NCBI GenBank assembly: GCA_018292915.2
Contig: JACVVK020000215.1
Coordinates: 136,001-200,000 of the forward strand
Direction of reading: 5' to 3'
DNA length: 64,000 nucleotides
DNA from: Batillaria attramentaria
Lineage: Eukaryota > Mollusca > Gastropoda > Batillariidae
Position 1 is the stretch's first letter. Each line of letters begins with the position of its first letter. The notes beneath the pieces are model-generated. The model was not told the DNA's origin, ran no database searches, and saw only the letters and a program-made list of their open reading frames with translations. Positions 1-64,000 of this stretch are shown piece after piece. The translations under genes were made by a program, and so were the position numbers.

Positions 1-520
1 AGAACTCGGCCCACGATAAGATCTGCTGATACGGCATCCGGAATAGTTGTTTCAACAATTAACAAAATAACGGAATTGCCATCCAGTAAATTAGCAAGTC
101 TTTATTTGTATATGTAGTACATCACACTACATGCACACCCATCAACATGCCACAGCAGCATAGAAGTCATTACGATAGTATTCAACACCACCTCCACAAA
201 AATTTCTATCTCACGTCAATGGCGGCTTTTTTTTTTTTTTTTTTGCTGCCATAACTCTTTGCCGGCTCCAGTGGTGTTCCTCCCTGGTAATGGGTGGAAT
301 CCACCGAGGGCTCGGAAGTTGGGGCAATTTTTATTATGCATGATGATGGAGATGAGGATGATGGTAAGATGATGCTATGGAGGTCGATCGTGTGGTTTGG
401 GGCTGCGGGACAGGGCCGCATTCCACGCTTCCTGTCATAAATATCCCGGAATTAATCAGGCCCGGGAACTACGGCACCTGCGGTGCCGGCCGTGTAATCA
501 TTCACATCATAAGACGTGTC
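1..520. other. No gene recognised
   Basis: I see no credible coding exon, RNA gene or mobile-element hallmark here. There is a T homopolymer at about 229-244. Short open frames exist but show no recognisable domain. Confidence 0.5.
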
Positions 521-523
521 ATA

Positions 524-738
524 CCAAGGAAAGCACCCCCAAAGTCGCACCCGTGAAGTGAGTGAATCTCGGCTGTGTGGCAACAGCCTCCCCACTGGGC
601 CCATAGCACACCCGCTCTGGGTAGGAGCGGACCTAGGTAGGAAAAATCCCGCTTGCCTCGGCTGGGACTCGAACCCGGGTCTCCCGGTCCAAAGTCCGAA
701 GTGCTAACCACTACACTTAGGAGGCCGGTCACTGGCGT
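524..738 (-). repeat. tRNA-Gln-like SINE (Gln-SINE), minus strand
   Basis: Read on the minus strand, the element starts near 737 with a tRNA-like head: a box-A-like TGTAGTGGTTAGCAC, an anticodon-loop-like CTTTGGA (TTG, glutamine type) and a box B GGTTCGAGTCCC. A non-tRNA body follows, containing GGGGAGGCTGTTGCCACACA. The same head and body recur on the plus strand at 58388-58560, so this is a dispersed family and not a functional tRNA gene. SINEs of this kind are transcribed by RNA polymerase III and copied by a partner LINE. I did not find a clean target-site duplication. Confidence 0.75.
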
Positions 739-2267
739 TTTTTACGACAATACACGTTGTTCTTGTTCTTGTTCGCCCTCAGTTTGGAATGGCCTCTGCC
801 CACCATTTTCCCGATACGTACATATGCTGACCGTTATTACACAAAAATCAAAATAAATAAAATATCAAATGCCCCTCAAGGGATGAGTAAAGTGTTTTTG
901 AACTTGAACTAGAACCTGGGAAGGAAAAAAAATTGAAAATTTCAAATACTCACACTAAGAAAGTGTTGTCACATCTTTCGCCGTCTGATATAGGCCGTTA
1001 TCACACCTATGTTTACTGGCTCAAGTGTTTTCCATTTCCTTCCACGCCTAGCTGATATCACTGCAAATACGACGTGCGCACTCTGTCTTCGTTATACATG
1101 TAGTCACCCCGCGTGGTGTGACTGTGTTTGTCCATAGACTCCGTCCGTGTCACTCCGTCTGGTTGGCTGGATTTTGTGGGTTCGGTCACATTTGTGACAG
1201 ACGTCCGCTATGTGCGAAAGTATATAAAAGGTGGACCATTATACATGAACCACATCTAAAGAAAGGGTTCGTCCTGGTGGTTTGAAGCATCCGCCTGTGC
1301 CCGGGGTCCTTAGCAGCTAGGTTTGAATCCCCAGATGGAGAAGAATTATTTTGGTTTGGTATTTTTCCTTCTGAATAGAGTAAAACTCCGCGAGCAGACT
1401 CTGTAAAGCTCTACTTCAAAATACAAAGAGACAGCTTTACGAAAATTTACGAGCGTGTTTCTAAACTGAGTATTTACACACCTCTTCAGTTTATCTAAGC
1501 TGCGAATCATAGGTTTTCAACACTTGAGTTTTTCCTTGACTGTCGGGTAGAAATTACTTAAAACAAATCCACGACTTGTACAGTTTCCAGTTAGAGGTGC
1601 GGACCGCTTCACCGTGAACCTGGCTAGCTTTAAAATTCGGATTCTGCTCAGTATCGATAAACCCCCCTGCGTTTCGTTAGCCGGTATTACAGGTATACTC
1701 TAAGCTTGTTTGCAAGCTCTTAAGGTTCGCTGATAAACTGACGGTGGGTTGGTTAGGTCGTGCTCGTCTTCTCCCCAAGCGTGAGTGGAGACGGCCCTAT
1801 CGGACAGGTTACGGAGGGGAAGGGGACAAGGGACAGCTAATTTACCTGATCCAACTGTCCAGTCCAGCTGAACGCTGTTTCGTGCGAAAACACAGGCATT
1901 TCAGTCGCGTTTTATTTTCTATTTTGCTTACTCTTTCTGTACTATACGGCATAAGTAACTGTGCACGATTCAACTGTTTAAAACCTATAATTTCGTAATG
2001 CCGCTGAGATGGAAAACTGCCACTTTCGAAGCTGTACGGCTGTTTGCCAGATAAAAGGATGTTTCATTTGGCCGTTGCCGCCGTTTTCGCGACTTTGTGG
2101 CTTCTAATATTAGAGATATACGACTTTCTTTGATTTTTGAACATGCTGGGACTCGAAAAAGCTGATAAAAATAGCAACCAATCAGCGCCGTCTGGCTGGT
2201 CCTCAGTCCGCAACGGAAAAAAAAAGTGTCTGCTCAGTACGCGGCACACTTCCAGAACAATGTATAT
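739..2267. other. No gene recognised; weak promoter-like and tRNA-like segments
   Basis: There is no recognisable protein. A TATA-like TATATAAAAGG lies at about 1220-1230, and a possible eroded tRNA-derived head at about 1268-1342 has a box-B-like AGGTTTGAATCCCC. Neither is supported by a following gene. An 84-codon open frame at 1744-1998 has no visible domain. Confidence 0.4.
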
Positions 2268-2276
2268 GCTGGCCAG

Positions 2277-2460
2277 GGTAGGTGGGTGTGTGGGTGTTTG
2301 GGAGTTTAACGTCCTTTTCCACCACATAAGGTTGATATCAAAGGCGGGGCAACGATGAAAAAGCCAGCACAGATATTTGGCCAAGCCGGGATACGAACTC
2401 AAGAACTGAGCATTAGAAGTCCAAAGCTCTACCATTCGGCCACCCCGGCTCTCCGTGTAC
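2277..2460 (-). repeat. tRNA-Arg-like SINE (Arg-SINE), minus strand
   Basis: This copy belongs to the commonest SINE in the window. On the minus strand it has a tRNA-like head close to tRNA-Arg(TCT), then a body with the conserved words CAAATATTTGTGCTGGC, TTTGATATCA and GGTGGAAAAGGACGTTAAAC, and a C-rich tail of CCCAC type. It is flanked by the 9-bp direct repeat GCTGGCCAG (2268-2276 and 2461-2469), as expected for target-primed insertion. Other copies lie at 3.4, 4.4, 9.0, 23.8, 39.9-40.5, 42.7 and 56.2 kb. Confidence 0.88.
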
Positions 2461-2692
2461 GCTGGCCAGAGTTATCACAATGGTCTCAGATGTTATACTG
2501 TAACCATAGAACAGCAACAGGCGAAGTTTGCACCCCACGCATACGCCCTCTGTACACAAATTATTGAATTATTGTATCATAAATTTTAGATTTGTCGAAA
2601 GCAGCCATTGCGTTGCGGGGTTCTTCAACAAGCCCTGCCTTAAGTGTACAGTTTATAGCTATTATTAATTTCAACAAATCATGTATGGACTG

Positions 2693-2693
2693 G

Positions 2694-2756
<63 letters not shown>
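2693..2756. repeat. (CA)n microsatellite
   Basis: About 30 uninterrupted CA units. Open frames encoding CVCVCV-type peptides across it are artefacts of the repeat. Confidence 0.97.
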
Positions 2757-2759
<3 letters not shown>

Positions 2760-3110
2760 CACCCGCTCTAGGGTAGGGGTGGGTAATGTGTAGACTGTTT
2801 GCAAGTCGCCATTACCAGAAGGTGGGCACTGGGTAACTGTAAGTGGGCAGTGTACACAAGTTTTTCCTGTCCGTACAAACACGTGCGTGTAATGGACACA
2901 GTGTCGGAAACACGCGAAAACAGGTCTCCGTGCTTATACTAAACATCGCCCAAAACACGATGATAATGACGTAAACGTCTTAATCGTTATTTGGTAACAG
3001 TGCTTGGGTTTGAAAAGACATTTTCATTTGATCTTGAGTGCATTTACGGACATCTCGATTCTCGGGGCCATTTCAGCACTCGTTAATTGTAACACTGAGA
3101 TTTTAAAGAC

Positions 3111-3114
3111 GTGT

Positions 3115-3177
<63 letters not shown>
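3111..3177. repeat. (TG)n microsatellite
   Basis: About 30 TG units with one early TATG interruption. Confidence 0.97.
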
Positions 3178-3179
<2 letters not shown>

Positions 3180-3312
3180 ACTAAACCAGGTGGATCGATG
3201 TACAGAAATAAGTTTCAGCAGTTTTTGGCGTGAATGATTTTACGTGATGAATGTCCCCTTTTGTATGGTCCCCCCTGCAGTAAATATTAATAATCTTCAC
3301 ACATGTATTTCT

Positions 3313-3378
3313 TACTACTTTATCATCAAACTGTTCCACTTTATCATCAAACTGTTCCACATAATCATCAGACTGTTT
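3313..3378. repeat. 22-bp tandem repeat (TTTATCATCAAACTGTTCCA type)
   Basis: Three near-identical head-to-tail units of about 22 bp based on TTATCATCAAACTGTTCCAC. The last unit is the insertion site of the next SINE, and further degenerate units continue at 3544-3610, so the SINE split an existing minisatellite. Confidence 0.8.
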
Positions 3379-3543
3379 GGGGAGCCGGGATAGCCGAATG
3401 GTAGAGCGTTGGACTTTCAATGCTCGGGTCCTGAGTTTGAATCCCGCGGGCTGCTGTCAAATATTTGTACTGGCCTTTTTTCTCTTTTTTCCCCATCAGT
3501 CTTTGATATCACGTGGTGGAAAAGGACGTTAAACTCCCATGTT
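3378..3543 (+). repeat. Arg-SINE, plus strand
   Basis: It begins GGGGAGCCGGGATAGC with box A (TAGCCGAATGG), a GGACTTTCAATG anticodon arm and box B GAGTTTGAATCCC. The family body ends in GGAAAAGGACGTTAAACTCC. The 14-bp target duplication ATCATCAGACTGTT (3364-3377 and 3544-3557) delimits it precisely, although the target is itself repetitive. Confidence 0.9.
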
Positions 3544-3673
3544 ATCATCAGACTGTTCCATTTTTAATTAAACTATTCCACTTTATGATTTATCATCAAG
3601 CTGTTTCATGCTAAAAGTCGTCATTTGTGACTCGGTACAATTTGACGATGCTGTATGTGGTCTTGTCTCTTAC

Positions 3674-3706
3674 TGGGGGGGGGGGGGGGGGGGGGAGGAG
3701 GAGGGG

Positions 3707-3754
<48 letters not shown>

Positions 3755-3772
3755 GGTGGGTGGGGGGGGGGC
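3674..3772. repeat. Poly(G)/(GT)n low-complexity tract
   Basis: A G run of about 22, a GA-rich spacer, (TG)n and a GTGGG/G run follow one another. Open frames on both strands here are compositional. Confidence 0.95.
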
Positions 3773-4366
3773 TATCGGCAAGAAATCAATAGTTAGCCAA
3801 TTTTTGTAGCCACTAGTAATAAGATGACAAAACAACTCAACACCATTTCACTCTTTCCAGCTCGTGCCTTGGAAATGTACAGGCTACATGAACGTACGCC
3901 CTGCTGACAATATTTCTCTCTCTTTCTCTCTCTCATGGGGGACGGGGGGGGGGGACCACCAGCGCCAGCTTTCTTTTGTTTGAGTCATAACTGTGAGCGT
4001 AGCCAACAAACACCAGACTGATGACGCATTGACAACTATTTTTGTCCCTCGGTTGGTGTTTTCACTGTATATCAAACTATCAGAAACTACAGCCCACTTC
4101 ACCAACCTGGGTATTGCCTCTTACTCACGACTTCTGACGCCGAGCGCCTGACAGACCAAACACTCGATCCGCTTTCTAAACGGAAAAGAACAAACAGACG
4201 CTTGTGTCACTGCATGTCATCTGGCTGACATGGTGACCCGGTGAGATTTTTAAAAAAAACGACTTTATTACTGGTTGCAGACCACACGGGTGTCAATCAA
4301 GATTGCAGAGAGTTGTTCCGGTGTTACTCCGATTCAAAAGTTCCGACGACCATTTTTGTAAAGTGA

Positions 4367-4533
4367 GGGGGAGCCAGAATAGCCGAATGGTAGAGCCTTG
4401 GACTTTCAATGCTCGGGTCAATGCTGGGGCCAAATACTTGTGCCGGCCTTTCGCCCGTTGCCCCGCCTTTGGTATCACCCAGACGTCAGTGGTGGAAAAG
4501 GACGCTAAACTCCCAAACACCCACCCACCCTTG
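4367..4533 (+). repeat. Arg-SINE, plus strand
   Basis: The tRNA-like head starts GGGGAGCCAGAATAGCC; the box B region is damaged. The body carries the family words and ends in the (CCCA)n tail ACACCCACCCACCC. It is flanked by the 11-bp direct repeat TTGTAAAGTGA (4356-4366 and 4534-4544). Confidence 0.9.
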
Positions 4534-4544
4534 TTGTAAAGTGA

Positions 4545-6314
4545 AGCCGTATGTCTGAAATATGACCATACACACGTCTTTGTATTGTAGTAACATTTTC
4601 TGAGTCGTTTTCGGGTTCATAAACGGGCGGCAACTTTCTTTAAACGCACTGTTTCCGTGTTTACAGGCCCACTTATGTTCTGGAACAAGTTTCGCTCGTG
4701 GGTGCGCCTGCCGCAAGCTCCAGATACTCTATTTTGATTATTAGCAAAGCTTATATGCGATACATTTTGCCCTTTTTTTTCACTATCTTTTCCTTCAAAA
4801 CCTCTCCCTAAGCCCCGTGAGTACTCAGTTAGGGTGGAGCCGTGCGCAATATCAAGTCTCCATCATCGTCATCATCACTAACATTTAAGTTCTACGACTG
4901 AGCTGTTGGTGTTGCTACAACTCTCTCGCTCAGTGTGTTAGCCGTGCCACTACCAATGAGCAATCGTCAAACCGCGTTTGAATCGAAGCAGCCGTCCGGC
5001 CATCTCGACTGACCCCCTTGTTATTAGAGGCGCGGACAATAGCGTCTTTCAGTTCGTGATTTTGTTGACAGACACAAAAAAAGAACTATGCAAGTGGCTG
5101 TCAAGGCGTTTTACGATCCTAGTCTTGCACGAAATTGGCACTCTACCGACACTGGATCCACAGTAATGAGAAGTTCGAAAGGCCAGGCCGGCTGTCATGA
5201 ATATTTGATGAGGAATGTATCAGTGGGGGCATGGATTTGTCCCGTGCCTTTCAGATCACTAAACACTTGGGGAAATGCGACTTTATGCTTGACTGTAGGG
5301 GCTGATAGTGAGGGCTGCTTGTGAGTTTAACGTACTAGAGGGATGAAATTTATTTTCAGAAGTTATCGCATTGAAACTGTACTCCCAGCCCGTCTCTTCC
5401 CCGCCCCCTCCCCCCCGCGGAAAAAAAGAAACCAAACAAACAAAACAAGAAAAACAAAACAGTAAACAAACAACAACAAAACACACAAACTCAAGAATCC
5501 TACAAACAAAAACGAACAAGAAACAAACTCAAAATAAACACGCACACACATACATCAGAAAACCGGGTATTAAAAAAGAACAAAAAAAAACAAACAAACA
5601 AAAAAACACCTACCCCTGAAGCCCCATCCCTTCCACACACACACACACACCAAGCTATCGCAACCTCCCATCCCCTTAAAAAAATCTTACCTCAAAAAAG
5701 TTGATCTCATCCCCACCACGGCGCCCTGACGTCCGACTCGAGTGGTACCCTCACTTAGGTAATATCGCCGTTGGGTGCGTGCTTATAGCAGCGGGCGAGT
5801 TCAGATATCTAGCCCGGCCAATAGTTTCGGTCCTCCTCGATTCATTGGCGGCGCACGCTCGAGGGCGCAGCGATGTTAACAGGTGCGTATTGAGTTATGC
5901 GCCCAAAGCACCAAACAAACAAACAAACAAAGAAAAACAACAACAACACACACACAAGAAACTGGAGTTGTCAGCCATTTTAATTCATTCAATCAGCTGC
6001 ACCTCACCAAATTAAAAGCAGACGCGTTAATAGAAGTTTCCAGTGAGACAACTGCCAGAAGAAAGAGTAGAGATGTTGATCTTGAATTAGCACAGCGGAG
6101 ACATTTTCTGTTTTAAAAATCGATGGGAATGGGGAGGGGAAGCGGGGTCGGTACTGTGCGACTGTAGGCCGGTTACATTTTCTGCGGGACAATTTATTTT
6201 ATTTTATTTTCTTCGGAGGGGGGGGGGGTCTTCAGTCAACGACAGACAATCTCAAAAAGACGCCACTCAACACTCAAACCATAAACTGTCGACAAGCATA
6301 AAATTGTTTCTCTC
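4545..6314. other. No gene recognised; A/C-rich low complexity
   Basis: There is no recognisable coding exon. From about 5398 to 5700 the sequence is a CAAA/AAAC-rich low-complexity tract, with another at 5908-5960. Frames such as 5371-5619 encode only K/Q/T/N-rich peptides from this composition. Confidence 0.55.
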
Positions 6315-6316
6315 AG

Positions 6317-6792
6317 AGTGAGTGTGAGTGAGTGAGTTTTTAGGGCTTAAAGCCGCGCAAGCCACAAAGACTAATTCGCGGCTGAGTGTGCCTGCACTAC
6401 ATGAAAAAAAACACAAAAATGTAACGTTGGACAAAGGATGCAAACTGGTCTACGGGGCAATATAAACCTAGGACATGCAGGAGACGCTGCACCTTCATGC
6501 TAATTTCTCGAACTCCCGATTACAAAAAAGCGTAGAAAACAAATAATTACAACTGGGTAAAACAAAGATAAATACTAAGCGCATATACAGCAAATAATTA
6601 TTGCAACTTATCATCTCCTAGGCGCAATAAACCAGTTCGCAGCATATGCCCAACATCACTTATTCCTAACCACTGGTAGTGCAGACGTGAGTGAGAGGTT
6701 GAAAAGAAGAAATATAGATGAAAGGGCCGAACTTAGAAATCAGCTGAGAGATGAGAGGAAGGACAGAGCGGCTAAATTCGGGAGGTTTTAAA
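6317..6792 (-). mobile_element. Hairpin-tail retroelement, second family (hp-B), truncated copy
   Basis: On the plus strand the copy opens with GTGAGTGAGTGAG, then TTTTTAGGGCTTAAAGCC and the inverted pair GCCGCG...CGCGGC. This is the 3' end of a retroelement whose sense strand is minus. The body (CTGAGTGTGCCTGCACTACATG, then GTTCGCAGCATATGCCCAAC) is shared with copies at 19196, 23994 and 39885. No protein is visible in the body, so it may be a SINE or the 3' untranslated part of another LINE. Its terminal hairpin matches the coding LINE family (hp-A), which suggests shared reverse transcriptase recognition. Confidence 0.8.
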
Positions 6793-6837
6793 GAGAAAGA
6801 TACAGAGGACTAACAAAAATAAACCTTACAACTGAGT

Positions 6838-6951
6838 GGTGATAATAATAATGATAATAATAATGAATAGCACTAAGTGCTTACAGAGGTAAAATAACTA
6901 AAAGAAACTAAAAGCTACTAGAAAGATAAAAAGCACTAAAATAGCTAAAAG

Positions 6952-6985
<34 letters not shown>
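6838..6985. repeat. (AAT)n-like stretch and (AC)n microsatellite
   Basis: ATAATAATGATAATAATAATG-type repeats at about 6838-6867 and about 15 AC units at 6954-6984. Confidence 0.9.
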
Positions 6986-6986
<1 letters not shown>

Positions 6987-7370
6987 TGTCTGTTATTCAC
7001 TCATCATTGTTGTTGTGCTGAAAACAAGTGTGTCTTAATGGACGTTTTAAAGCTGAGGACTGAGTCTGTGTGTCTGATGCTTTGCGGAAGTGTGTTCCAA
7101 AGGGCTGGTCCGTAATACATCAAACAAATAACACGAAAATGACGTGCGCACTCATCTGTTTCTGTACGCCTGTCCTACGTCCTGTCCACCAAGCCGTGAG
7201 CTCGCCGCCGAAACCCATTCAAACAATCGAGTGTGCCCGCTGTTCTTCAAACGAAAAAATGTACACACCGATCCCTCAACGAACTTCAATTTCATAACCA
7301 GTGCATTATAACACATAGCTGGCCGGGCGGCCTCTGATATGAGAGTAATGAGAAATCGAAGCTGGAGCCA

Positions 7371-7649
7371 AAGAATGGGTGTATGAGAAGACCCAGGCAC
7401 CAGTTGTTGAAGACTTGAAGAATGTGAATACCGGCTCAGGTTTTGCAGAAATTCGATACTCTATGCTTGTGAAAGAGAAGCCGAAGTGCTTCAGTTTCTG
7501 TCAGTATAAAGAATGGGTGTATGAGAAGACCCAGGCACCAGTTGTTGAAGACTTGAAGAGTGTGAATACCGGCGGCTCAGGTTTTGCAGAAATTCGATAC
7601 TCTATGCTTGTGAAAGAGAAGCCGAAGTGCTTCAGTTTCTGTCAGTATA
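7371..7649 (+). repeat. 138/141-bp direct tandem duplication with open frame
   Basis: The segment 7371-7508 is followed immediately by a near-identical copy 7509-7649. I see two differences: AAT versus AGT, and an in-frame 3-bp GGC insertion. Frame 7379-7654 (91 codons) stays open through both, giving two copies of a peptide that runs EWVYEKTQAPVVEDLK and ends KPKCFSFCQYK. A recent duplication with only a codon-sized indel is compatible with coding constraint, but I recognise no family and see no promoter. It could equally be a young noncoding duplication. Confidence 0.85.
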
Positions 7650-7654
7650 AATAA

Positions 7655-8330
7655 TGATTGGCGGATCCGATTTCCAGTGAGAAAGTTTACCCCTGTTTGA
7701 TTTGAAAAGCCCGTGTAAAATTTCACTGCATTCATTCACTACATAGAAAGCTTGTCTGGTACAATCAGAAATATTTACTCGTATCTTACAGTTGTGCAAG
7801 AAAAGCCGCTCGCACCAAGAGCCATTAGTTCTTTTTCTTATGTTTCGTCTTTGTGGAGTAGGCCTACAGAAAAAAAAAATCGTTTTCATTACTGTGTAAA
7901 ACCCGCAGTTTGAAAGAGAAAAAGTATGATCAAATCTGGTTCCCCTTTTAGTAATCCCCATGTCCAGATTGAACCCATAGCGTGGACAGAAGATGCAAAA
8001 CCTGACGAAACAAGCAAACATCACCCAAAGGGCGATCTGGACGTCTGTAGTGAGAGTCTACACCCATACACTGACCGCGCGTCCCTATATATGCTGGTTG
8101 TGAGCGTGCGTCAGTGTGTGCCTTTGAGAGTTAAGGGGCTAAAATAAGCGTCCTCTGGAGATAAAACCTGAATTTTGTCCACGCAAATAAATGTACTTCC
8201 TTGTTTGTTTAGATCGACCCGATCCGTTGCAGAATAATCCCGAGTTTTCCTTAACTCTGGTGTATAATGTATATCCTCATTGGTGTGGATCCTTTGTCCG
8301 ACGACTTCAAAAAGGGCGTCAGAGACGTGT
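7655..8330. other. No gene recognised
   Basis: I see only short unrelated frames and no repeats of note. Confidence 0.45.
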
Positions 8331-8334
8331 GTTC

Positions 8335-8402
8335 AGTTCTGACCATAACGGGATTCGAACCCGATACAGACCCGTACCCTTAATCCACTTCACTGCCAAT
8401 AT
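8335..8402 (-). repeat. tRNA-like SINE head, minus strand
   Basis: On the minus strand, GGCAGTGAAGTGGATTAAGG precedes a good box B, GGGTTCGAATCCCG. The unit resembles the 3' half of a tRNA, and I cannot fold a full tRNA. A SINE relic is the likeliest reading. Confidence 0.5.
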
Positions 8403-8985
8403 CTTCGTTCTGCCGTAACGCCTCATTTACCCCACCCGCGCTAATACGGCGGACAATTCTTCACGCCTTTCTATTGCCCTTCTGGCGTGGAGAGAGCGTC
8501 AATTAATTTACCCCCTCAGCGCATGTGAAAGAAACCGGGAGTTTTGTTGCAACGCCCTCCTTTGCTTCCCACCTCTACTTCGCTCGATTGTGATCAAGTA
8601 TATTACTTCTGACTCGTTGCTTGCTTTGGGGTTGGCCGTTTATTGTAGAAGGGGAAATCTGTGCGAGAAAGGATACATGTTTTTTTCAATAGACTGACGA
8701 GGCAGGAATATGAACTGTATGCACAGATATGGACATGGAATGTATGTTTCTATGGTGTGTGACAAAAATGCTACTAGACCAGTCACGCCGAACCTTTTTT
8801 TTTTGGGGGGGGGGGGGCGTGCAAAATGAACAGGAAACAACGTATGGAATGAAATAAACATGACTAGACTGACGAGACGGATATTATAGACTGCATGCGC
8901 AGGTACGGACATGTGTATCTCTGCACTGGTATGCCGCGTGACAACTTTGACATGATCAGTTGCGCCGAGCTTCTAATTTTTATTT

Positions 8986-8986
8986 T

Positions 8987-9020
<34 letters not shown>
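8986..9020. repeat. (GT)n microsatellite
   Basis: About 16 GT units immediately next to the 3' end of the following SINE, so it may have grown from that SINE's tail. Confidence 0.95.
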
Positions 9021-9021
<1 letters not shown>

Positions 9022-9023
<2 letters not shown>

Positions 9024-9168
9024 TAGGAGTTTAACGTCCTTTTCCACCGCGTACGGTTGATATCAAAGACGGCAAGCACAAATACTTGGCCCTAGCCGGT
9101 ATTCAACTCACGACCCGAGGATCGAAAGTTCAACACTCTGCTCAGTGATCACTTGGCAATCCCGGCTC
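9022..9168 (-). repeat. Arg-SINE, minus strand
   Basis: The minus-strand copy carries the family body (GGTGGAAAAGGACGTTAAAC, TTTGATATCA) and a diverged tRNA-like head that ends at GGGGAGCCGGGATTGCC. The head abuts the Asp-SINE on the plus strand, so the two SINEs stand head to head with no spacer. Confidence 0.85.
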
Positions 9169-9560
9169 CCCTTGGTGGTCTAGTGGTTAAGAGACTTGTC
9201 ACCAATGCGAGAGGTGGGGCGTTCGAGTCCCACTCGGGGCTAAGAATTTTTCCTTCTCGTATGTGGCACCGTTCATTCAGGCCGATCGTCGGGGGTTCTC
9301 TCCGGGTACTCCGGCTTCCTCCCCCTCTGCTTTGGAAATGTTCAGCCCACCAAATTTGAAAAATAAATGTAATTCAAAATTCCGAAATTTAAATAGCTGA
9401 GCTGACCCTTCGCACCACGTGATTGTAATACGTTTATGTCCAGTGTGTGGGAGAATGCGTGTGATTCACGTGAGCGTGCGTGTTGGGTTCAGTTCGCTTT
9501 GAGCCGATTCGTGAAATTGGGTAAAGTGCCTATACAGTACTCATTATTATTATTATTTAT
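9169..9560 (+). repeat. tRNA-Asp-like SINE (Asp-SINE), plus strand
   Basis: The head has box A TGGTCTAGTGGTTAAGA, an anticodon-loop-like CTTGTCACC (GTC, aspartate type) and box B CGTTCGAGTCCC. The body contains TCTCCGGGTACTCCGGCTTC, like the deeply conserved SINE core often called Nin-DC (that name is from memory), then CTGAGCTGACCCTTCGCACC, and it ends in a (TTA)n tail. A second copy lies at 62842-63162. Confidence 0.85.
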
Positions 9561-10441
9561 TTTTCGGAGTCGGCATCGGTCGTGTAAAATGAGAAAAAAA
9601 AAAAAGAAAAAAAAAAGAAGCCAACCCAAGACAGCGTGTGAAGCCTAATATTGTATATTTAAGGATATCTCTAGGTCGACAAGGACATACGAATTGCAAT
9701 CACGGATATGGACACAGGTACGTTCTCTCTCTGCGTGTGAATACCGCGTGTGATGAACGTTATGTGCTTCAGGAGAGATCAAACGCGCCGAGCTTGCTTC
9801 CCGAACTGAATGCCAGCCGTATAATGAAGAAGAAAACAGTTTTATAAAACTTAATAAATATGGCTACGTCTGTGCGTCCGATTTCGTCACGTCTGAATAG
9901 AGTATTATACTACACAAAACAGCTGCCAGATGTATGAAATGTCTCCGTGAATCAATATGAACTTCAGCCGAGTGCATGGGGCACATCTGGTCTTTTGGGG
10001 TTATTGCTGTACATGGCAGTAAACATGAAGTTGATTGACGTAATTATAACAGCAATGGTGGACTGATTTTATTTGTCTGTGTGTACATGGGTTGGTACGA
10101 CGCAACGAGGTATATGCCACACTGGTGTATGCGCATGGTAGTTACAATGAAGCCGTACTTTGAAAAAGAAAAATGTAACAAATTTACAGTTAAACATCAC
10201 AATATTAATGCAGTCTTGTGTTAGGTATCTTGCGCATACCCGGGTCTAGCGAGCAGCTCATTGTGTCGTATCAAGGGAGCGAAACTTTCCAGAAGCCCCG
10301 TCCATTATAGAATATAATAGTGATATTAGTCTCCATTCTCTGTACTCCCCCCCCCCCCCACACACACACAAAACACACATGAAAAGAAACAAAGAAAAAA
10401 AAGGGAGAAGAAAAAAAAACTAGAGAGGCAAAAGCCTCCAT
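9561..10441. other. No gene recognised
   Basis: A-rich tracts at 9590-9620 and 10376-10425 and a C run at about 10346-10360. No exon or repeat family recognised. Confidence 0.45.
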
Positions 10442-11467
10442 GGCTCCCTTGTGACACAGGTCAAGGTCATTCACAAGAGTATGTTTGTAAAGCTCTTATC
10501 ACTATCCATTATCATGCCAAGTAAAGTGTCTCTGGCGCTCTGAGTTCATGGCAATATTACAATTTTCCCCAAAACAGTTTGTATGACCTTGACCTTTGGT
10601 CAAGGTCCTTCAAATGAGATCTCATCCATGTCTATCATTATGCGAAGTTTGATGCCTCTAGTATTTGCAGTTCCTCCGAAAACAGTAATGTTAAAATTCA
10701 CGACAGCTTTAATGACCTTGACCTTCAGTCAAGGTCATTCAGAAAGGTAGGTCTCCTTGCTGTCTATCATCATGCCTCGTTTGGTGCCTCTACCAAGGTT
10801 AAAGTTTCTCAAAAAACGCTTGCATGACCTTGACCTTGACTAAAAATCACTGAACACAGGTATGTCTGTAAAGGTGCTGCTAATGTCAGTCATCGCACAT
10901 ATAGTTTGATGCTTGTGATTCTTCTGGATTCTGAGAAAATGAAAATTTTCCCAACAGACTGTTTTAATGACCTTGAGTCAAGGTCATTTAAGGTGGTATG
11001 TGTGCATAGGTCTTATCACTGTCTATCAGCACGCCAGGTTTGGCGCCTCTGCTGTTTGTTGTTTCTGAGAAAATGCCAATGATAAGGTTTCACAAAAATA
11101 GCTTGTACGACCTTCACCTTGACACAAGGCCACTGACTACATGTATATCTGTAAAGTTCTTATCAACGTCTATCATCATGCAAAGTTTCAAACCTCTGGT
11201 GTTTGTAGATTACGAGAAAATGCCAATGTAAAATTTTCAAACAGAGAGCTTTAGTGACCTTGACCTTGAGTCAAGGTCATTCAAAATGATATGTTTTGAA
11301 AGGTCTTGTGGTTGTCTATCAGCATGCCAAGTTTGGTGCCTCTGCTGTTTGTAGATTCTGAGAAAATGACAATGTTAAAGTTTTCTGGACACACACACAC
11401 ACAGACAGACAGACAGACAGACGACGGATGGTTAATACATAGACTCCCATTGTTACACAAGGGAGCC
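10442..11467. mobile_element. Inverted-repeat-bounded element with internal tandem array of TCAAGGTCA motifs
   Basis: GGCTCCCTTGTG at 10442-10453 is the inverse complement of CACAAGGGAGCC at the right end (11456-11467), defining a 1,026-bp unit. Inside are about seven degenerate head-to-tail repeats of roughly 110-145 bp, each starting near a GACCTTGACCTT...TCAAGGTCA palindrome and ending near TTCTGAGAAAATG. A (CA)n/(GACA)n tract lies before the right end. No ORF fits a transposase, so the unit is non-autonomous. TCAAGGTCA is the consensus extended half-site of NR5A/ERR nuclear receptors. I see no target duplication, so the boundaries rest on the terminal repeats alone. Confidence 0.7.
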
Positions 11468-12274
11468 AAAAAGAAGAAGTAACACTGAAACAGATCTATG
11501 AAGCAGTGAAAACAGGACACGCAGGTGGCGCTGCGCCTTCATTCGAACTTACAAGACAAACAGCAGTTCACAATTACACTAGGTAGACGACACGTATACC
11601 AAAAGATAAATCAGTATTTTCCATTCGTTCTTTATTTGACCATAAAAGGTGGATTCACATCATCATCATCTCTCTCTCACACACACACACACACACACTC
11701 ACCATCATCTTCATCATGTACAGAACAATCAACCAAACAACAACAACAAATAATAATAATAATAAATAAAATAAAATAAAATTTCAGTTTTGAGTTCCAC
11801 GTTTTACTGTGTGTCATGTATTTATTGTATTTGGAAATATCTGTAACGGTGGTAATTTCAGAAGGAATTTAGTTGTTTTTAGTCTTGTACGTCTCATCAA
11901 AGTCAGTACATGCATGTCATGTTTTGAATATTTTTTCACTAGATACTATTCATCAACTTTGCCATTACCCACACCACTATCATCACCAGGACCGTTTGCT
12001 CGGAGGCTGGTTGAGGATGCGGTTTCCGATGTTTCACTGGATTCACAGCGAGTGTTATATTAATGTTTCAGAAAAAAAAAAGTTAATTATATTTTCAAAT
12101 GTCCACTATATCATCAATAACATCCATGCTGAACCAAACAACAACAAAAAAATTATGAAACTGATGAGGAATATTAATTATCATTAACAGTAAAAACCAT
12201 GTGACTGGATTTGTCTATTTTGGATGGGTAGAGATGGGCGGGGGTGGTGGAACAGGTGGATGGGTACAAGGATA

Positions 12275-12316
<42 letters not shown>

Positions 12317-12430
12317 TGAGGATTTTGTGATGAGGTGGGCATGTGGGTTTGTTACAGAGGTCATGAGAGGTGTTGGTTGTCATATTGCGGAGGGGAGACA
12401 TAGCGGGACAAGGATCACCTTAGCCCTCCC
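11468..12430. other. No gene recognised; microsatellites
   Basis: (CA)n at about 11682-11699, AAT/AATAA repeats at 11750-11780 and (TG)n at 12273-12310. Nothing codes recognisably. Confidence 0.5.
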
Positions 12431-12448
12431 CGGCCAGACCCTTGTTGT

Positions 12449-12502
12449 TAGTTAGTTAGTTATTTAGGGCCCAACGCCGCGCAAGCAACAAAGACCATTT
12501 CG
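12449..12502 (-). mobile_element. Hairpin-only micro-retrocopy (54 bp) with 18-bp target duplication
   Basis: The 54-bp insert consists of TAGTTAGTTAGTTATTTAGG, a short linker and the stem-loop GCCGCG...CGCGGC, whose distal arm overlaps the target. It is flanked by a perfect 18-bp direct repeat at 12431-12448 and 12503-12520 (starting CGGCCAGACC). The long duplication and repeat tail are hallmarks of target-primed reverse transcription, here of barely more than the LINE 3' hairpin. Confidence 0.9.
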
Positions 12503-12736
12503 CGGCCAGACCCTTGTTGTGTATACGCAAACTGTCCCAACAATCGATTTAAATGGGCCTGTGGTACGCGCTGCAAAAGATTACAAAATTTTAATGAATT
12601 TGTTTAATGGTCATTGGTGTGAGTTTTAAACATGCTTGAAGAAATAAACTGAATCACTACTCCATTATTCTGATAAAAATCCTTTGGAGAGTATTGTTGC
12701 AATGGAATATATTCAAATCCAGTTTCATCATTTCAG

Positions 12737-14494
12737 CCCCAACTTGACGGGTGTTACAGACGCCTCTCAGACATCCTTGAAATTGTGCTCCAAAAAAGGG
12801 CATTTTCAAGGGTTTTCGAGAAAGGAGAGATATGGCTTCGTCTAGCTTGTGATGGAGCCAAAATCACAAAGCACAAGGACTCTGTCAAGGCCACAGTCAA
12901 GTTGATTAGTGACCAAAGAGATGCTCTCACCCAAGAGTGTGTGAAATGCTCACCTGACAACGAGTTAACGCTGCTATTCTACATGGGTAAGTGTATTTAG
13001 CTCAGGGAACAATTAATTTTTCTGTTTAAGCTTGACAAGCTTGAGATGAGTATGTGCAGCACTGTGCCTTTGAATTCATTGAAACTGGAAGCTGTCTTTG
13101 TAGTGGTACAAGTTTTTAATATGTGGTGGAACTAGAAAATGCCCTTGTGTATGTTTTTAAATTCACATGGACACACACACACACACACACACTGACTTTT
13201 CATTAAAAAGTTTAAATTTTTAAATTGTGACTTCAGGGAAAGAAGACCGGGCTACCACGGGCATGTGGACGGAACACCCGTTTCCTGAGCTGAAAGCAAC
13301 AGCTGAGCATGGGATCGACATTCTTGGCCGACATCTCAGTGTGAAGTGGTAGGTATAATAATGCATATATACTTGCTGTTCTGTATAATTCTGTACATTC
13401 TAAAGGTCAGACAAGTATTGGTTTTTTGTTTGTTTGTTTGTTGTTGTTTTTTTGTTGTTGTTTTTTTTTTTTTTTTTGGGGGGGGGGGTGGGGGGGGGGG
13501 GGGTGAGAGTGATATTTCACTGTAGCTGACTATCCTTTGCTTAAACAGCAATACTTGTATTTAATTTTAAAATCCATTGCTCAGTGCCAAGTTGGCCGAT
13601 CACTAGATCTGCAGCCCGCCAGAGACAGTGCCTTGGCACCAGGAGGCAGGAAGAAAGAAAGGGATTTTCCAACCCCGATCTCGTTCCATGGATTCCCTTC
13701 AAACACATGGTGCCAGACGAGCTACACCTGAGGTGGGCAGAATTCATGCTTTAGACTTGACACCTAATCTAGCTAGCCACCAACAAACAGTGTTGCATAC
13801 ACCTGACTGATCTGTTTTAGCAGGGTTTTTTGGGTTTTGTTTTTTTTTCTTTTAGGGGTGGGGGGTGTCTGTCATGTGCGCTCTGTGTGGTGGTGTTATG
13901 TACTTGCGAATACTTGTTGTGTTTGTCTCTGTGTGAAAGTGCTTGTGTGAACTGTAAAGCACTCTGAGCTCCTCCAGGAGGGAGAGCACCGAGGGCACTA
14001 TCATTATTGTTGTTATATATAGTTGAGTTCTGTTATTGCTGACAGTTTGCAATAGTTGTGTGGAACCCAATGTTTTTTGTATACACTTCCCGGAAACTGT
14101 TTCTGCATGTGGTTATGACATTGTCACAAGCATTTGTTATTTGACACTAACAGGAAATTGATTTTCATATTTTCTTCTTTTTTCAGGATGCGAATCACCA
14201 GCAAGTTGCTGAATCAGGTAAACCTGTTAACTATGTGTTTGAAAGTGAAAAATGCAATTTTAGAAAGTGTATCCTGTGGGTGCTCTTTTTATTTTTAAAT
14301 ATATATATATATATAATAAAATATATATATATATATGTATCTACTAAATGTCAGGTCGTCAAGTGGTGTCTGGAGGTGAAGACCACCAAGGCCCTGGAAG
14401 CGGAAATGCGAAGAATTCATGTTGACTTCCGCTTGTACGAAGAGGTTGGGGATGACGATTGTGGGCAAGGTCCACAAATGGACGCACTCAGGAG
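12737..14494 (+). CDS. SAP-family transposon-like gene, copy 1 (exons 12737-12986, 13237-13348, 14187-14217, 14355-14494; partial)
   Basis: Four exons are bounded by good AG/GT sites and join in frame (phases 1, 2, 0). Exon a contains the family signature LACDGAKITKH; exon b contains GMWTEHPFPELKATAEHGID; exon d is charged and ends QMDALR. Homologous exons recur at 22.1, 25.4 and 52.1 kb, where the signature is LAADGANITKH. A fifth exon-like piece at 13585-13731 (read WPITRS...VPDELHLR) also occurs at 26.4 and 52.2 kb but does not join in phase with its neighbours. The 25.4-kb copy shows that the family includes a SAP DNA-binding motif. Function is unknown; a DNA-transposon-borne gene is the likeliest origin. 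Both ends are missing here. Confidence 0.6.
13445..13503. repeat. Poly(T)/poly(G) tract in intron
   Basis: T-rich (GTTTTT/GTTGTT) sequence runs into about 25 Gs. Low complexity. Confidence 0.9.
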
Positions 14495-15242
14495 GTATGC
14501 CTTACTGTTACAACACATGCCTAGTTGGTTACAGTTGAATTGATAGTGGCAGCTTGAAAACAAACTTAGAATCTTACAGATGATGATAATACTGAGGGCA
14601 TATCATGGCAAGCGGTCCGGTAGCGACGGTAAAACAGTTGTCAAACAAAAAAAACCTCGCAACTCAAGCAAAAAAACCAACAACAAAAAACAAAACAAAA
14701 AACCCACCTCGCAACTCACACCAAAGAGCAACATTCCAAACACGATATGTAAGCGAACCGGATGAAGGTCCAGCTCACGGTTTTTGCCAGATGCTGGCCC
14801 GTGTTTCTGCTACCCTGCAGGGATGCCGATCACGTACAGCTGAGGGTATAATACCTCTTGAGGTACAAAATCACGTAATCAAATCTTGAGCTGAGGGTAT
14901 GAACACGCACACCATCACTGCATTGAGGGTATGAGCACGTACGCCTTTTTTTTCTGTCAGTGCGTATCATCACGTTGAGGTTCTTAAGCTGTAGAGGTAT
15001 GCGCCAGAACATCGCTCGTGCGATATTCGACACTGGCCTATGGGTGTGTCTGTCGGAGACCTGCGTTGACTCCCCGCTGACTGCACTCCTCTCTCTCTCT
15101 CACTCTGCAACTGAGCATGCGCAACAGACACAGAGTATCGCTCTATCACTATGGGAAATCCCGGACCCTAAAAATAGCCTCTATGTAATCGCAGCACCTT
15201 CCGTCAACTTTTTCTCCGTAGCAGGCGCGATTTCTTGCCGAC
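14495..15242. other. No gene recognised
   Basis: An A/C-rich tract (CAAAAAACC) lies at 14640-14710. Two GCTGAGGGTAT-containing segments (about 14838 and 14890) form a short degenerate duplication. No exon identified. Confidence 0.4.
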
Positions 15243-15262
15243 GTGTTAAAGTCTGAAACACG

Positions 15263-15770
15263 ATGGCTTCAAAACAACAGAGTCTCTCTTCTTTTGGCTA
15301 TAGTGCGGTCAACAGATCATCGTCTGTCTCTGAAAAAGATGACCAAGACAAGCTTCCTTCTCAAGCATCCGAGGACACTGCCAAATCTCAGTCCTCCGAA
15401 GGCTCAGCGAACAAGACTTTTCAGGAGAAATGGTTGAAAGAGTTTCCCTGGCTCTACCGCGACACGCATGGATCTGTTCTGCAAAATTTGCAAGCCGGCA
15501 AATTGCAAAAACCCCTTCGCAGTTGGGGGATCGAAGAACAATCAGAGATCAGCCCTCCTAAGACACCAAGAGTCAAGAGACCACCGAGCAGCCGACAATG
15601 CAACCAACCAGAAGCCTATTACTCTCATCCTGCAGTCTCAAGCCACTACCCATACCGCTCTGCAGTGCATGCTCGGGACTGCAAAGTTCATCGTAGACGA
15701 AGAATTGCCTGACGCCAAATTCACTCCCCTTCTTACTCACATGGTAAAATGTTATAGGCCTACATCGAGT
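15263..15770 (+). pseudogene. hAT-type transposase N-terminus with TTF-like zinc finger, frameshifted
   Basis: The reading starts MASKQQSLSSFG, passes a Ser-rich acidic leader and reaches FQEKWLKEFPWLYRDTH. A one-base frameshift near 15465 then moves the frame to MDLFCKICKPANCKNPFAVG and RHQESRDH. A W-L-K-E-F-P-W-L motif followed by C-x2-C and H-x5-H is typical of the N-terminal finger of hAT transposases and the ZNF862-like genes derived from them. Frame closure after about 15770 in a GT repeat means the catalytic part is absent. The leader contains a PCNA-binding-like Q-x-x-L-x-x-F motif (QQSLSSF). Confidence 0.65.
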
Positions 15771-15799
15771 CAGTATTCCTTTCCCCTCCCTCTCTCAAC

Positions 15800-15848
15800 G
15801 TGTGTGTGTGTGTGTGTGACAGTGTGTGTGTGTGTGTGTGTGTGTGTC
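15800..15848. repeat. (GT)n microsatellite
   Basis: Two GT runs separated by GACAGT. Confidence 0.95.
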
Positions 15849-15984
15849 CCAATGAATTGTTCGAATTATTCAATCTCTATTATCTTATGAATATCAGTCA
15901 ATGTCTAAGGAGAATTCCTCAGTCTAAGACTTAAACAGGCTGAAATAGCAAACTTAAAATTTCAAGTAAGTAAAAACCACAAAA

Positions 15985-16256
15985 GATTAGGTCGGCAGCG
16001 AGGGAGACTATCACAAATGCTTGGTAAGATCTTGAAAAGTTTGTTCTCCGGGAGGGGAAGCCCGCAGGAGAAGGCGACATGTGGGCAGGAGACAGGTGAG
16101 AGTCGGGCTGGGAAGAGCTCGTCTCCCACGCCAGCCGCGCCGCCCACGCTGAAGTCTTCAGCAGCTGTGAACTGTGCAGACCTGACGTTCGAAGAACTCA
16201 CGGAGGAACTAGACCCGACTCCACGCAACTGGTTGGTAAGCTGCCAGAGGCTCCCG
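15985..16256 (-). mobile_element. LINE fragment (segment just downstream of RNase H)
   Basis: On the minus strand the end of this piece reads PENKLFKILPSICDSLPRC, the linker between the RNase H domain and the C-terminal zinc-knuckle region of the hp-A LINE. The same stretch with the same upstream sequence recurs at 24946-25206, and the linker also at 27.4 kb. It lacks the hairpin tail, so it is an internal fragment. The upstream part has no domain I recognise. Confidence 0.65.
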
Positions 16257-16325
16257 TCGGGGGATATGATGTGAGCTAGGCGTCCAGTTCACTGCACCGC
16301 ACTCCCTCCTAGCCCCAGACGGCCG

Positions 16326-16374
16326 TACTCGGCCGACCCTCCATATCCCCAAGTCGACCGTAGTCGGCCGAGTA
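16326..16374. repeat. Inverted repeat ACTCGGCCGA
   Basis: ACTCGGCCGA (about 16327-16336) and TCGGCCGAGT (about 16364-16373) could pair around a 27-nt loop. They lie about 230 bp upstream of the piggyBac reading frame and might be subterminal repeats of that element, but I found no TTAA-flanked end. Confidence 0.5.
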
Positions 16375-16565
16375 TGGTTGCTTGTGTTTAACATCTGTTT
16401 CCCATCACCCTAGGGTATAACCGTGGGAGTTTAGAGATCAGTACGTGTAGGCCTGGAATGTCTGCTGCAGATTATACTACACTTCTGGGCTGTATAAACG
16501 GTTGGGAGGGGTGGGAAATGAGCACATTTTGTTCTGCTGACCGTGAACCATTCCACGAATTCAAA

Positions 16566-17931
16566 ATGACGGAATTTGGAGCAGAGTTACCTGAGAAAGA
16601 AGAGTGGGATCAGGAGGATTTAGAACAGATAATGTTAGAAGTGGAGAAGATAGAGAAATGGACAGAGAGTCCGATATTGATGTTTCTGAAGAGTCAGATT
16701 CAGAGGATGACATACCACTGGCACAGATGGCTGACCCAGAGGATAACATACCACCTGTTCACATGCAGCAAACATGGCGGCCGGCTTGCCGGGAGGCTAC
16801 CTTGAGACCGTTTGAACAGGAAACTGGTCCCAATACTGACTTGTCTAACAAGGCAACACCTTTGGAGTTCCTTTTACTGTTTTTACCACATGCGCTTTTT
16901 GAGATGGCTGCAACAGAAACGAACAGATACGCGGCGCAGAAAGGGGAAGCCAGCGGCACACCTGATGGCGAGTGGCAACCTACGACACCTGCCGAAATGC
17001 GGGCATATGTAGAAGTTCTCATAATGATGGGCATCAAGCAGCTTCCCCGTCTTTGGTGTTACTGGTCGACAGATCCTCGATTTAACGACCCTTGGGTGTC
17101 ATCTGTTATGACAAAGAACCGGTTCTTCAAACTGAACCAGTATTTTCACCTGCGCGATACCAGCAAAACACCTGGACGTGACAGTCCCGACTACGACCCA
17201 CTCTTTAAGGTTCGACCACTCATTGATCTCGTCCGCCCAAGATACCAGACTACCTACCGTCCTGGTAGAGACCTGAGTGAGTTAGTTATTTAGGGCTTTA
17301 CGCCGCGCAGGCTGCAAAGACTATTTCGCGGCAAAGCAAGGTCCCTTTCTGCCAGGTCATTAAAAATAAAAGGGTATACAATAAAACAGGATGTAAATGT
17401 ATATTAAAAGTCTACTGGGTTTAAATAAGAGAGCTAAGCGTTGATGAGGCTATGATAGGTTTCAAAGGCAGGCTTTTCTTCAAGCAGTATATGCCAGCCA
17501 AGCCAACCAAGCGGGGTGTCAAGGTGTGGGAGTTGTGTGACGCGGTGACAGGTTACTGCCTGAACTTTGACATCTATACCGGCCGCCACAGTCGTGAAAA
17601 CACAAACATCACACTTGGCGAAGAAGTTGTACAGAAGTTGATGCGTCCATTTTGCAGTCAAAATCGGCATGTTTATTTTGACCGATTTTTCGCCAGTGTC
17701 AACCAGTATCAACATCTGTACGACAATGGAACGTATTCGTGTATGACAGTTATGTCAAACAGAAAGGGACTGCCACCAGAAGTGAAACAGGCTCAGCTGA
17801 AGAATCAGAAAGAGCTGCTTCAAATGCAGAAAAGCAGCATGATGGACTGTTTACAAAGACAAGCGCCAAATTTTCATACTATCCAGCAACTGCAGCCCAG
17901 GTGTGTCAGGTGACAAGGGGACACCGACTGT
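16566..17931 (+). pseudogene. piggyBac transposase, interrupted by LINE 3' end
   Basis: An acidic leader (DVSEESDSEDD) is followed by the PGBD-type body: ATPLEFLLLFLPHALFEMAA, MRAYVEVLIMMGIKQLPRLW, DPWVSSVMTKNRFFKLNQYF and YRPGRDLS. After a retroelement insertion (17276-17431) it resumes DEAMIGFKGRLFFKQYMPAK, with the first catalytic Asp in DEAMI, and continues to HVYFDRFFASVNQY, which holds the second. Family members have a third catalytic Asp about 100 residues later. Here the frame degrades after LPPEVKQAQLKN into frame-shifted remnants near 17880-17970, so the C-terminal catalytic Asp and Cys-rich tail are not visible. DDE transposase of the cut-and-paste TTAA type; inactive as it stands. 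Confidence 0.9.
17276..17431 (-). mobile_element. hp-A LINE 3' end inside the piggyBac frame
   Basis: GTTAGTTATTTAGGGC, the terminal hairpin and the downstream word TCCCTTTCTGCCAG identify the LINE 3' end in minus orientation. It splits the conserved YRPGRDLS|VDEAM motif of piggyBac. The expected duplication is eroded (CCTGAGTG versus GCTAAGCG), so the insertion is old. Confidence 0.85.
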
Positions 17932-18037
17932 CATCCAACAATACACACACACAGAGTTTTGGGAATGTGAGTTTGCTTAGTAAATGTAGCTACAGTAGAA
18001 GGTTTTCAGGACTTGTTATGTATGGGTGGTAGGGGGT

Positions 18038-18038
18038 A

Positions 18039-18080
<42 letters not shown>
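18038..18080. repeat. (GT)n microsatellite
   Basis: About 19 GT units in what looks like the intron before the next gene's first visible exon (acceptor TTATTCGCAG at 18120-18129). Confidence 0.95.
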
Positions 18081-18081
<1 letters not shown>

Positions 18082-18129
18082 CCGCAGGCTCTTGGTCTTC
18101 TTTTTCTGCGAGTTTTCTCTTATTCGCAG

Positions 18130-20820
18130 ACCCATCTACTTCACTTGGCAGTGATGCAAGGTGCACAGTCTCTGCCGAGTGTGAAAGTACCGCCACTCCT
18201 CCAAACGACTCGGAACATGGAGACACAACACCTCCGCTCCACAACGGAGATGACACTACTACCACAAGTGACACAAGATGCACTTCTCCTACATCAAGCG
18301 GTTCCATTCCATCACCCGGAAACATAACACCACGAAAGCAAGGATTATACTCGACTCCTCCCAAAAAGAAGCTTGTAAGGCACAGAGAAGCAAAACCGGA
18401 AACATGGAAGAAGAATGTACGAAAGTCTTTGCACCTGCAGGGAAAAGAGTACTTGTCGCAGTTCGGTAAGAAGATAGCAGCCAAGTCAGTGAAAAGGGTC
18501 GACTGTTCAAAGTGTCGGTATAAGTGTACCGACAAAATCTCTGAGGAAAAGCAACAGCAAATTTTTGATGCCTTCTATGAACTGAACAGTTACGAAAGGC
18601 AGAAAGACTTTGTTTGTGCCAACGTTACCCAGAAAAAACACGGCAACCCTTCTCGACGAGGCGACGAAACAACCGAAATTGAAAAAAACGCCAAGTAAGC
18701 CGCGCCTTCACCTTCAACATTGACGGCCAAATCCATCGGGTGTGTAAGAACTTTTTTCTTGCAACACTAGCTCTCGGTGAGACATACGTTGACCACGCCA
18801 TGAAACACAGCTGCGGGGGAGTCTTCACTGGCCAACAACAACGAGGTAAAAGCCGGCCACCGCACAACAAATACAGCGATGATGCGGTCAACAGAGCAAA
18901 AGAACACATCGCTTCCTTCCCCGTTGTGGAGTCACACTACACTCGGAAGGACACCCAAAGACTCTGTCATCCGAGCTCACTTTAAGCAAAATGTATGAGC
19001 TGTACTTGGAGCAGTGCCAGCAAGAGAACCAACATCCAGTTTCGAACAGAAAATATCGCGAGATCTTTACCCATAATTTCAATTACTCTTTCCACCAGCC
19101 TAAGAAAGACCAGTGTGTGACGTGCACTGTGTTCAAACAAAAAGGAAGCGCCGCATCAGAGGAGGACAAACTGGAATATCAACAGCACATAGAGAGTGAG
19201 TGAGTGAGTTTTTAGGGCTTAAAGCCGCGCAAGCCACAAAGACTAATTCGCGGCTGAGTGTGCCTGCACTACATGAAAAAACAAAAACAAAAATGTAACG
19301 TTGGACAAAGGATGCAAACTGGTCTACGGGGCAATATAAACCTAGGACATGCAGGAGACGCTGCACCTTCATGCTAATTTATCGAACTCCCGATTACAAA
19401 AAAACGTAGAAAACAAATAACAATTACAACTGGGTAAAACAAAGATAAATACCAAGCGCAGAAACAGCAAATATTGCAACTTATCATCTCCTAGGCGCAA
19501 TAAACCAGTTCGCAGCATATGCCCAACATCACTTATACCTAACCACTGGTAGTGCAGACGTGAGTGAGAGGTTGAAAAGAAGAAATATAATTGAAAGGGC
19601 CGAACTTAGAAATCAGCTGAGAGATGAGAGGAAGGACAGGGCGGCTAAATTCGGGAGGTTTTAAAGAAAAAGAGACAGGCGAATGGGCTGGTGAGGGATA
19701 GACAGAGAGGTAGGAAGGAAAATTCCTTAGTTGCCAATGAAGACAACATGCCTGGGAGGCAGTTGGAGAACAGACCGCTCCAACACGGAACCTCCCCGCC
19801 GTGAGGCGGTTCGGGGAAAACAACGCACCAGAGAGGGGTGCGTTGTGAAGGTCTTCAACGTGACAGGTAGCTCGAGACAAGAACGAAGCATCGAAGGATC
19901 CCAAGAAGCATGTCGTCACAATGGATCTGCAGGCAGTGTTGCAAGCTCCATGTGGGCTTGTAAGTCAACTGTACTATAAGCGCAAGTTATCAGTTTATAA
20001 CTTCACCGTCTACTCTCTCACCGATAGGAAGGGGACCTGCTTTACCTGGGATGAAAGTGAAGGAAAACGTGGTTCGTGTGAGATTGCCACCTGCCTGTAC
20101 ATCTACCTTTCATCTTTGCCAAAAGATGTTGAGGAGGTCATCATTTTTTCAGACTGCTGTGCAGGGCAAAACAGAAACCAGTATCTGTCAGCTGCGATGA
20201 TCCATGCTGTGAACCACATCGGTAACATCAAGGTCATTACGCACAAGTACCTAGAAACAGGGCACACCCACATGGAGTGTGACAGCATGCACTCGGCAAT
20301 CACATTCGCCAAGCGTCACACCTCAATCTATACACCAAGCGAATGGGACATCGTCCTGAGGACGGCTAGGAGAGGACAACCGTACGTCGTCATCCCCCTC
20401 AAGCATACTGACTTCCTCGACTTCAAAAGTCTGGCGTCCACGGCAATCAGGAACACCAAGACTGACTTGAAGGGAAACAAGGTCAACTGGCTGGGGATCA
20501 GATGCATGCTGTTCTTGAAAGGTCAAGAGGAAATGATGTTTTTCAAATACTCTTTTGACGAGCAGGAGTATCAAGTTCTAAAAATGATAGGGTCAAGCAA
20601 ACGACGTGGACCACCTCTGCCTAGCCAAGTACCCAGGTGCTATTCTGGCAAGCTCCCCATATCAGCTGCAAAAAAACAAGACCTGCTGTCTCTGTGCCAG
20701 TCAGGAGTCATCCCAGTCCAACATCATAATTACTATACAAGTCTTCTGGCATCCTCAACCACCAAAGAAAAACTGCCGGAGCCAGACATCATGGAGGACG
20801 ACAGTTCTGATTTAGATTAG
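18130..20820 (+). pseudogene. CAGQN-type transposase-like gene (DUF7869-like), copy 1, broken by frameshifts and a retroelement
   Basis: An N-terminal Ser/Thr-rich region leads to PKKKLVRHREAKPETWKKNV, a Cys segment (DCSKCRYKCTDKISEE) and QIFDAFYELNSYERQKDFV. A frameshift near 18690 leads to HRVCKNFFLATLALGETYV, and a second near 18975 to MYELYLEQCQQENQHPVSNR and YSFHQPKKDQCVTC. A retroelement fills 19196 to about 19914. The frame then stays open from 19921 to 20820: VSQLYYKRKLSVYNFTVYSL, FSDCCAGQNRNQYLSAAMIH and ETGHTHMECDSMHSAI. The D-C-C-A-G-Q-N and H-M-E-C-D-S motifs mark an RNase H-fold-like domain common in uncharacterised arthropod and mollusc transposon proteins; the DUF number is from memory. 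Stop at 20818-20820. More fragments lie at 31.7 and 40.5 kb. Confidence 0.75.
19196..19914 (-). mobile_element. hp-B retroelement copy, longest in the window
   Basis: It starts at the GTGAGTGAGTGAG tail, carries the terminal hairpin (GCCGCG/CGCGGC) and runs 0.48 kb in common with the 6.3-kb copy. It continues through a unique stretch containing the inverted pair CCGCC/GGCGG to near 19914, where the host frame resumes. No coding domain is convincing on either strand. The flanking duplication is not obvious. Confidence 0.75.
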
Positions 20821-22009
20821 AGCCATGGGTATTCTCATTACTGACGGGTTTCGTGAACCCAAACTGAATGCATCCACCTGTCAGACTGAACTCAGCACTG
20901 TATAAAATGTCAGACTTGTGCCAGGAGTGGGGTTTGTGAAAGTGTAATGCCGGGACTCAGTGACAAACTTCATGGATTGTGTAATGATGTTATTGTGGTT
21001 GATGAAAACAAACTGTGTGAATTCTGTGACCGAAATGTGAACGGTAAGAAATTTAATTTGCAAACATGGAGCAGAGGTGTCAGGCGTTATTGGGTGAGTA
21101 AGTAATTTTTGTGGCATGACTGAACTTGCAAACTGATGTTACAGATTTTTTATAATGCTGAGAGGTCCTATCCTAGGTATGCAGAATCTCAGGGACTGTT
21201 CTACTTTGTGTATAAAAATGTTGATTTCTTTCATATTCTGTTCTTAAATTCATGTTCATTCATGTTCATGTAAATTTTCCTCAGCCTTTTTTTTTTTTTT
21301 CCAAAATACGGCCATATTGCCATACAATATTCAAGAAATGTTCAGTTCTGCAGAAAGCCAGGCCAAGTATAGTGTTATGAGGCCTTCTTCCACTCGTTCA
21401 GAAATAAATTTGTTTTTTTTTTTTACCTCCTGCGAAAAGGTCTTGTTACTATGTACTGTTCTTTTCCACGCAGGCCTATAATTATTTCACTGAACAGTTG
21501 TTGAGCGTAAAAGCCGTAGTGTTAATTGGAACGCTTATGCCGGCACGGATGTCTGTTCTTCCTCACCCCGGAGCAGCCGTATTTCTCTCTGCGGCTGTCT
21601 AGCAGTATCAGCCAGGCCCCTATCAAGTTCACAGTCAAACGGTAAGACTAACTGCGGTCCTCAGGCAGCTTTGTTTACAAAGAAATGGGCCATGACCGGG
21701 AGTGCCCAACGCCGGCACTTCACACCGCTGTGTTGATGGCGGATGGCGGCAAACTTCCCGCTGTGTGCGTGCGTAAGGGCCTTACATTATGTAGGTCAAC
21801 TTTATTTGCAAAATACAAAATGCACTAAGATCCCACTGAAAATTGCTTCATTGCAAACGACGGCAGACACATCAAGCTTTCAAATGATACCAAACTTAGT
21901 ACCAGTGACACAACTGAAACACGGTGAGTGATCGTCCAAACTTTCCAAACGCTCTCCTGTAAAATTTAGGAAATCTGCGATACGGCTTTTATGCCCGGAA
22001 CCCTCGAAA
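20821..22009. other. No gene recognised
   Basis: Probable 3' flank of the preceding transposon gene. T homopolymers lie at about 21290-21300 and 21412-21424. No coding signature. Confidence 0.4.
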
Positions 22010-22400
22010 TACAAAGACTATACCTCACTTTCTTTTCTCTTTTCAATTTGTGCATGAATATTATTTGATATATTTCTCTGTATTTGAGTTTTGCTATTTT
22101 TGATGAAACTCCATAACGATATGGAGCTGGTCTTGCCAAAGTACCATCAGCACATCACTGATGGTACTCTCCTGCTTCGTCTGGCTGCAGATGGTGCAAA
22201 CATTACAAAGCACGGAGACAGAATACAGTGTGTCATCAAAATCTTGGCAGATCGGGCACACCTCACACATGTGACTTCATCCCCTGATGATGAACTCACT
22301 CTCTTTTTCTTCATGGGTGTGTGAGTGAGTTCTCAGTATGCCCAAAGCTCAGGCCATGGCCAGATGGTGTGTCGGGTAATGTGATTTTGAATACTTTTGT
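22010..22400 (+). pseudogene. SAP-family gene, copy 2 (duplicated fragment with internal deletion)
   Basis: The stretch 22010-22324 is nearly identical to 25304-25616, including the signature LRLAADGANITKHGDRIQCV. It then joins directly to sequence matching 26038-26117 (CCCAAAGCTCAGGCCATGGC), so the roughly 0.4 kb that separates them in copy 3 is missing. A GTGAGTGAG word sits at the junction. The fragment ends by about 22400. Confidence 0.75.
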
Positions 22401-22716
22401 CTTATGCTTAAAATGCATTATCAGCTGGTAGGCAGTGAGACGGAGATCTCGTTCGTTTCAATCCGTGGACGGTATTACTAAAGTACATGATTTTTTATGA
22501 CACAGCTCATCAACACTTACTTTTTTGAAAACCGCAGAGATCTCACGTGTAACGATTCGCATTTTATAGAAATCATCAATTATAATCTGCCGAAATCGAG
22601 CTCTGTCGAAAACAAGGGAGACTACAACCGCTGAGTTGTGACAGCCGCGTTTGCGTCCCTTTGCTTGATTTCTGACCAATGAAAAAAAAAAAATCAGCCT
22701 TTGCTTCAGGGCGGAC

Positions 22717-23437
22717 TTGTCTGCATCCCTCTCGGCGGCGTCTACTGAAAGGGTACGTTGTGCCATTCATTTTAGTGCTACAAACGAAGATGAAGAGATT
22801 TGCGCCCTATCAGAGACAACTTTTAACAGAATTCTGGATTTTTCGAACAAGTGGAAGCGTCTTGTAGGTGCTCAAGGGGACGTGGCTCGCGAGTTGGTCG
22901 CTTCTTCAGAGTTATGTAGCAGTTTACAAGAGGCTGCTGACGCAGGCGTTGGATTCCACAAGCAGTGCTACAGCCGATTCACTGACTCAACCCGGTAAGT
23001 TTCCAATTGATAAAGTTTCTCATTGATATTGAAGAACAAAAGCCATGATGGCATGTAGCATTACAATTATAGACCGAAAATAACCTCTCTCTCTCCCATT
23101 AAGTTTTCTGTAACTACCGGCGGTAAACTGTGTGTTTTATAAATTGTATGAGCAGCATATACGTTTATTTATTTATGTCATTCTTTAACATTGTGCATTT
23201 TTATGTATTTTAGGCTTCGCAGAGTTGAAGGAAGAGAATCGAGGGATGGGTCTCTGTTGCACACAGAGACCGAGACTGAGGCACCACCTGCAAAGAGGTT
23301 GCGGAGCAGTGACACATTTGTGGCTGGAACTACCTCAAACGCAATCCTGCCAGCTGTTTGCATCTTCTGCAAGCGGGAACGCAAAGACATTCAAAACAAA
23401 CGTTCAAAGAAGTGGACACGGGAAAAACTATCAAAAA
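22717..23437 (+). CDS. N-terminal exons of the nuclease-like transposon family (22717-22994, 23214-23437)
   Basis: Exon 1 ends FHKQCYSRFTDSTR at a GTAAGT donor. Exon 2 follows a TTTTAG acceptor and reads LRRVEGRESRDGSLL, an Arg-rich APPAKRLR segment, then the Cys pair VCIFCKRERKDIQ and KKWTREKLSK, ending at GTGAGC. This Y-H-x2-C-Y/C-I-x-C pattern is the usual start of the large uncharacterised protein whose C-terminal half lies at 28688-30658. The two may be parts of one gene split by the SAP-family copy and LINEs, or separate copies. The start codon is unproven; the earliest in-frame Met is at 22717. Confidence 0.55.
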
Positions 23438-23499
23438 GTGAGCATATAAACAATCCGGTTCTCCTTAACGGGCAGGAACAAACCCCCAGACTTTGAATT

Positions 23500-23690
23500 G
23501 ATGTACGTAACGCAAGTGATAGCGAGAGTGAGTCCGGTTCTCTGTCGGAAGTTAGTGTAGATGAAGAAACGCTAGTAGCTGCCGATAGGGATGAGAAAGA
23601 ATTACCCCAACCCGTAAGATTAACGACAAAAACAGGAAGGGAAATACGGGCCCCTCTCAGCCCTGTAATCTGCATCTCGTGTCGGCACGA
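23500..23690 (+). other. Coding-like fragment, unassigned
   Basis: An open stretch reads DSESESGSLSEVSVDEETLV and then PQPVRLTTKTGREIRAPLSP. The second half resembles the Arg/Gly-rich ends of some LTR-retrotransposon polyproteins, but that is a weak impression. No boundaries seen. Confidence 0.25.
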
Positions 23691-23831
23691 TTTTATTTTA
23701 CAGTGGAGCTCAACGTAACGGATGCGGAACTGAGCAGCGCGTTGGTAGGGAAAGGAATCCGGCGCCACGACTACGGCGGATGATTCCGGCCAATCTACGA
23801 AGACACCAGCCCAGGCAGCACCAGCAGGGGA

Positions 23832-23941
23832 TGAGTGGGTGGGTGTGTTGACGTCCTTTTCCACCACATAAGGGTGATATCAAAGACGGGGAAACAATGA
23901 AAAAGCCAGCACAAATATTTGGCCCCAACCGGGATACGAAC
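23832..23941 (-). repeat. Arg-SINE, head-truncated, minus strand
   Basis: The family body (GACGTCCTTTTCCACCACAT, ATATTTGGCCCCAACCGGG) stops inside the tRNA-like head. The 10-bp direct repeat CCAGCAGGGG (23822-23831 and 23942-23951) flanks it, so this is a genuine 5'-truncated insertion. Confidence 0.85.
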
Positions 23942-23993
23942 CCAGCAGGGGGTGAGGAGTGGTGAGCAATCCCGCCCTCGCAACCCGCAGGAA

Positions 23994-24365
23994 GAGTGAG
24001 TGAGTGAGTTTTTAGGGCTTATAGCCGCGCAAGCCACCAAGACTAATTCGCGGCTGAGTGTGCCTGCACTACATGAAAAAAACAAAAATGTAACGTTGGA
24101 CAAAGGATGCCAACTGGTCTACGGGGCAATATAAACCTAGGACATGCAGGAGACGCTGCACCTTCATGCTAATTTCTCGAACTCCCGGTTACAAAAAAGC
24201 GTAGAAAACAAATGACAATTACAACTAGGTAAAACAAAGATAAATACTAAGCGCATATACAGCAAATATTGCAACTTATCATCTCCTAGGCGCAATAAAC
24301 CAGTTCGCAGCATATGCCCAACATCACTTATTCCTAACCACTGGTAGTGCAGACGTGAGTGAGAG
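23994..24365 (-). mobile_element. hp-B retroelement copy (372 bp) with 14-bp target duplication
   Basis: The copy runs from the GAGTGAGTGAGTGAG tail through the hairpin and body to CGTGAGTGAGAG. The perfect 14-bp repeat GCAACCCGCAGGAA (23980-23993 and 24366-24379) flanks it. The next hp-A LINE begins one base after the right repeat. Confidence 0.93.
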
Positions 24366-24379
24366 GCAACCCGCAGGAA

Positions 24380-25206
24380 AGTTAGTTAGTTAGTTAGTTA
24401 GGGCTTAACGCCGCGCAAGCAACAAAGACTATTTCGCGACTAAACCGAGTCCCTTCTTGCCAGGTTTTTTAAAACATAAAAAATGCTCAACTTAAAACAA
24501 GATGTAAATATATACTAAAACTTTGTGAGACTTAAAGGAGATCTATACGAGAGCAATTTCTTCCAGAGTGAGTGAGTGAGTTTTTAGGGCTTAAACTTGT
24601 TAAAGCCGCGCAAGCCTTTCTTCCAGATCTGTAATAAAAATTGAATGGACGGAGGTAAATGAAAGACCATGATTTATATCTTATAAAACAAGTTTGCTTC
24701 CTTCGGGAAATTAAAGATGTTGTCAGATGATCCCTGAACAACACCTTCAATGAATCAGCTGAATAATATTTTTCACGGATCTCGGTGAGATCCACCCACG
24801 AGAGTAAGAAATGGCTTACAGCAAAAGGCTCATCACACGGGACACACCAGGGGGGATCTTCCCCTTTCAAGAAATGTGAATACGTGATGTGGGTGTGCCC
24901 GATGTGAAGGCGACTAAGAGTGGTCTCCTCGCGCCGATTAAGTCGGCAGCGAGGGAGACTATCACAAATGCTTGGTAAGATCTTGAAAAGTTTGTTCTCC
25001 GGGAGGGGAAGCCCGCAGTAGAAGGCGACATGTGGGAAGGAGACAGGTGAGAGTCGGGCTGGGAAGAGCTCGTCTCCCACGCCAGCCGCGCCGCCCACGC
25101 TGAAGTCATCAGCAGCTGTGAACTGTGCAGACCTGACGTTCGAAGAACTCACGGAGGAACTAGAACGGACTCCACGCAACTAGTTGGTAAGCTGCCAGAG
25201 GCTCCC
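24380..25206 (-). mobile_element. hp-A LINE, 5'-truncated copy with C-terminal coding region
   Basis: The tail (GTTA)4, hairpin and 3' UTR run from 24380. On the minus strand upstream lies the C-terminal zinc-knuckle region: LHIGHTHITYSHFLKGEDPP, then C-x2-C as CVPCDEP followed by FAVSHFLLSWVDLTE. The expected final Cys (as in the 49.4-kb copy, HILISC) is Trp here. Further upstream lies ILPSICDSLPRC. This architecture is typical of I-superfamily-like LINEs that carry RNase H. Stop codons and a nested insert make it dead. Confidence 0.85.
24568..24616 (-). mobile_element. Hairpin-end micro-retrocopy (49 bp) nested in a LINE
   Basis: The insert starts GTGAGTGAGTGAGTTTTTAG, has an internal TTAAACTTGTTAAAG duplication and stops after one arm of the hairpin (GCCGCGCAAGCC). 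The 11-bp repeat TTTCTTCCAGA (24557-24567 and 24617-24627) flanks it. Net gain 60 bp. Confidence 0.9.
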
Positions 25207-26718
25207 GCAAGTTCCAGACTCAAAGCGGGCTCAGGATGACATCGAGATCAGGAAACAGCCAACGACAGTTTCAAGTCTCAGTGACGCTATCATGGTACTT
25301 CTGCCGTATAAATACAAAGACTATACCTCACTTTCTTTTCTCTTTTCAATTTTTCGAACATTATTCGATATATTTCTCTGTATTTGAGTTTTGCTATTTT
25401 TGATGAAACTCCATAATGATGTGGAGTTGGTCTTGCCAAAGTACCATCAGCACATCACTGATAGTACTCCCCTGCTTCGTCTGGCTGCAGATGGTGCAAA
25501 CATTACAAAGCACGGAGACAGAATACAGTGTGTCGTCAAAATCTTGGCAGATCGGGCACACCTCACACATGTGACTTCATCCCCTGATGATGAACTCACT
25601 CTTTTTCTTCATGGGTGAGTGTTAAGTTTCACCAACCTAATCCCCCCACCCCCTCCAATCTCTCGCTTTTTCTCTCTCTCTCTCTCACCAAGTAATTCAA
25701 ACAACAACAAAAAGTGAAAATCGATTTATTTAATATTGTGTATTTAAGAATGCATATGTGTATAAAAGTTCAAATATTGATTTCATTTCACAGGAAAAGA
25801 GTCTCGGGAGAACATGAGGTTGTGGGGATCGCCAACCTTTGGTGAGATTGTAGAGGCATGTGAAAATGGCCTGGACATAAATGACCACCATCTCTTAAGT
25901 CAACTGGTATAACTGTTTAACTGGAATAAAGTGGATACAGAGATGCACATGCGTGATCAAGACAACCCATAACAATGACAAGCCAGCCTGTGCTATGATT
26001 CTTTCAAAATACATACTGTTTAACTGTTTAATTTCAGCTTTCAATATGCCCAAAGCTCAAGCCATGGCCAGATGGTGTGTCAGGTAAGGTGATTTTGAAT
26101 ACTTTTGTCTTATGGACTCCCTTTTTTTCAGCATTCTCAACTGGGACTGGAGCACGATGAGTTTGCTGAAGGGGATCAACCCTGCCAACACCAGATTCTT
26201 TTACCTTTGGCGCGAGTGCAGCAAGGCACAGATCCGCGACTTTTCAAGTGTATTTTGCTTTTACAGCCTATGTCATTTGCAGGCCTTTTTAATGAGCCAC
26301 TGTCTAAATCAGTAAATGCAACAGTTCTGTTACGGGTGAGTGAGTGAGTGACACATACGCACACAGACATGAAAGCTGCTTTTTCTGCATATATGCAGAT
26401 CTATTATGCATTTCAATAAATGTTTTTTCGACAGTTCCACAATGGCCAGTCACGAGGTCGAAAGAGAACCAGACAGCCTGCCTGCAAACCACTGGTGTGG
26501 AGAACAGGAGAGGGTTCCAACATGAGGATCTCCTCCCCTGGATACCCTACTCTGATGTGCCTGACGAACTTCATGTGAGGTCAGAGGGGTACTTTGTGAT
26601 GATACAAGTGGACACAGCCAGAAGGGACCTGTTTTTCAGTCTGCTTAACAATTTCATGTGGCATGGGGTCAGAATTAAAGACCAACTAACTGACCTCACT
26701 GCTGCTGAGCTGAAAGAT

Positions 26719-27593
26719 GAGCGAGTGAGTGAGTTAGCTATTTAGGGCTTAACGCCGCGCAGGTTATTTAGTTAGTTATTTAGGGCTTAACGCCGCGCAC
26801 GCAACAAAGACTATTTCGCGGCTAAACCGGGTCCCGTTCTGCCAGGTTAACGCCGCGCAAGCAACAAAGGCTAATTCGCAGCTAATGAAAGTCCCTTTCG
26901 GCCAGGTCCTATAAAACATAAAAATTCCCACGTTAAAACCAGTTGTAATTGTATATTAAAAATCTATTGGGTTTAAAGGAAAAATATCTTTCAAGACTTA
27001 AAAAAGTGGAGTGGACACATGAGGTCAAGGTGAGTCTAAATATATCAGAGGATTATATTTCGTAAAAAAGGTTGACCTCTTTCAGGAAATTGAAGATGTT
27101 GTCGGGTGGAGGCATCCCTGAACAACACCTTCAATGAATCAACAGAATAGTGTTTTCCGCGGATCTCGGCGAGATCCATGCACGAGATTTAAAAATGACT
27201 AACATTGAATAGCTCATCACAGAGGACATACTGGGGGGGGGGGGGATCTTCCCCTTTCGGCAGATGGGAATGCGTGATGTGGGTGTGCCCAATGTGGAGC
27301 CTGCTAAGAACGGTCTACTCGCGCCGATTAGGTCGGCAGCGAGGAAGACTATCACAAATGCTGGGTAAAACTATGTACAGTTTGTTCTCCGGGAGGGCAG
27401 CCCATTGGGTCTGCCATTCCTTTTGAACAACTAAAGGTTTAAGATCACTGCAAGCCATGTGCACATCCTCCACAGGGCCATCGCGGTCAGCGTTCGGGGC
27501 CCCGTTAGAGCACCTGGTTCCTCGGGTGCCAACATGACCTGGGATACAGATAAAAACAGTGTCCTTGTTGTCGGCAATCAAGGATGCATGCAT
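26719..27593 (-). mobile_element. hp-A LINE composite with RNase H C-terminus, inserted in the SAP motif
   Basis: The 10-bp repeat GCTGAAAGAT (26709-26718 and 27594-27603) flanks 875 bp. The tail end is a pile of three hairpin units (near 26727, 26768 and 26850), suggesting nested or template-jumped ends. On the minus strand 27593-27315 reads DNKDTVFICIPGHVGTRG, the C-terminal RNase H motif (I-P-G-H-V-G-x-R-G), then QKEWQTQWAALPENKLY and the zinc-knuckle linker. RNase H next to the reverse transcriptase places it near I/Nimb/Ingi-type LINEs; the exact clade is not resolved. Confidence 0.85.
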
Positions 27594-27740
27594 GCTGAAA
27601 GATCAAATCCAGGCGCAACCTGCCCACGAAAGGGCTAAAGGCTGCCCTGCTCCAACGCCTAAAGGACCACATGGAGCCAGCTGAAAAGGTGGGACACTCT
27701 GTTTTAATCATATATTATTGCTTAGTCTGACAAGGTAGGA

Positions 27741-27798
27741 GTCAGTTAGTTATTTAGGGCTTAACGCCGCGCAAGCGACAAGGGCTAATTCGCGGCTA
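27741..27798 (-). mobile_element. Hairpin-only micro-retrocopy (58 bp)
   Basis: Tail GTCAGTTAGTTATTTAGG plus the complete stem-loop ending CGCGGCTA. The 14-bp repeat CTGACAAGGTAGGA (27727-27740 and 27799-27812) flanks it. Net gain 72 bp. The duplicated target contains AAG|GT. Confidence 0.93.
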
Positions 27799-28351
27799 CT
27801 GACAAGGTAGGACAGTGAAGAGGACTATGTAATCAGAGAATAGTTAGCTCCTTGTGTGAGTGATAAGGCAAAGTAGACAATTTGATATGTTTTCCTGGCG
27901 TAAGGTTTTGCAGTCCAATCTAGATATGTTTTCTCTTCTTCAGGTTAGCAGGAAAACGAAACTCATGACATTCGAAATGTCAGATTATGACGATGAAATG
28001 ATGTACAGAGAACCAGATGAAGACCATGTTGATGTCGATGAGCTCCAGGAGATCTGGAACAGGTTTGATGGCCTCATGGATGCTTTCAAGGCAGCACCAG
28101 GAACAGAGCATTACATGAGGTGATCAGTATTCCAAAAAAACTGTGGGTGTCTAGAAATCCACACAACTGAGCATATGATACTGATCAGTTTGTTAAACTG
28201 ACTGATTTTCACCGTGGCTACCTAAATTCACTGGCAGCTTGTGGGCGAGTACCGACAGCCTCGTCGCCCTGCGTGTCGACCCCGCTCCAACGACAACCAA
28301 AACCGGCTGCGACTAGATGGAAAAGACCATCTACCTGTACCTGGTGAAGGG

Positions 28352-28687
28352 AAGCTAGTTAGTTATTTAGGGTTTAACGCCGCGCAAGCAACAAAGGCTA
28401 ATTCGCAGCTAGCAAAAGTCCCTTTCTGCCAGGTCCTTTAAAACATAAAAGTTTCCATATTAAGACAAGATGTAAATATATACTAAAAATCTATTGGGTT
28501 TAAATGAGAGATATCCTTCAAGACTTAAAAACTGGGCAAACGAGGCCAATGCAAGTCATATTTAAACCAGATTATATTTTGTAGAAAAGGTTGACCTCTT
28601 TCAAAAAATTGAAGATGTTGTCAGGGGGGACATCCCTGAACAACACCTTCAATGAATCTACAGAATAGTGTTTTTCGCGGATCTCAT
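28352..28687 (-). mobile_element. hp-A LINE 3' end, 5'-truncated
   Basis: From the AGTTAGTTATTTAGGGTTTAA tail and hairpin to GTTTTTCGCGGATCTC, which is also where other copies pass from 3' UTR into the C-terminal codons (24.77, 27.16 and 52.49 kb). Right of it the nuclease-like gene frame begins. The duplication is not clear. Confidence 0.8.
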
Positions 28688-28996
28688 AGCACTTGACACT
28701 AAAGACATAATGCCAGAAGATGTGGTTCAAACAGTTTACAACATTGTCAGCTTGGGACAGAGTCAGTATGACACCCTCGTTCAGGACAGGCTAGCCACAG
28801 GATCAGCACTTCTCAGTGAAGGCATCAAAAAGAGTAAACTGCCCTCGTTCTCAAGGCCAGGTACAAAAGCAGCAAGCAACCAGAAGACAAGCATGAGTGC
28901 ATTGAAGGATGACTGTAATCTGTTTTCACGTCTGTACATAGCATGCCAGTCACGAGATGGAGACCTAGACAACTTTTTCAAGCATGAGAATCAGCC

Positions 28997-29097
28997 ATGT
29001 ATTTGTGTGTGCCATGGTTTTTTTCTTTTGTTTTTTTTTTTCGGAGGATGAATCCCAAAAAAAAAAAAAAAAAATTACATGGCACACACAAATACAT
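28997..29097. repeat. Perfect 20-bp inverted repeat around A/T tracts
   Basis: ATGTATTTGTGTGTGCCATG (28997-29016) and its exact reverse complement (29078-29097) enclose a T-rich tract, 15 bp of unique sequence and a run of about 19 As. It marks the junction where the nuclease-like gene gives way to LINE ORF1 sequence. Confidence 0.92.
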
Positions 29098-29219
29098 TTG
29101 CACGGAACCGCAAGAGAGTCAAACGCGTTGACTTCGAAGTTGACAGTGACTCAGAGACAGAAGCTCCTTGTCCTGCTTCCCAGTCCCAGCCACAGTCCCA
29201 GTCCCATTCTGAGTCCCAT

Positions 29220-29612
29220 TCTGTAGACACTTGGCCCCGTTTCCTGATTGTCCACTGCACCGCAGAGGGCAAGAAGGCTGCACGGCTACATCCCTTTCTT
29301 GTAGGGGAGACCCTACGAAGCTGCACTGGGAGGCCCGACGCCTCGCGGCTTCGTTCAGGAGACCTAGTCGAGTGCAAGCGGAAGGCACACTCCAGTAGTC
29401 TGCTGCAACTGAACAAAATCGGGGAGTACCCTGTTGTCGTTTCCCCCCACAGATCACTCAACACCTCTCGGGGAGTGATCCGTGATGAGGCCTTGGCAGA
29501 GTTGGGGCAGGCGGAGCTCATCCGCGCCCTGAAGTCTCAGGCAGTCACGCATGCGAAGGTGTTCAGGTCTGGCACGATCATTCTTACCTTTGAACTAGCT
29601 GCAAGAGATGTA
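29220..29612 (+). mobile_element. LINE ORF1 (gag-like) fragment fused in frame
   Basis: WPRFLIVHCTAEGKKAARLH, RLRSGDLVECKRKAHSSSLL, YPVVVSPHRSLNTSRGVIRD and a hydrophobic TIILTFELA form the RRM-like part of non-LTR retrotransposon ORF1, just upstream of the usual CCHC knuckles. The knuckles are absent: the frame passes straight into VTQTPSVDALVLDGAAV of the host transposon gene. Confidence 0.8.
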
Positions 29613-30658
29613 AAGGTTACACAAACACCATCAGTCGACGCACTTGTGTTGGATGGAGCAGCTGTAGTGCAAATGTTGCATCCAAAACTGTCAAAGACCT
29701 TTCGTGAGTATGCACAGTCTGTCTTCATGCCATACATTCTTCGTCAACTGGATCAGGTCTCCAGACTAGATGTTGTATGGGATGTGTACTTCGAAGACAG
29801 CCTGAAAGCAGCAACGAGAGCAAAGAGAGGTTCAGGCCAACGAAGGCGAGTGGTGGGTGAAGCTCTCATCCCCAGAAACTGGCAAGCTTTCCTTCGGCTT
29901 GACAAGAACAAGGAAGAACTTTTCGCCTTTCTTGGTCACGTTCTGGCAGACACTACTGTTCCCGGGAAACTCATCATCAGCACGTACAACAGCAATGTGC
30001 TTACATCCTCTGAAATCGATGTTTCAGAGTTGCAACCGTGCACACAAGAAAAAGCTGATGGACGAATGCTGTTGCATGCATGGCAGAAGGATTCTCCAAG
30101 GTGATGATCAGAACAACAGACACTGATGTAGTGATCCTGGCTATTGCGCATGCTGCCCAAATATCTGCTGCAGAATTCTGGATTGCGTTTGGGACTGGCA
30201 AACACTTTCGTCACATTTCAGTACATTCTATCTGCAGCAGGATTGGGGAAAGGGTGTCTAAAGCTTTACTTTACTTCCATGCCTTCACTGGTTGTGACAC
30301 AGTATCGTTTTTTGCTGGTCGGGGCAAAAAGACAGCATGGGAAATTTGGCGGACATTTCCCATGATCACTGAAGTCTTCTTCTCCTTGTCAAAAACACCA
30401 GCTGCTGTTGAGGATCACTGGATGACCAAACTTGAACGCTATGTTGTCCTGCTTTACGACAAGACCAGCACTCTCAGCTGTGTAAACTCCGCTCGGAAGG
30501 ACCTTTTCTCCAGATGCTGCCGTCTCCTGGAGAATATCCCCCCAACTGCTGCAGCCTTGAAGCAACATGTCCTCCGAGCTGCTTATCAGAGTGGATATGT
30601 GTGGGGGACATGCCTTGACAAATCTCCACCCCTTCCCTGTTCATCCCAGTGGGGATAG

Positions 30659-31720
30659 GAAAGGTACCAAGGAAAGGCACGTCAAGCTTCAGGCCCCATG
30701 GAGAAACAGCCATGGATTCTCCGGCATGTTGTTCTATCTCATGTCTTGTATTTGTGATGAAAATGCCCTGGACTTGGTTAATTTTTAGTAACTGTACTTC
30801 TAGGCTATGCTGTAGAGCATGTGTGTGCAGTTAGGAAATAGTAATTCCATGCGTCCAGAGTCTTTACCACTCTACTAACTTTGTGTTTAGATGTGACCCC
30901 GCACCCCTAATCTCTTCGAACTCTTGGCTATCCCTTCCCCACCCCTTGTGTTCGAGCTTTACGCACTGGCAACTAACACTGCCCAGGAGTCTTCTCCCAG
31001 GCGGGACTTGTGGCCTCTAAAGTAGCGTTAACGTGTTCTCGTGTTGTCTGTCGCTAGGCTCTGTGTTGGGGCAGGGTCAGGTAGGAATAGTGCTGGTTGT
31101 AGGTAGGCTCATCGTGTATTGGTAGGCGATAGGTTTTACGTACAGGTTAGTTGCCGCAGGGGCTGCAGCCGGGTTTCGTCCTTTCTTCATTAGATGCTTA
31201 GGAGTTAGAACGCGGAGGCGGAAGGTTTAATTGATACTGTGCCGGAATTTTATTGTTGGTAGTCCTTATTAGGTGTGTTATTCTGTTCGCTAATTACTCT
31301 TAGTGCTTACCATTCTAACTTTGATTCTCATGAACAGTGAACAATATATTTTTGTTCAAACGACCCCATGTTCCTTTTTTTATATAGTACTTTTCCGTCA
31401 GTTATTGGAGACTTGCTTTGTTGATTAAAACTTTATCCCCTTTATTCTCGGGAGTTTGTTTAATTCTTTTATTTCGTGTTGTTGTGTGTGTTGTGTTGGT
31501 GTCTACCGCCGTCCTGACAAACAGCATTCAGGCACCAGCATAGCGGACACAGCACGCGACAACATCAAACGTAATCCATAGAATTATAGCAGGCGGCACT
31601 ACATATTAACATTATATCATTCCCCTATCATAACCCCCACCTCCACCCCCCCCCCCACCTACCCATCCGTTCCGTTCGGTAACCATGTCATGCCACCGGT
31701 AGTGATCATGACGTCTTATG
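30659..31720. other. No gene recognised
   Basis: Probable 3' flank of the nuclease-like gene. T-rich and GTTGTGTG-rich stretches; a C run at 31650-31662. No domain, repeat family or tRNA-like head seen. Confidence 0.4.
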
Positions 31721-31729
31721 TTTTTGTTA

Positions 31730-32418
31730 ATATCTTGGCTACCACGTGTTCTGCTTGTCATGGATCTAAACTTAGAAGTGTTTTAACACGAACATTAAAC
31801 ATAAAGTGCCGATCAAAGATCTCAGAGGACGAAACGGCTAAGATTTTTCACAGTTTCTGGAAACTGGGTTGTCTTATGCAGCAGAGGCAGTTTTTGTGCA
31901 AGACAGTAAAGAAAATAGAGAAAAAAAGCACACGTCAGCTTCAAGGAGAAGTTTCACGTATGAGTACTGCCTGCACGTTGATGGAAAGATAGTTCCAGTC
32001 TGCAAGAAGATGGTAAGCAAAGGGGCAACGCAAAGGACACTGAAAAGGACCAAATTAGAAAGCACATCAACAGCTTTCCAAGAGTGGAAAGTCATTATGC
32101 AAGAAAAGACACGACCAGAGTATTTGGGAAGTTCGCTTAGTTTGCAAACAATGCATGCTTTGTATATGGAAAAACGGAAAAAGGAAGGATGTCAAACACC
32201 TGCCTGCGAAACCACCTACAGGAATGTGTTCAATCGTGAATTTAATATCAGCTTCCAGAAACGAATGAAGGACAGGTGTGATGTCTGTGCTGCCCATGAT
32301 AACGGATATTTTAGCGACTATCATAGAGAGAGATGGCATGTTCACAAGGCAGAAAAAGACATGTTTGCCTCACAATGTACCAAAGAAAGAACATTTCCTT
32401 GGACCTCTTCCGAGAGGA
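31730..32418 (+). pseudogene. CAGQN-type transposase-like gene, copy 2 (N-terminal part)
   Basis: Frame one reads LNIKCRSKISEDETAKIFHS and FWKLGCLMQQRQFLCKTVKK. A frameshift near 31920 moves to SRRSFTYEYCLHVDGKIVPV, CKKMVSKG and NVFNREFNISFQKRMKDRCD with VCAAHD. These correspond in order to CRYKCTDKISEE, FYELNSYERQKDFV, HRVCKNFF and NYSFHQPKKDQCVTC of the 18-kb copy. A LINE at 32420 ends it before the CAGQN domain. Confidence 0.7.
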
Positions 32419-32419
32419 G

Positions 32420-32680
32420 TTAGTCAGTCATTTAGGGCTTTACGCCGCGCAAGCAACAAAGACTATTTCGCGGCTCAGCTACGTCTTCTCTGCAAGGTCA
32501 TTAAAAATAAAAGCCATGCGGTAAAACATGATGTAAATATATCTGAAAAATCTGTGCAGCTTAAATGAGATCCCGTAAAAGAATGTTCCAGTGCCTTCAG
32601 TTTAAACAGATTTCCTTCAATGGCCTTTTCTTCTCAAATTAAAAAGGAAACAATTGTGTCAGTATAGGGGGTAGGTTTTA
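32420..32680 (-). mobile_element. hp-A LINE 3' end
   Basis: Tail GTTAGTCAGTCATTTAGGGC, hairpin, then the 3' UTR words TCATTAAAAATAAAAG and GATGTAAATATAT. The 5' truncation point near 32660-32680 is unclear. It interrupts the CAGQN-family frame. Confidence 0.8.
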
Positions 32681-32689
32681 TTTGATCCG

Positions 32690-32999
32690 TAACATTTTAG
32701 CAGTAGAAGGAGATGAAAGGCACATTCTGGTCATTGAACGCTTTTTGACAACAAGGGCCTTCTTCAATTATCCATGTAGCTCAGTAGACTTCAATATTGT
32801 TAGAGCCTCTCGATTGTCAGGGTACTTTGACAGGGCTTACCTGGATGAGGTTGAGTTAGTTAGTTATTTAGGGCTTAAAGCCGCGCAAGCAACAAAGACT
32901 ATTTCGCGGCTACTGGATGAGGTTGAACAGAAATGTGTAATGCTGCCATATAAATACAGGGAGTATGTTATGATCCCTATTGATTTCAAGCAAAGTTAG
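32690..32999 (+). CDS. Unassigned transposon-type exon read through a micro-copy
   Basis: The reading ERHILVIERFLTTRAFFNYP, FNIVRASRLSGYFDRAYLDE, then the 24-codon insertion (see 32855), then CVMLPYKYREYVMIPIDFKQ is open to the stop at 32997-32999. The motif LPYKYREY also appears at 25.3 kb as LPYKYKDY, so it belongs to the same transposon complement as the SAP family. I do not recognise a function. Confidence 0.45.
32855..32912 (-). mobile_element. Hairpin-only micro-retrocopy (58 bp) inside an open frame
   Basis: GTTAGTTAGTTATTTAGGGC plus the whole stem-loop to CGCGGCTA, flanked by the perfect 14-bp repeat CTGGATGAGGTTGA (32841-32854 and 32913-32926). Net gain 72 bp, 24 codons, with no stop: the host frame gains ELVSYLGLKAAQATKTISRL. 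The duplicated target contains GAG|GT. Confidence 0.95.
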
Positions 33000-33029
33000 T
33001 TACTGAAAACTTGAGAACTCCCAGAAGCA

Positions 33030-33330
33030 CCTGTGGCGCATACTTTCACCATGGACCACAGGTACGTCTGGGAGTTAAGTGGAGGAGAGGAGGCAGCAGT
33101 GCCAGTTTTACTGTGGCCCTTTCAGGTTTGCCCTGAAAAAAGTTCTTTGGCCACACACTGTATCAATAATACTCTTAACATTTCGGAACAATGCTTTAAT
33201 GGCAAGATGACAGGTATGCAGGAGAAGCTTAGCAGTCTTGCTGACGCACACCACTCTCTGGCTGACAAGGTTGGCAGACTCACCTCACATGGGCCACATA
33301 ATCAAGGAGTTAGTTCAGATCCATAGCTTT
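33030..33330 (+). other. Coding-like exon with short coiled-coil pattern
   Basis: An open frame containing MQEKLSSLADAHHSLADKVG, with heptad-like leucines and alanines, to a stop near 33326. It may belong with the preceding or following exon. No family recognised. Confidence 0.35.
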
Positions 33331-33537
33331 TTAAATGTGAAGGATGCAGATCAGTAGTTGTACCGTACAATTAATTGCCTAGGACAGTTTGACCATGCTG
33401 TGATTCTGATTTTTGGCTTCTTTATTGTAAGGCTAACTGAATCCTTTGGTGATGAAAGGATAGGTTTACTTGAAATGCTGTTTTGCTTCACTCCCCTGCC
33501 CCCCCCCCCCTTTTTTTTTGTAGTTTGATGAAATAGA

Positions 33538-33753
33538 ATGTCAAGCAACGAGCACAACTTTTACCTCATCGAATTCATTGAAAATGGCAGTCGCACAGTT
33601 CCGGTCGTGCCGGGTACCTGGCTGAGAGCAGATGAGGGGCGGTGCTGGTGGCCTGTAGACGGAAAATGCAGCACTTCCTGGGTCAGAAACTGTAAGGTGC
33701 CAGAGGCAGCACTCGGGAAGTATTGGCCCTTCAAAAGGATCCTAGAGGGGCAT
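33538..33753 (+). CDS. N-terminal exon resembling DUF4806-type transposon proteins
   Basis: The reading MSSNEHNFYLIEFIENGSRT, VPGTWLRADEGRCWWPVDGK and YWPFKRILEGHG ends at a GTAAGT donor near 33753. A related exon lies at 41341-41520 (YYLVEFVEKNTRGVAILPYN). The V/I-E-F ... W-L ... C-x-W-P pattern is what I remember from the start of DUF4806-containing proteins, which are frequent in invertebrate transposon complements. The following exon was not found. Confidence 0.45.
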
Positions 33754-34368
33754 GGTAAGTCTGTGTTCCCATCATTCATAATACATAGTGTGACGTACGT
33801 TCTAAACATTGTATTTTTTCTGTTTTAATTATAGTATCCGTTGGGTACCTGTACTTTGTCTTCCCGTGTACGGCACTGTCCCTTTTAATTCTTTTTGCAC
33901 AGAAAAATTCCAAAATTGGTCACTCGCGCGAAATAAAATGATCCAAACAAAAACTTTTTATTAAAATTGTAACTTTCGCACTTCTGTGTAGACAGCATGC
34001 CGACAACTGGCTAATCTCATATTTGTTACCGACCATCGGAGGTGAAAACCTCTTTGCAAATAGTTCCTGCTGATAAAAAATAGGAGCACGTGTTGTCTGC
34101 ACATATTTATCGCCTCACTGGACTGGACAACATACACATTTTGCTTTAGCTGGGCAGCAGGGCTAAAAATTTACAAGTTTAGTTATTTAAGCCAAGTTAT
34201 GAAAAAAAACCCTCAAATTATTGTTTCTTTTTTCATATGTATTAATTTATTTTGTTTATTTTTTTCTCTATTTCAGAATCTCCAATCGGAGTATTTTTGA
34301 AAATTTAAACTGTAACACTAACAGTAAGCCTTTTAGTTTCTTTCGCAAAGTCATATTTTCTTTTTCAG

Positions 34369-34688
34369 TTGTGTCTCGTACGGAAGTTCCTACTCTTCTT
34401 CGTCAAACCAGAATGGAGACCCACTTCAATGTGAATGGGAGGCCCCTATGCCTCTATGGAGATCCTGCTTATCCCTTGAGGGAACATTTGCAGCGGCCCT
34501 ACCGAGGGCAACTGACTGATGACCAGCAGCTCTTCAACACCAGAATGTCATCAGTGAGACATGCTGTGGAATGGGGATTCGGAAAGATTTTATCAGAGTT
34601 TGCCTTCTTGGTCTACAAAAAGAATTTGAAACTGTACGCGTCACCAGTGGGCAAATTGTATACCCTTGGTGCCCTCCTCACCAACTGA
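34369..34688 (+). pseudogene. PIF/Harbinger (DDE_Tnp_4) transposase, C-terminal exon
   Basis: After a TTTTTCAG acceptor the exon reads LCLYGDPAYPLREHLQRPYR, LFNTRMSSVRHAVEWGFGKI and YASPVGKLYTLGALLTN, then stops. G-D-x-A-Y-P-L holds the second catalytic Asp and R-x-x-V-E-W-G-F-G-K the catalytic Glu of Harbinger/HARBI1-like transposases, so the last third of the catalytic domain is intact. The exon with the first Asp is not visible upstream, hence a remnant, though this exon has no frame damage. Confidence 0.85.
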
Positions 34689-35150
34689 TCTAAGAAATAC
34701 ATGGTATAGTTTGCATCTTATTTTTTGGGTTGTCTTTTCAACTTGCAAGTAGTTCATTCCACACTGTAAAACTCGATCAGTAACTAGCACGATTCCCTTC
34801 ATGAAGCCAATATACTTTACTCTAGAAACTGATGTTTGTTATTGTCGCTGCTGAATCCTTGCATACAGTACCATGGATTTATTAACCACATGGGCCATTC
34901 TACCACGTTCATATGTTATAGTTCCAGTTTCTTTGTTTCACGCAGCAGTAGACAACCCACAACTGCTTTCAAAACAATTGCATTTACTTCCTAATTCAAG
35001 CATGGAACTGCTCTTCCTAAAGCTGTACACATTCACACAAAGCGTTTCTCAATACACCATACTGAAAACACCACGCTATAATGTAAAAGAAATAAATGGA
35101 ATCTGAGCACACAGGCAATTTATTTTGAAAAACACTAAGATGACATCCAG
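34689..35150. other. No gene recognised
   Basis: 3' flank of the Harbinger remnant. A 77-codon frame at 34873-35106 has no recognisable domain. Confidence 0.4.
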
Positions 35151-35269
35151 AAGACTGCGCACATTGAAACGCCAACTTCACACAAAAAATTGTATTGCCA
35201 GTTTAGCACGAAAATGCATGTTCATTTTTAGTCCAGAATGCATTTTGACTAGCTAACCCCAAAACATGA

Positions 35270-35760
35270 CAAATTATGGGTGTGCCAAAAAAAAATCACA
35301 ATGACCCATCGGACGGCATACAGGTTGAGCACGTTACAGTCAAAATCACAGATCAGTATTTGTGTATGTAGTTTGTACATGGTGTTGAGCACGAGTTTGA
35401 CAGGGCCTGCAATCCAGAATCCTGGTACAGTTCACAAGACAGGAAATGCAGCAGACACACACACACAAAAAAAAAAAAAGCACTGACAGAAGAAGTTTGA
35501 AGTGAGACCATATTTACAATATTACAATGTATCAATAAGTTATCTGCATCACAAGCTCGCACTTTAGGGGGAAAAAGTCATGATACATCATGGGGCAGCA
35601 CACACATTGGACACGTATAGTCAAATCACAGATCATTACCTGAGAGAGTATTGTGGTATTAAGCAAGCGTTTGATGGGACCTGCAATCTAGAATCCTGGT
35701 ACACACTACATCAGCACATGGAAGGAAATACAAGACACGCACACAAAAACCTAATCTTCC
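35270..35760. repeat. Diverged direct duplication, period about 300 bp
   Basis: Segments about 35298-35465 and 35580-35740 align loosely: CACAGATCA, TGACAGGGCCTGCAATCCAGAATCCTGGTACA versus TGATGGGACCTGCAATCTAGAATCCTGGTACA, and CACACACAAAAA. Function unknown; minus-strand frames across it are not recognisable. Confidence 0.6.
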
Positions 35761-35999
35761 GAGGTTTTCTTCAAGAGAGGCGCTGCACAGTTCGGTTGAG
35801 AGTTTGGACATGGCAGGCACGTTCAAGTTGCTTGGAACAAAGTGCTTAAGTGCTTCACGGTGGAAACCCCTGAGGTGAGCACACCACAGACTAACCATGC
35901 CCTCTATGTAGACATTTTTTAAAAGAAATATTTGCATGTGGACAAGACTCAAGTTCAGAAGAGAACTTGGAGTAAAACACTCGTGCACAGTCTGTGTCT

Positions 36000-36034
36000 A
36001 GTTATTTAGGGCTTTACGCCGCGCAAGCTACACA
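36000..36034 (-). mobile_element. Hairpin-end micro-retrocopy, 35 bp
   Basis: Only AGTTATTTAGGGCTTTACGC plus GCGCAAGCTACACA is inserted, that is, the tail and one hairpin arm. The 13-bp repeat ACAGTCTGTGTCT (35987-35999 and 36035-36047) proves the event. Net gain 48 bp, and the frame remains open into the YqaJ-like exon. Confidence 0.9.
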
Positions 36035-36312
36035 ACAGTCTGTGTCTGCTGTGTGGCGTGATGCAAGGCGCATACGCATTACAGCCAGAGCTGCACAGAG
36101 GGTGCCGGTCCGATCCACCACAAATGCAGACAAGTTTCTGCATGAGCAGATGTACACCACGTTCAAAGGCAACACAGCACCTAAGTATGGAAAACTATGT
36201 GAGCCAAAAGCCATTCAGGCATTGCAGGAGACGGGCATTAACACATCAGCAAGGGGAGTAATTGTTTCTGTAAAGGAGCCGTGGCTGTCAGCAAGCCCTG
36301 GTGGTATTACAG

Positions 36313-36357
36313 TTAGTTAGGGCTTTATTCCGCGCAAGCACCGGAGACTATTTAGAA
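36313..36357 (-). mobile_element. Hairpin-end micro-retrocopy (45 bp) in the YqaJ frame
   Basis: Insert TTAGTTAGGGCTTTATTCCG to GACTATTTAGAA, flanked by GGTATTACAG (36303-36312 and 36358-36367). Net gain 55 bp, so it shifts the frame and ends the upstream reading at ITVS-stop. Confidence 0.92.
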
Positions 36358-36474
36358 GGTATTACAGACAATGGCACGCTTGTGGAAATAAAGTGCCCAA
36401 TTATGAGTGCAAATGCCAATGACTTCAAGAACTTGCCTCTGGTGCCAGGATATACGTCATTCTCTGTGACGGGT

Positions 36475-36555
36475 TAGTTAGTTATTTAAGGCTTTACGCC
36501 GCGCAAGCAACAGAGACTATTTCGCGGCTAAGCTAAGTCTTTCCCTGCCACGTCT
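36475..36555 (-). mobile_element. hp-A LINE 3' end, about 81 bp
   Basis: TTAGTTAGTTATTTAAGGCT, a complete hairpin and CTAAGTCTTTCCCTGCCACG. The flanks CTCTGTGACGGG and CTCCGTGATGGG are a diverged duplication (10 of 12). It lies between EIKCP and the Y-Y-I-Q-V-Q motif of the exonuclease. Confidence 0.8.
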
Positions 36556-37539
36556 CTCCGTGATGGGCAGGCCGGACCAAGGACATACCGGTACTACATT
36601 CAAGTGCAGCTCACATGCACACCTGTAAACAGAAGGTAAAACTGTGGGAGTGGCTGCCATTCCACCCAGGATGTACATAATGGCTGCGTTTTGACGCTTG
36701 GCCGCCATACTTCAAACATATCTTCCTTCGCTGGCTTGTTTTTATGCACTGTATTTTCATGGATCATTATAGATCTCCGGAGAACATAATTATCAAGAAG
36801 CTGAAGTCCCACAAGGAGGAGCGGAAGTCCGAGAAGTGAAAGCCTGATCAGGAGGAATGGAAGCCCAAGCCCGATCAGGAGGAACCGAAGCCCGAGAAGC
36901 CAAAGCCTGAGAAGGTGCAGCCCAGCCCCAAACAGGAGGAGGAGATGGGGCAGATGCAGCCAAAGCACTCCACCTCGACAACCAATGAGAGGGCCCACAT
37001 ACCGACAAAGGTCTCCGCCCAGAGACCAGACAAGTAAGCATTTAAAAACACATTTTTGAAAATCTTTTGTAATCAGATGTTTATTGAAGTGTCCCTGAAC
37101 CCCGATTTTGAAAGATTTACGGTGGAAAGGTTGACTATTTCTAAGCCCAATGCCGTTGTTTGCATGTTCCAAACCCGCACATGAAGCCATTGATCCGCCC
37201 TAATCCATCGCTGTAGCAGAAGACACGCGCCAAGTTTGCGGAAAGGGCCGAGCACGCGGCGGAAACAGCCGAGGCTGATGACATCATATGGGTTTAGACA
37301 ACAACGGCCGATGCCGACGCTAGCAGCGGAATCGTTCTGTCGTATCAATTAAGAGCCACAAAGGCCTCGCGTAATGAAGCAGTTGAGGAGAGAGGTGACA
37401 ATGGCAGTTGTGGAAACTGTTAGACCATGTTTAAGCACTGCAATTTACGGCGATCTGGCCAGTTTGCTCTGTTACTACACTCGCGACAAGCGCAAGAGAC
37501 TTTCGTAAGATAGCAAAGACTGCCCGATTTGCATTTTTC

Positions 37540-38121
37540 CTTCTGTTCACAGGTGTGCTCGTCAACACTGCAGGGTATGGACCATAGAGGAAGAATGCTT
37601 CTGCTGTAATGAATTGCCTCGCGTTTTGGACAAGGTGGAGAAACAGAGGTACAATGTGGCAGTTGTTGCAGCTATTGAGGTCTTTTGAATTATGGTTGTG
37701 AAGACGACTTTCAGTCAAGGTCACGGGGGAATCTGAAATCAGTCTTAGGCAGAAAAATCGGTCACTGAACAGGGACTTCCTGAAGACCAGGCCTTCAACG
37801 GTCAGCGCCACCAGGACTTTACCCATCTAGTTGATTTGCATGTGTAAACGTATATGTAACGACTCTTCAGTGTCTGTCGTCCGCCTGGAAACATAGCAAT
37901 TGTTTAACGTTTGGTTATATTGCAGGATTCACATATTTATATACCAGGATCATTTCTTCTGCCTGTGCAAAATCACCGGCCACCTGAGAGGGCTTCCGAG
38001 CCATTCATCACAAGGAAAAGACTGGACTGTGCACAGAGTTTTTCTGACAGAGAATGCTAGCTGTGTTATCCTCCTGACATTTCAGCTGTATTTCTTTCAC
38101 CAATTCCAGTGTGTGTTTTGA
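37540..38121 (+). pseudogene. P2X7-tail-like (ballast) zinc module fragment
   Basis: After a CTGTTCACAG acceptor the reading is RCARQHCRVWTIEEECFCCN and ELPRVLDKVEKQ. The C-x5-C ... E-C-x-C-C-x-E-x-P pattern matches the cysteine-rich intracellular ballast domain of P2X7 receptors, which also occurs in many transposon-borne invertebrate proteins. Later sequence is frameshifted; 37926-38121 (YQDHFFCLCKITGHLRGLPS) may be its continuation. A channel gene is unlikely: no transmembrane segments and transposon surroundings. Confidence 0.55.
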
Positions 38122-38136
38122 GTGACTGTCTAGATT

Positions 38137-38638
38137 ATGGCAGACTTTGATGCCAACACTTTAGATTCTGATGCATGTTCCAAACCCCAGGGGAAAGAAG
38201 TGGCACGTCAGACAGACGCCCCTCCTGTACCCTTCACCTTCCAGGCTCGGCCCCCTGTTGTCCAGTCAGTCAGTAAGTCAAAGCCAGTTACTTGTGTTCA
38301 GACCACCGCTGAGGTGGTTACTGAAAGTCCCGCGGCCCAGGGTGCCAGGCCGCCGTTGGGGACTTCCGGCACCATTAGATCCTCGACCCGGGGCGCGCGG
38401 TCGGGATCTCAGTCCCAGCGTGCCCACTCCCCCCATCCCCCCAAAACCATCCGGGAAAACAAAGAAAAATAAAAAACCTTGGGGTCCTCTTTCAGCTAGG
38501 ACCCAGAAGGGAGACAAGGAAGTCGAGGTGACCAACCCCTTTAGTGTCCTTGAGGACATGGAGGTGGTCACTGTGGAGTCTCGCTCCCTGCCCCCGTCGC
38601 CCCTTGTGTCCCCTTCCAAGACACCAGCCGTCACATAG
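38137..38638 (+). mobile_element. LINE ORF1 C-terminal part, frameshifted
   Basis: The reading starts MADFDANTLDSDACSKPQGK and stops at 38472; the adjacent frame continues KTKKNKKPWGPLSARTQKGD, VTNPFSVLEDMEVVTVE and SPSKTPAVT-stop at 38638. The F-S-x-L-x-D-M-E motif after a basic, Ser/Pro-rich stretch is typical of the end of ORF1 in Nimb/Jockey-type LINEs. It is followed 42 bp later by the ORF2 start. Confidence 0.7.
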
Positions 38639-38680
38639 CCGTCGCTGCTTTGTGCGGTTTTTAATCCTACACAATTTTAA

Positions 38681-38926
38681 ATGGCTACAAATACTATAAT
38701 ACAATGGAATTGTCGAGGTTTTCGGGCTAACTTTGAAGAACTTAAAACCCTTGTAAATTCTCTAAAGCCGGGTGTGGTGGCCCTTCAGGAGACCTTTCTC
38801 CAGGAGTCATCCCCCGCATCTTTTACTGGTTTTAATTTCGTCCACCAGGGGTCCTCTTCGAAGAGGCCTCATGGTGGCGTTGGTATTTTAATTAATTTCT
38901 GTAGCTATGGAACCAGCAAACTTTGA
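38681..38926 (+). mobile_element. LINE ORF2 start: apurinic-like endonuclease domain, truncated
   Basis: The reading MATNTIIQWNCRGFRANFEE, VVALQETFLQESS and HGGVGILI is the first 75 or so residues of the APE-type endonuclease of non-LTR retrotransposons: W-N-C-R-G with the catalytic Asn, and L-Q-E-T with the catalytic Glu. It breaks off at about 38905. It is one of only two LINE pieces with 5' coding sequence here, and it lies on the plus strand, opposite to the 3' ends. Confidence 0.88.
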
Positions 38927-39135
38927 TCTGTTGGTGCACTGTATGAAAAAACTGGGCGAATATGACGACAGCACCCACCTCTATGGCACTCAACAAAGCA
39001 TCTTTGGCACTCAGCCTGGGTTACTCACTCAAGAAGTGCTCACAAATAAAGAAATCAACAGCTGTGAGAGAAAATGACGATGTTGCAGAGAAACAGCCAG
39101 AGCGGTTTTGTTCATTGATGAATGGTGACTGGTAT
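38905..39135 (+). other. Coding-like fragment, unassigned transposon protein
   Basis: The readable stretch ALNKASLALSLGYSLKKCSQIKKSTAVREN (quoted in part: ALSLGYSLKKCSQIKKST) then RFCSLMNGDWYE abuts a LINE 3' end. I have an impression of similarity to a repeated uncharacterised invertebrate protein but cannot name it. Confidence 0.35.
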
Positions 39136-39137
39136 GA

Positions 39138-39385
39138 GTGAGTTATTTAGGGCTTAACGCCGCGCAAGCAACAAAGACTATTTCGCAGCTAAACCAAGTC
39201 CCGTTCTGCCAGGTTCTTTAAAACATAAAAGTCCGGCTAAAAACATTATGTAAATATATATTAAGAGTTTGTGTAGCAAAAAGAGGAAAGAGGATAACTT
39301 GATTTATAAATCATAGACCTCTTAAATATTCAGCCTTTCACTTGCCTCCTATGTTAAATTTTTAAATCTTGAAGGAACCGCGGCG
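39138..39385 (-). mobile_element. hp-A LINE 3' end (left arm of an inverted pair)
   Basis: GTGAGTTATTTAGGGCTTAA, the hairpin (CGCAGC distal arm) and the 3' UTR words CCCGTTCTGCCAGGTTC and TATGTAAATATATATT. Confidence 0.85.
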
Positions 39386-39566
39386 TTAAGCCCTAAATAA
39401 CTAACTTAAAAGAAATTTCTCATTTAAATCTGATAGATTCTTTTTATATTTATTTACATCTTGTTTTAACGCGGAAATTTTAGGAGGACCTGGCAGGAAG
39501 GGACTTTCATTAGCCGCGAATTAGCCTTTGTTACTTCCGCGGCGTTAACCCCTAACTTTAGGCCCT
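39376..39566 (+). mobile_element. hp-A LINE 3' ends in the opposite orientation
   Basis: CCGCGGCGTTAAGCCCTAAATAACTAAC appears at 39378-39405 in sense orientation. A second piece ends CCGCGGCGTTAACCCCTAAC near 39537-39556 after TTTACATCTTGTTTTAACGC and AGCCGCGAATTAGCCTTTG. These are the only copies whose LINE sense is on the plus strand, and they form an inverted pair with the preceding copy. Confidence 0.8.
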
Positions 39567-39839
39567 AACTGATTGAAAGTCTGGCTACATTTCTCGTCCG
39601 TAGGGAAGAATTTCAAGTCCCTATCGGTATCCTTATCCCGAAAAGACAAATAACCAGCTTGTAAGCATCCTCATGGTGACCTTGCTTGTGGGGAATAGTT
39701 TCCCCAAGTCCCTGCAGGCACACTCTTCGAATTAGTCTTTGGTGGCCTGCATCTTCAGTTTCTTGAAGGAGGCTTATCTTCTCCACAATCCAGCCTTGTG
39801 GTCACTGTACGCCAAATACTCCGTGTTACTGGCATAGTG
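39567..39839. other. No gene recognised
   Basis: Target region for the composite insertion that follows. No domain or repeat recognised. Confidence 0.4.
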
Positions 39840-39853
39840 GCAAGGCAGACGCG

Positions 39854-40487
39854 GGGGGGGGGGGGGGGGGGGGGGGGGGTTGGGTGAGTGAGTGAGTTTT
39901 TAGGGCTTAAAGCCGCGCAAGCCACAAAGACTAATTCGCGGCTGAGTGTGCCTGCACTACATGAAAAAACAAAAATGTAACGTTGGACAAAGGATGCAAA
40001 CTGGTCTACGGGGCAATATAAACCTAGGACATGCAGGAGACGCTGCACCTTCATGCTAATTTCTCGAACTCCCGATTACAAAAAAGCGTAGAAAACAAAT
40101 AACAATTACAACTGGGTAAAACAAAGATAAATACTAAGCGCATATACAGCAAATATTGCAACTTATCATCTCCTAGGCGCAATAAACCAGTTCGCAGCAT
40201 ATGCCCAACATCAATTATTCCTAACCACTGGTAGTGCAGACGTGAGTGAGAGGTTGAAAAGAAGAAATATAGATGAAAGGGCCGAACTTAGAAATCAGCT
40301 GAGAGATGAGGGGGGGGGGGGGGGGGGGGGGTTGGGGTTAACGTCCTTTTCCACCACGTACGGGTGATATCAAAGACGGGGAAACGATGAAAAAGCCAGC
40401 ACAAATATTTGGCCCCAGCCGAGATACGAACTCACGACCCGAGCATTAGAAGTCCAACGCTCTACCATTCGGCCACCCCGGCTCCCC
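39854..40487 (-). mobile_element. Arg-SINE with long poly(G/C) tail, split by a nested hp-B element
   Basis: The outer 14-bp repeat GCAAGGCAGACGCG (39840-39853 and 40488-40501) brackets everything. Inside, the minus-strand Arg-SINE occupies about 40330-40487, with its tail as a G run on the plus strand. An hp-B copy (39885-40309) sits in that tail, so G runs ending GGTTGGG occur on both sides as its target duplication. The order is therefore clear: SINE first, hp-B later. Confidence 0.9.
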
Positions 40488-40544
40488 GCAAGGCAGACGC
40501 GTTTCTCTTCAATTCAGTAGTAAGCTGAAAGTCGGGTAGATTTC

Positions 40545-41090
40545 CTATGTTACCAGTAAAAGAAACGTGGAAACAAAATAAGATGAAAAAAAAAAACGTT
40601 TACTTGGGGAAAGCTACGAGAATCGAAATGGCAAGGAAAGGCCTAAACGCAGCATGGTCCCCCCGAGCCGGTCCGCCTTTTGTGGCAAGTCGAAAAATCA
40701 TGGTTGCAGTGGTATTACCCTCGAGGATTGAACACAGCTTTTTAACGATTTCTGGTCCATGAAAACCTGGGAAGAGCGCAGAACTTACATGAAAGCATCA
40801 GTCGTGAGCATCCCTGTAAAACAAAGAAGACAAGCCGAGGACTCACGGCGCCAGAGGTCTCTGGTGTATAGGTTCCGCATCAATGACCAAAGCAGTGCAC
40901 GTATGCAAAAACATGTTCTGCAGTACGCTTGGGTTATCAGCAAGAACAGTCGGGGCTTGGCTTTCAAAACACTGTTGAAGCTGCTGACAGTGACAGGAAC
41001 CAACCGACTGGTGGAACTGGAGCAAGACCGCGGCAGAGCAAATGTCCCAAAAGTGGTACATGTAATACGATAAATCAGATGCATGACTGA
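40545..41090 (+). pseudogene. CAGQN-type transposase-like gene, copy 3 (fragment with two compensating frameshifts)
   Basis: The frame at 40750-41073 contains FWSMKTWEERRTYMKASVV, SRRQRSLVYRFRINDQ and GLAFKTLLKLLTVTG. Between RINDQ and GLAF the correct family motif V-C-K-N-M-F-C-S-T-L-G appears only in a neighbouring frame (about 40893-40955), so one frameshift is undone by another about 60 bp later. It matches the segment HRVCKNFFLATLAL of copy 1. Upstream 40555-40650 fits the basic leader. Heavily decayed. Confidence 0.65.
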
Positions 41091-41340
41091 TGCAACTGAC
41101 ATCTGACACCCTCTCGCCATCTCCCCCCCCCCCCCCACCTCTCTCTCACACACTCTCACAATTATGTATCCTATTACACCTGTACAGGCAGCAGTACAAG
41201 GAAACCATTTCTGACGTAAACAAGTGAGAGGGGTTGAGTTTAGTATGCAAACGGTTATTTCTCCTCAGAAAATAATGCACCTCTCGGGTTGGTCTTAAAT
41301 CCAAACTCACGTTTCCTTTACTCTTTCTTTAATTTGTAGA

Positions 41341-41520
41341 ATGTCAATCAAGACGTGCAAGTACTACTTAGTAGAATTCGTAGAGAAGAACACAAGAGGT
41401 GTGGCCATTCTGCCTTACAACTGGCTGAAGGCAGAGGGATGTCTGTTTTGGTGACCTGATAAGACAAAGTTTAATGTATCTTGGGTCATCAATTGCAAGT
41501 TCCCTGATCTGACGGTTGGG
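41341..41520 (+). pseudogene. DUF4806-like N-terminal exon, second copy
   Basis: After a TTTGTAG acceptor it reads MSIKTCKYYLVEFVEKNTRG, LPYNWLKAEGCLFW-stop and KTKFNVSWVINCKFPDLTVG. It is homologous to 33538-33753, with one internal stop where the other copy has CWWP. A short hp-A-like end (TTAGTTATAGTGCTAACGCC) follows at 41524. Confidence 0.45.
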
Positions 41521-41640
41521 ATTTAGTTATAGTGCTAACGCCGCGCAGACGAGCCAAGCCAATTAGGGCCAATGAAACGGTCTTACACATAAATGAAGAT
41601 TTGCGCCTTCCTTTCGTCGAAAGTGTGGAATCTGCGACCA

Positions 41641-42086
41641 TGAAGCGTGCTCATGAAACAGATGACGAAGTCAAGTTAATTGGAATATCTGCGAAGAAGA
41701 AGTTCGTCAGAAAGCAGGCTTACAAACCCGAGTATAAGCAGAAGTGGCCATGCCTTATTTCGTCGCCGAAAAGAAGCCACTTCGCGATGTGCACCCTTTG
41801 CAAAGTGGACTTCTCTTGTGCACATGGAGGTGCGAACGATTGCGAGCGCCATGTGGACAGCAAAACACACAAGAGTCTTGCTGCTTCCTGTAGCGGATCT
41901 ACAAAGATAACTTCAATGTTTGCCAACTCGACAAGCAAAACCGAGCTGCAGCGTTCGACCACAAAAGCCGAGGTGATGATGTGCCAGCAGATCGCAACAC
42001 TGAATTTGTCGTTGAATACATCGGGGGCGTACGTCACCGGTAATTCTCGCGGTATTTTGGAACTGGAAACAAGGCTACTTTCCTGA
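41641..42086 (+). pseudogene. hAT-type transposase N-terminus (C2H2/BED-like finger), second lineage
   Basis: The basic leader KKKFVRKQAYKPEYKQKWPC is followed by FAMCTLCKVDFSCAHGGAND and CERHVDSKTHKSL, a C-x2-C ... H-x5-H finger as found before the hAT catalytic domain. Then come the PCNA-motif-like KITSMF and KAEVMMCQQIATLNLSLNT. The frame stops at 42084-42086 and no catalytic core follows. Confidence 0.65.
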
Positions 42087-42136
42087 TGTTTTTAACTTTT
42101 AATCTTTGATGTAATCTTCTCCTTTGCTTGGCTTCA

Positions 42137-42597
42137 GCTTCAACTCCAAGCGAGTTGGCGGTGCTGTGCGCACAGGGACCTCAAGGTTGGCTCCTATCAA
42201 GCCACATGACCTGGGTGCTGGACCAGGTAAATCTGGCATCCTGAATTCTGCCACGCTCAACGACCTTCGAGGGCTGCAACGTCAGCGGAACCTGAGCGAG
42301 GTCACACGGCTTGTATTTGTCATGAATGTTGGCACTGATGCCCAAGGGACCTTCATCTCATCTTCCACTCGATCTGGCTGTCACTGGTCCCTTGTTGTGG
42401 TTGACATCGCAGTGAGGGCCTACCCAACTACACTATACTGCGACAGTCTGGGGTGGGAGTGCCCCTCCGATTTAGGAACCCACCTGGCGCCATTCCTCCG
42501 GTTCTCTGGGTGTGGCAGCTACCAGCCAACACTGACCACCCTGGCCCACCATCCAACAGTACATAGTGGCCACATGTTTGCACCGTGCTGTGCTTGA
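42137..42597 (+). pseudogene. Ulp1/SENP-like cysteine protease fragment (C48 type)
   Basis: After a GGCTTCAG acceptor the exon reads LVFVMNVGTDAQGTFISSST, GCHWSLVVVDIAVRAYPTTL and YCDSLGWECPSDLG. H-W-S-L-V-V-V-D followed by Y-x-D-S-L-G-W carries the catalytic His and Asp of Ulp1-type proteases, which many large eukaryotic DNA transposons encode. The catalytic Cys region beyond HSGHMFAPCCA is lost; a (GT)n tract and an Arg-SINE follow. Confidence 0.7.
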
Positions 42598-42689
42598 ACT
42601 AGTAAATTACAAAAGGTAAAATTGATACAAAACTCTAACAAACAGGGAGAGAGAGCTCGGAGAAAGAGGTCGGAAAGAGAGAGAGAGAG

Positions 42690-42842
42690 ACAGAGTGTGT
42701 GTACACGTGTGTGTGTGTGTGTGTGTGAGAGAGAGGGGGGGGGGGGGGTGTTCGGGAGTTTAACGTCCTTTTCCACCACATAAGGGTGATATCAAAGACC
42801 GCGCAAAGAAAAATAAAGGCCAGCACAAATATTTGGCCCCAT
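42690..42842 (-). repeat. (GT)n/(GA)n tract and head-truncated Arg-SINE
   Basis: From the G-run tail at 42734-42748 the minus-strand SINE body extends to ATATTTGGCCCC and stops before the tRNA-like head. GT/GA repeats precede the tail. Confidence 0.85.
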
Positions 42843-43430
42843 GAAACGAAATGAGGAAGGTGAAAATCTACCCAGGATTTAGCGACAGCATCCTACAGGC
42901 TCTTTGGGAAAAGGTGGCCAGCATGCCAAAAGGAGGAAATGTGTGCGTCCTAGTGTTCGATGACACTGAAAACTGAATTGACCTACAATGTTGAGGAGGT
43001 CCAGGGGTGCTAGCGACACGGGACCTACAAATCTGAAACCACTTAACAACGTTTTGCCAAATCTGAAAAGCCACAACTGCCAGTTTTGATCTGAATGCAA
43101 GGCAAGCCAGAAAAAATTGAAAAGCGGGGGGTGGGGGGGGGGGGGGGCGACACTGTTCTTTTTGTCAGCCATGCAGGTTTTGAAACTCAGCACGCGACAA
43201 GCAAATCTACCTACCGCAAACTACGTAGCACCACACCTTGCCTTTCTTTTTCGCGGTTAAAAGTGTTTTTAGTTGAAGGGGAGGCCATTGCAACTTGTAC
43301 TCCGCAGAAAACGGTCTCGCGAAAATTCCACCTAACGACAAATCGGAAAACCTCCCCCCCCCCCCCCCCAAAAAAAAAAAAACACAGACGATTTTCTGCC
43401 AAATCGGAAATCGGGGTTTATGTGAAATTT
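42843..43430. other. No gene recognised
   Basis: G run at 43128-43147 and C/A runs at 43353-43382. Short AAATCGGAAA repeats near 43336-43440. No coding exon. Confidence 0.4.
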
Positions 43431-43439
43431 GAAATCGGA

Positions 43440-43743
43440 AATACGATCTGAATTGGAAATCTGCCACCCCTGGGAGGACAACGTTGAGGGACTGCAGGAT
43501 TTTGGAAATCAGAGGACAGCGCATGCTGCTAACCATGCACTTACGTTTATGGTCAGAGGATTGCTGGAATCATGGAAGCAGGCTGTTGGTTATATAGTAA
43601 CAGCCGGCACAATACCTGGTTCCTTGCTGAAGTTTTTGCTTTTTCAATGCATCGACAAAGTACAAGAGATTGGTCTAGATGTGAAGGCAGTCATCTGTGA
43701 CCAGGGTTTTAACACCACAAAGGCTGTCAAAAGCCTCCAAGTC
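43440..43743 (+). pseudogene. P-element/THAP9-like transposase fragment
   Basis: The reading DNVEGLQDFGNQRTAHAANH, LTFMVRGLLESWKQAVGYIV and IGLDVKAVICDQGFNTTKAV is characteristic of the P-element RNase H-like domain: A-N-H-A-L-x-F-M-x-R-G-L, W-K-Q-x-V-x-Y, and V-x-A-x-x-C-D-x-G-x-N with the catalytic Asp. The frame then runs into an unrelated DNA-binding fragment. No THAP finger or terminal repeats visible. Confidence 0.82.
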
Positions 43744-43910
43744 ACAGCTGACAGATCCTATTGCAGCAAGCAAACAATTTGCTGTCCCCAAATCCACGCT
43801 GAGGGACCACGCCAAAGGCAGTTCCACACTAGGCGAGAAGGCAGGGCGGCAGACTAGCATCCCCAAGGAAGTAGAGGATGAAATTGTTGAGAAGGTCAAG
43901 AGTGCTTCGG
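43741..43910 (+). pseudogene. pogo/Tigger-like Psq helix-turn-helix fragment
   Basis: In a different frame from the P-element piece, SKQFAVPKSTLRDHAKGSST is followed by GRQTSIPKEVEDEIVEKVKS. This is the Psq-type helix-turn-helix plus the start of the next DNA-binding domain of pogo/CENP-B-like transposases. It is fused directly to the P-element piece with no spacer and is truncated at about 43910. Confidence 0.78.
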
Positions 43911-45235
43911 CAGCAGTTGTGTTTACTGTTGTGTTTACTTTGTAGGATGTTGATGCCGAAGTTCAGGAGATACACCAACGGCAGCCTCGATTTCACGTAT
44001 ACTCGAGCCGCGCAGGCACATATTGACTTTGTCAAAGGTGAAGGGGGAAAACACTTAGTTGTTCTGGCCCCCGATGAACAGGACACACAAGCAAGAAAAG
44101 GTTTGTACCTGATATATTTCATGAATGATCTATAAAATTAACATGAACAAAAAGTAAAATACTTTGAGATGGGCAAGACAGAGTGTTTTGTTTCGTGTTT
44201 GTGTGTGTCTCTCAACCATGGGGTTATAAATAATATATTAAGTAATTAACAGACATTGTTTGGCATACACGTACTGAGCTCTATCTTTATGCTTTGTGGT
44301 ACCCATTTCCTCCCCTTTGAATGGTCTGTCTCGAACTCCAGTGCACTATGTGCTACTAATCTGCATGTGCCCTGTACTGTATAAAAATTCATATTGCAAT
44401 CTGATTAGTAAAGCTTTCATGTAATCACCCCCCCCCCCCCCCCACCCTCCAATGGGGCTATCAGTATTGTACAGTGAAAAGTTTTCTAAACTGCAATTCT
44501 TATTTCAGCTGTGTTAGAACAAGGGGGGGGGGGGGGATCTCAACAACAGCCTGCATGTCCTGGGGCAATACAGGATCAACCACACAATTCTGAAAAATCA
44601 AAAATTCGTGTGGTTGCTCTCAAATGCCCTGGGATTTTGTGCGTGGCTTGTTAATGACATCCTCAACGTGAAGAAAGAGCTAGAGCGGCCCAAGGATGCC
44701 ATCTCAGCAGCCAAATTCGCACTTGTGCGATATATGCAAGCATTTCCAGAAGGGCAGGAGGCCATACAATTAAAGTCAGCTGAACGAATAGCAAAGACTG
44801 CAGGTGAGTAATGTTTTGTCTTCATATTAATCATAATCATTATTTATACTTCATAATCTAATGATTCTTTTATTGTTCACTTTTTGCGAAACATGTTCAG
44901 AATACGTTCATTTATAAATACAATGTAATAAAATTAAACATCCTGGCATACTATGTTCATGTAATATTTGCATTTTCTGTAAATTAGGTGTAATAGTTGG
45001 ATATTGGTAAGTAAAACACAGATGTGTGGTCTGCACAGTGTCCCTTACAGCCACGGTAGCTTCTCCTCTTAATCTCCTTCATCTATTTCTATTTTCTTGC
45101 TTCGGTGATGGTTGTTTCTGCCCTTCCTGTGCTTTGAGTTTGAGTGGTGCTGTACTTTCTTCACTCGCTTTCATTAGTTTCAGAATCACTTTCTGCCTTC
45201 AGAATCACTTTCTGCCTTCATAGCACTTTCCATTG
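43911..45235. other. Unassigned; two weak coding-like stretches
   Basis: 43955-44135 reads FRRYTNGSLDFTYTRAAQAH, and 44608-44811 reads LVNDILNVKKELERPKDAIS with a GTGAGT donor after TAGE. Neither is recognised. A C run at 44426-44442 and a G run at 44523-44536. The 21-bp sequence AGAATCACTTTCTGCCTTC is tandemly duplicated at 45181-45220. Confidence 0.4.
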
Positions 45236-45696
45236 CAGGGCCGGATCCAGGGGGGGGGGGGGGTTCCACAGGTTCTGGAACCCCCCCCCCCCCTGCAAAT
45301 GACATGTACCTGTAGATGGACGTTTTTTTTTTTTGTTTTTTTTTTAATCCATGTCAGCCGGGACCCAAATTTATTCATGGTCAAATCCGATGAGAAAAGT
45401 GGTACCCCCCCCCCCCCCCCCCCGCCCTTCCGCCCTCGGAGCGCACCCATCCGATGCCGGCAAACAGTGTCTTGATCCCTGTCGCCGGGTAAACCCAGTA
45501 CCACAGTGCTACCGCGGCAGCAAGAGGCCACACGTACAGTCACAGCACAGACTGACTGCGCGAGCGGGCGATAAGATGCCCGTTGCTAAGTGATACTGGC
45601 TAAAAATAGCAGACCCGGGAGATGCGAAGCAAGATCTGTTCCAGCGAAGATTCCTGCACATGACCTCGGTTTTCACTGCTTGATTTATCTGCGAAG

Positions 45697-47903
45697 ATGC
45701 CTCGAAAACGACCCCTGACGACTGCAGATGCAGCAGGAACAAAGAAAATGACCAGTTTTTTAACAAAACCGACGCCAGACACTGCTGAAGGTAAGAATCG
45801 ATCGCCGCTCAGCTCTATAGTCAATCATGCAGAGAATGCCAGAAAATAAAATGGCGGATGCCTCCGGTGGCCCACATGTCGGCGGGTCAGTGTTGATTTT
45901 TGGTTTCTTTTATCGTGGTGTGTTGTTTTTGCAATGCATGAAAAATACTTCAGGCCCATAACTTTGGCTATTCTAAGCGAGGGCCCCCTTCCTCGCGGCC
46001 GCATCGAAAATGAATGAAAATTGCCCTGAGAGCAATGTCATGTTATGAAAGTTTCCACGTTGCGAGGCAAGGCCAAAGGTAAAAAAGCCCCCTCCCCCCC
46101 CCCACCCCTCGCCCATTGCTTAGTTTGGTCATTCGAATCTGCTAAGCTTGCAGAATTGAGAAGCTGCTTCACTTCACTGCAGTCACACCAGCTATTTTCG
46201 TGCTTCACTTCAGTTTGTATTTTTTTTCTTTTTATTGCAGTGTAGTTTTGTACTGTTGATTTTGTTTTGTCCTACCAGGAGACACGAGTTGTGAGGAAAG
46301 GAAGGCAGGCTCTGGGGACATTGGTGACGACAGCGACCAACATGAAGTGTCTGGATCAGACGTTCACACTGACAGGCGGGATCAATCATGCGGTAAGAGT
46401 ACTAGTTACCTAAGAATAGTCACTTTGTCAAGATATAGGGAACTGGTGCGGCATGGGAACATGTAGTCTAGGACCAGGCCACACTTCAATTACTTATTAT
46501 ATTTCTTTGTGTGTGTCAAGATTCTATTACGAATAGTATTTCATGCCATGATATTTTTTTTATTGCTAGTCCATAATTTTGAAGCACTATCACTGCCAGT
46601 GCCATAACCATAAGTTTAGAGAGGTAACATGTAGGCAAAAGGCCATTTTTTAAAAATGTTCAGTAAATGGTGATGAAAATATCTTTTCATGAGAATTAAT
46701 TTGGTTTTGTTCATTGTTTATTCAGACCGAAGCTGTGATGCCTCCACAAGTTCTCATGGTGCAAAGAAAAGAAAGGCGACCCATGTTGACAATGAAGAGA
46801 ACCAGACAGACTCTCCACATGAACTAACCACAGATTCAGACTTGGACCAATCATCTCGTAAGTAATTTTTGTATAATTGACTGTGTATTCAGGAGCAGTT
46901 GCTGAAAATGTTTAAATGGACCTATTTCTGTAATGGTTCACTAGGGCAGAATATTTTTATGATCATAAAAATCCAGTTATTTTAACATTGTTCCCATTTG
47001 GGGCTAAGAAAGCTGTGCAGCTTGGTCCTAAATTCCAGGAAGGCATGGCAAAAATGTTTTGATAGTTTCTAAGTGAAAAAGTGTGCATTGTTCTTTCGTT
47101 ACAGTTGAACCTGTCACCAACGACCACCTCGAGTGTCAAAAAGCTGTGCCCAGCTAAAAAAATAGTACCCTTTCAGTGGGGTTTCAGTAGCCTTTCAGTA
47201 GACCCTTACAGTAGCCACTAAATATCCACTGAATATCCACTGTAACGCCACTAAATAACCACTGAAAAGCTACAGAAATCAACTCTAAAACACTTTAGTG
47301 GCGTTTCAGTGGATATTCAGTGGTAGGGGCTACTAAATTTTTACCTGGGTGGTCTTAGAAGAGCAGGTGGTCTGGTGAAAGAGGTCACTGGTGACAGGTT
47401 TAACCACTTTTCATTATATATTTTTTTTAAATACTCGAATTTTTGTGTTTTCAGAGGGAGATGGGATCAAGAGTCTCACCACTTTGTGGGAGACAGATTT
47501 CCACAACATCCACATGATAGAGCCAGAATTCATGCGCTGGTGCACAAAATGGAGCATGGAGATGAAGAAAGAAGAACCCATCATCCCATCATCTCTGACC
47601 GAGGCCATCAAGACCTGCAACAAGGCATTGTTCCCAAATCTTCACCAACTGATGCGCCTGATCATGACCCTGCCAATCACGACATCGGAGTGTGAGAGGT
47701 CAGTGAGCAGGCTGAGGTCCCTCAAGAACTATCTGCGCTCAACAATGGGTGCAGAGAGGTTCAATGGCCTGGCACTAATGCAGGTGCACCGACAGCGTCC
47801 AGTAGACGTCATGGCTGCTGTCAACACCTTTGCCATGAGGTTTAGGACAAAGATGGCACTTCGGCCAAAAACACTTCTCAATGAGGACAGTACTGATGAA
47901 TGA
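45697..47903 (+). CDS. Four-exon hAT gene reduced to leader plus dimerisation domain (exons 45697-45790, 46279-46392, 46726-46857, 47455-47903)
   Basis: All introns have good GT/AG sites and are phase 1, and the joined reading (789 bp, 262 residues) is open. Exon 1 starts MPRKRPLTTADAAGTKKMTS with FLTKP. Exons 2 and 3 are acidic, Ser-rich linkers (GDDSDQHEVSGSD; DRSCDASTSSHG). Exon 4 reads LTTLWETDFHNIHMIEPEFM and the hAT C-terminal dimerisation core PITTSECERSVSRLRSLKNY, LRSTMGAERFNGLALMQVH. Ordinary hAT transposases have about 400 residues of finger, RNase H-fold and insertion domain in between, all absent. It could be a clean internal deletion or a gene selected for the dimerisation module, perhaps as a repressor; expression is untested. 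Confidence 0.75.
47149..47349. mobile_element. Foldback MITE in intron 3 of the hAT gene
   Basis: The ends CCCAGCTAAAAAAATAGTA and, inverted, CCCAGGTAAAAATTTAGTA are terminal repeats of a 201-bp unit. Inside, 47226-47255 and 47294-47323 are 30-nt arms that pair at 29 of 30 positions around a 38-nt loop, built from CACTGAA/TTCAGTG words. No target duplication longer than TG is visible. Confidence 0.82.
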
Positions 47904-48366
47904 ATTGGAGTCAGGACTGTGATAGGCATTGTTTGACAATAAGTATTCAAGCTGTTGTTAAGGAGAATTGAGAATTTTGACCTTTTGGATTACTTTTGTT
48001 TGGAGTCAGACTCATTCACTCAGACTGTCTGAGTGAATGATAGGCCCTCTTGCAATGTCAGCTACACCCGAAAGGTCAGTGGAAAGCATGTTTTTTCTCT
48101 TTGTGTAAAAAAGCTTCTCTTGCATGCATCCTCTTAAAAAATGTGAGAGATCTATACTACCGCTAACTCTGTTTTCTTGTTTGGATTGTCATGAAGCTCA
48201 TAAGAAAAGATTACAATCTTGTCTACAAACCTTGATAAACAGCTTAGACATAGGCTTTCAAGCTGTCCTGATGCCCCCTGCACCCCCATTGGGGGAGACC
48301 CCCAAACCCCCCCCAAAAATTTTGGAACCCCCCCCCTTCTATACCCCTTGATCCGGCCCTGCATTG

Positions 48367-49074
48367 CGTATATATATATATTCACCATCATCGCACAGTA
48401 TACCCCATAGCTAGGCAGTTGTTTGATTTGGAGTGGTATGGGATGGTTGTGCTTATCCATCTGCAATCTTATGATTTTGGGTATGGGCTTACATATGTGC
48501 AGGCTCTTTCATTTGCATAATCCCCTCGCTTCTAGTTCTCATTCTTTTGTGTAGTGTACGGTGTGCTGACTGCCTAGTCCGGGGTCGCGTGACAATAAAC
48601 CGTTCTAGTGTATAATCTGTTCTTATTTCTATTGTGTGTTGCTTTTGGTTGCTGTTCCATATATATATACATGTATATATATCACTCTTAGTCTTACTAC
48701 TGCGTGTTTGCTTTCTACGTGTATACATGTACTGTCCACTCAGTTCTCTTTTCAAAAACTTTTGAGCCCATTGTTGCACAAGATTCTGACTTGCCTTGCC
48801 TCTGCGCATGATAAACGAATACATAGTGTACATTGTTATCAGTGGAAGGGTGGGAAGGTCACTGTTTCTGATTGTTTAAATATTATTAAATTTAATTTCA
48901 GTGAGTAATTCTGAAGAGCAAAATGTGTACATACAGTATAGTATGTATGAGCATTATATATGACTTGCAAGTTGATGCGACTATTTCTCCCAGTGGACTT
49001 TTTTTTGGGGGGGGGGGGGGGGGGGGGGTAATTATTTGATATGATTATTATAGTCTTGATATATTGTATTACTT
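48367..49074. other. No gene recognised
   Basis: (TA)n at 48368-48381 and 48659-48682 and a T/G homopolymer at 48999-49029. Confidence 0.5.
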
Positions 49075-49088
49075 TCATGTATGCGGGT

Positions 49089-49826
49089 GAGTGAGTGAGT
49101 ATTTTAGGGCTTAACGCCGCGTCAGCGACAAAGACTAATTCACGGCAGCCACACGTTTGAAGGCCTCTTCGTTAAAAGGTAAAAATCTGGATTAAAACAA
49201 CTAGTAAATATAGGCTAAAAGTTTATAGGTTAAATGAGATTCCACCAGTCTTGGTTACCACCAGTTCAAAAACGTCAAGTAAGTTAGTTTTTTTGGGCCT
49301 TACGTTATGATTGTCACTTGGGCAAGCAACAGAGTCAAAACGTCAAACATGGGTCGTGTACATAATCAGTAAAAAACACAATGTTCAAATTTTACGAAAC
49401 AAATTGACTTCTCGAAGGAAGCCAAAAATCTTGTCTGGGGGGACATTTCGGAACAAGAGCTCCATTGATTCGGCAGTGAAATATTTCTGTCGAGCCTCCG
49501 TGAGGTCTGCACAAGAAATCAAAATATGTTTAATAGTATCTGGCTCATTACACCCAAAACAGAAAGGGCTCTCTTCACCTTTCAGCAAGTACGAGTGGGT
49601 ATAATATGTGTGCCCAATATGAAGGCGGGCCAGGACCACCTCTTCCCGACGGTTAGTCCTACACCGGGGAATGATTTCCTGACATTTGGGAACTATACTG
49701 TGGAGTTTATTGTTACCAAGAGTATCCCACAGGGCTTGCCATTGATCTACTATGTACTTATAAATTTATAAAGGGTTTAAAATCAGAAAAAACACTACTC
49801 TTGCTAGCCACAGGACCAGCCCGGGC
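49089..49826 (-). mobile_element. hp-A LINE copy (738 bp) with 14-bp target duplication and C-terminal coding region
   Basis: TCATGTATGCGGGT at 49075-49088 and 49827-49840 delimits the insertion exactly. The tail is GAGTGAGTGAGT followed by the hairpin in diverged form (GCCGCG/CACGGC). On the minus strand 49639-49385 encodes LHIGHTYYTHSYLLKGEESP, then CFGCNEPDTIKHILISC and ADLTEARQKYFTAES: the H-x-x-H/C-x2-C-x-n-H-x4-C knuckle after RNase H. This copy links the GTGA-type tail to the coding LINE. Confidence 0.93.
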
Positions 49827-50054
49827 TCATGTATGCGGGTATATTTTCAGCAAAGTTTAATGAAATTTGAATTCAGTGATAATGATGTATGTTTCTCTGT
49901 TGTAAGCTTGTGACAAACTTCGCATGATCTATTGTGTGGGCCAGTCTCACCTACATGTATTATTTCTAGTTACCAGTTTCGTTTAGTGTTATAAGCCTTT
50001 TTGGCACTGGCTGAAATTGGGTTGTATTAATTTATATCAACAAAACAATTAACA

Positions 50055-50640
50055 GGTTCTGCTTCAAAATCAACCTCTCAGCCTGAGCCGCCAAGTCCAA
50101 TTGTGCCTGTTTAACCAACGGCAACTGTCGCCAGACCAACAGCTTTGAGATTACTCCAACTGTTTTATATATCTTATTCTCAGAGTGCAGTTGTTGTAAG
50201 AGTTGCAACTCTTTGAAGTTGTTTAATGTTACTTGTCAGTACTCTGCTACTCCTGTCATAGATTGATTCCCTTTCAATCCTGTGATGCAGAAACCCCTCC
50301 TGGCAGCCTGACACTGACAGGCCCCCATGGTGATCTCCATCAAGAGACAAGACCTAGTACCATAACAGGTGTGTGTTTTTCTATTTTATTTTTTATGATA
50401 CAATGCATAGTTTTCTATTATCTGAATAACTAAGTGAAAATATGAGAGAGAGATTGAAGATCCCATCCCATGATGGTCAGTATGTATGTAAGTAGACATG
50501 TACATGTTTGTATACATCATTCAGTTTGCCTTCTTCTTCTCTATGCAGTTACAACCCAAGGCAGTCAGACAGCATATGCTCTCAGTGTGACAAGACCTAG
50601 TAAACACACAGGTATGTTGATTTCAGCGGGTGGTGAGGAG
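50055..50640 (+). other. Series of short exon-like segments, unassigned
   Basis: Segments near 50055-50115, 50290-50369 and 50549-50611 are bounded by AG/GT-like sites. The last two are similar to each other: both contain ACAAGACCTAGTA and end near ACAG|GTGTGT or ACAG|GTATGT. They resemble repeated linker exons of the kind seen in the hAT gene, but no domain is recognised. Confidence 0.35.
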
Positions 50641-50657
50641 AGGGATGATGCTGAGAG

Positions 50658-50768
50658 TTAGTTATTTAGGGCTTAACGCCGCGCAAGCAACAAAGACTAT
50701 TTCGCGGCTAAAACAAGTCCCGTTCTGTCAGGTTCTTTAAAACATAAAGTCTGGCTTAAAGATTTATA
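50658..50768 (-). mobile_element. hp-A LINE 3' end (111 bp)
   Basis: TTAGTTATTTAGGGCTTAAC, full hairpin, CCCGTTCTGTCAGGTTC and AAAACATAAAGTCTGGC. Flanked by ATGCTGAGAG (50648-50657 and 50769-50778). Confidence 0.92.
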
Positions 50769-50899
50769 ATGCTGAGAGGGCGAGGATGTCAACAGAATAT
50801 GAGGATGGGACAGACTATTCATTTTTGGGAAAGGGAAGGGAAGAGGAAAGACAGGGGGAAAACAGTGAGGGTGCTGTCTCACTCAGCGCTTTGCACAAA

Positions 50900-51100
50900 A
50901 GTTTAGAAGTAAAATTTAAAACATACTATCAGCTACTCTGCTCTCCATGAGCTGCACATGCTGGGGGTGGTGGCTGCCATTCCACTCAACATGTACATAA
51001 TAGCCGAGTTGCAGCGCTTGGCCACCTGTCTTGACATCTTTGGCCCACCCATGGCATGTGTAACTATTCAGGGATTTTTTTGGTAAACAACAGTTTTTAA
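50900..51100 (+). other. Fragment related to the 3' part of the YqaJ-type gene
   Basis: 50918-51040 resembles 36591-36720 in DNA: TACTATCAGCTACTCTG versus TACTACATTCAAGTGCA; GTGGCTGCCATTCCACTCAA versus GTGGCTGCCATTCCACCCAG; GCGCTTGGCCACC versus GACGCTTGGCCGCC. Frames are disrupted. It suggests a second, more decayed copy of that exonuclease-type gene. Confidence 0.5.
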
Positions 51101-51401
51101 GTTTTAATGATAGGGTGCTACAGAAATAATTTGTTGACTGTTGTGCAGTACTGACATATGCGGCTGGAGTGCAAGACGGAGCAGCTTTGATCCTAATTTG
51201 GACGAATCGACCCAACATTCCATTGCTGAGGAGGAAGAAGTCTCCAGGGGAACAAACGATGGAAGGTTTGTGAAACTTGCTCAACTTGCTCTCTCTTGAT
51301 GGAGTGCCCCCTGCATGACTTGTTTCCTTATCGTTTTGAGTGTGTATAATGACATTGGTGTTCATCTGACCAACATTCTTTTTAATGCTTTACTGTTTCA
51401 G

Positions 51402-51825
51402 GGTTAACGTGGAAGAATTCTAACAGCGTCACGTGGACGGATGGCAAGGACTATGTGTGTCAGGTATGTTTTATGCGTACCCTTTTTGAAGACAAATCTA
51501 TGTGTTTTCAGGTAGATTTGACATAGATTAAAGGTCTAAGGTCTTAGTTGGGGGGGGGGGGGGGGGGGGGTTAGGAAACTATCCCGTTCTTGTCACCAGT
51601 CAATACTTATTAACATTATTTAATGTCCATGGTCTGGGGTTTCAAAATTGAATATTATGTCCATTTCTTCTCACCAGGTTAAGCAGATTGACGAGAAAAC
51701 GGACCTCGTCCACGTGCACTTCATGGCGCAGGTTGGAAGAGGGAACCTGTACACATGGCCTACAGAAGCAGACGAATCATGGGAGCCTCTGGGTCTATTC
51801 AAAGGGACCCACCCTTCCAAATGAA
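51402..51825 (+). CDS. Tudor-like C-terminal exons (51402-51462, 51679-51825)
   Basis: Exon GLTWKNSNSVTWTDGKDYVC ends at GTATGT; the next, after TCACCAG, reads VKQIDEKTDLVHVHFMAQVG, RGNLYTWPTEADESWEPLGL and FKGTHPSK-stop. A D-x-V-x-V-x-F-M ... Y-x-W-P barrel-like pattern after an aromatic W-x-D is typical of the small Tudor/chromo-barrel tails found on several transposon-borne proteins. The exons join in phase. The upstream catalytic part is not identified; it may have been the YqaJ relative at 50.9 kb. Confidence 0.5.
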
Positions 51826-52059
51826 ACTGGATGAGGCAAAAGCACAGCAGAGAAAACAATATTTTTCTATCAATACGTAGATCTACGTACGATACCTGAA
51901 TGTAAAGCTGGAAGTACAATAATGCGTACTGATGCTGCTGTAGTTCATTTGTGTTGTATGGTGATCAGTTAACAGTGCTGACAAATGATATTGCTAGAAA
52001 GAATGTAGTGTACAAACCAGACTGTATGTGTTGGATCCTGTGTTCAGACTAGAAAGCCA

Positions 52060-52385
52060 TGGCGCTGATCAGAGGTGTCAACCCGCCCGCTCATTATTTC
52101 TGTCTGTGGTGTGAATGCAGCGAGGATCAGATCAGTGACTTCTCTGGTATGTATATTTTTTTTTTCCTTAATTTTTTTTTTCTATACTGTATCAGTCTGC
52201 ACATACTCATACAGTGTATCTGATTTTCAAATCCATTCCTCAGTCCCAAGGTGGCCAATCACCAGAAGCAGTGTTTGGGAGCGCGACGACAGGAAGAGAG
52301 GAGGGGTTTTGCAAAACCTGATCTCCTACCATTTATCCCCTTCACCCATATGGTGCCAGATGAACTACACCTGAGGTGGGAAGCA
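52060..52385 (+). pseudogene. SAP-family gene, copy 4 (two exons)
   Basis: ALIRGVNPPAHYFCLWCECS before a GTATGT donor matches SLLKGINPANTRFFYLWREC of copy 3. After TCCTCAG the second exon reads PRWPITRSSV; a frameshift near 52285 is needed to reach RRQEERRGF and MVPDELHL as in copies 1 and 3. A LINE 3' end begins at about 52391. Confidence 0.6.
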
Positions 52386-52390
52386 ATGAT

Positions 52391-53127
52391 GTTAGTTATT
52401 TCGGGCTTAAGAGACTAGATTTAGATTTCATACAACAAGCTAGCATCCCGGAACAACATCTTCCATGATGAAGCACAGTAATGCTTGTCACGGATCTCCG
52501 TGAGATCCGAGTTTAGTCAGTTTATTTTGGGGCTTAACGCAGCACAAGCAACAAAGACTATTTCGCGGCTAAACCCAAGTCCTCCGGTTCTTGCCAGAGA
52601 CCCGTGAGATCCGAACTAAAAAACTAAAAATGTTCAAATGGTAAAATGGCCTCATGGCACAGAATACACCATGTGGGGGGGGGGGGGGGGGGGAGGGGGG
52701 TCCTTCAACAGATGCGAATGTGTAACATAAGTGTGCTCTATATGTCGGCAGCTTGGGACTACCTTCCTGGCACCGATTAGACCAAACAGCGAGGGATATC
52801 ATAACATATGGCTTGGTAAAACACGTTTTACTTTGTTCTCCAGGAGCGCATCCCATCGGGGCCTGCCACTCCTTTTGAACGAAACCAGACACTTCCAAAT
52901 TGCAGGAGTTCTGAGCAGCTGCACAACAAAAAGGAGCCCTACGAGTAGTACCCAGTGTTGGAGGTTCATTGACGGCAATGTCAGGAAGCTGGTAAAGGGA
53001 GAGTAAGTTTTTAGGGCTTAACGCCGCATAAGCCACGAAGACTACAAAGTCAGGTAGACTGGAACGAGGGGTGTACAGTGGGCACAAGTGTGTCCATGTC
53101 ATCAAGTTTCAGTCTGAAGACATCCAG
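52391..53127 (-). mobile_element. hp-A LINE copy with nested inserts
   Basis: The tail GTTAGTTATTTCGGGCTTAA lacks most of the hairpin. The minus strand between about 53010 and 52690 contains FVQKEWQAP, the LINE segment after RNase H, in broken frames. A hairpin-type end also occurs at 53002-53045 (GTAAGTTTTTAGGGCTTAAC). G run at 52674-52694. Confidence 0.65.
52512..52601 (-). mobile_element. hp-A LINE 3' end (90 bp) nested in a LINE
   Basis: GTTTAGTCAGTTTATTTTGG, hairpin, CTAAACCCAAGTCCTCCGGT and CTTGCCAGAGAC. Flanked by the 13-bp repeat CCGTGAGATCCGA (52499-52511 and 52602-52614). Confidence 0.9.
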
Positions 53128-53130
53128 CTT

Positions 53131-53188
53131 AGTTAGGGCTTTACGCCGCGCAAGCAACAAAGACTATTTTGCGGCTCAGCTCATTTTC
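53131..53188 (-). mobile_element. Hairpin-only element end, probable micro-copy
   Basis: TAGTTAGGGCTTTACGCCGC and the stem-loop ending TTTTGCGGCTCAGCTC. Only a short CAGCT word repeats at both sides, so the duplication is weak. Confidence 0.6.
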
Positions 53189-53544
53189 ACACCAACACAT
53201 TGCTAAAGCATTCAATAACGCTGTTTTTGTTTGTTTGCTTTGATTTTTGACCTGTAATGCCTTTATTTTGCTTTTTTGTGTGTGTGATCTACTAACCGAT
53301 TTCAACACAAAAAGCACGTCCATTTGGTCAGACTTTTGAGAGTTGCAAGTGTGGAATCCCTTAGAGAACCCCCACATAATTGCACATTACTAGAACTGGA
53401 AGAGATTTTATTTTGGAACCGAGAGCAAGTTCTGCTAAAACTGTCCAATCAGAGTGTCTGTTAGGGCAATGTTTAGCGTAAACAAAAAACTAATTCCAAC
53501 AGCCTTCGACCAATCATCGAGCCAGCTTTTAAAGTCCCTTAGTT

Positions 53545-54835
53545 ATGGCTAATCTGGCTGAAAGGCCGCCTGCCACTGGCTATTTTTTCAAAAAGCAGAA
53601 CTACCAGGCCACTTCCCGTTTCATAAAAGTCATTCTACATGGCCTATCCAGCATGGAGAAACGTGTGGTTGTGCTGTTGAATTCCTCGAAATCGGGAAAT
53701 ATTTTCGACAAAGAGAGTAAAGGGATTTGGGAGCTCATCAAAGACTACTTTGCATCAAGCAGCACATACAAAGAAGAAAATTATTTTCCACATCAGAACG
53801 ATGAGGAGGAAGACGTGTTCGGACGAAGACGACGCTAATACCGGGGCATTCGAAGTTTCTTCAGCCGAGACTGAGAATGAGATAGAACAACCTGTCATCT
53901 GAGTACATGTACTTGGAAGTGCAGACTCTCAGTCTGTCAATGCTGACCGCAATGGCCAAGGACTCCGAGACCTTTAAGCGACTGAACGGTTTTCCTGCAA
54001 GTGCCAGGTCGAATGCGCTACAGAACCAGATCGGGGAGCGTGGTGCAGTTCAGTCCTAAAGAAATGTTGGCATACAATCTTTCTTTCAAGGATATGGACC
54101 GAAGTATGCAAAATGTAATTCTGACTCCGAGTCCTCATCTTTCTTCAACCCCCCCCCCCGAAAAGCAAAACTCACCAGGCAACTAAGGCAGAGCAAGTCT
54201 TCACAGAATCTGGTGCCCTGTACCCAAATGAGGAGAGCTTAAAAGGGCCATGCGACAAGTCAGGGAAAAGATGAGGGCAAAGAGAAAACAGTTTGCCTTT
54301 CTCATGAAGGGCCTTTTGAAGACATCTGACAGAAAGACAAAGGCAGCCTTGAAAGATCTTAACATTAGATTCTCACCACCTGAAAAAAAAAACCAAAAAA
54401 AAAAACACTCAATCTGCTGGGGGAAACCTTTAGGAAGGTTGGAGATCATTATCCAAGAAAAGAGACAAAGAAACCCTTAAAACACAAACGACACTTGACT
54501 AAGGCGCTCAGAGTCAGAGAGGAAGGCTGCAGACAAGTAAGCCTGAACACAAAATACTGCGCAAAATCCACACCCTATGCAGCTAGGGGCAACATTCACC
54601 AGTCAGTCATCAGTGACTTCTTCCTCCAGAACAGTGTGGATAATCCCTGCAAGTCTACACGTCACATGGAAAGAAGCAACTGCTGGAACCGGTCGAACGA
54701 CTTCAAACAACTCTTCTTGTCCAGAAGAGTGTGAAGGTCTCATTGAGGATGATGCACACACTGAAACCAAAAACTGTGGCATCTGTAATAAAACTGAAGT
54801 TCAGACAGTGCATTGTGCATGAACCCAAAGACTAA
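53545..54835 (+). other. Transposon-type coding remnants, unassigned
   Basis: 53545-53838 is open (MANLAERPPATGYFFKKQNY, then an acidic HQNDEEEDVFGRRRR). 54250-54480 reads MRQVREKMRAKRKQFAFLMK and GLLKTSDRKTKAALKDLNIR. 54700-54820 reads CPEECEGLIEDDAH and NCGICNKTE. All lie in front of the family at 55.4 kb and could be its N-terminal parts with several frameshifts. I recognise no domain. Confidence 0.35.
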
Positions 54836-55050
54836 AAGTCAACAGGCTCAATTTATTGCTGCCCAAGAATGAGCAAATGAGTGTCAGGGGGCTGTTGGCA
54901 GAAAGTATGTGTACAACTGATAAAAGAGTATGGGAACACTGAATGTATTGAGCGAAAGTGTGGCGAGTGTGGAGTGGACGCTGTGAGGAAGAGTTTTGAA
55001 GAGAAGTTTAGGTCCCTCCCTACATCAAGAGGTGGGATGGGCCAGGTGGG

Positions 55051-55110
55051 TTGGTTGGTTAGTTATTTAGGGCTTAACGCCGCACAAGCAACAAAGGCTA
55101 ATTCGCTGGA
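55051..55110 (-). mobile_element. Hairpin-only micro-retrocopy (60 bp)
   Basis: TTGGTTGGTTAGTTATTTAG, the stem-loop (GCCGCA...) and AATTCGCTGGA, flanked by CCAGGTGGG (55042-55050 and 55111-55119). Net gain 69 bp, 23 codons, no stop in the plus-strand frame 54881-55186. The duplicated target contains CAG|GTGGG. Confidence 0.88.
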
Positions 55111-55384
55111 CCAGGTGGGAAACGGTAAATGGGAGAATGGAGAAAGTGAGGAAGAAAGATTCAGTGAGAGTCTGTGCGACAACTGAATGAGAAAACTGAA
55201 TGAGTTGTGTTGAGTTAGAAAAACTTGCAAGGCATGTGTTCACATCTGAATGACAGCGCAAGCAGCTTGGCATGTTAGCTCCAACGTTGCCCAATGACAC
55301 ACTGCTGCCATCTATGTGGATTTCGCAGAGAATTTTCTCTGAAAGTTCCAATGTGATGTTTTCCAGGTGTTGCAGAGGGCCTGG

Positions 55385-55880
55385 GTGTGAAGAAGTGAGG
55401 CGAGACTAACATTTTTGTCTGATGACCTTCGCCATGACTCACAAATTACGCAGGTTTTCCTACACAGGATCAATCAGTATCTGGAGGACGTCCGTCCTTT
55501 CTCTCGGATCGCATTTGTCAGCGATGGCTGTGCTGCACAGTTTATATTACATCGGAACTTCCTTTCTTCCTGCTAACTTACACTCCTTTTCAGGGCTCAG
55601 TGGAAAAGGTCTTCTTTGGTTCACGTCATGGGAAGAACCATAGCGACTGGTTCGGAGGTCTGATCACGAGAGCTGTCACTCGTGAAGTGGGATCAGGTTC
55701 GGTAAAAGTCATGACCGCAAATGACATGTATGATGTGTGCGTGAGGATTGAACGCAAGTCTGATCCTTTCCATGAGTGTGCTCATGATGTTAGGGATTTT
55801 TTCCTTGAATGTGATGTCAATCGCTTCAGAAATCTACAGTCGGCCATGCTCACAACAGCGCCAGGGTCAAGGTAGTTTCA
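55385..55880 (+). pseudogene. SDGCAAQ-type transposase-like domain, frameshifted
   Basis: Frame one gives FLHRINQYLEDVRPFSRIAF and VSDGCAAQFILHRNF. A frameshift near 55590 moves to GSVEKVFFGSRHGKNHSDWF, GGLITRAVTR and DMYDVCVRIERKSDPFHEC. The order S-D-G-x-x-x-Q-x ... N-F ... H-G-K-x-x-x-D-x-x-G-G is a recurrent uncharacterised domain in invertebrate transposon proteins, plausibly an RNase H-fold transposase with the Asp of SDG catalytic. That role is inference. It is distinct from the CAGQN family, though the layout is similar. Confidence 0.55.
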
Positions 55881-55931
55881 CCACATCTGCGTCCTTCACA
55901 GGGGGTGTCCTTGCCACTCGGCAGTGTTCTT

Positions 55932-56020
55932 GCTTCGCCAGTTCGCAGCATATACTAAGCATTACCTACTAGTTATTCCTAATCACTGGTAGTGCGCATG
56001 TGAGTGAGGAGTTAAAAGGA
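55932..56020 (-). mobile_element. hp-B retroelement internal fragment
   Basis: CAGTTCGCAGCATATACTAAGC to CACTGGTAGTGCGCATGTGA matches the body of the hp-B copies at 6.6, 19.5, 24.3 and 40.2 kb, without tail or hairpin. Confidence 0.75.
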
Positions 56021-56210
56021 AGGACACGGTATGCCTCTCATGGTTGTCCTGCACTCAAAGACCATATCAAGACGACGAAAAAACAAGGAAGTCTGCGAGG
56101 GAACACAACTATCGTTAAATATTACGCAGTGATTCAAAGACTTGACATTAAATAATGCTATGTCAGTGTCATTGTAATTCACTTTGGGAGCTTCCTCGGG
56201 TCAAATTAAA

Positions 56211-56379
56211 GGGGAGCCGGGGTGGTCGAATGGTAGAGTGTTGGACTTCTAATGCTCGGGTCGTGAGTTCGATCCCCGCTGGGGCCAAATATTTGTGCTG
56301 GCTTTTTCATCGTTGCCCCGTCTTTGATATCACCCTATGTGGTGGAAAAGGACAATAAACCCCCAAACACCCACACCCA
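56211..56379 (+). repeat. Arg-SINE, best preserved, with 16-bp target duplication
   Basis: The head has box A TGGTCGAATGGTAGAG, the arm TTGGACTTCTAATG (anticodon TCT position) and box B GAGTTCGATCCCC, very like tRNA-Arg(TCT). The body and (CCCACA)n tail follow. CTCGGGTCAAATTAAA flanks it (56195-56210 and 56380-56395). This copy is the best reference for the family. Confidence 0.95.
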
Positions 56380-56395
56380 CTCGGGTCAAATTAAA

Positions 56396-56802
56396 ACTGC
56401 CTGTCTCAGTTGTAAGGAAACCATTTCTGTCAGTGTACAAAACATCCACTGTTCACTTTTTTTTTAAGGCTGGCTGGACAGTAATTTCACTCTGGCTGTA
56501 TTAGACTAGCTATTTTCTGTATTGCTCAGATATAATTGTGAGTGTTAAATGTTATGTACAAACTCGCAACTAATTTATTCAAATACAGAAAAAGCAACTT
56601 GTATGAAAAATTCTGATAGGGTGGAGATCGCTCATGACAAGCCACACCAAATTCATATCACTTTGCTGAAAACTGGGCGTTCATGTCACACACACTCTCG
56701 ACTCTGTACTCTTGACCGACTCAGCAAGAGTCAAACAAAACAGCTTGTAAACACATAGATTAGAAACATGCAGTTTTCAGGCATTCCTTTCACGGTACCA
56801 TT
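56396..56802. other. No gene recognised; 3' flank of ZCRB1
   Basis: Likely includes the ZCRB1 3' untranslated region. I see no clear AATAAA on the minus strand within the first 200 bp downstream of the stop codon. Confidence 0.4.
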
Positions 56803-59800
56803 CTAGTCATCCGCAAACTCCTCTTCATCACTGAAGTAGGCGTCTTTCTTGTAGCGTTTCTTGCGTGGTTCCTGACTGTCCAAGAAGGATGATGACGCGC
56901 CATATTTTTCCACCTCTTCCTCCATCTTTTGTCTCTGTAAACAACAAAAAAAAACAGATAAAGCTAACGGTGACTACACAGGCCTTTACCCAATCTTGTG
57001 ACTCAAAGCGCCACAAATAAGCACACTCATGAATGAACGGTGTCGTATCTAATAGAGAGAAAAATGCCCTAAGCTGGACTCCAACCTAACCTCTGGCACT
57101 GGTGGCAAAGTCCTAACCACTAGATCAGAGACCGTCCCAGGTAACGCTGAAGCTGAATGCAACAGCAAGGTTGATCTAAACGAGCTGACAAACTCACATT
57201 GTGTCACAAAGGCTGCGCAACTGCACGTGTGCATCATAAGCTATCCTGTGGTGATGGCCAAATTATCTTAGAATCTACAGGGCCTAACATTGGAAAAAGT
57301 GACTTCGGCCTACTAGGCCAGGGTCCAGGGGCCACCCAGGTGGGGGTCCGGGGAGGGGGTGGGGGCCGCTGACGAATTTCATGATTTTGGGGAGGTTTTG
57401 GAGGCCTCTCCTGACAGCTGGTATCATGACAAACAACTTGTTTCTGTCAACTAGTAACTAGTACTGTGGCAATTTATCATTTTATGGGGAAAAAAACAGT
57501 TTATGAATATTTGAAAATTATGAAATGAAGAAAAAAAAACAACACCTTTTCTCAGTCACCATTCATTTAACACACTGAGAAAATATTTTACTGCTTATCT
57601 TTACACAGTTTTCACTTTTGATGAACCTTTGTGATGAACTGTCAAAAGATTACATACATCATTACATGTGTGTATTTTCCAATTTAATGTATGAATGTTG
57701 ATTGCTAAATGTAGCTCAAGCAAACTGCTCATTGTTTTTATCATGCACTGCAGGCAAAAGAACTGTTTCACTATCAGCCATGTTGCTCCATTACCAGACA
57801 TGAAATCATACTTTGAGTTGCTTTTTGAAAAATAAAATAAAAATTGCATTCTGGACTACAGTATTTTGGATTGGGCGGCCGCTTATTATTTGAAAAGAAC
57901 AGTGTAGTTTGGATTGTTTTGCCTCAGGTTTGGGTACAGGAGAAGGAGCGGTTGTCACAGACTCTACCTGTTGCTGTATACAATTTCTTTCCGGCGCGCA
58001 TGTGGCAGTAGGCCTTGCCGCAGTTGGCAGTCAGTTTCTGAAACTGCAATCACTACTGTACCGGTCCTTGAACTCTTCCTCCACTGGCTTGTTCACAATA
58101 ACGAAATCTCGGTCCATCCACTCCCAGGAATAGCACTTTTATCACAGAATGGCTGGCCACGATCAACGATGTCAGTTCCATGGGTCATATTCTGCTTTCT
58201 CGGTTTTCCGCTCTAGTTCGCCACACTAGTGGCTGACAGAAATGGCCTTGTCTACAGCTAACCCGTGTAGCTGATTTGGCGTTTCGGCATACGCCACATC
58301 GCGATCGGCGTACTGGCGGAACCCGAGTCGGCGTAAATACGCTAAACGGCGTATACTGTTAGGCCCTGAATCTATGAGAAAATCGGCCCCCGTAGTGTAG
58401 TGGCAAGCACTTTGGACCATGGACCAGGATACCCAGGTTTGAATCCCAGCCGATGCAAGTGGGACTTTTCATTCTACCCCGAGCTGGTGTGGTATGGACA
58501 CAATGGGGAGGCTGTTGCAACACAGCCAAATCTGAGGTACCCAGTGGTAACCTGAATAATGACAAAAATTTGACCGTTTACCTGAAACTGGATGGCAGCA
58601 GACAGACTGTCCAGGTCAGCACCCTCCTCCCCTTCGTATCCTGCATCACTACTGGAACAGATTACACACAAAACATCATGTCAACCCCAAATATGGCAAT
58701 ACAGCTGTAAGCACTTGCTAGACTAAAGCTCAGTCAAATATCAAAACGAAATTGGAAAGTTTGTTCATCAGCTTGAAATGTAGTGTTCACCAGGACTGAC
58801 ATCAGCCACAATTTTCAGACAGTCTGATGTGCTCCTCGAGAGCTGGAAACATGCACTGTTCCTAATAAGGCACAGGTGTCTGTATTTGTATGCACCAAAC
58901 TCTTCATAAAACTGAAGAATAAATCTGAGAACAGCGCACTACAAGGGGACGCATGTTTTTCATCTCGCCGTGACAAACAGTATTTTTCCAACTTCCTACC
59001 GGAAACTCGATGAACAAAAAGCGATCTGCAACTATCAGTGGACACTTGCAGAATCGCATTTCCACTGAGCCACTGCGCGTAACAGACAGAACCTGACTAG
59101 CTTAATCACCCCTGGACACTTTGTCCAATCATACTGCTCTGGTAAGCATGTGGGTTCCTCGCCTTGCCGATTCGCTATGGCTGTCTTGCTACAATTTACA
59201 TACATCTCTCCTAGTCCTATTTGAACAGTTGAAGTTGAATACTTTTGTAAACAACAACAAATGATGTTGACTTTCAGACTTTTTATACCAAAAAAAAACA
59301 AAAACATGGATCCTCAAAATTTACAGAAGGACCCATAAAATATGGAGAGAGGGTCTCCAGGACCCTTGTATAAATTTTCGAATCACAGGGAACACTGAAC
59401 ATTTGAACAGGAACTTACTCTTCATCCTCAGGCGCTTCACCGTCATGCTGCCCTTTCTTCATCTTTTTTTTCTTTGGTGGTGGTTCTCGCTCCCCAAGCA
59501 AATTCTTGGGACATCTGTAGCTCAGGTGACCAGCCTCCTGTACAACCATTCATCACATGACCAAATGAATACTAACTTGAAAATAACCCAAATAAGATAA
59601 CCTTGAAAAGCAGCCTTTAAACTAAGTAATTTAAAAACTGTAAAGGTATGACTGTACTTCAAATTAGTTCAATTATTATTTATAGCTATTCTGCTGTGGC
59701 TGATCATTTCAATAAAATAAACACAGTTACAACTTACATCAAAATTAGGAGAGCCCGAGGCAAAATCTAAATTACACAAACTTGTAAGTATGACAGAAAC

Positions 59801-60787
59801 TGAAAACCATTTTGATCAAATGAGAACAAAGATCTGAAGAGATCTCTATATATGTCCCTACCCCACATTCATAGCACCGTGACTTGTCTTTGTATTCTCT
59901 GCGTCGGATGAATTCTGGCGCTCTGCCATTGTCCTTGGCAACAGTGCAGTTAATGGTCCGGTCAAACATCTGCATGAAAAAATTTTAATAATTAAAAAAA
60001 CTTCATACACCTTGTGTGCAGCCACATTGCTGGCATTCCAGTGACTCCGCTGCTAGACATTTGTTCAAAACGCTTCAAGCACACGCACCAGCAGTACTTT
60101 TGTTTACCTGTATGCCTTGAATTGCTAGAACTGAAGTGCTTGTCTAATCAAAAATGACACATTTGGTATTCATGGGATTGCAATCCTGGGTTGTTGTTTT
60201 TTTTATTCAGTTTGATTGTGCACTGTGAAATCAATCAGGGAACATTCTGATGTGTATATATATCACAATCAAGCTAATCTATTACCTTGCTTCATAATCA
60301 GTCTGTCCTGGTTCCAGACAGCTTTTAAAGGAAATGATTATGAATGTACCTATCATTACTTATCACTCACCTGTGTTTTGTGAAGAGCCCTGACTGATTT
60401 GTTTGCTGAATCGCGGTCAAGAAACAGGACAAATGCCACTCCTTTGCTCCTCCGTGTTTCTCTGTCTTTCATAATTGTAACCCTGTTGCAAAAAAGAAAA
60501 AGGAAACTGTGATGAAAGTCAAAGTGAAAAAAGTTCTGACTCTTACTCTTAGCAGATCAAACCCTGAAAACCATCACACACGTGTTTTTTGACGGACGCA
60601 CGCATAGACTGCAATAAAAGAACTAATCAGTACTGTAAACTGTACGACGTTGAAAGAAACACTTTTCTACTCACTTGACAACTTTTCCATATTTTTCAAA
60701 GATTTTGTGCAAATCCGAGTTCGTGAGGGAAAACGGAAGGTTGGAAACGTAGACTGTACTCTTGCTGGGGCACAGTCCTTTACTCAT
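56803..60787 (-). CDS. ZCRB1: ZCRB1, zinc finger CCHC and RNA-binding motif protein (U11/U12 31 kDa); six coding exons
   Basis: Coding exons on the minus strand: 60787-60675, 60482-60371, 59969-59862, 59537-59419, 58651-58582, 56934-56803. All splice sites are GT/AG, phases join, and the 654-bp reading gives 217 residues, the same length as I recall for the human protein. Exons 1-3 form one [13 protein letters not shown] is RNP2 and [10 protein letters not shown] is RNP1. [20 protein letters not shown] in exon 3 joins [20 protein letters not shown] in exon 4 to make the C-x2-C-x4-H-x4-C knuckle. A Lys-rich then acidic tail ends [11 protein letters not shown]. The protein is a component of the U11/U12 di-snRNP, which recognises U12-type introns in the nucleus. 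ATG at 60787 fits the family start ([17 protein letters not shown]). Its introns hold a hAT-type element and SINEs. Confidence 0.96.
57050..57150 (-). repeat. tRNA-like SINE relic in ZCRB1 intron 5
   Basis: The minus strand reads TCTGATCTAGTGGTTAGGAC (box A) and GGTTGGAGTCC (degenerate box B). Head only, diverged; nearest to the Asp/Gly-type heads. Confidence 0.55.
57278..58368. mobile_element. hAT-type non-autonomous element in ZCRB1 intron 5, AATCTA target duplication
   Basis: The ends CAGGGCCTAACA and TGTTAGGCCCTG are perfect 12-bp inverted repeats, and AATCTA (57272-57277 and 58369-58374) flanks them. hAT families with 6-bp duplications are known. Near the right end GGCGTA/TACGCC subterminal repeats cluster (58255-58360). 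On the minus strand 58140-57990 is open and reads [20 protein letters not shown], unassigned. No transposase domain. Confidence 0.82.
58386..58560 (+). repeat. Gln-SINE, plus strand, in ZCRB1 intron 5
   Basis: Box A TAGTGTAGTGGCAAGCAC, box B GGTTTGAATCCC and the body word AATGGGGAGGCTGTTGCAAC match the 524-738 copy. It lies between the hAT element and exon 5, ending within about 25 bp of the exon 5 donor, so any polymerase III or splicing effect would act very close to that site. Confidence 0.82.
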
Positions 60788-62182
60788 CTTCACTGCTTTT
60801 GGTGTCTCGATCCTCGCGTGCAAGTGCTGAATTTCGCCTACGTCCTGGCAAATTTGTCAGCTACTACCAATATCTGTTTGAAACAAGTCATGAACGTGCG
60901 CTAAATTCACAAACGAAAGACACTGAGCCCGCCACTCTCAAAGCAACGCCATTTTCCACGAGGTGGGATTATGCGGCTATTTCCCCGGATGCAAGTGCTA
61001 TTTCCCCGACTGCTGGCTGTTGTCATGTGATCCATTGGGCCTGGCCATCAGCAGGCATGTAATTTGTCGGTCCTTATTTCCACGACCAGTCCTGACCTCT
61101 CTAACAGCACTGGGGACAGTGTTCCGAAATAGTCTGAGGACGTACGAGCACTTGTCCGATCTAGTCGGGGAAATAGTCATAAAGCTACATTCAGCAGCCA
61201 CACTGAGCAACCACACGCACGTGTAAATGGCGCCAAAACAAAATGTATGGTATAATATCCATGCCACAAACGAAAACACTGCCGATAAACGGTTTGGCGC
61301 CGTTGAGGGTCTGGCTGGCACTGCACTCGAGTCCGACACTTAGGCGGCCTAGTATACCATATATATACCTGATGAATAGTATATTAAAAATATTTTTCGA
61401 ATGTCAAAAAAACAATGATTAGGAGACGCAAAGCGTATAAATACCCAGCAGCCTCAGGCACGTTTATTACACTGCCAACACTGATCCAAAAACGTTGTCT
61501 CCCCTCACTCAAGGTCCACACCTCAGCGGCCTTGTACACGTGTTTCCGGTCTAGCGCTAAACTTTTTTTTTTTTTTTTTAATCCTTATTGTATTAAAATG
61601 TCACTTGAAACTCACAGTGATTAGCCGGCATGAAGCCTCTAAATAGTAGCCCAGCAGCCACACCTTTCTAACCCTGCTCCCATCCAACGGCCTGTGCAAG
61701 CTCTCAGAAATTTTAAAAAAAAAAAAATGTTCCACTGTGTCGTGGCTGTGTGGTCACAGTCGCGAAAGCCGAAAGTTCGCAGTAGACCGCTCGCTCGCTC
61801 GCTGGCTGTCAAAGGTTACGCAACTCTGTACCTCTAGCTGAGCTAGGGGTCACTTCTATGTAAAAGTCCCTGGTCAGAGTGCACGGATCCGGCGTCTACG
61901 CATCAGCGAGGAGAATGAGTTACGTGAACTATCGCTATAACTGAGAGCGATAAGTGAGAGCCATTCTAGGAGGATTACGCTAGCAGAAACTAAATACAAA
62001 AAAGCACTGGTTATACTCATCTTAGGCACTCAAGGTCAAAACGAATCAACTAGCAAAAATAGCGCCAGTCACTACTAGAGCTCAGAAAACTTGGAAAATT
62101 ACTGACTGGAACTGACCACAAAACCGCATGAAATTTCGCTACCTGGCAAACACTAGGAAAACAAGAGAAACGGGGCACTTAC
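60788..62182. other. ZCRB1 upstream region; no other gene recognised
   Basis: Immediately upstream of the ZCRB1 ATG there is no convincing splice acceptor, so transcription probably starts within a few hundred bases. GCTATTTCCCCGGA/GCTATTTCCCCGA is tandemly repeated at 60976-61012. A T run lies at 61564-61578 and an A run at 61717-61729. No coding exon. Confidence 0.45.
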
Positions 62183-62420
62183 GTTGAAGTCCTGTCTGGA
62201 AAAGCAATAGAAAAGCACAAGAGTAATTCCGCACAATTTTGGGGCTGAGGCTGGCCGGCCCGAGCTGGCGATTCCAGAATGCGGGAGCGCTCTGATTTTT
62301 CGCGGGAAACTGGGCTGTTTTATAGGCTGGGGCCACGCGGTGCTGGCTCGCTGGGCACGGCAGCCTGGAAACTGACAAGCAGGCGCGCACGTGATGGGGA
62401 AGGGAGGCGGGAAAACAGAA
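62183..62420 (-). promoter_or_regulatory. TATA/E2F/E-box promoter-like segment with 5' exon-like sequence
   Basis: On the minus strand, in order: TTTTCCCGCC (62406-62415), CACGTG E-box (62388-62393), TATAAAA (62318-62324), the palindromic E2F-like TTTCCCGCGAAA (about 62298-62309) and, about 110 bp past the expected start, a good donor ACTTCAAC|GTAAGT (62182). No ATG lies between start and donor, so this would be a noncoding first exon. Its downstream exons are not identified. It may be an upstream alternative start for ZCRB1 or a separate transcript. Confidence 0.45.
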
Positions 62421-62565
62421 CAACGTGACTAATTAATCTCTGCACCAAAACAGTGACTAACTAGGAAATAATAAAGAACTAATGCCAAAAACTAAACTAC
62501 AGCAAGAATACTAAGTCTAACAATGAATATTAAATTAAAATAAAGACTAAATTCGACATGTTAAC

Positions 62566-62616
62566 GGCTCACATGCTGAACTAGGCCGCCTGGTCACAGT
62601 ACAGCATGTGAGCCAT
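62566..62616. repeat. 13-bp perfect inverted repeat
   Basis: GGCTCACATGCTG and CAGCATGTGAGCC enclose about 25 bp (AACTAGGCCGCCTGGTCACAG, in part). No element boundary is evident. Confidence 0.7.
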
Positions 62617-62841
62617 GAACACAAACAAAGCTCACTGACTGACACTGCTGCTGCTGAGTGGTTGCTGGGTATCCAAATCGCTGATTTTTAAGACTTTTTT
62701 TTTCTTCAAAAATCCATTGTACAGTACATAGACTGATTCCATCAGAACACTATTCAATTTAGCGAGACTGGTCTGTGGGCCACATTTCACTGATGGGCGG
62801 TCCGTGGACGTGGTCCGCGGTGGGCTACGACCGGCTGAGGT

Positions 62842-63162
62842 CCGATTCAAGTCCCACCCGGAGCTAAAAATTTTTCCTTCTCAGTCTGCTTTGGAAATGT
62901 TCAGTCCACAAAAAAATCAGCAATAAATGGAATTCTAAGTTCCCAAAACTCTAATTTCTGAGCTGACCCTTCGCACCATGCGATTAAATGTAGCGGGTGT
63001 TCAGGCAGAGACAGAACAATGCGCCGCGTGATCAAGTCAGTCGACGTAGTGACGGCGGCGTGCGTGTTCGGTTCAGTTCACGGCGCTTTGAGGTAATCAG
63101 TTCAAGAAACTGGGTAATGCGCCTACGAAATACACAATTATTATTATTGTTATTATTATTAT
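62842..63162 (+). repeat. Asp-SINE, plus strand, internally deleted
   Basis: Box B region GATTCAAGTCCCACCCGG, then TTTTTCCTTCTC joined directly to TCTGCTTTGGAAATG. The TCTCCGGGTACTCCGG core present at 9.3 kb is therefore deleted. CTGAGCTGACCCTTCGCACC, TTCGGTTCAGTTC and the (TTA)n tail at 63137-63162 follow as in the first copy. Confidence 0.82.
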
Positions 63163-64000
63163 CCTTCACTGTTGGTGGATAGACACACAAACAGATCATT
63201 TTGTTGTGGCATGCACGTGGTACATGTATGTACTATACTTTCGGTTGTGGGTCTATTTGCACGCTCCAGTACGAATAAATGAATAATGTCTGGCTGCTGT
63301 ATTGTGGCTGCTGAGAGTAGCCCCATGCCTCTACAAGAAGGGACTCAACTGTGCAATTACAATCGGTGTCGGGTTGCATCCCTTGCGCCGCCAATTGATA
63401 ACACTGGCACGGATTTGGAGACTGAGAGAGAACAAAATTGTTTGCCCCCTCTCCGTATGAGTTATTACGAAGGATTTTGATGTCCACAAAAATAAAAAGA
63501 ATGAGGAAGATAATAAGATAATTGATTCTTATCAACGAGGCTGTTGGTGGACGCGTCAGTGTGATTTTCGGCATGCGGCGGCGTCAGTCTACCAGCCATG
63601 ACACCGACCGGCCGCTTGTCTGAATACGGATCATAGTAAATCAAATGCTACATTTTACGCCCGGCTACAAATTAGGAAATATAACAATGAAATTCTACCA
63701 AAAATATTTTTCGGTTTTCAAGTGTTATGTAAAGCAAAGAAAGAAAATTAATTTCACGGTCGAACCGTGAGGGCATATGTCCCGTTCTCGTGAAAGGGAC
63801 CGTAAGTCGCGCTAGGCCGAACGCCGCTACAGGCGAAAAGAGTGCCGGGGGTCAATATGGCCGCCTTGTGAGTAGCCAACTTCAACTGCTGATATATCTG
63901 TCAATTTTAGTAGTACAGCTTTCATTCTTGTATTGAATTAAACTGCATAACCAGTAGATTGCAGTGATATACATATCTCACAACTGATAATTTTCGACTT
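63163..64000. other. No gene recognised; small palindrome
   Basis: A 7-bp-arm palindrome TCACGGTCGAACCGTGA lies at about 63754-63770. An ATATGGCCGCC word near 63859 resembles a YY1-type promoter element, but no exon follows within the window. Confidence 0.4.

Follow-up and report, generated by a model that had tools for sequence, protein, structure and literature searches.

In a 715-Mb assembly, nearly all sampled short copies of one LINE break off directly after one of the two arms of a hairpin close to the 3' end of the element. This pile-up of ends suggests that the reverse transcriptase may let go of its template at two steps of hairpin copying, a reading to which we give a probability of roughly 45%. 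Positions in the element are counted in cDNA orientation, with TATTTAGGGCTTAAC at 1-15, the first arm (GCCGCG) at 16-21, the loop at 22-40 and the second arm (CGCGGC) at 41-46. Reverse transcriptase copies RNA from 3' to 5', so the 3' arm comes first.

Truncated copies in the window

The window, i.e. the whole stretch of 64,000 nucleotides analysed here, contains seven inserts that had been read as independent LINE-type integrations. All seven were confirmed as such, each with its own target duplication of 9-18 bp, and they are extreme 5' truncations (stubs) of one LINE, all on the (-) strand. The stub at 12449-12502 (54 bp) lies between 18-bp duplications (12431-12448 and 12503-12520), and its end is given as a range, 42-46, because CGGC is common to element and target. 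At 24568-24616 (49 bp; 11-bp duplications 24557-24567 and 24617-24627), nine extra bases precede the hairpin, yet the end falls at 26-27. Two stubs of 58 bp, at 27741-27798 (14-bp duplications 27727-27740 and 27799-27812) and 32855-32912 (14-bp duplications 32841-32854 and 32913-32926), both end at 48 with CGCGGCTA, and the second carries the exact 31-base hairpin at 32880-32910. The stub at 36000-36034 (35 bp; 13-bp duplications 35987-35999 and 36035-36047) ends at about 30-32, and the one at 36313-36357 (45 bp; 10-bp duplications 36303-36312 and 36358-36367) shows homology up to 40 followed by four unmatched bases; the duplications of these two were read by eye. The last, at 55051-55110 (60 bp), ends at 43-47 between 9-bp duplications (55042-55050 and 55111-55119), which become 13 bp if one mismatch is allowed.

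Further copies of the LINE surround these stubs. A diverged relative at 49279-49336 ((-) strand, 58 bp, 10-bp duplications) is a probable additional stub, with a profile E-value of only 0.013, and a short copy at 39379-39406 ((+) strand), with a worn duplication, ends just past the first arm inside an older copy of the same LINE. Three consecutive tail units at 26723-26882 ((-) strand) fit template jumping: the first breaks off at ~23-25, the second does so after CTGCCAGG, and the third begins within the 3' region. Longer copies, all on the (-) strand, were found at 52511-52601 (91 bp, 13-bp duplications), 50658-50768 (111 bp, 10-bp duplications), 23994-24365 (372 bp, 14-bp duplications; a GAGT-tailed lineage, whose family lies outside the genome samples) and 49089-49826 (738 bp with the end of ORF2, 14-bp duplications). 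GCCGCG is more frequent in the window than chance predicts (53 occurrences; 6.9 expected), and a search of the window with a profile of the terminal 53 bases gave 27 matches at E < 1e-3.

Ends of copies across the genome

A 23-base anchor has 1,924 exact matches in the assembly, and the 31-base hairpin of one lineage has 1,027 genome-wide. The main sample consisted of 100 copies anchored on the tail and first arm, taken as the first of the 1,924 matches (contigs C1-C7) and not by random draw. Sample and peak window (44-49) were fixed before the end positions were read, although L029, L036 and L041 had by then been examined (as L001, L003 and L007). The acceptance rule for ends was set after the sample had been read; it passes 46 of the 100 copies and fails 54, many of which extend beyond the 250 fetched bases or have worn duplications. 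It drops, for example, L040, L058, L098 and L123, all accepted on reading, and an earlier version had placed the end of L086 at 87 when it lies at 24.

By this rule, 43 of the 100 copies are stubs, with inserts of 24-79 bases, and nearly all of them end just beyond one hairpin arm or the other. The 46 accepted ends comprise 18 at 17-28, one at 29-42, 22 at 43-51, two at 52-58, none at 59-120 and three farther out. When low-complexity duplications are left aside, 41 ends remain, distributed over the same bins as 16, 1, 20, 2, 0 and 2. Reading of the copies placed 22 with duplications and two by homology only at 17-28, three at 29-42, 25 at 43-51 and two at 51-56; L094 and L105 are probable but lie within simple repeats, and the remaining copies are longer or ambiguous. 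The duplications of the 43 stubs measure 9-24 bp (median 14), the upper value being the limit of the search.

Scattered truncation points are usual in LINE insertion, without being a defining rule; in our sample they were not found, the ends being clustered at 17-28 and 43-51. Ordinary scattered truncation with a chance cluster in the window would suit the seven window stubs taken alone, whose ends are spread over several positions from 26 to 48, and there are longer truncated copies as well. A smooth fit to the 42 ends lying within 21-120, however, predicts 3.4 ends at 44-49, where 18 were found, and 14.6 at 29-42, where there was one. In a second sample, ten of 25 new full-hairpin copies ended at 46-51. 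Given this excess and the agreement of the second sample, the outer peak is real, and scattered truncation is hardly credible. A second, inner cluster is also present, and it is broad (18-28); the sequence-only reading did not include it.

That reading had foreseen a sharp peak at the base of the hairpin, and both samples bear it out. The two patterns it had named as contrary, smooth lengths and short copies without duplications, were looked for and neither was found. Of the seven window stubs, those at 24.6 and 36.0 kb end within the hairpin. A length of about 58 bp is not a unit, because the tail varies while the end keeps its place with respect to the hairpin; with their variable tails, the stubs form a shorter class (24-45 bp) and a longer one (52-79 bp). 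The proposal of simple stalling at the hairpin did not hold up: none of 77 copies ends at the hairpin entry (15-16), which rules out stalling ahead of the stem, and the outer peak lies beyond both copied arms.

The copies share a 3' end with its tail and vary at the 5' end, which fits target-primed reverse transcription. A DNA transposon is ruled out, as one end is fixed, the other variable, and the duplications differ in length. A local duplication artefact is likewise ruled out by the separate duplication at each window stub and by samples from contigs C1-C7. Microhomology at the junctions is slightly raised (mean 1.13; 0.73 in shuffles, p about 0.01); chance microhomology joining as the sole cause is ruled out, since it is absent from several of the ends at 27 and 48. 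Strands of neighbouring copies showed a weak tendency to agree (49 of 80 neighbours within 250 kb, permutation p 0.028, among 141 listed places).

Template release and other routes to the same ends

The stubs were made by several lineages in unequal shares, each with its own next letters (CGCGGCTA vs CGCGGCAA). This argues against a single small-RNA gene, and one small-RNA source is thus ruled out. The idea of one mobile RNA of about 60 nt also fails on the two length classes and on the inner stubs, which would need RNAs without a complete hairpin. The arms GCCGCG/CGCGGC are common to lineages whose next letters differ, which points to conservation of the 3' stem-loop. Lineages with the same arms differ in their share of stubs, a difference noticed after the fact and obtained with L064 and L092 (51-56) counted as stubs and L094 and L105 as long; it fits a property of the enzyme. 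A point against release at the hairpin is that one lineage also favours an end near 247-255, well away from it.

When the just-copied strand is folded, hairpins are complete at 18, 26 and 46, and the commonest ends come 1-2 bases later. We propose that the enzyme would nick the target, prime on the tetranucleotide tail and grip the RNA by its 3' hairpin. Copying of the 3' arm would melt the anchoring stem, with release at 17-28; surviving enzymes would go on through the loop and the 5' arm, and a second release might follow with the hairpin consumed, mostly at 45-50. Enzymes past both steps would become processive and yield copies of hundreds of bases, and the usual pathway would join the short cDNAs to the target. 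Such a two-step release would correspond to the abortive initiation that precedes promoter escape. Binding of ORF2 to the hairpin is putative, by precedent of other LINEs: ZfL2-2 ORF2 binds its own 3' stem-loop, deletion of which abolishes retrotransposition (PMC4176376), and in human L1, ORF2p keeps an RNA stem-loop next to the template channel (PMC10830416). More tentatively, the recognition hairpin may double as a checkpoint of reverse transcription, at which the enzyme aborts when the hairpin is half or fully consumed, so that a large share of integrations would be dead-end stubs.

The template RNA still to be copied completes its hairpin at 18, 26 and 46 too. Trimmed or discrete templates, in which the LINE RNA is cut or decays from its 5' end, decay halts at a protein-bound hairpin and the enzyme runs off the end of the short RNA left over, would accordingly give ends at these positions, and the sharp ends with few extra bases and the second-tail chimeras (the one at 26.7 kb and L131 of the second sample) resemble end-of-template jumps. 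We nevertheless regard this explanation as rather doubtful: inner stubs are nearly as numerous as outer ones (18 vs 22), yet the RNAs behind them would not contain the whole hairpin, on which related LINEs depend (PMC4176376), and lineages with the same arms differ.

Trimming may instead act on the cDNA, if a longer first strand were freed by RNase H, cut back to the hairpin by a 3' exonuclease and then joined. The LINE encodes RNase H, and in the folding analysis cDNA prefixes have 1-2 unpaired 3' bases at 19-20, 27-28 and 47-48, near the observed ends. The inner hairpins are weak in the model, however (about -2 to -2.6 kcal/mol), the lineage differences would be left unexplained, and we consider this route improbable. 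Hairpins of the remaining RNA and of the cDNA are completed at almost identical positions, so the trimming models account for the positions of the ends about as well as template release does. Terminator-like eviction, in which a nascent-cDNA hairpin directly behind the enzyme pulls it off the template, is very unlikely. It agrees with ends that come after completed hairpins, and RNase H would release the strand that trails the enzyme, but the ends lie only about 1-3 bases beyond the stem, where the enzyme should still grip the hybrid; at RNA polymerase terminators, about 7-8 bases remain.

The predicted structures weigh against template release: they do not surpass those of shuffled sequence (z -0.3 to -1.8), and in the model the GAGT-tailed lineage folds differently. 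Folds of the whole 3' region vary between copies and give no clear account of the sites near 75 and 248.

The parent LINE, its significance and its relatives

What truncates most LINE copies is an old question. The candidates, poor processivity, host attack and RNA decay, are difficult to tell apart, since truncation points as a rule show no apparent pattern. In the present LINE, the ends keep register with a 31-base structure almost to the base pair and in more than one lineage, so that each model makes a distinct, testable prediction. If the checkpoint reading is true, the genome would preserve an abortive-initiation phase of target-primed reverse transcription in the form of hundreds to thousands of inserts 24-79 bp long. 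The findings also point to a mutational input that would easily escape annotation: short insertions, some dozens of bases long and with duplications, each of which brings in a tetranucleotide repeat seed together with a portion of a GC-rich hairpin. In the part of the open-licence PMC literature covered, no earlier report of hairpin-registered LINE ends was recognised.

A related full-length copy has an uninterrupted ORF2 with APE endonuclease, reverse transcriptase and RNase H in one frame (Pfam; ORF2 of L149, the long copy sampled as L034); a Pfam scan of two C-terminal fragments gave nothing above the cut-off. Going by the domain order, the parent is a probable member of the I superfamily. 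Other RNase H-bearing LINEs likewise have all three domains, the endonuclease being of APE type, in a single ORF2. TAA repeats form the end of the I element (PMC3747384), unlike the present LINE with its GTTA- or GAGT-type tail and GC hairpin.

The stringent-type LINEs UnaL2, ZfL2-1 and ZfL2-2 of the L2 clade resemble the present one in having a 3' hairpin followed by a repeat tail, but the LINE here, unlike them, encodes RNase H. Their stem-loop is bound by ORF2 and required, which for our element is putative, by analogy; the passages of PMC4176376 from which these features are taken do not describe hairpin-registered end clusters. In lepidopteran microsatellites, RTE 3' ends lie, like the stubs, beside a simple repeat and with target duplications; those pieces keep reverse transcriptase coding sequence (PMC2887409), whereas the stubs consist of the tail and half or the whole of the hairpin, with registered ends. 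SINEs with a 3' end taken from a LINE are, like the stubs, small and carry the LINE's 3' hairpin and tail. The stubs are not SINEs, as they have no separate 5' head of their own (e.g. a pol III promoter) and are made of the LINE's tail and hairpin only.

Short copies and their parent LINE

A profile built from the last 53 bases of a LINE detected 27 copies of its tail in the 64-kb window (E < 1e-3), which lies in an assembly of 863 contigs (715 Mb). In cDNA orientation, the copies start with a tetranucleotide tail, followed by TATTTAGGGCTTAAC (positions 1-15), GCCGCG (16-21), a 19-base loop (22-40), CGCGGC (41-46) and lineage-specific letters. The sequence-only reading had described at least seven independent hairpin-only insertions (12449-12502, 24568-24616, 27741-27798, 32855-32912, 36000-36034, 36313-36357 and 55051-55110), and all seven were found in place, each inside its own pair of 9-18-bp duplications. 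Longer copies of 91, 111, 372 and 738 bp in the window also carry such duplications, indicating that the stubs, i.e. copies reduced to the tail and half or all of the hairpin, form the lower size range of a series of truncated LINE copies. The final codons of ORF2 are present in the copy of 738 bp. A 634-bp copy at 39.9 kb is less sure, with a G run inside its left border.

Six stretches beside long copies were fetched and checked for open frames. One of these, L149 (the same long copy as L034 of the genomic sample), contains an uninterrupted ORF2; in the 1,227 residues searched, Pfam matched an APE-type endonuclease, a reverse transcriptase and RNase H. Another long open frame was present in L152, and the remaining four stretches contained shorter frames only. 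The ORF2 protein search scored 7,991 candidates, 1,822 of them at E <= 0.001, and the closest of the matches listed had 71-72% identity.

Copies are denser in the window than in 20 evenly placed stretches of contigs C1 and C2 (27 per 64 kb vs. 11 per ~180 readable kb). In the region 23980-24390, the 372-bp copy is followed, immediately past its right duplication, by a LINE copy from a different lineage, as though one target site had been used twice. Tail units placed end to end, or switching mid-way, were observed at 26723-26882 and in the genomic copy L131, which fits template jumps at the end positions described below. Two open frames at 16604-17913, resembling parts of one transposase, are separated by a LINE-tail copy starting near 17274, and a tRNA-like match lies at 654-725 on the minus strand (32.2 bits vs. 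a cut-off of 29).

Distribution of end positions

The sample and the peak window of 44-49 were fixed before fetching, with the window copies and a few genomic copies already known. The anchor, the 23-mer GTTATTTAGGGCTTAACGCCGCG, ends at position 21, so that the second arm was not selected for. It has 1,924 exact matches in the assembly, which are nearly balanced between strands (993 and 931), whereas 25 of the 27 window copies have their element sense on the minus strand by profile search; elsewhere, neighbouring copies share a strand slightly above chance. The 100 listed matches (C1-C7) were fetched as 99 stretches and read, and an end was called where a duplication lay next to the tail, provided that homology, judged independently, stopped within 8 bases.

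This rule accepted 46 of the 100 copies, with ends at 17-28 (n = 18, the inner cluster), 29-42 (n = 1), 43-51 (n = 22, the outer peak), 52-58 (n = 2), 59-120 (n = 0) and beyond (n = 3). A peak at the hairpin base, for which the sequence-only reading had suggested plotting insertion lengths, was recovered: 18 ends fell at 44-49, where a truncated geometric distribution, fitted to the 42 ends between 21 and 120, predicted 3.4, and none of 20,000 draws reached 18. The gap at 29-42 held one end against 14.6 expected. The 43 stubs span 24-79 bp, with 18 at 24-45 bp, 22 at 52-79 bp and three others. An earlier end-calling rule gave 32 ends, including 14 at 21-28 (mostly 27), 15 at 43-49 (eight exactly at 48) and one each at 33 and 35, with L086 miscalled. 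One stretch (L077, C3:3101039-3101486) contains two stubs in a single GA repeat, 55 bp apart and both ending at ~22-26, and further stubs likewise sit in GA repeats.

For a second sample, 28 copies matching the 31-base hairpin exactly were read in the order of the match list; three of them overlapped the first sample. Among the 25 new copies, 10 end at 46-51 and 12 run on; L005 and L008 possibly end at 46-51, their duplications being unclear, and L131 is a chimera switching at about 55. The entry side of the hairpin was probed using a 25-mer ending at position 15 (1,567 matches), an anchor to which ends short of 15 are invisible. Of 100 listed matches, 77 lay in the region spanned by the first list; 64 of these had been fetched before and 13 were newly fetched. 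The added copies end at 17-20 (n = 4; L158 and L163 less clean), 24 (n = 1), 33 (n = 1) and 43-48 (n = 3); the other four comprise three longer copies and an unclear one. Ends at 15-16 are absent from the 77 copies, indicating that the enzyme does not halt directly before the upper stem.

Lineages and the proposed role of the hairpin

The share of stubs differs among lineages with the same arms (15/32, 7/10, 2/14 and 0/8 copies; Fisher p 0.0009 comparing the first and second pair of lineages, a difference spotted after the fact), which argues against the hairpin being the sole determinant. In one lineage, a further preferred end lies at ~247-255, within the terminal part of ORF2 (L032, L073, L074 and L097), and a copy of another lineage (L102) ends near 262. 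The preferred end at ~247-255 and the breadth of the inner cluster count against release at the hairpin as set out below. A loop variant in L084, with CTGA and TCAG added on opposite sides, would lengthen the stem.

When cDNA prefixes and the corresponding remaining RNA were folded, hairpins were completed at 18, 26 and 46, and the most frequent ends fall 1-2 bases past these positions. Two folding results also weigh against release at the hairpin: compared with shuffles, the folding energy of the 3' end was not improved (z -0.3 to -1.8), and in the model the GAGT-tailed lineage adopted a different fold. We hypothesize that the hairpin anchors the template RNA and that its copying would dismantle this anchor, with a first frequent release after the 3' arm has been copied and a second after the whole hairpin. 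Alternatively, the RNA template or the cDNA may be trimmed back to a hairpin, which predicts similar end positions. Pre-trimmed RNA is disfavoured by the inner cluster if recruitment depends on the hairpin.

LINE truncation, target duplications and 3'-hairpin recognition are already known. A two-peaked end distribution in register with the hairpin, with stubs making up 43 of 100 sampled copies, was not found in the open-licence PMC literature, as judged from search listings. According to PMC4176376, the 3' stem-loop of the zebrafish LINE ZfL2-2 is bound by the element's ORF2 protein, and loop exchange blocks binding. Human L1 ORF2p is described in PMC10830416 as holding an RNA stem-loop from which 15 single-stranded bases lead to the active site. 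Here, tail and upper stem are likewise 15 bases apart, although the tail boundary is definitional and part of the intervening stretch is predicted to be paired in some copies.
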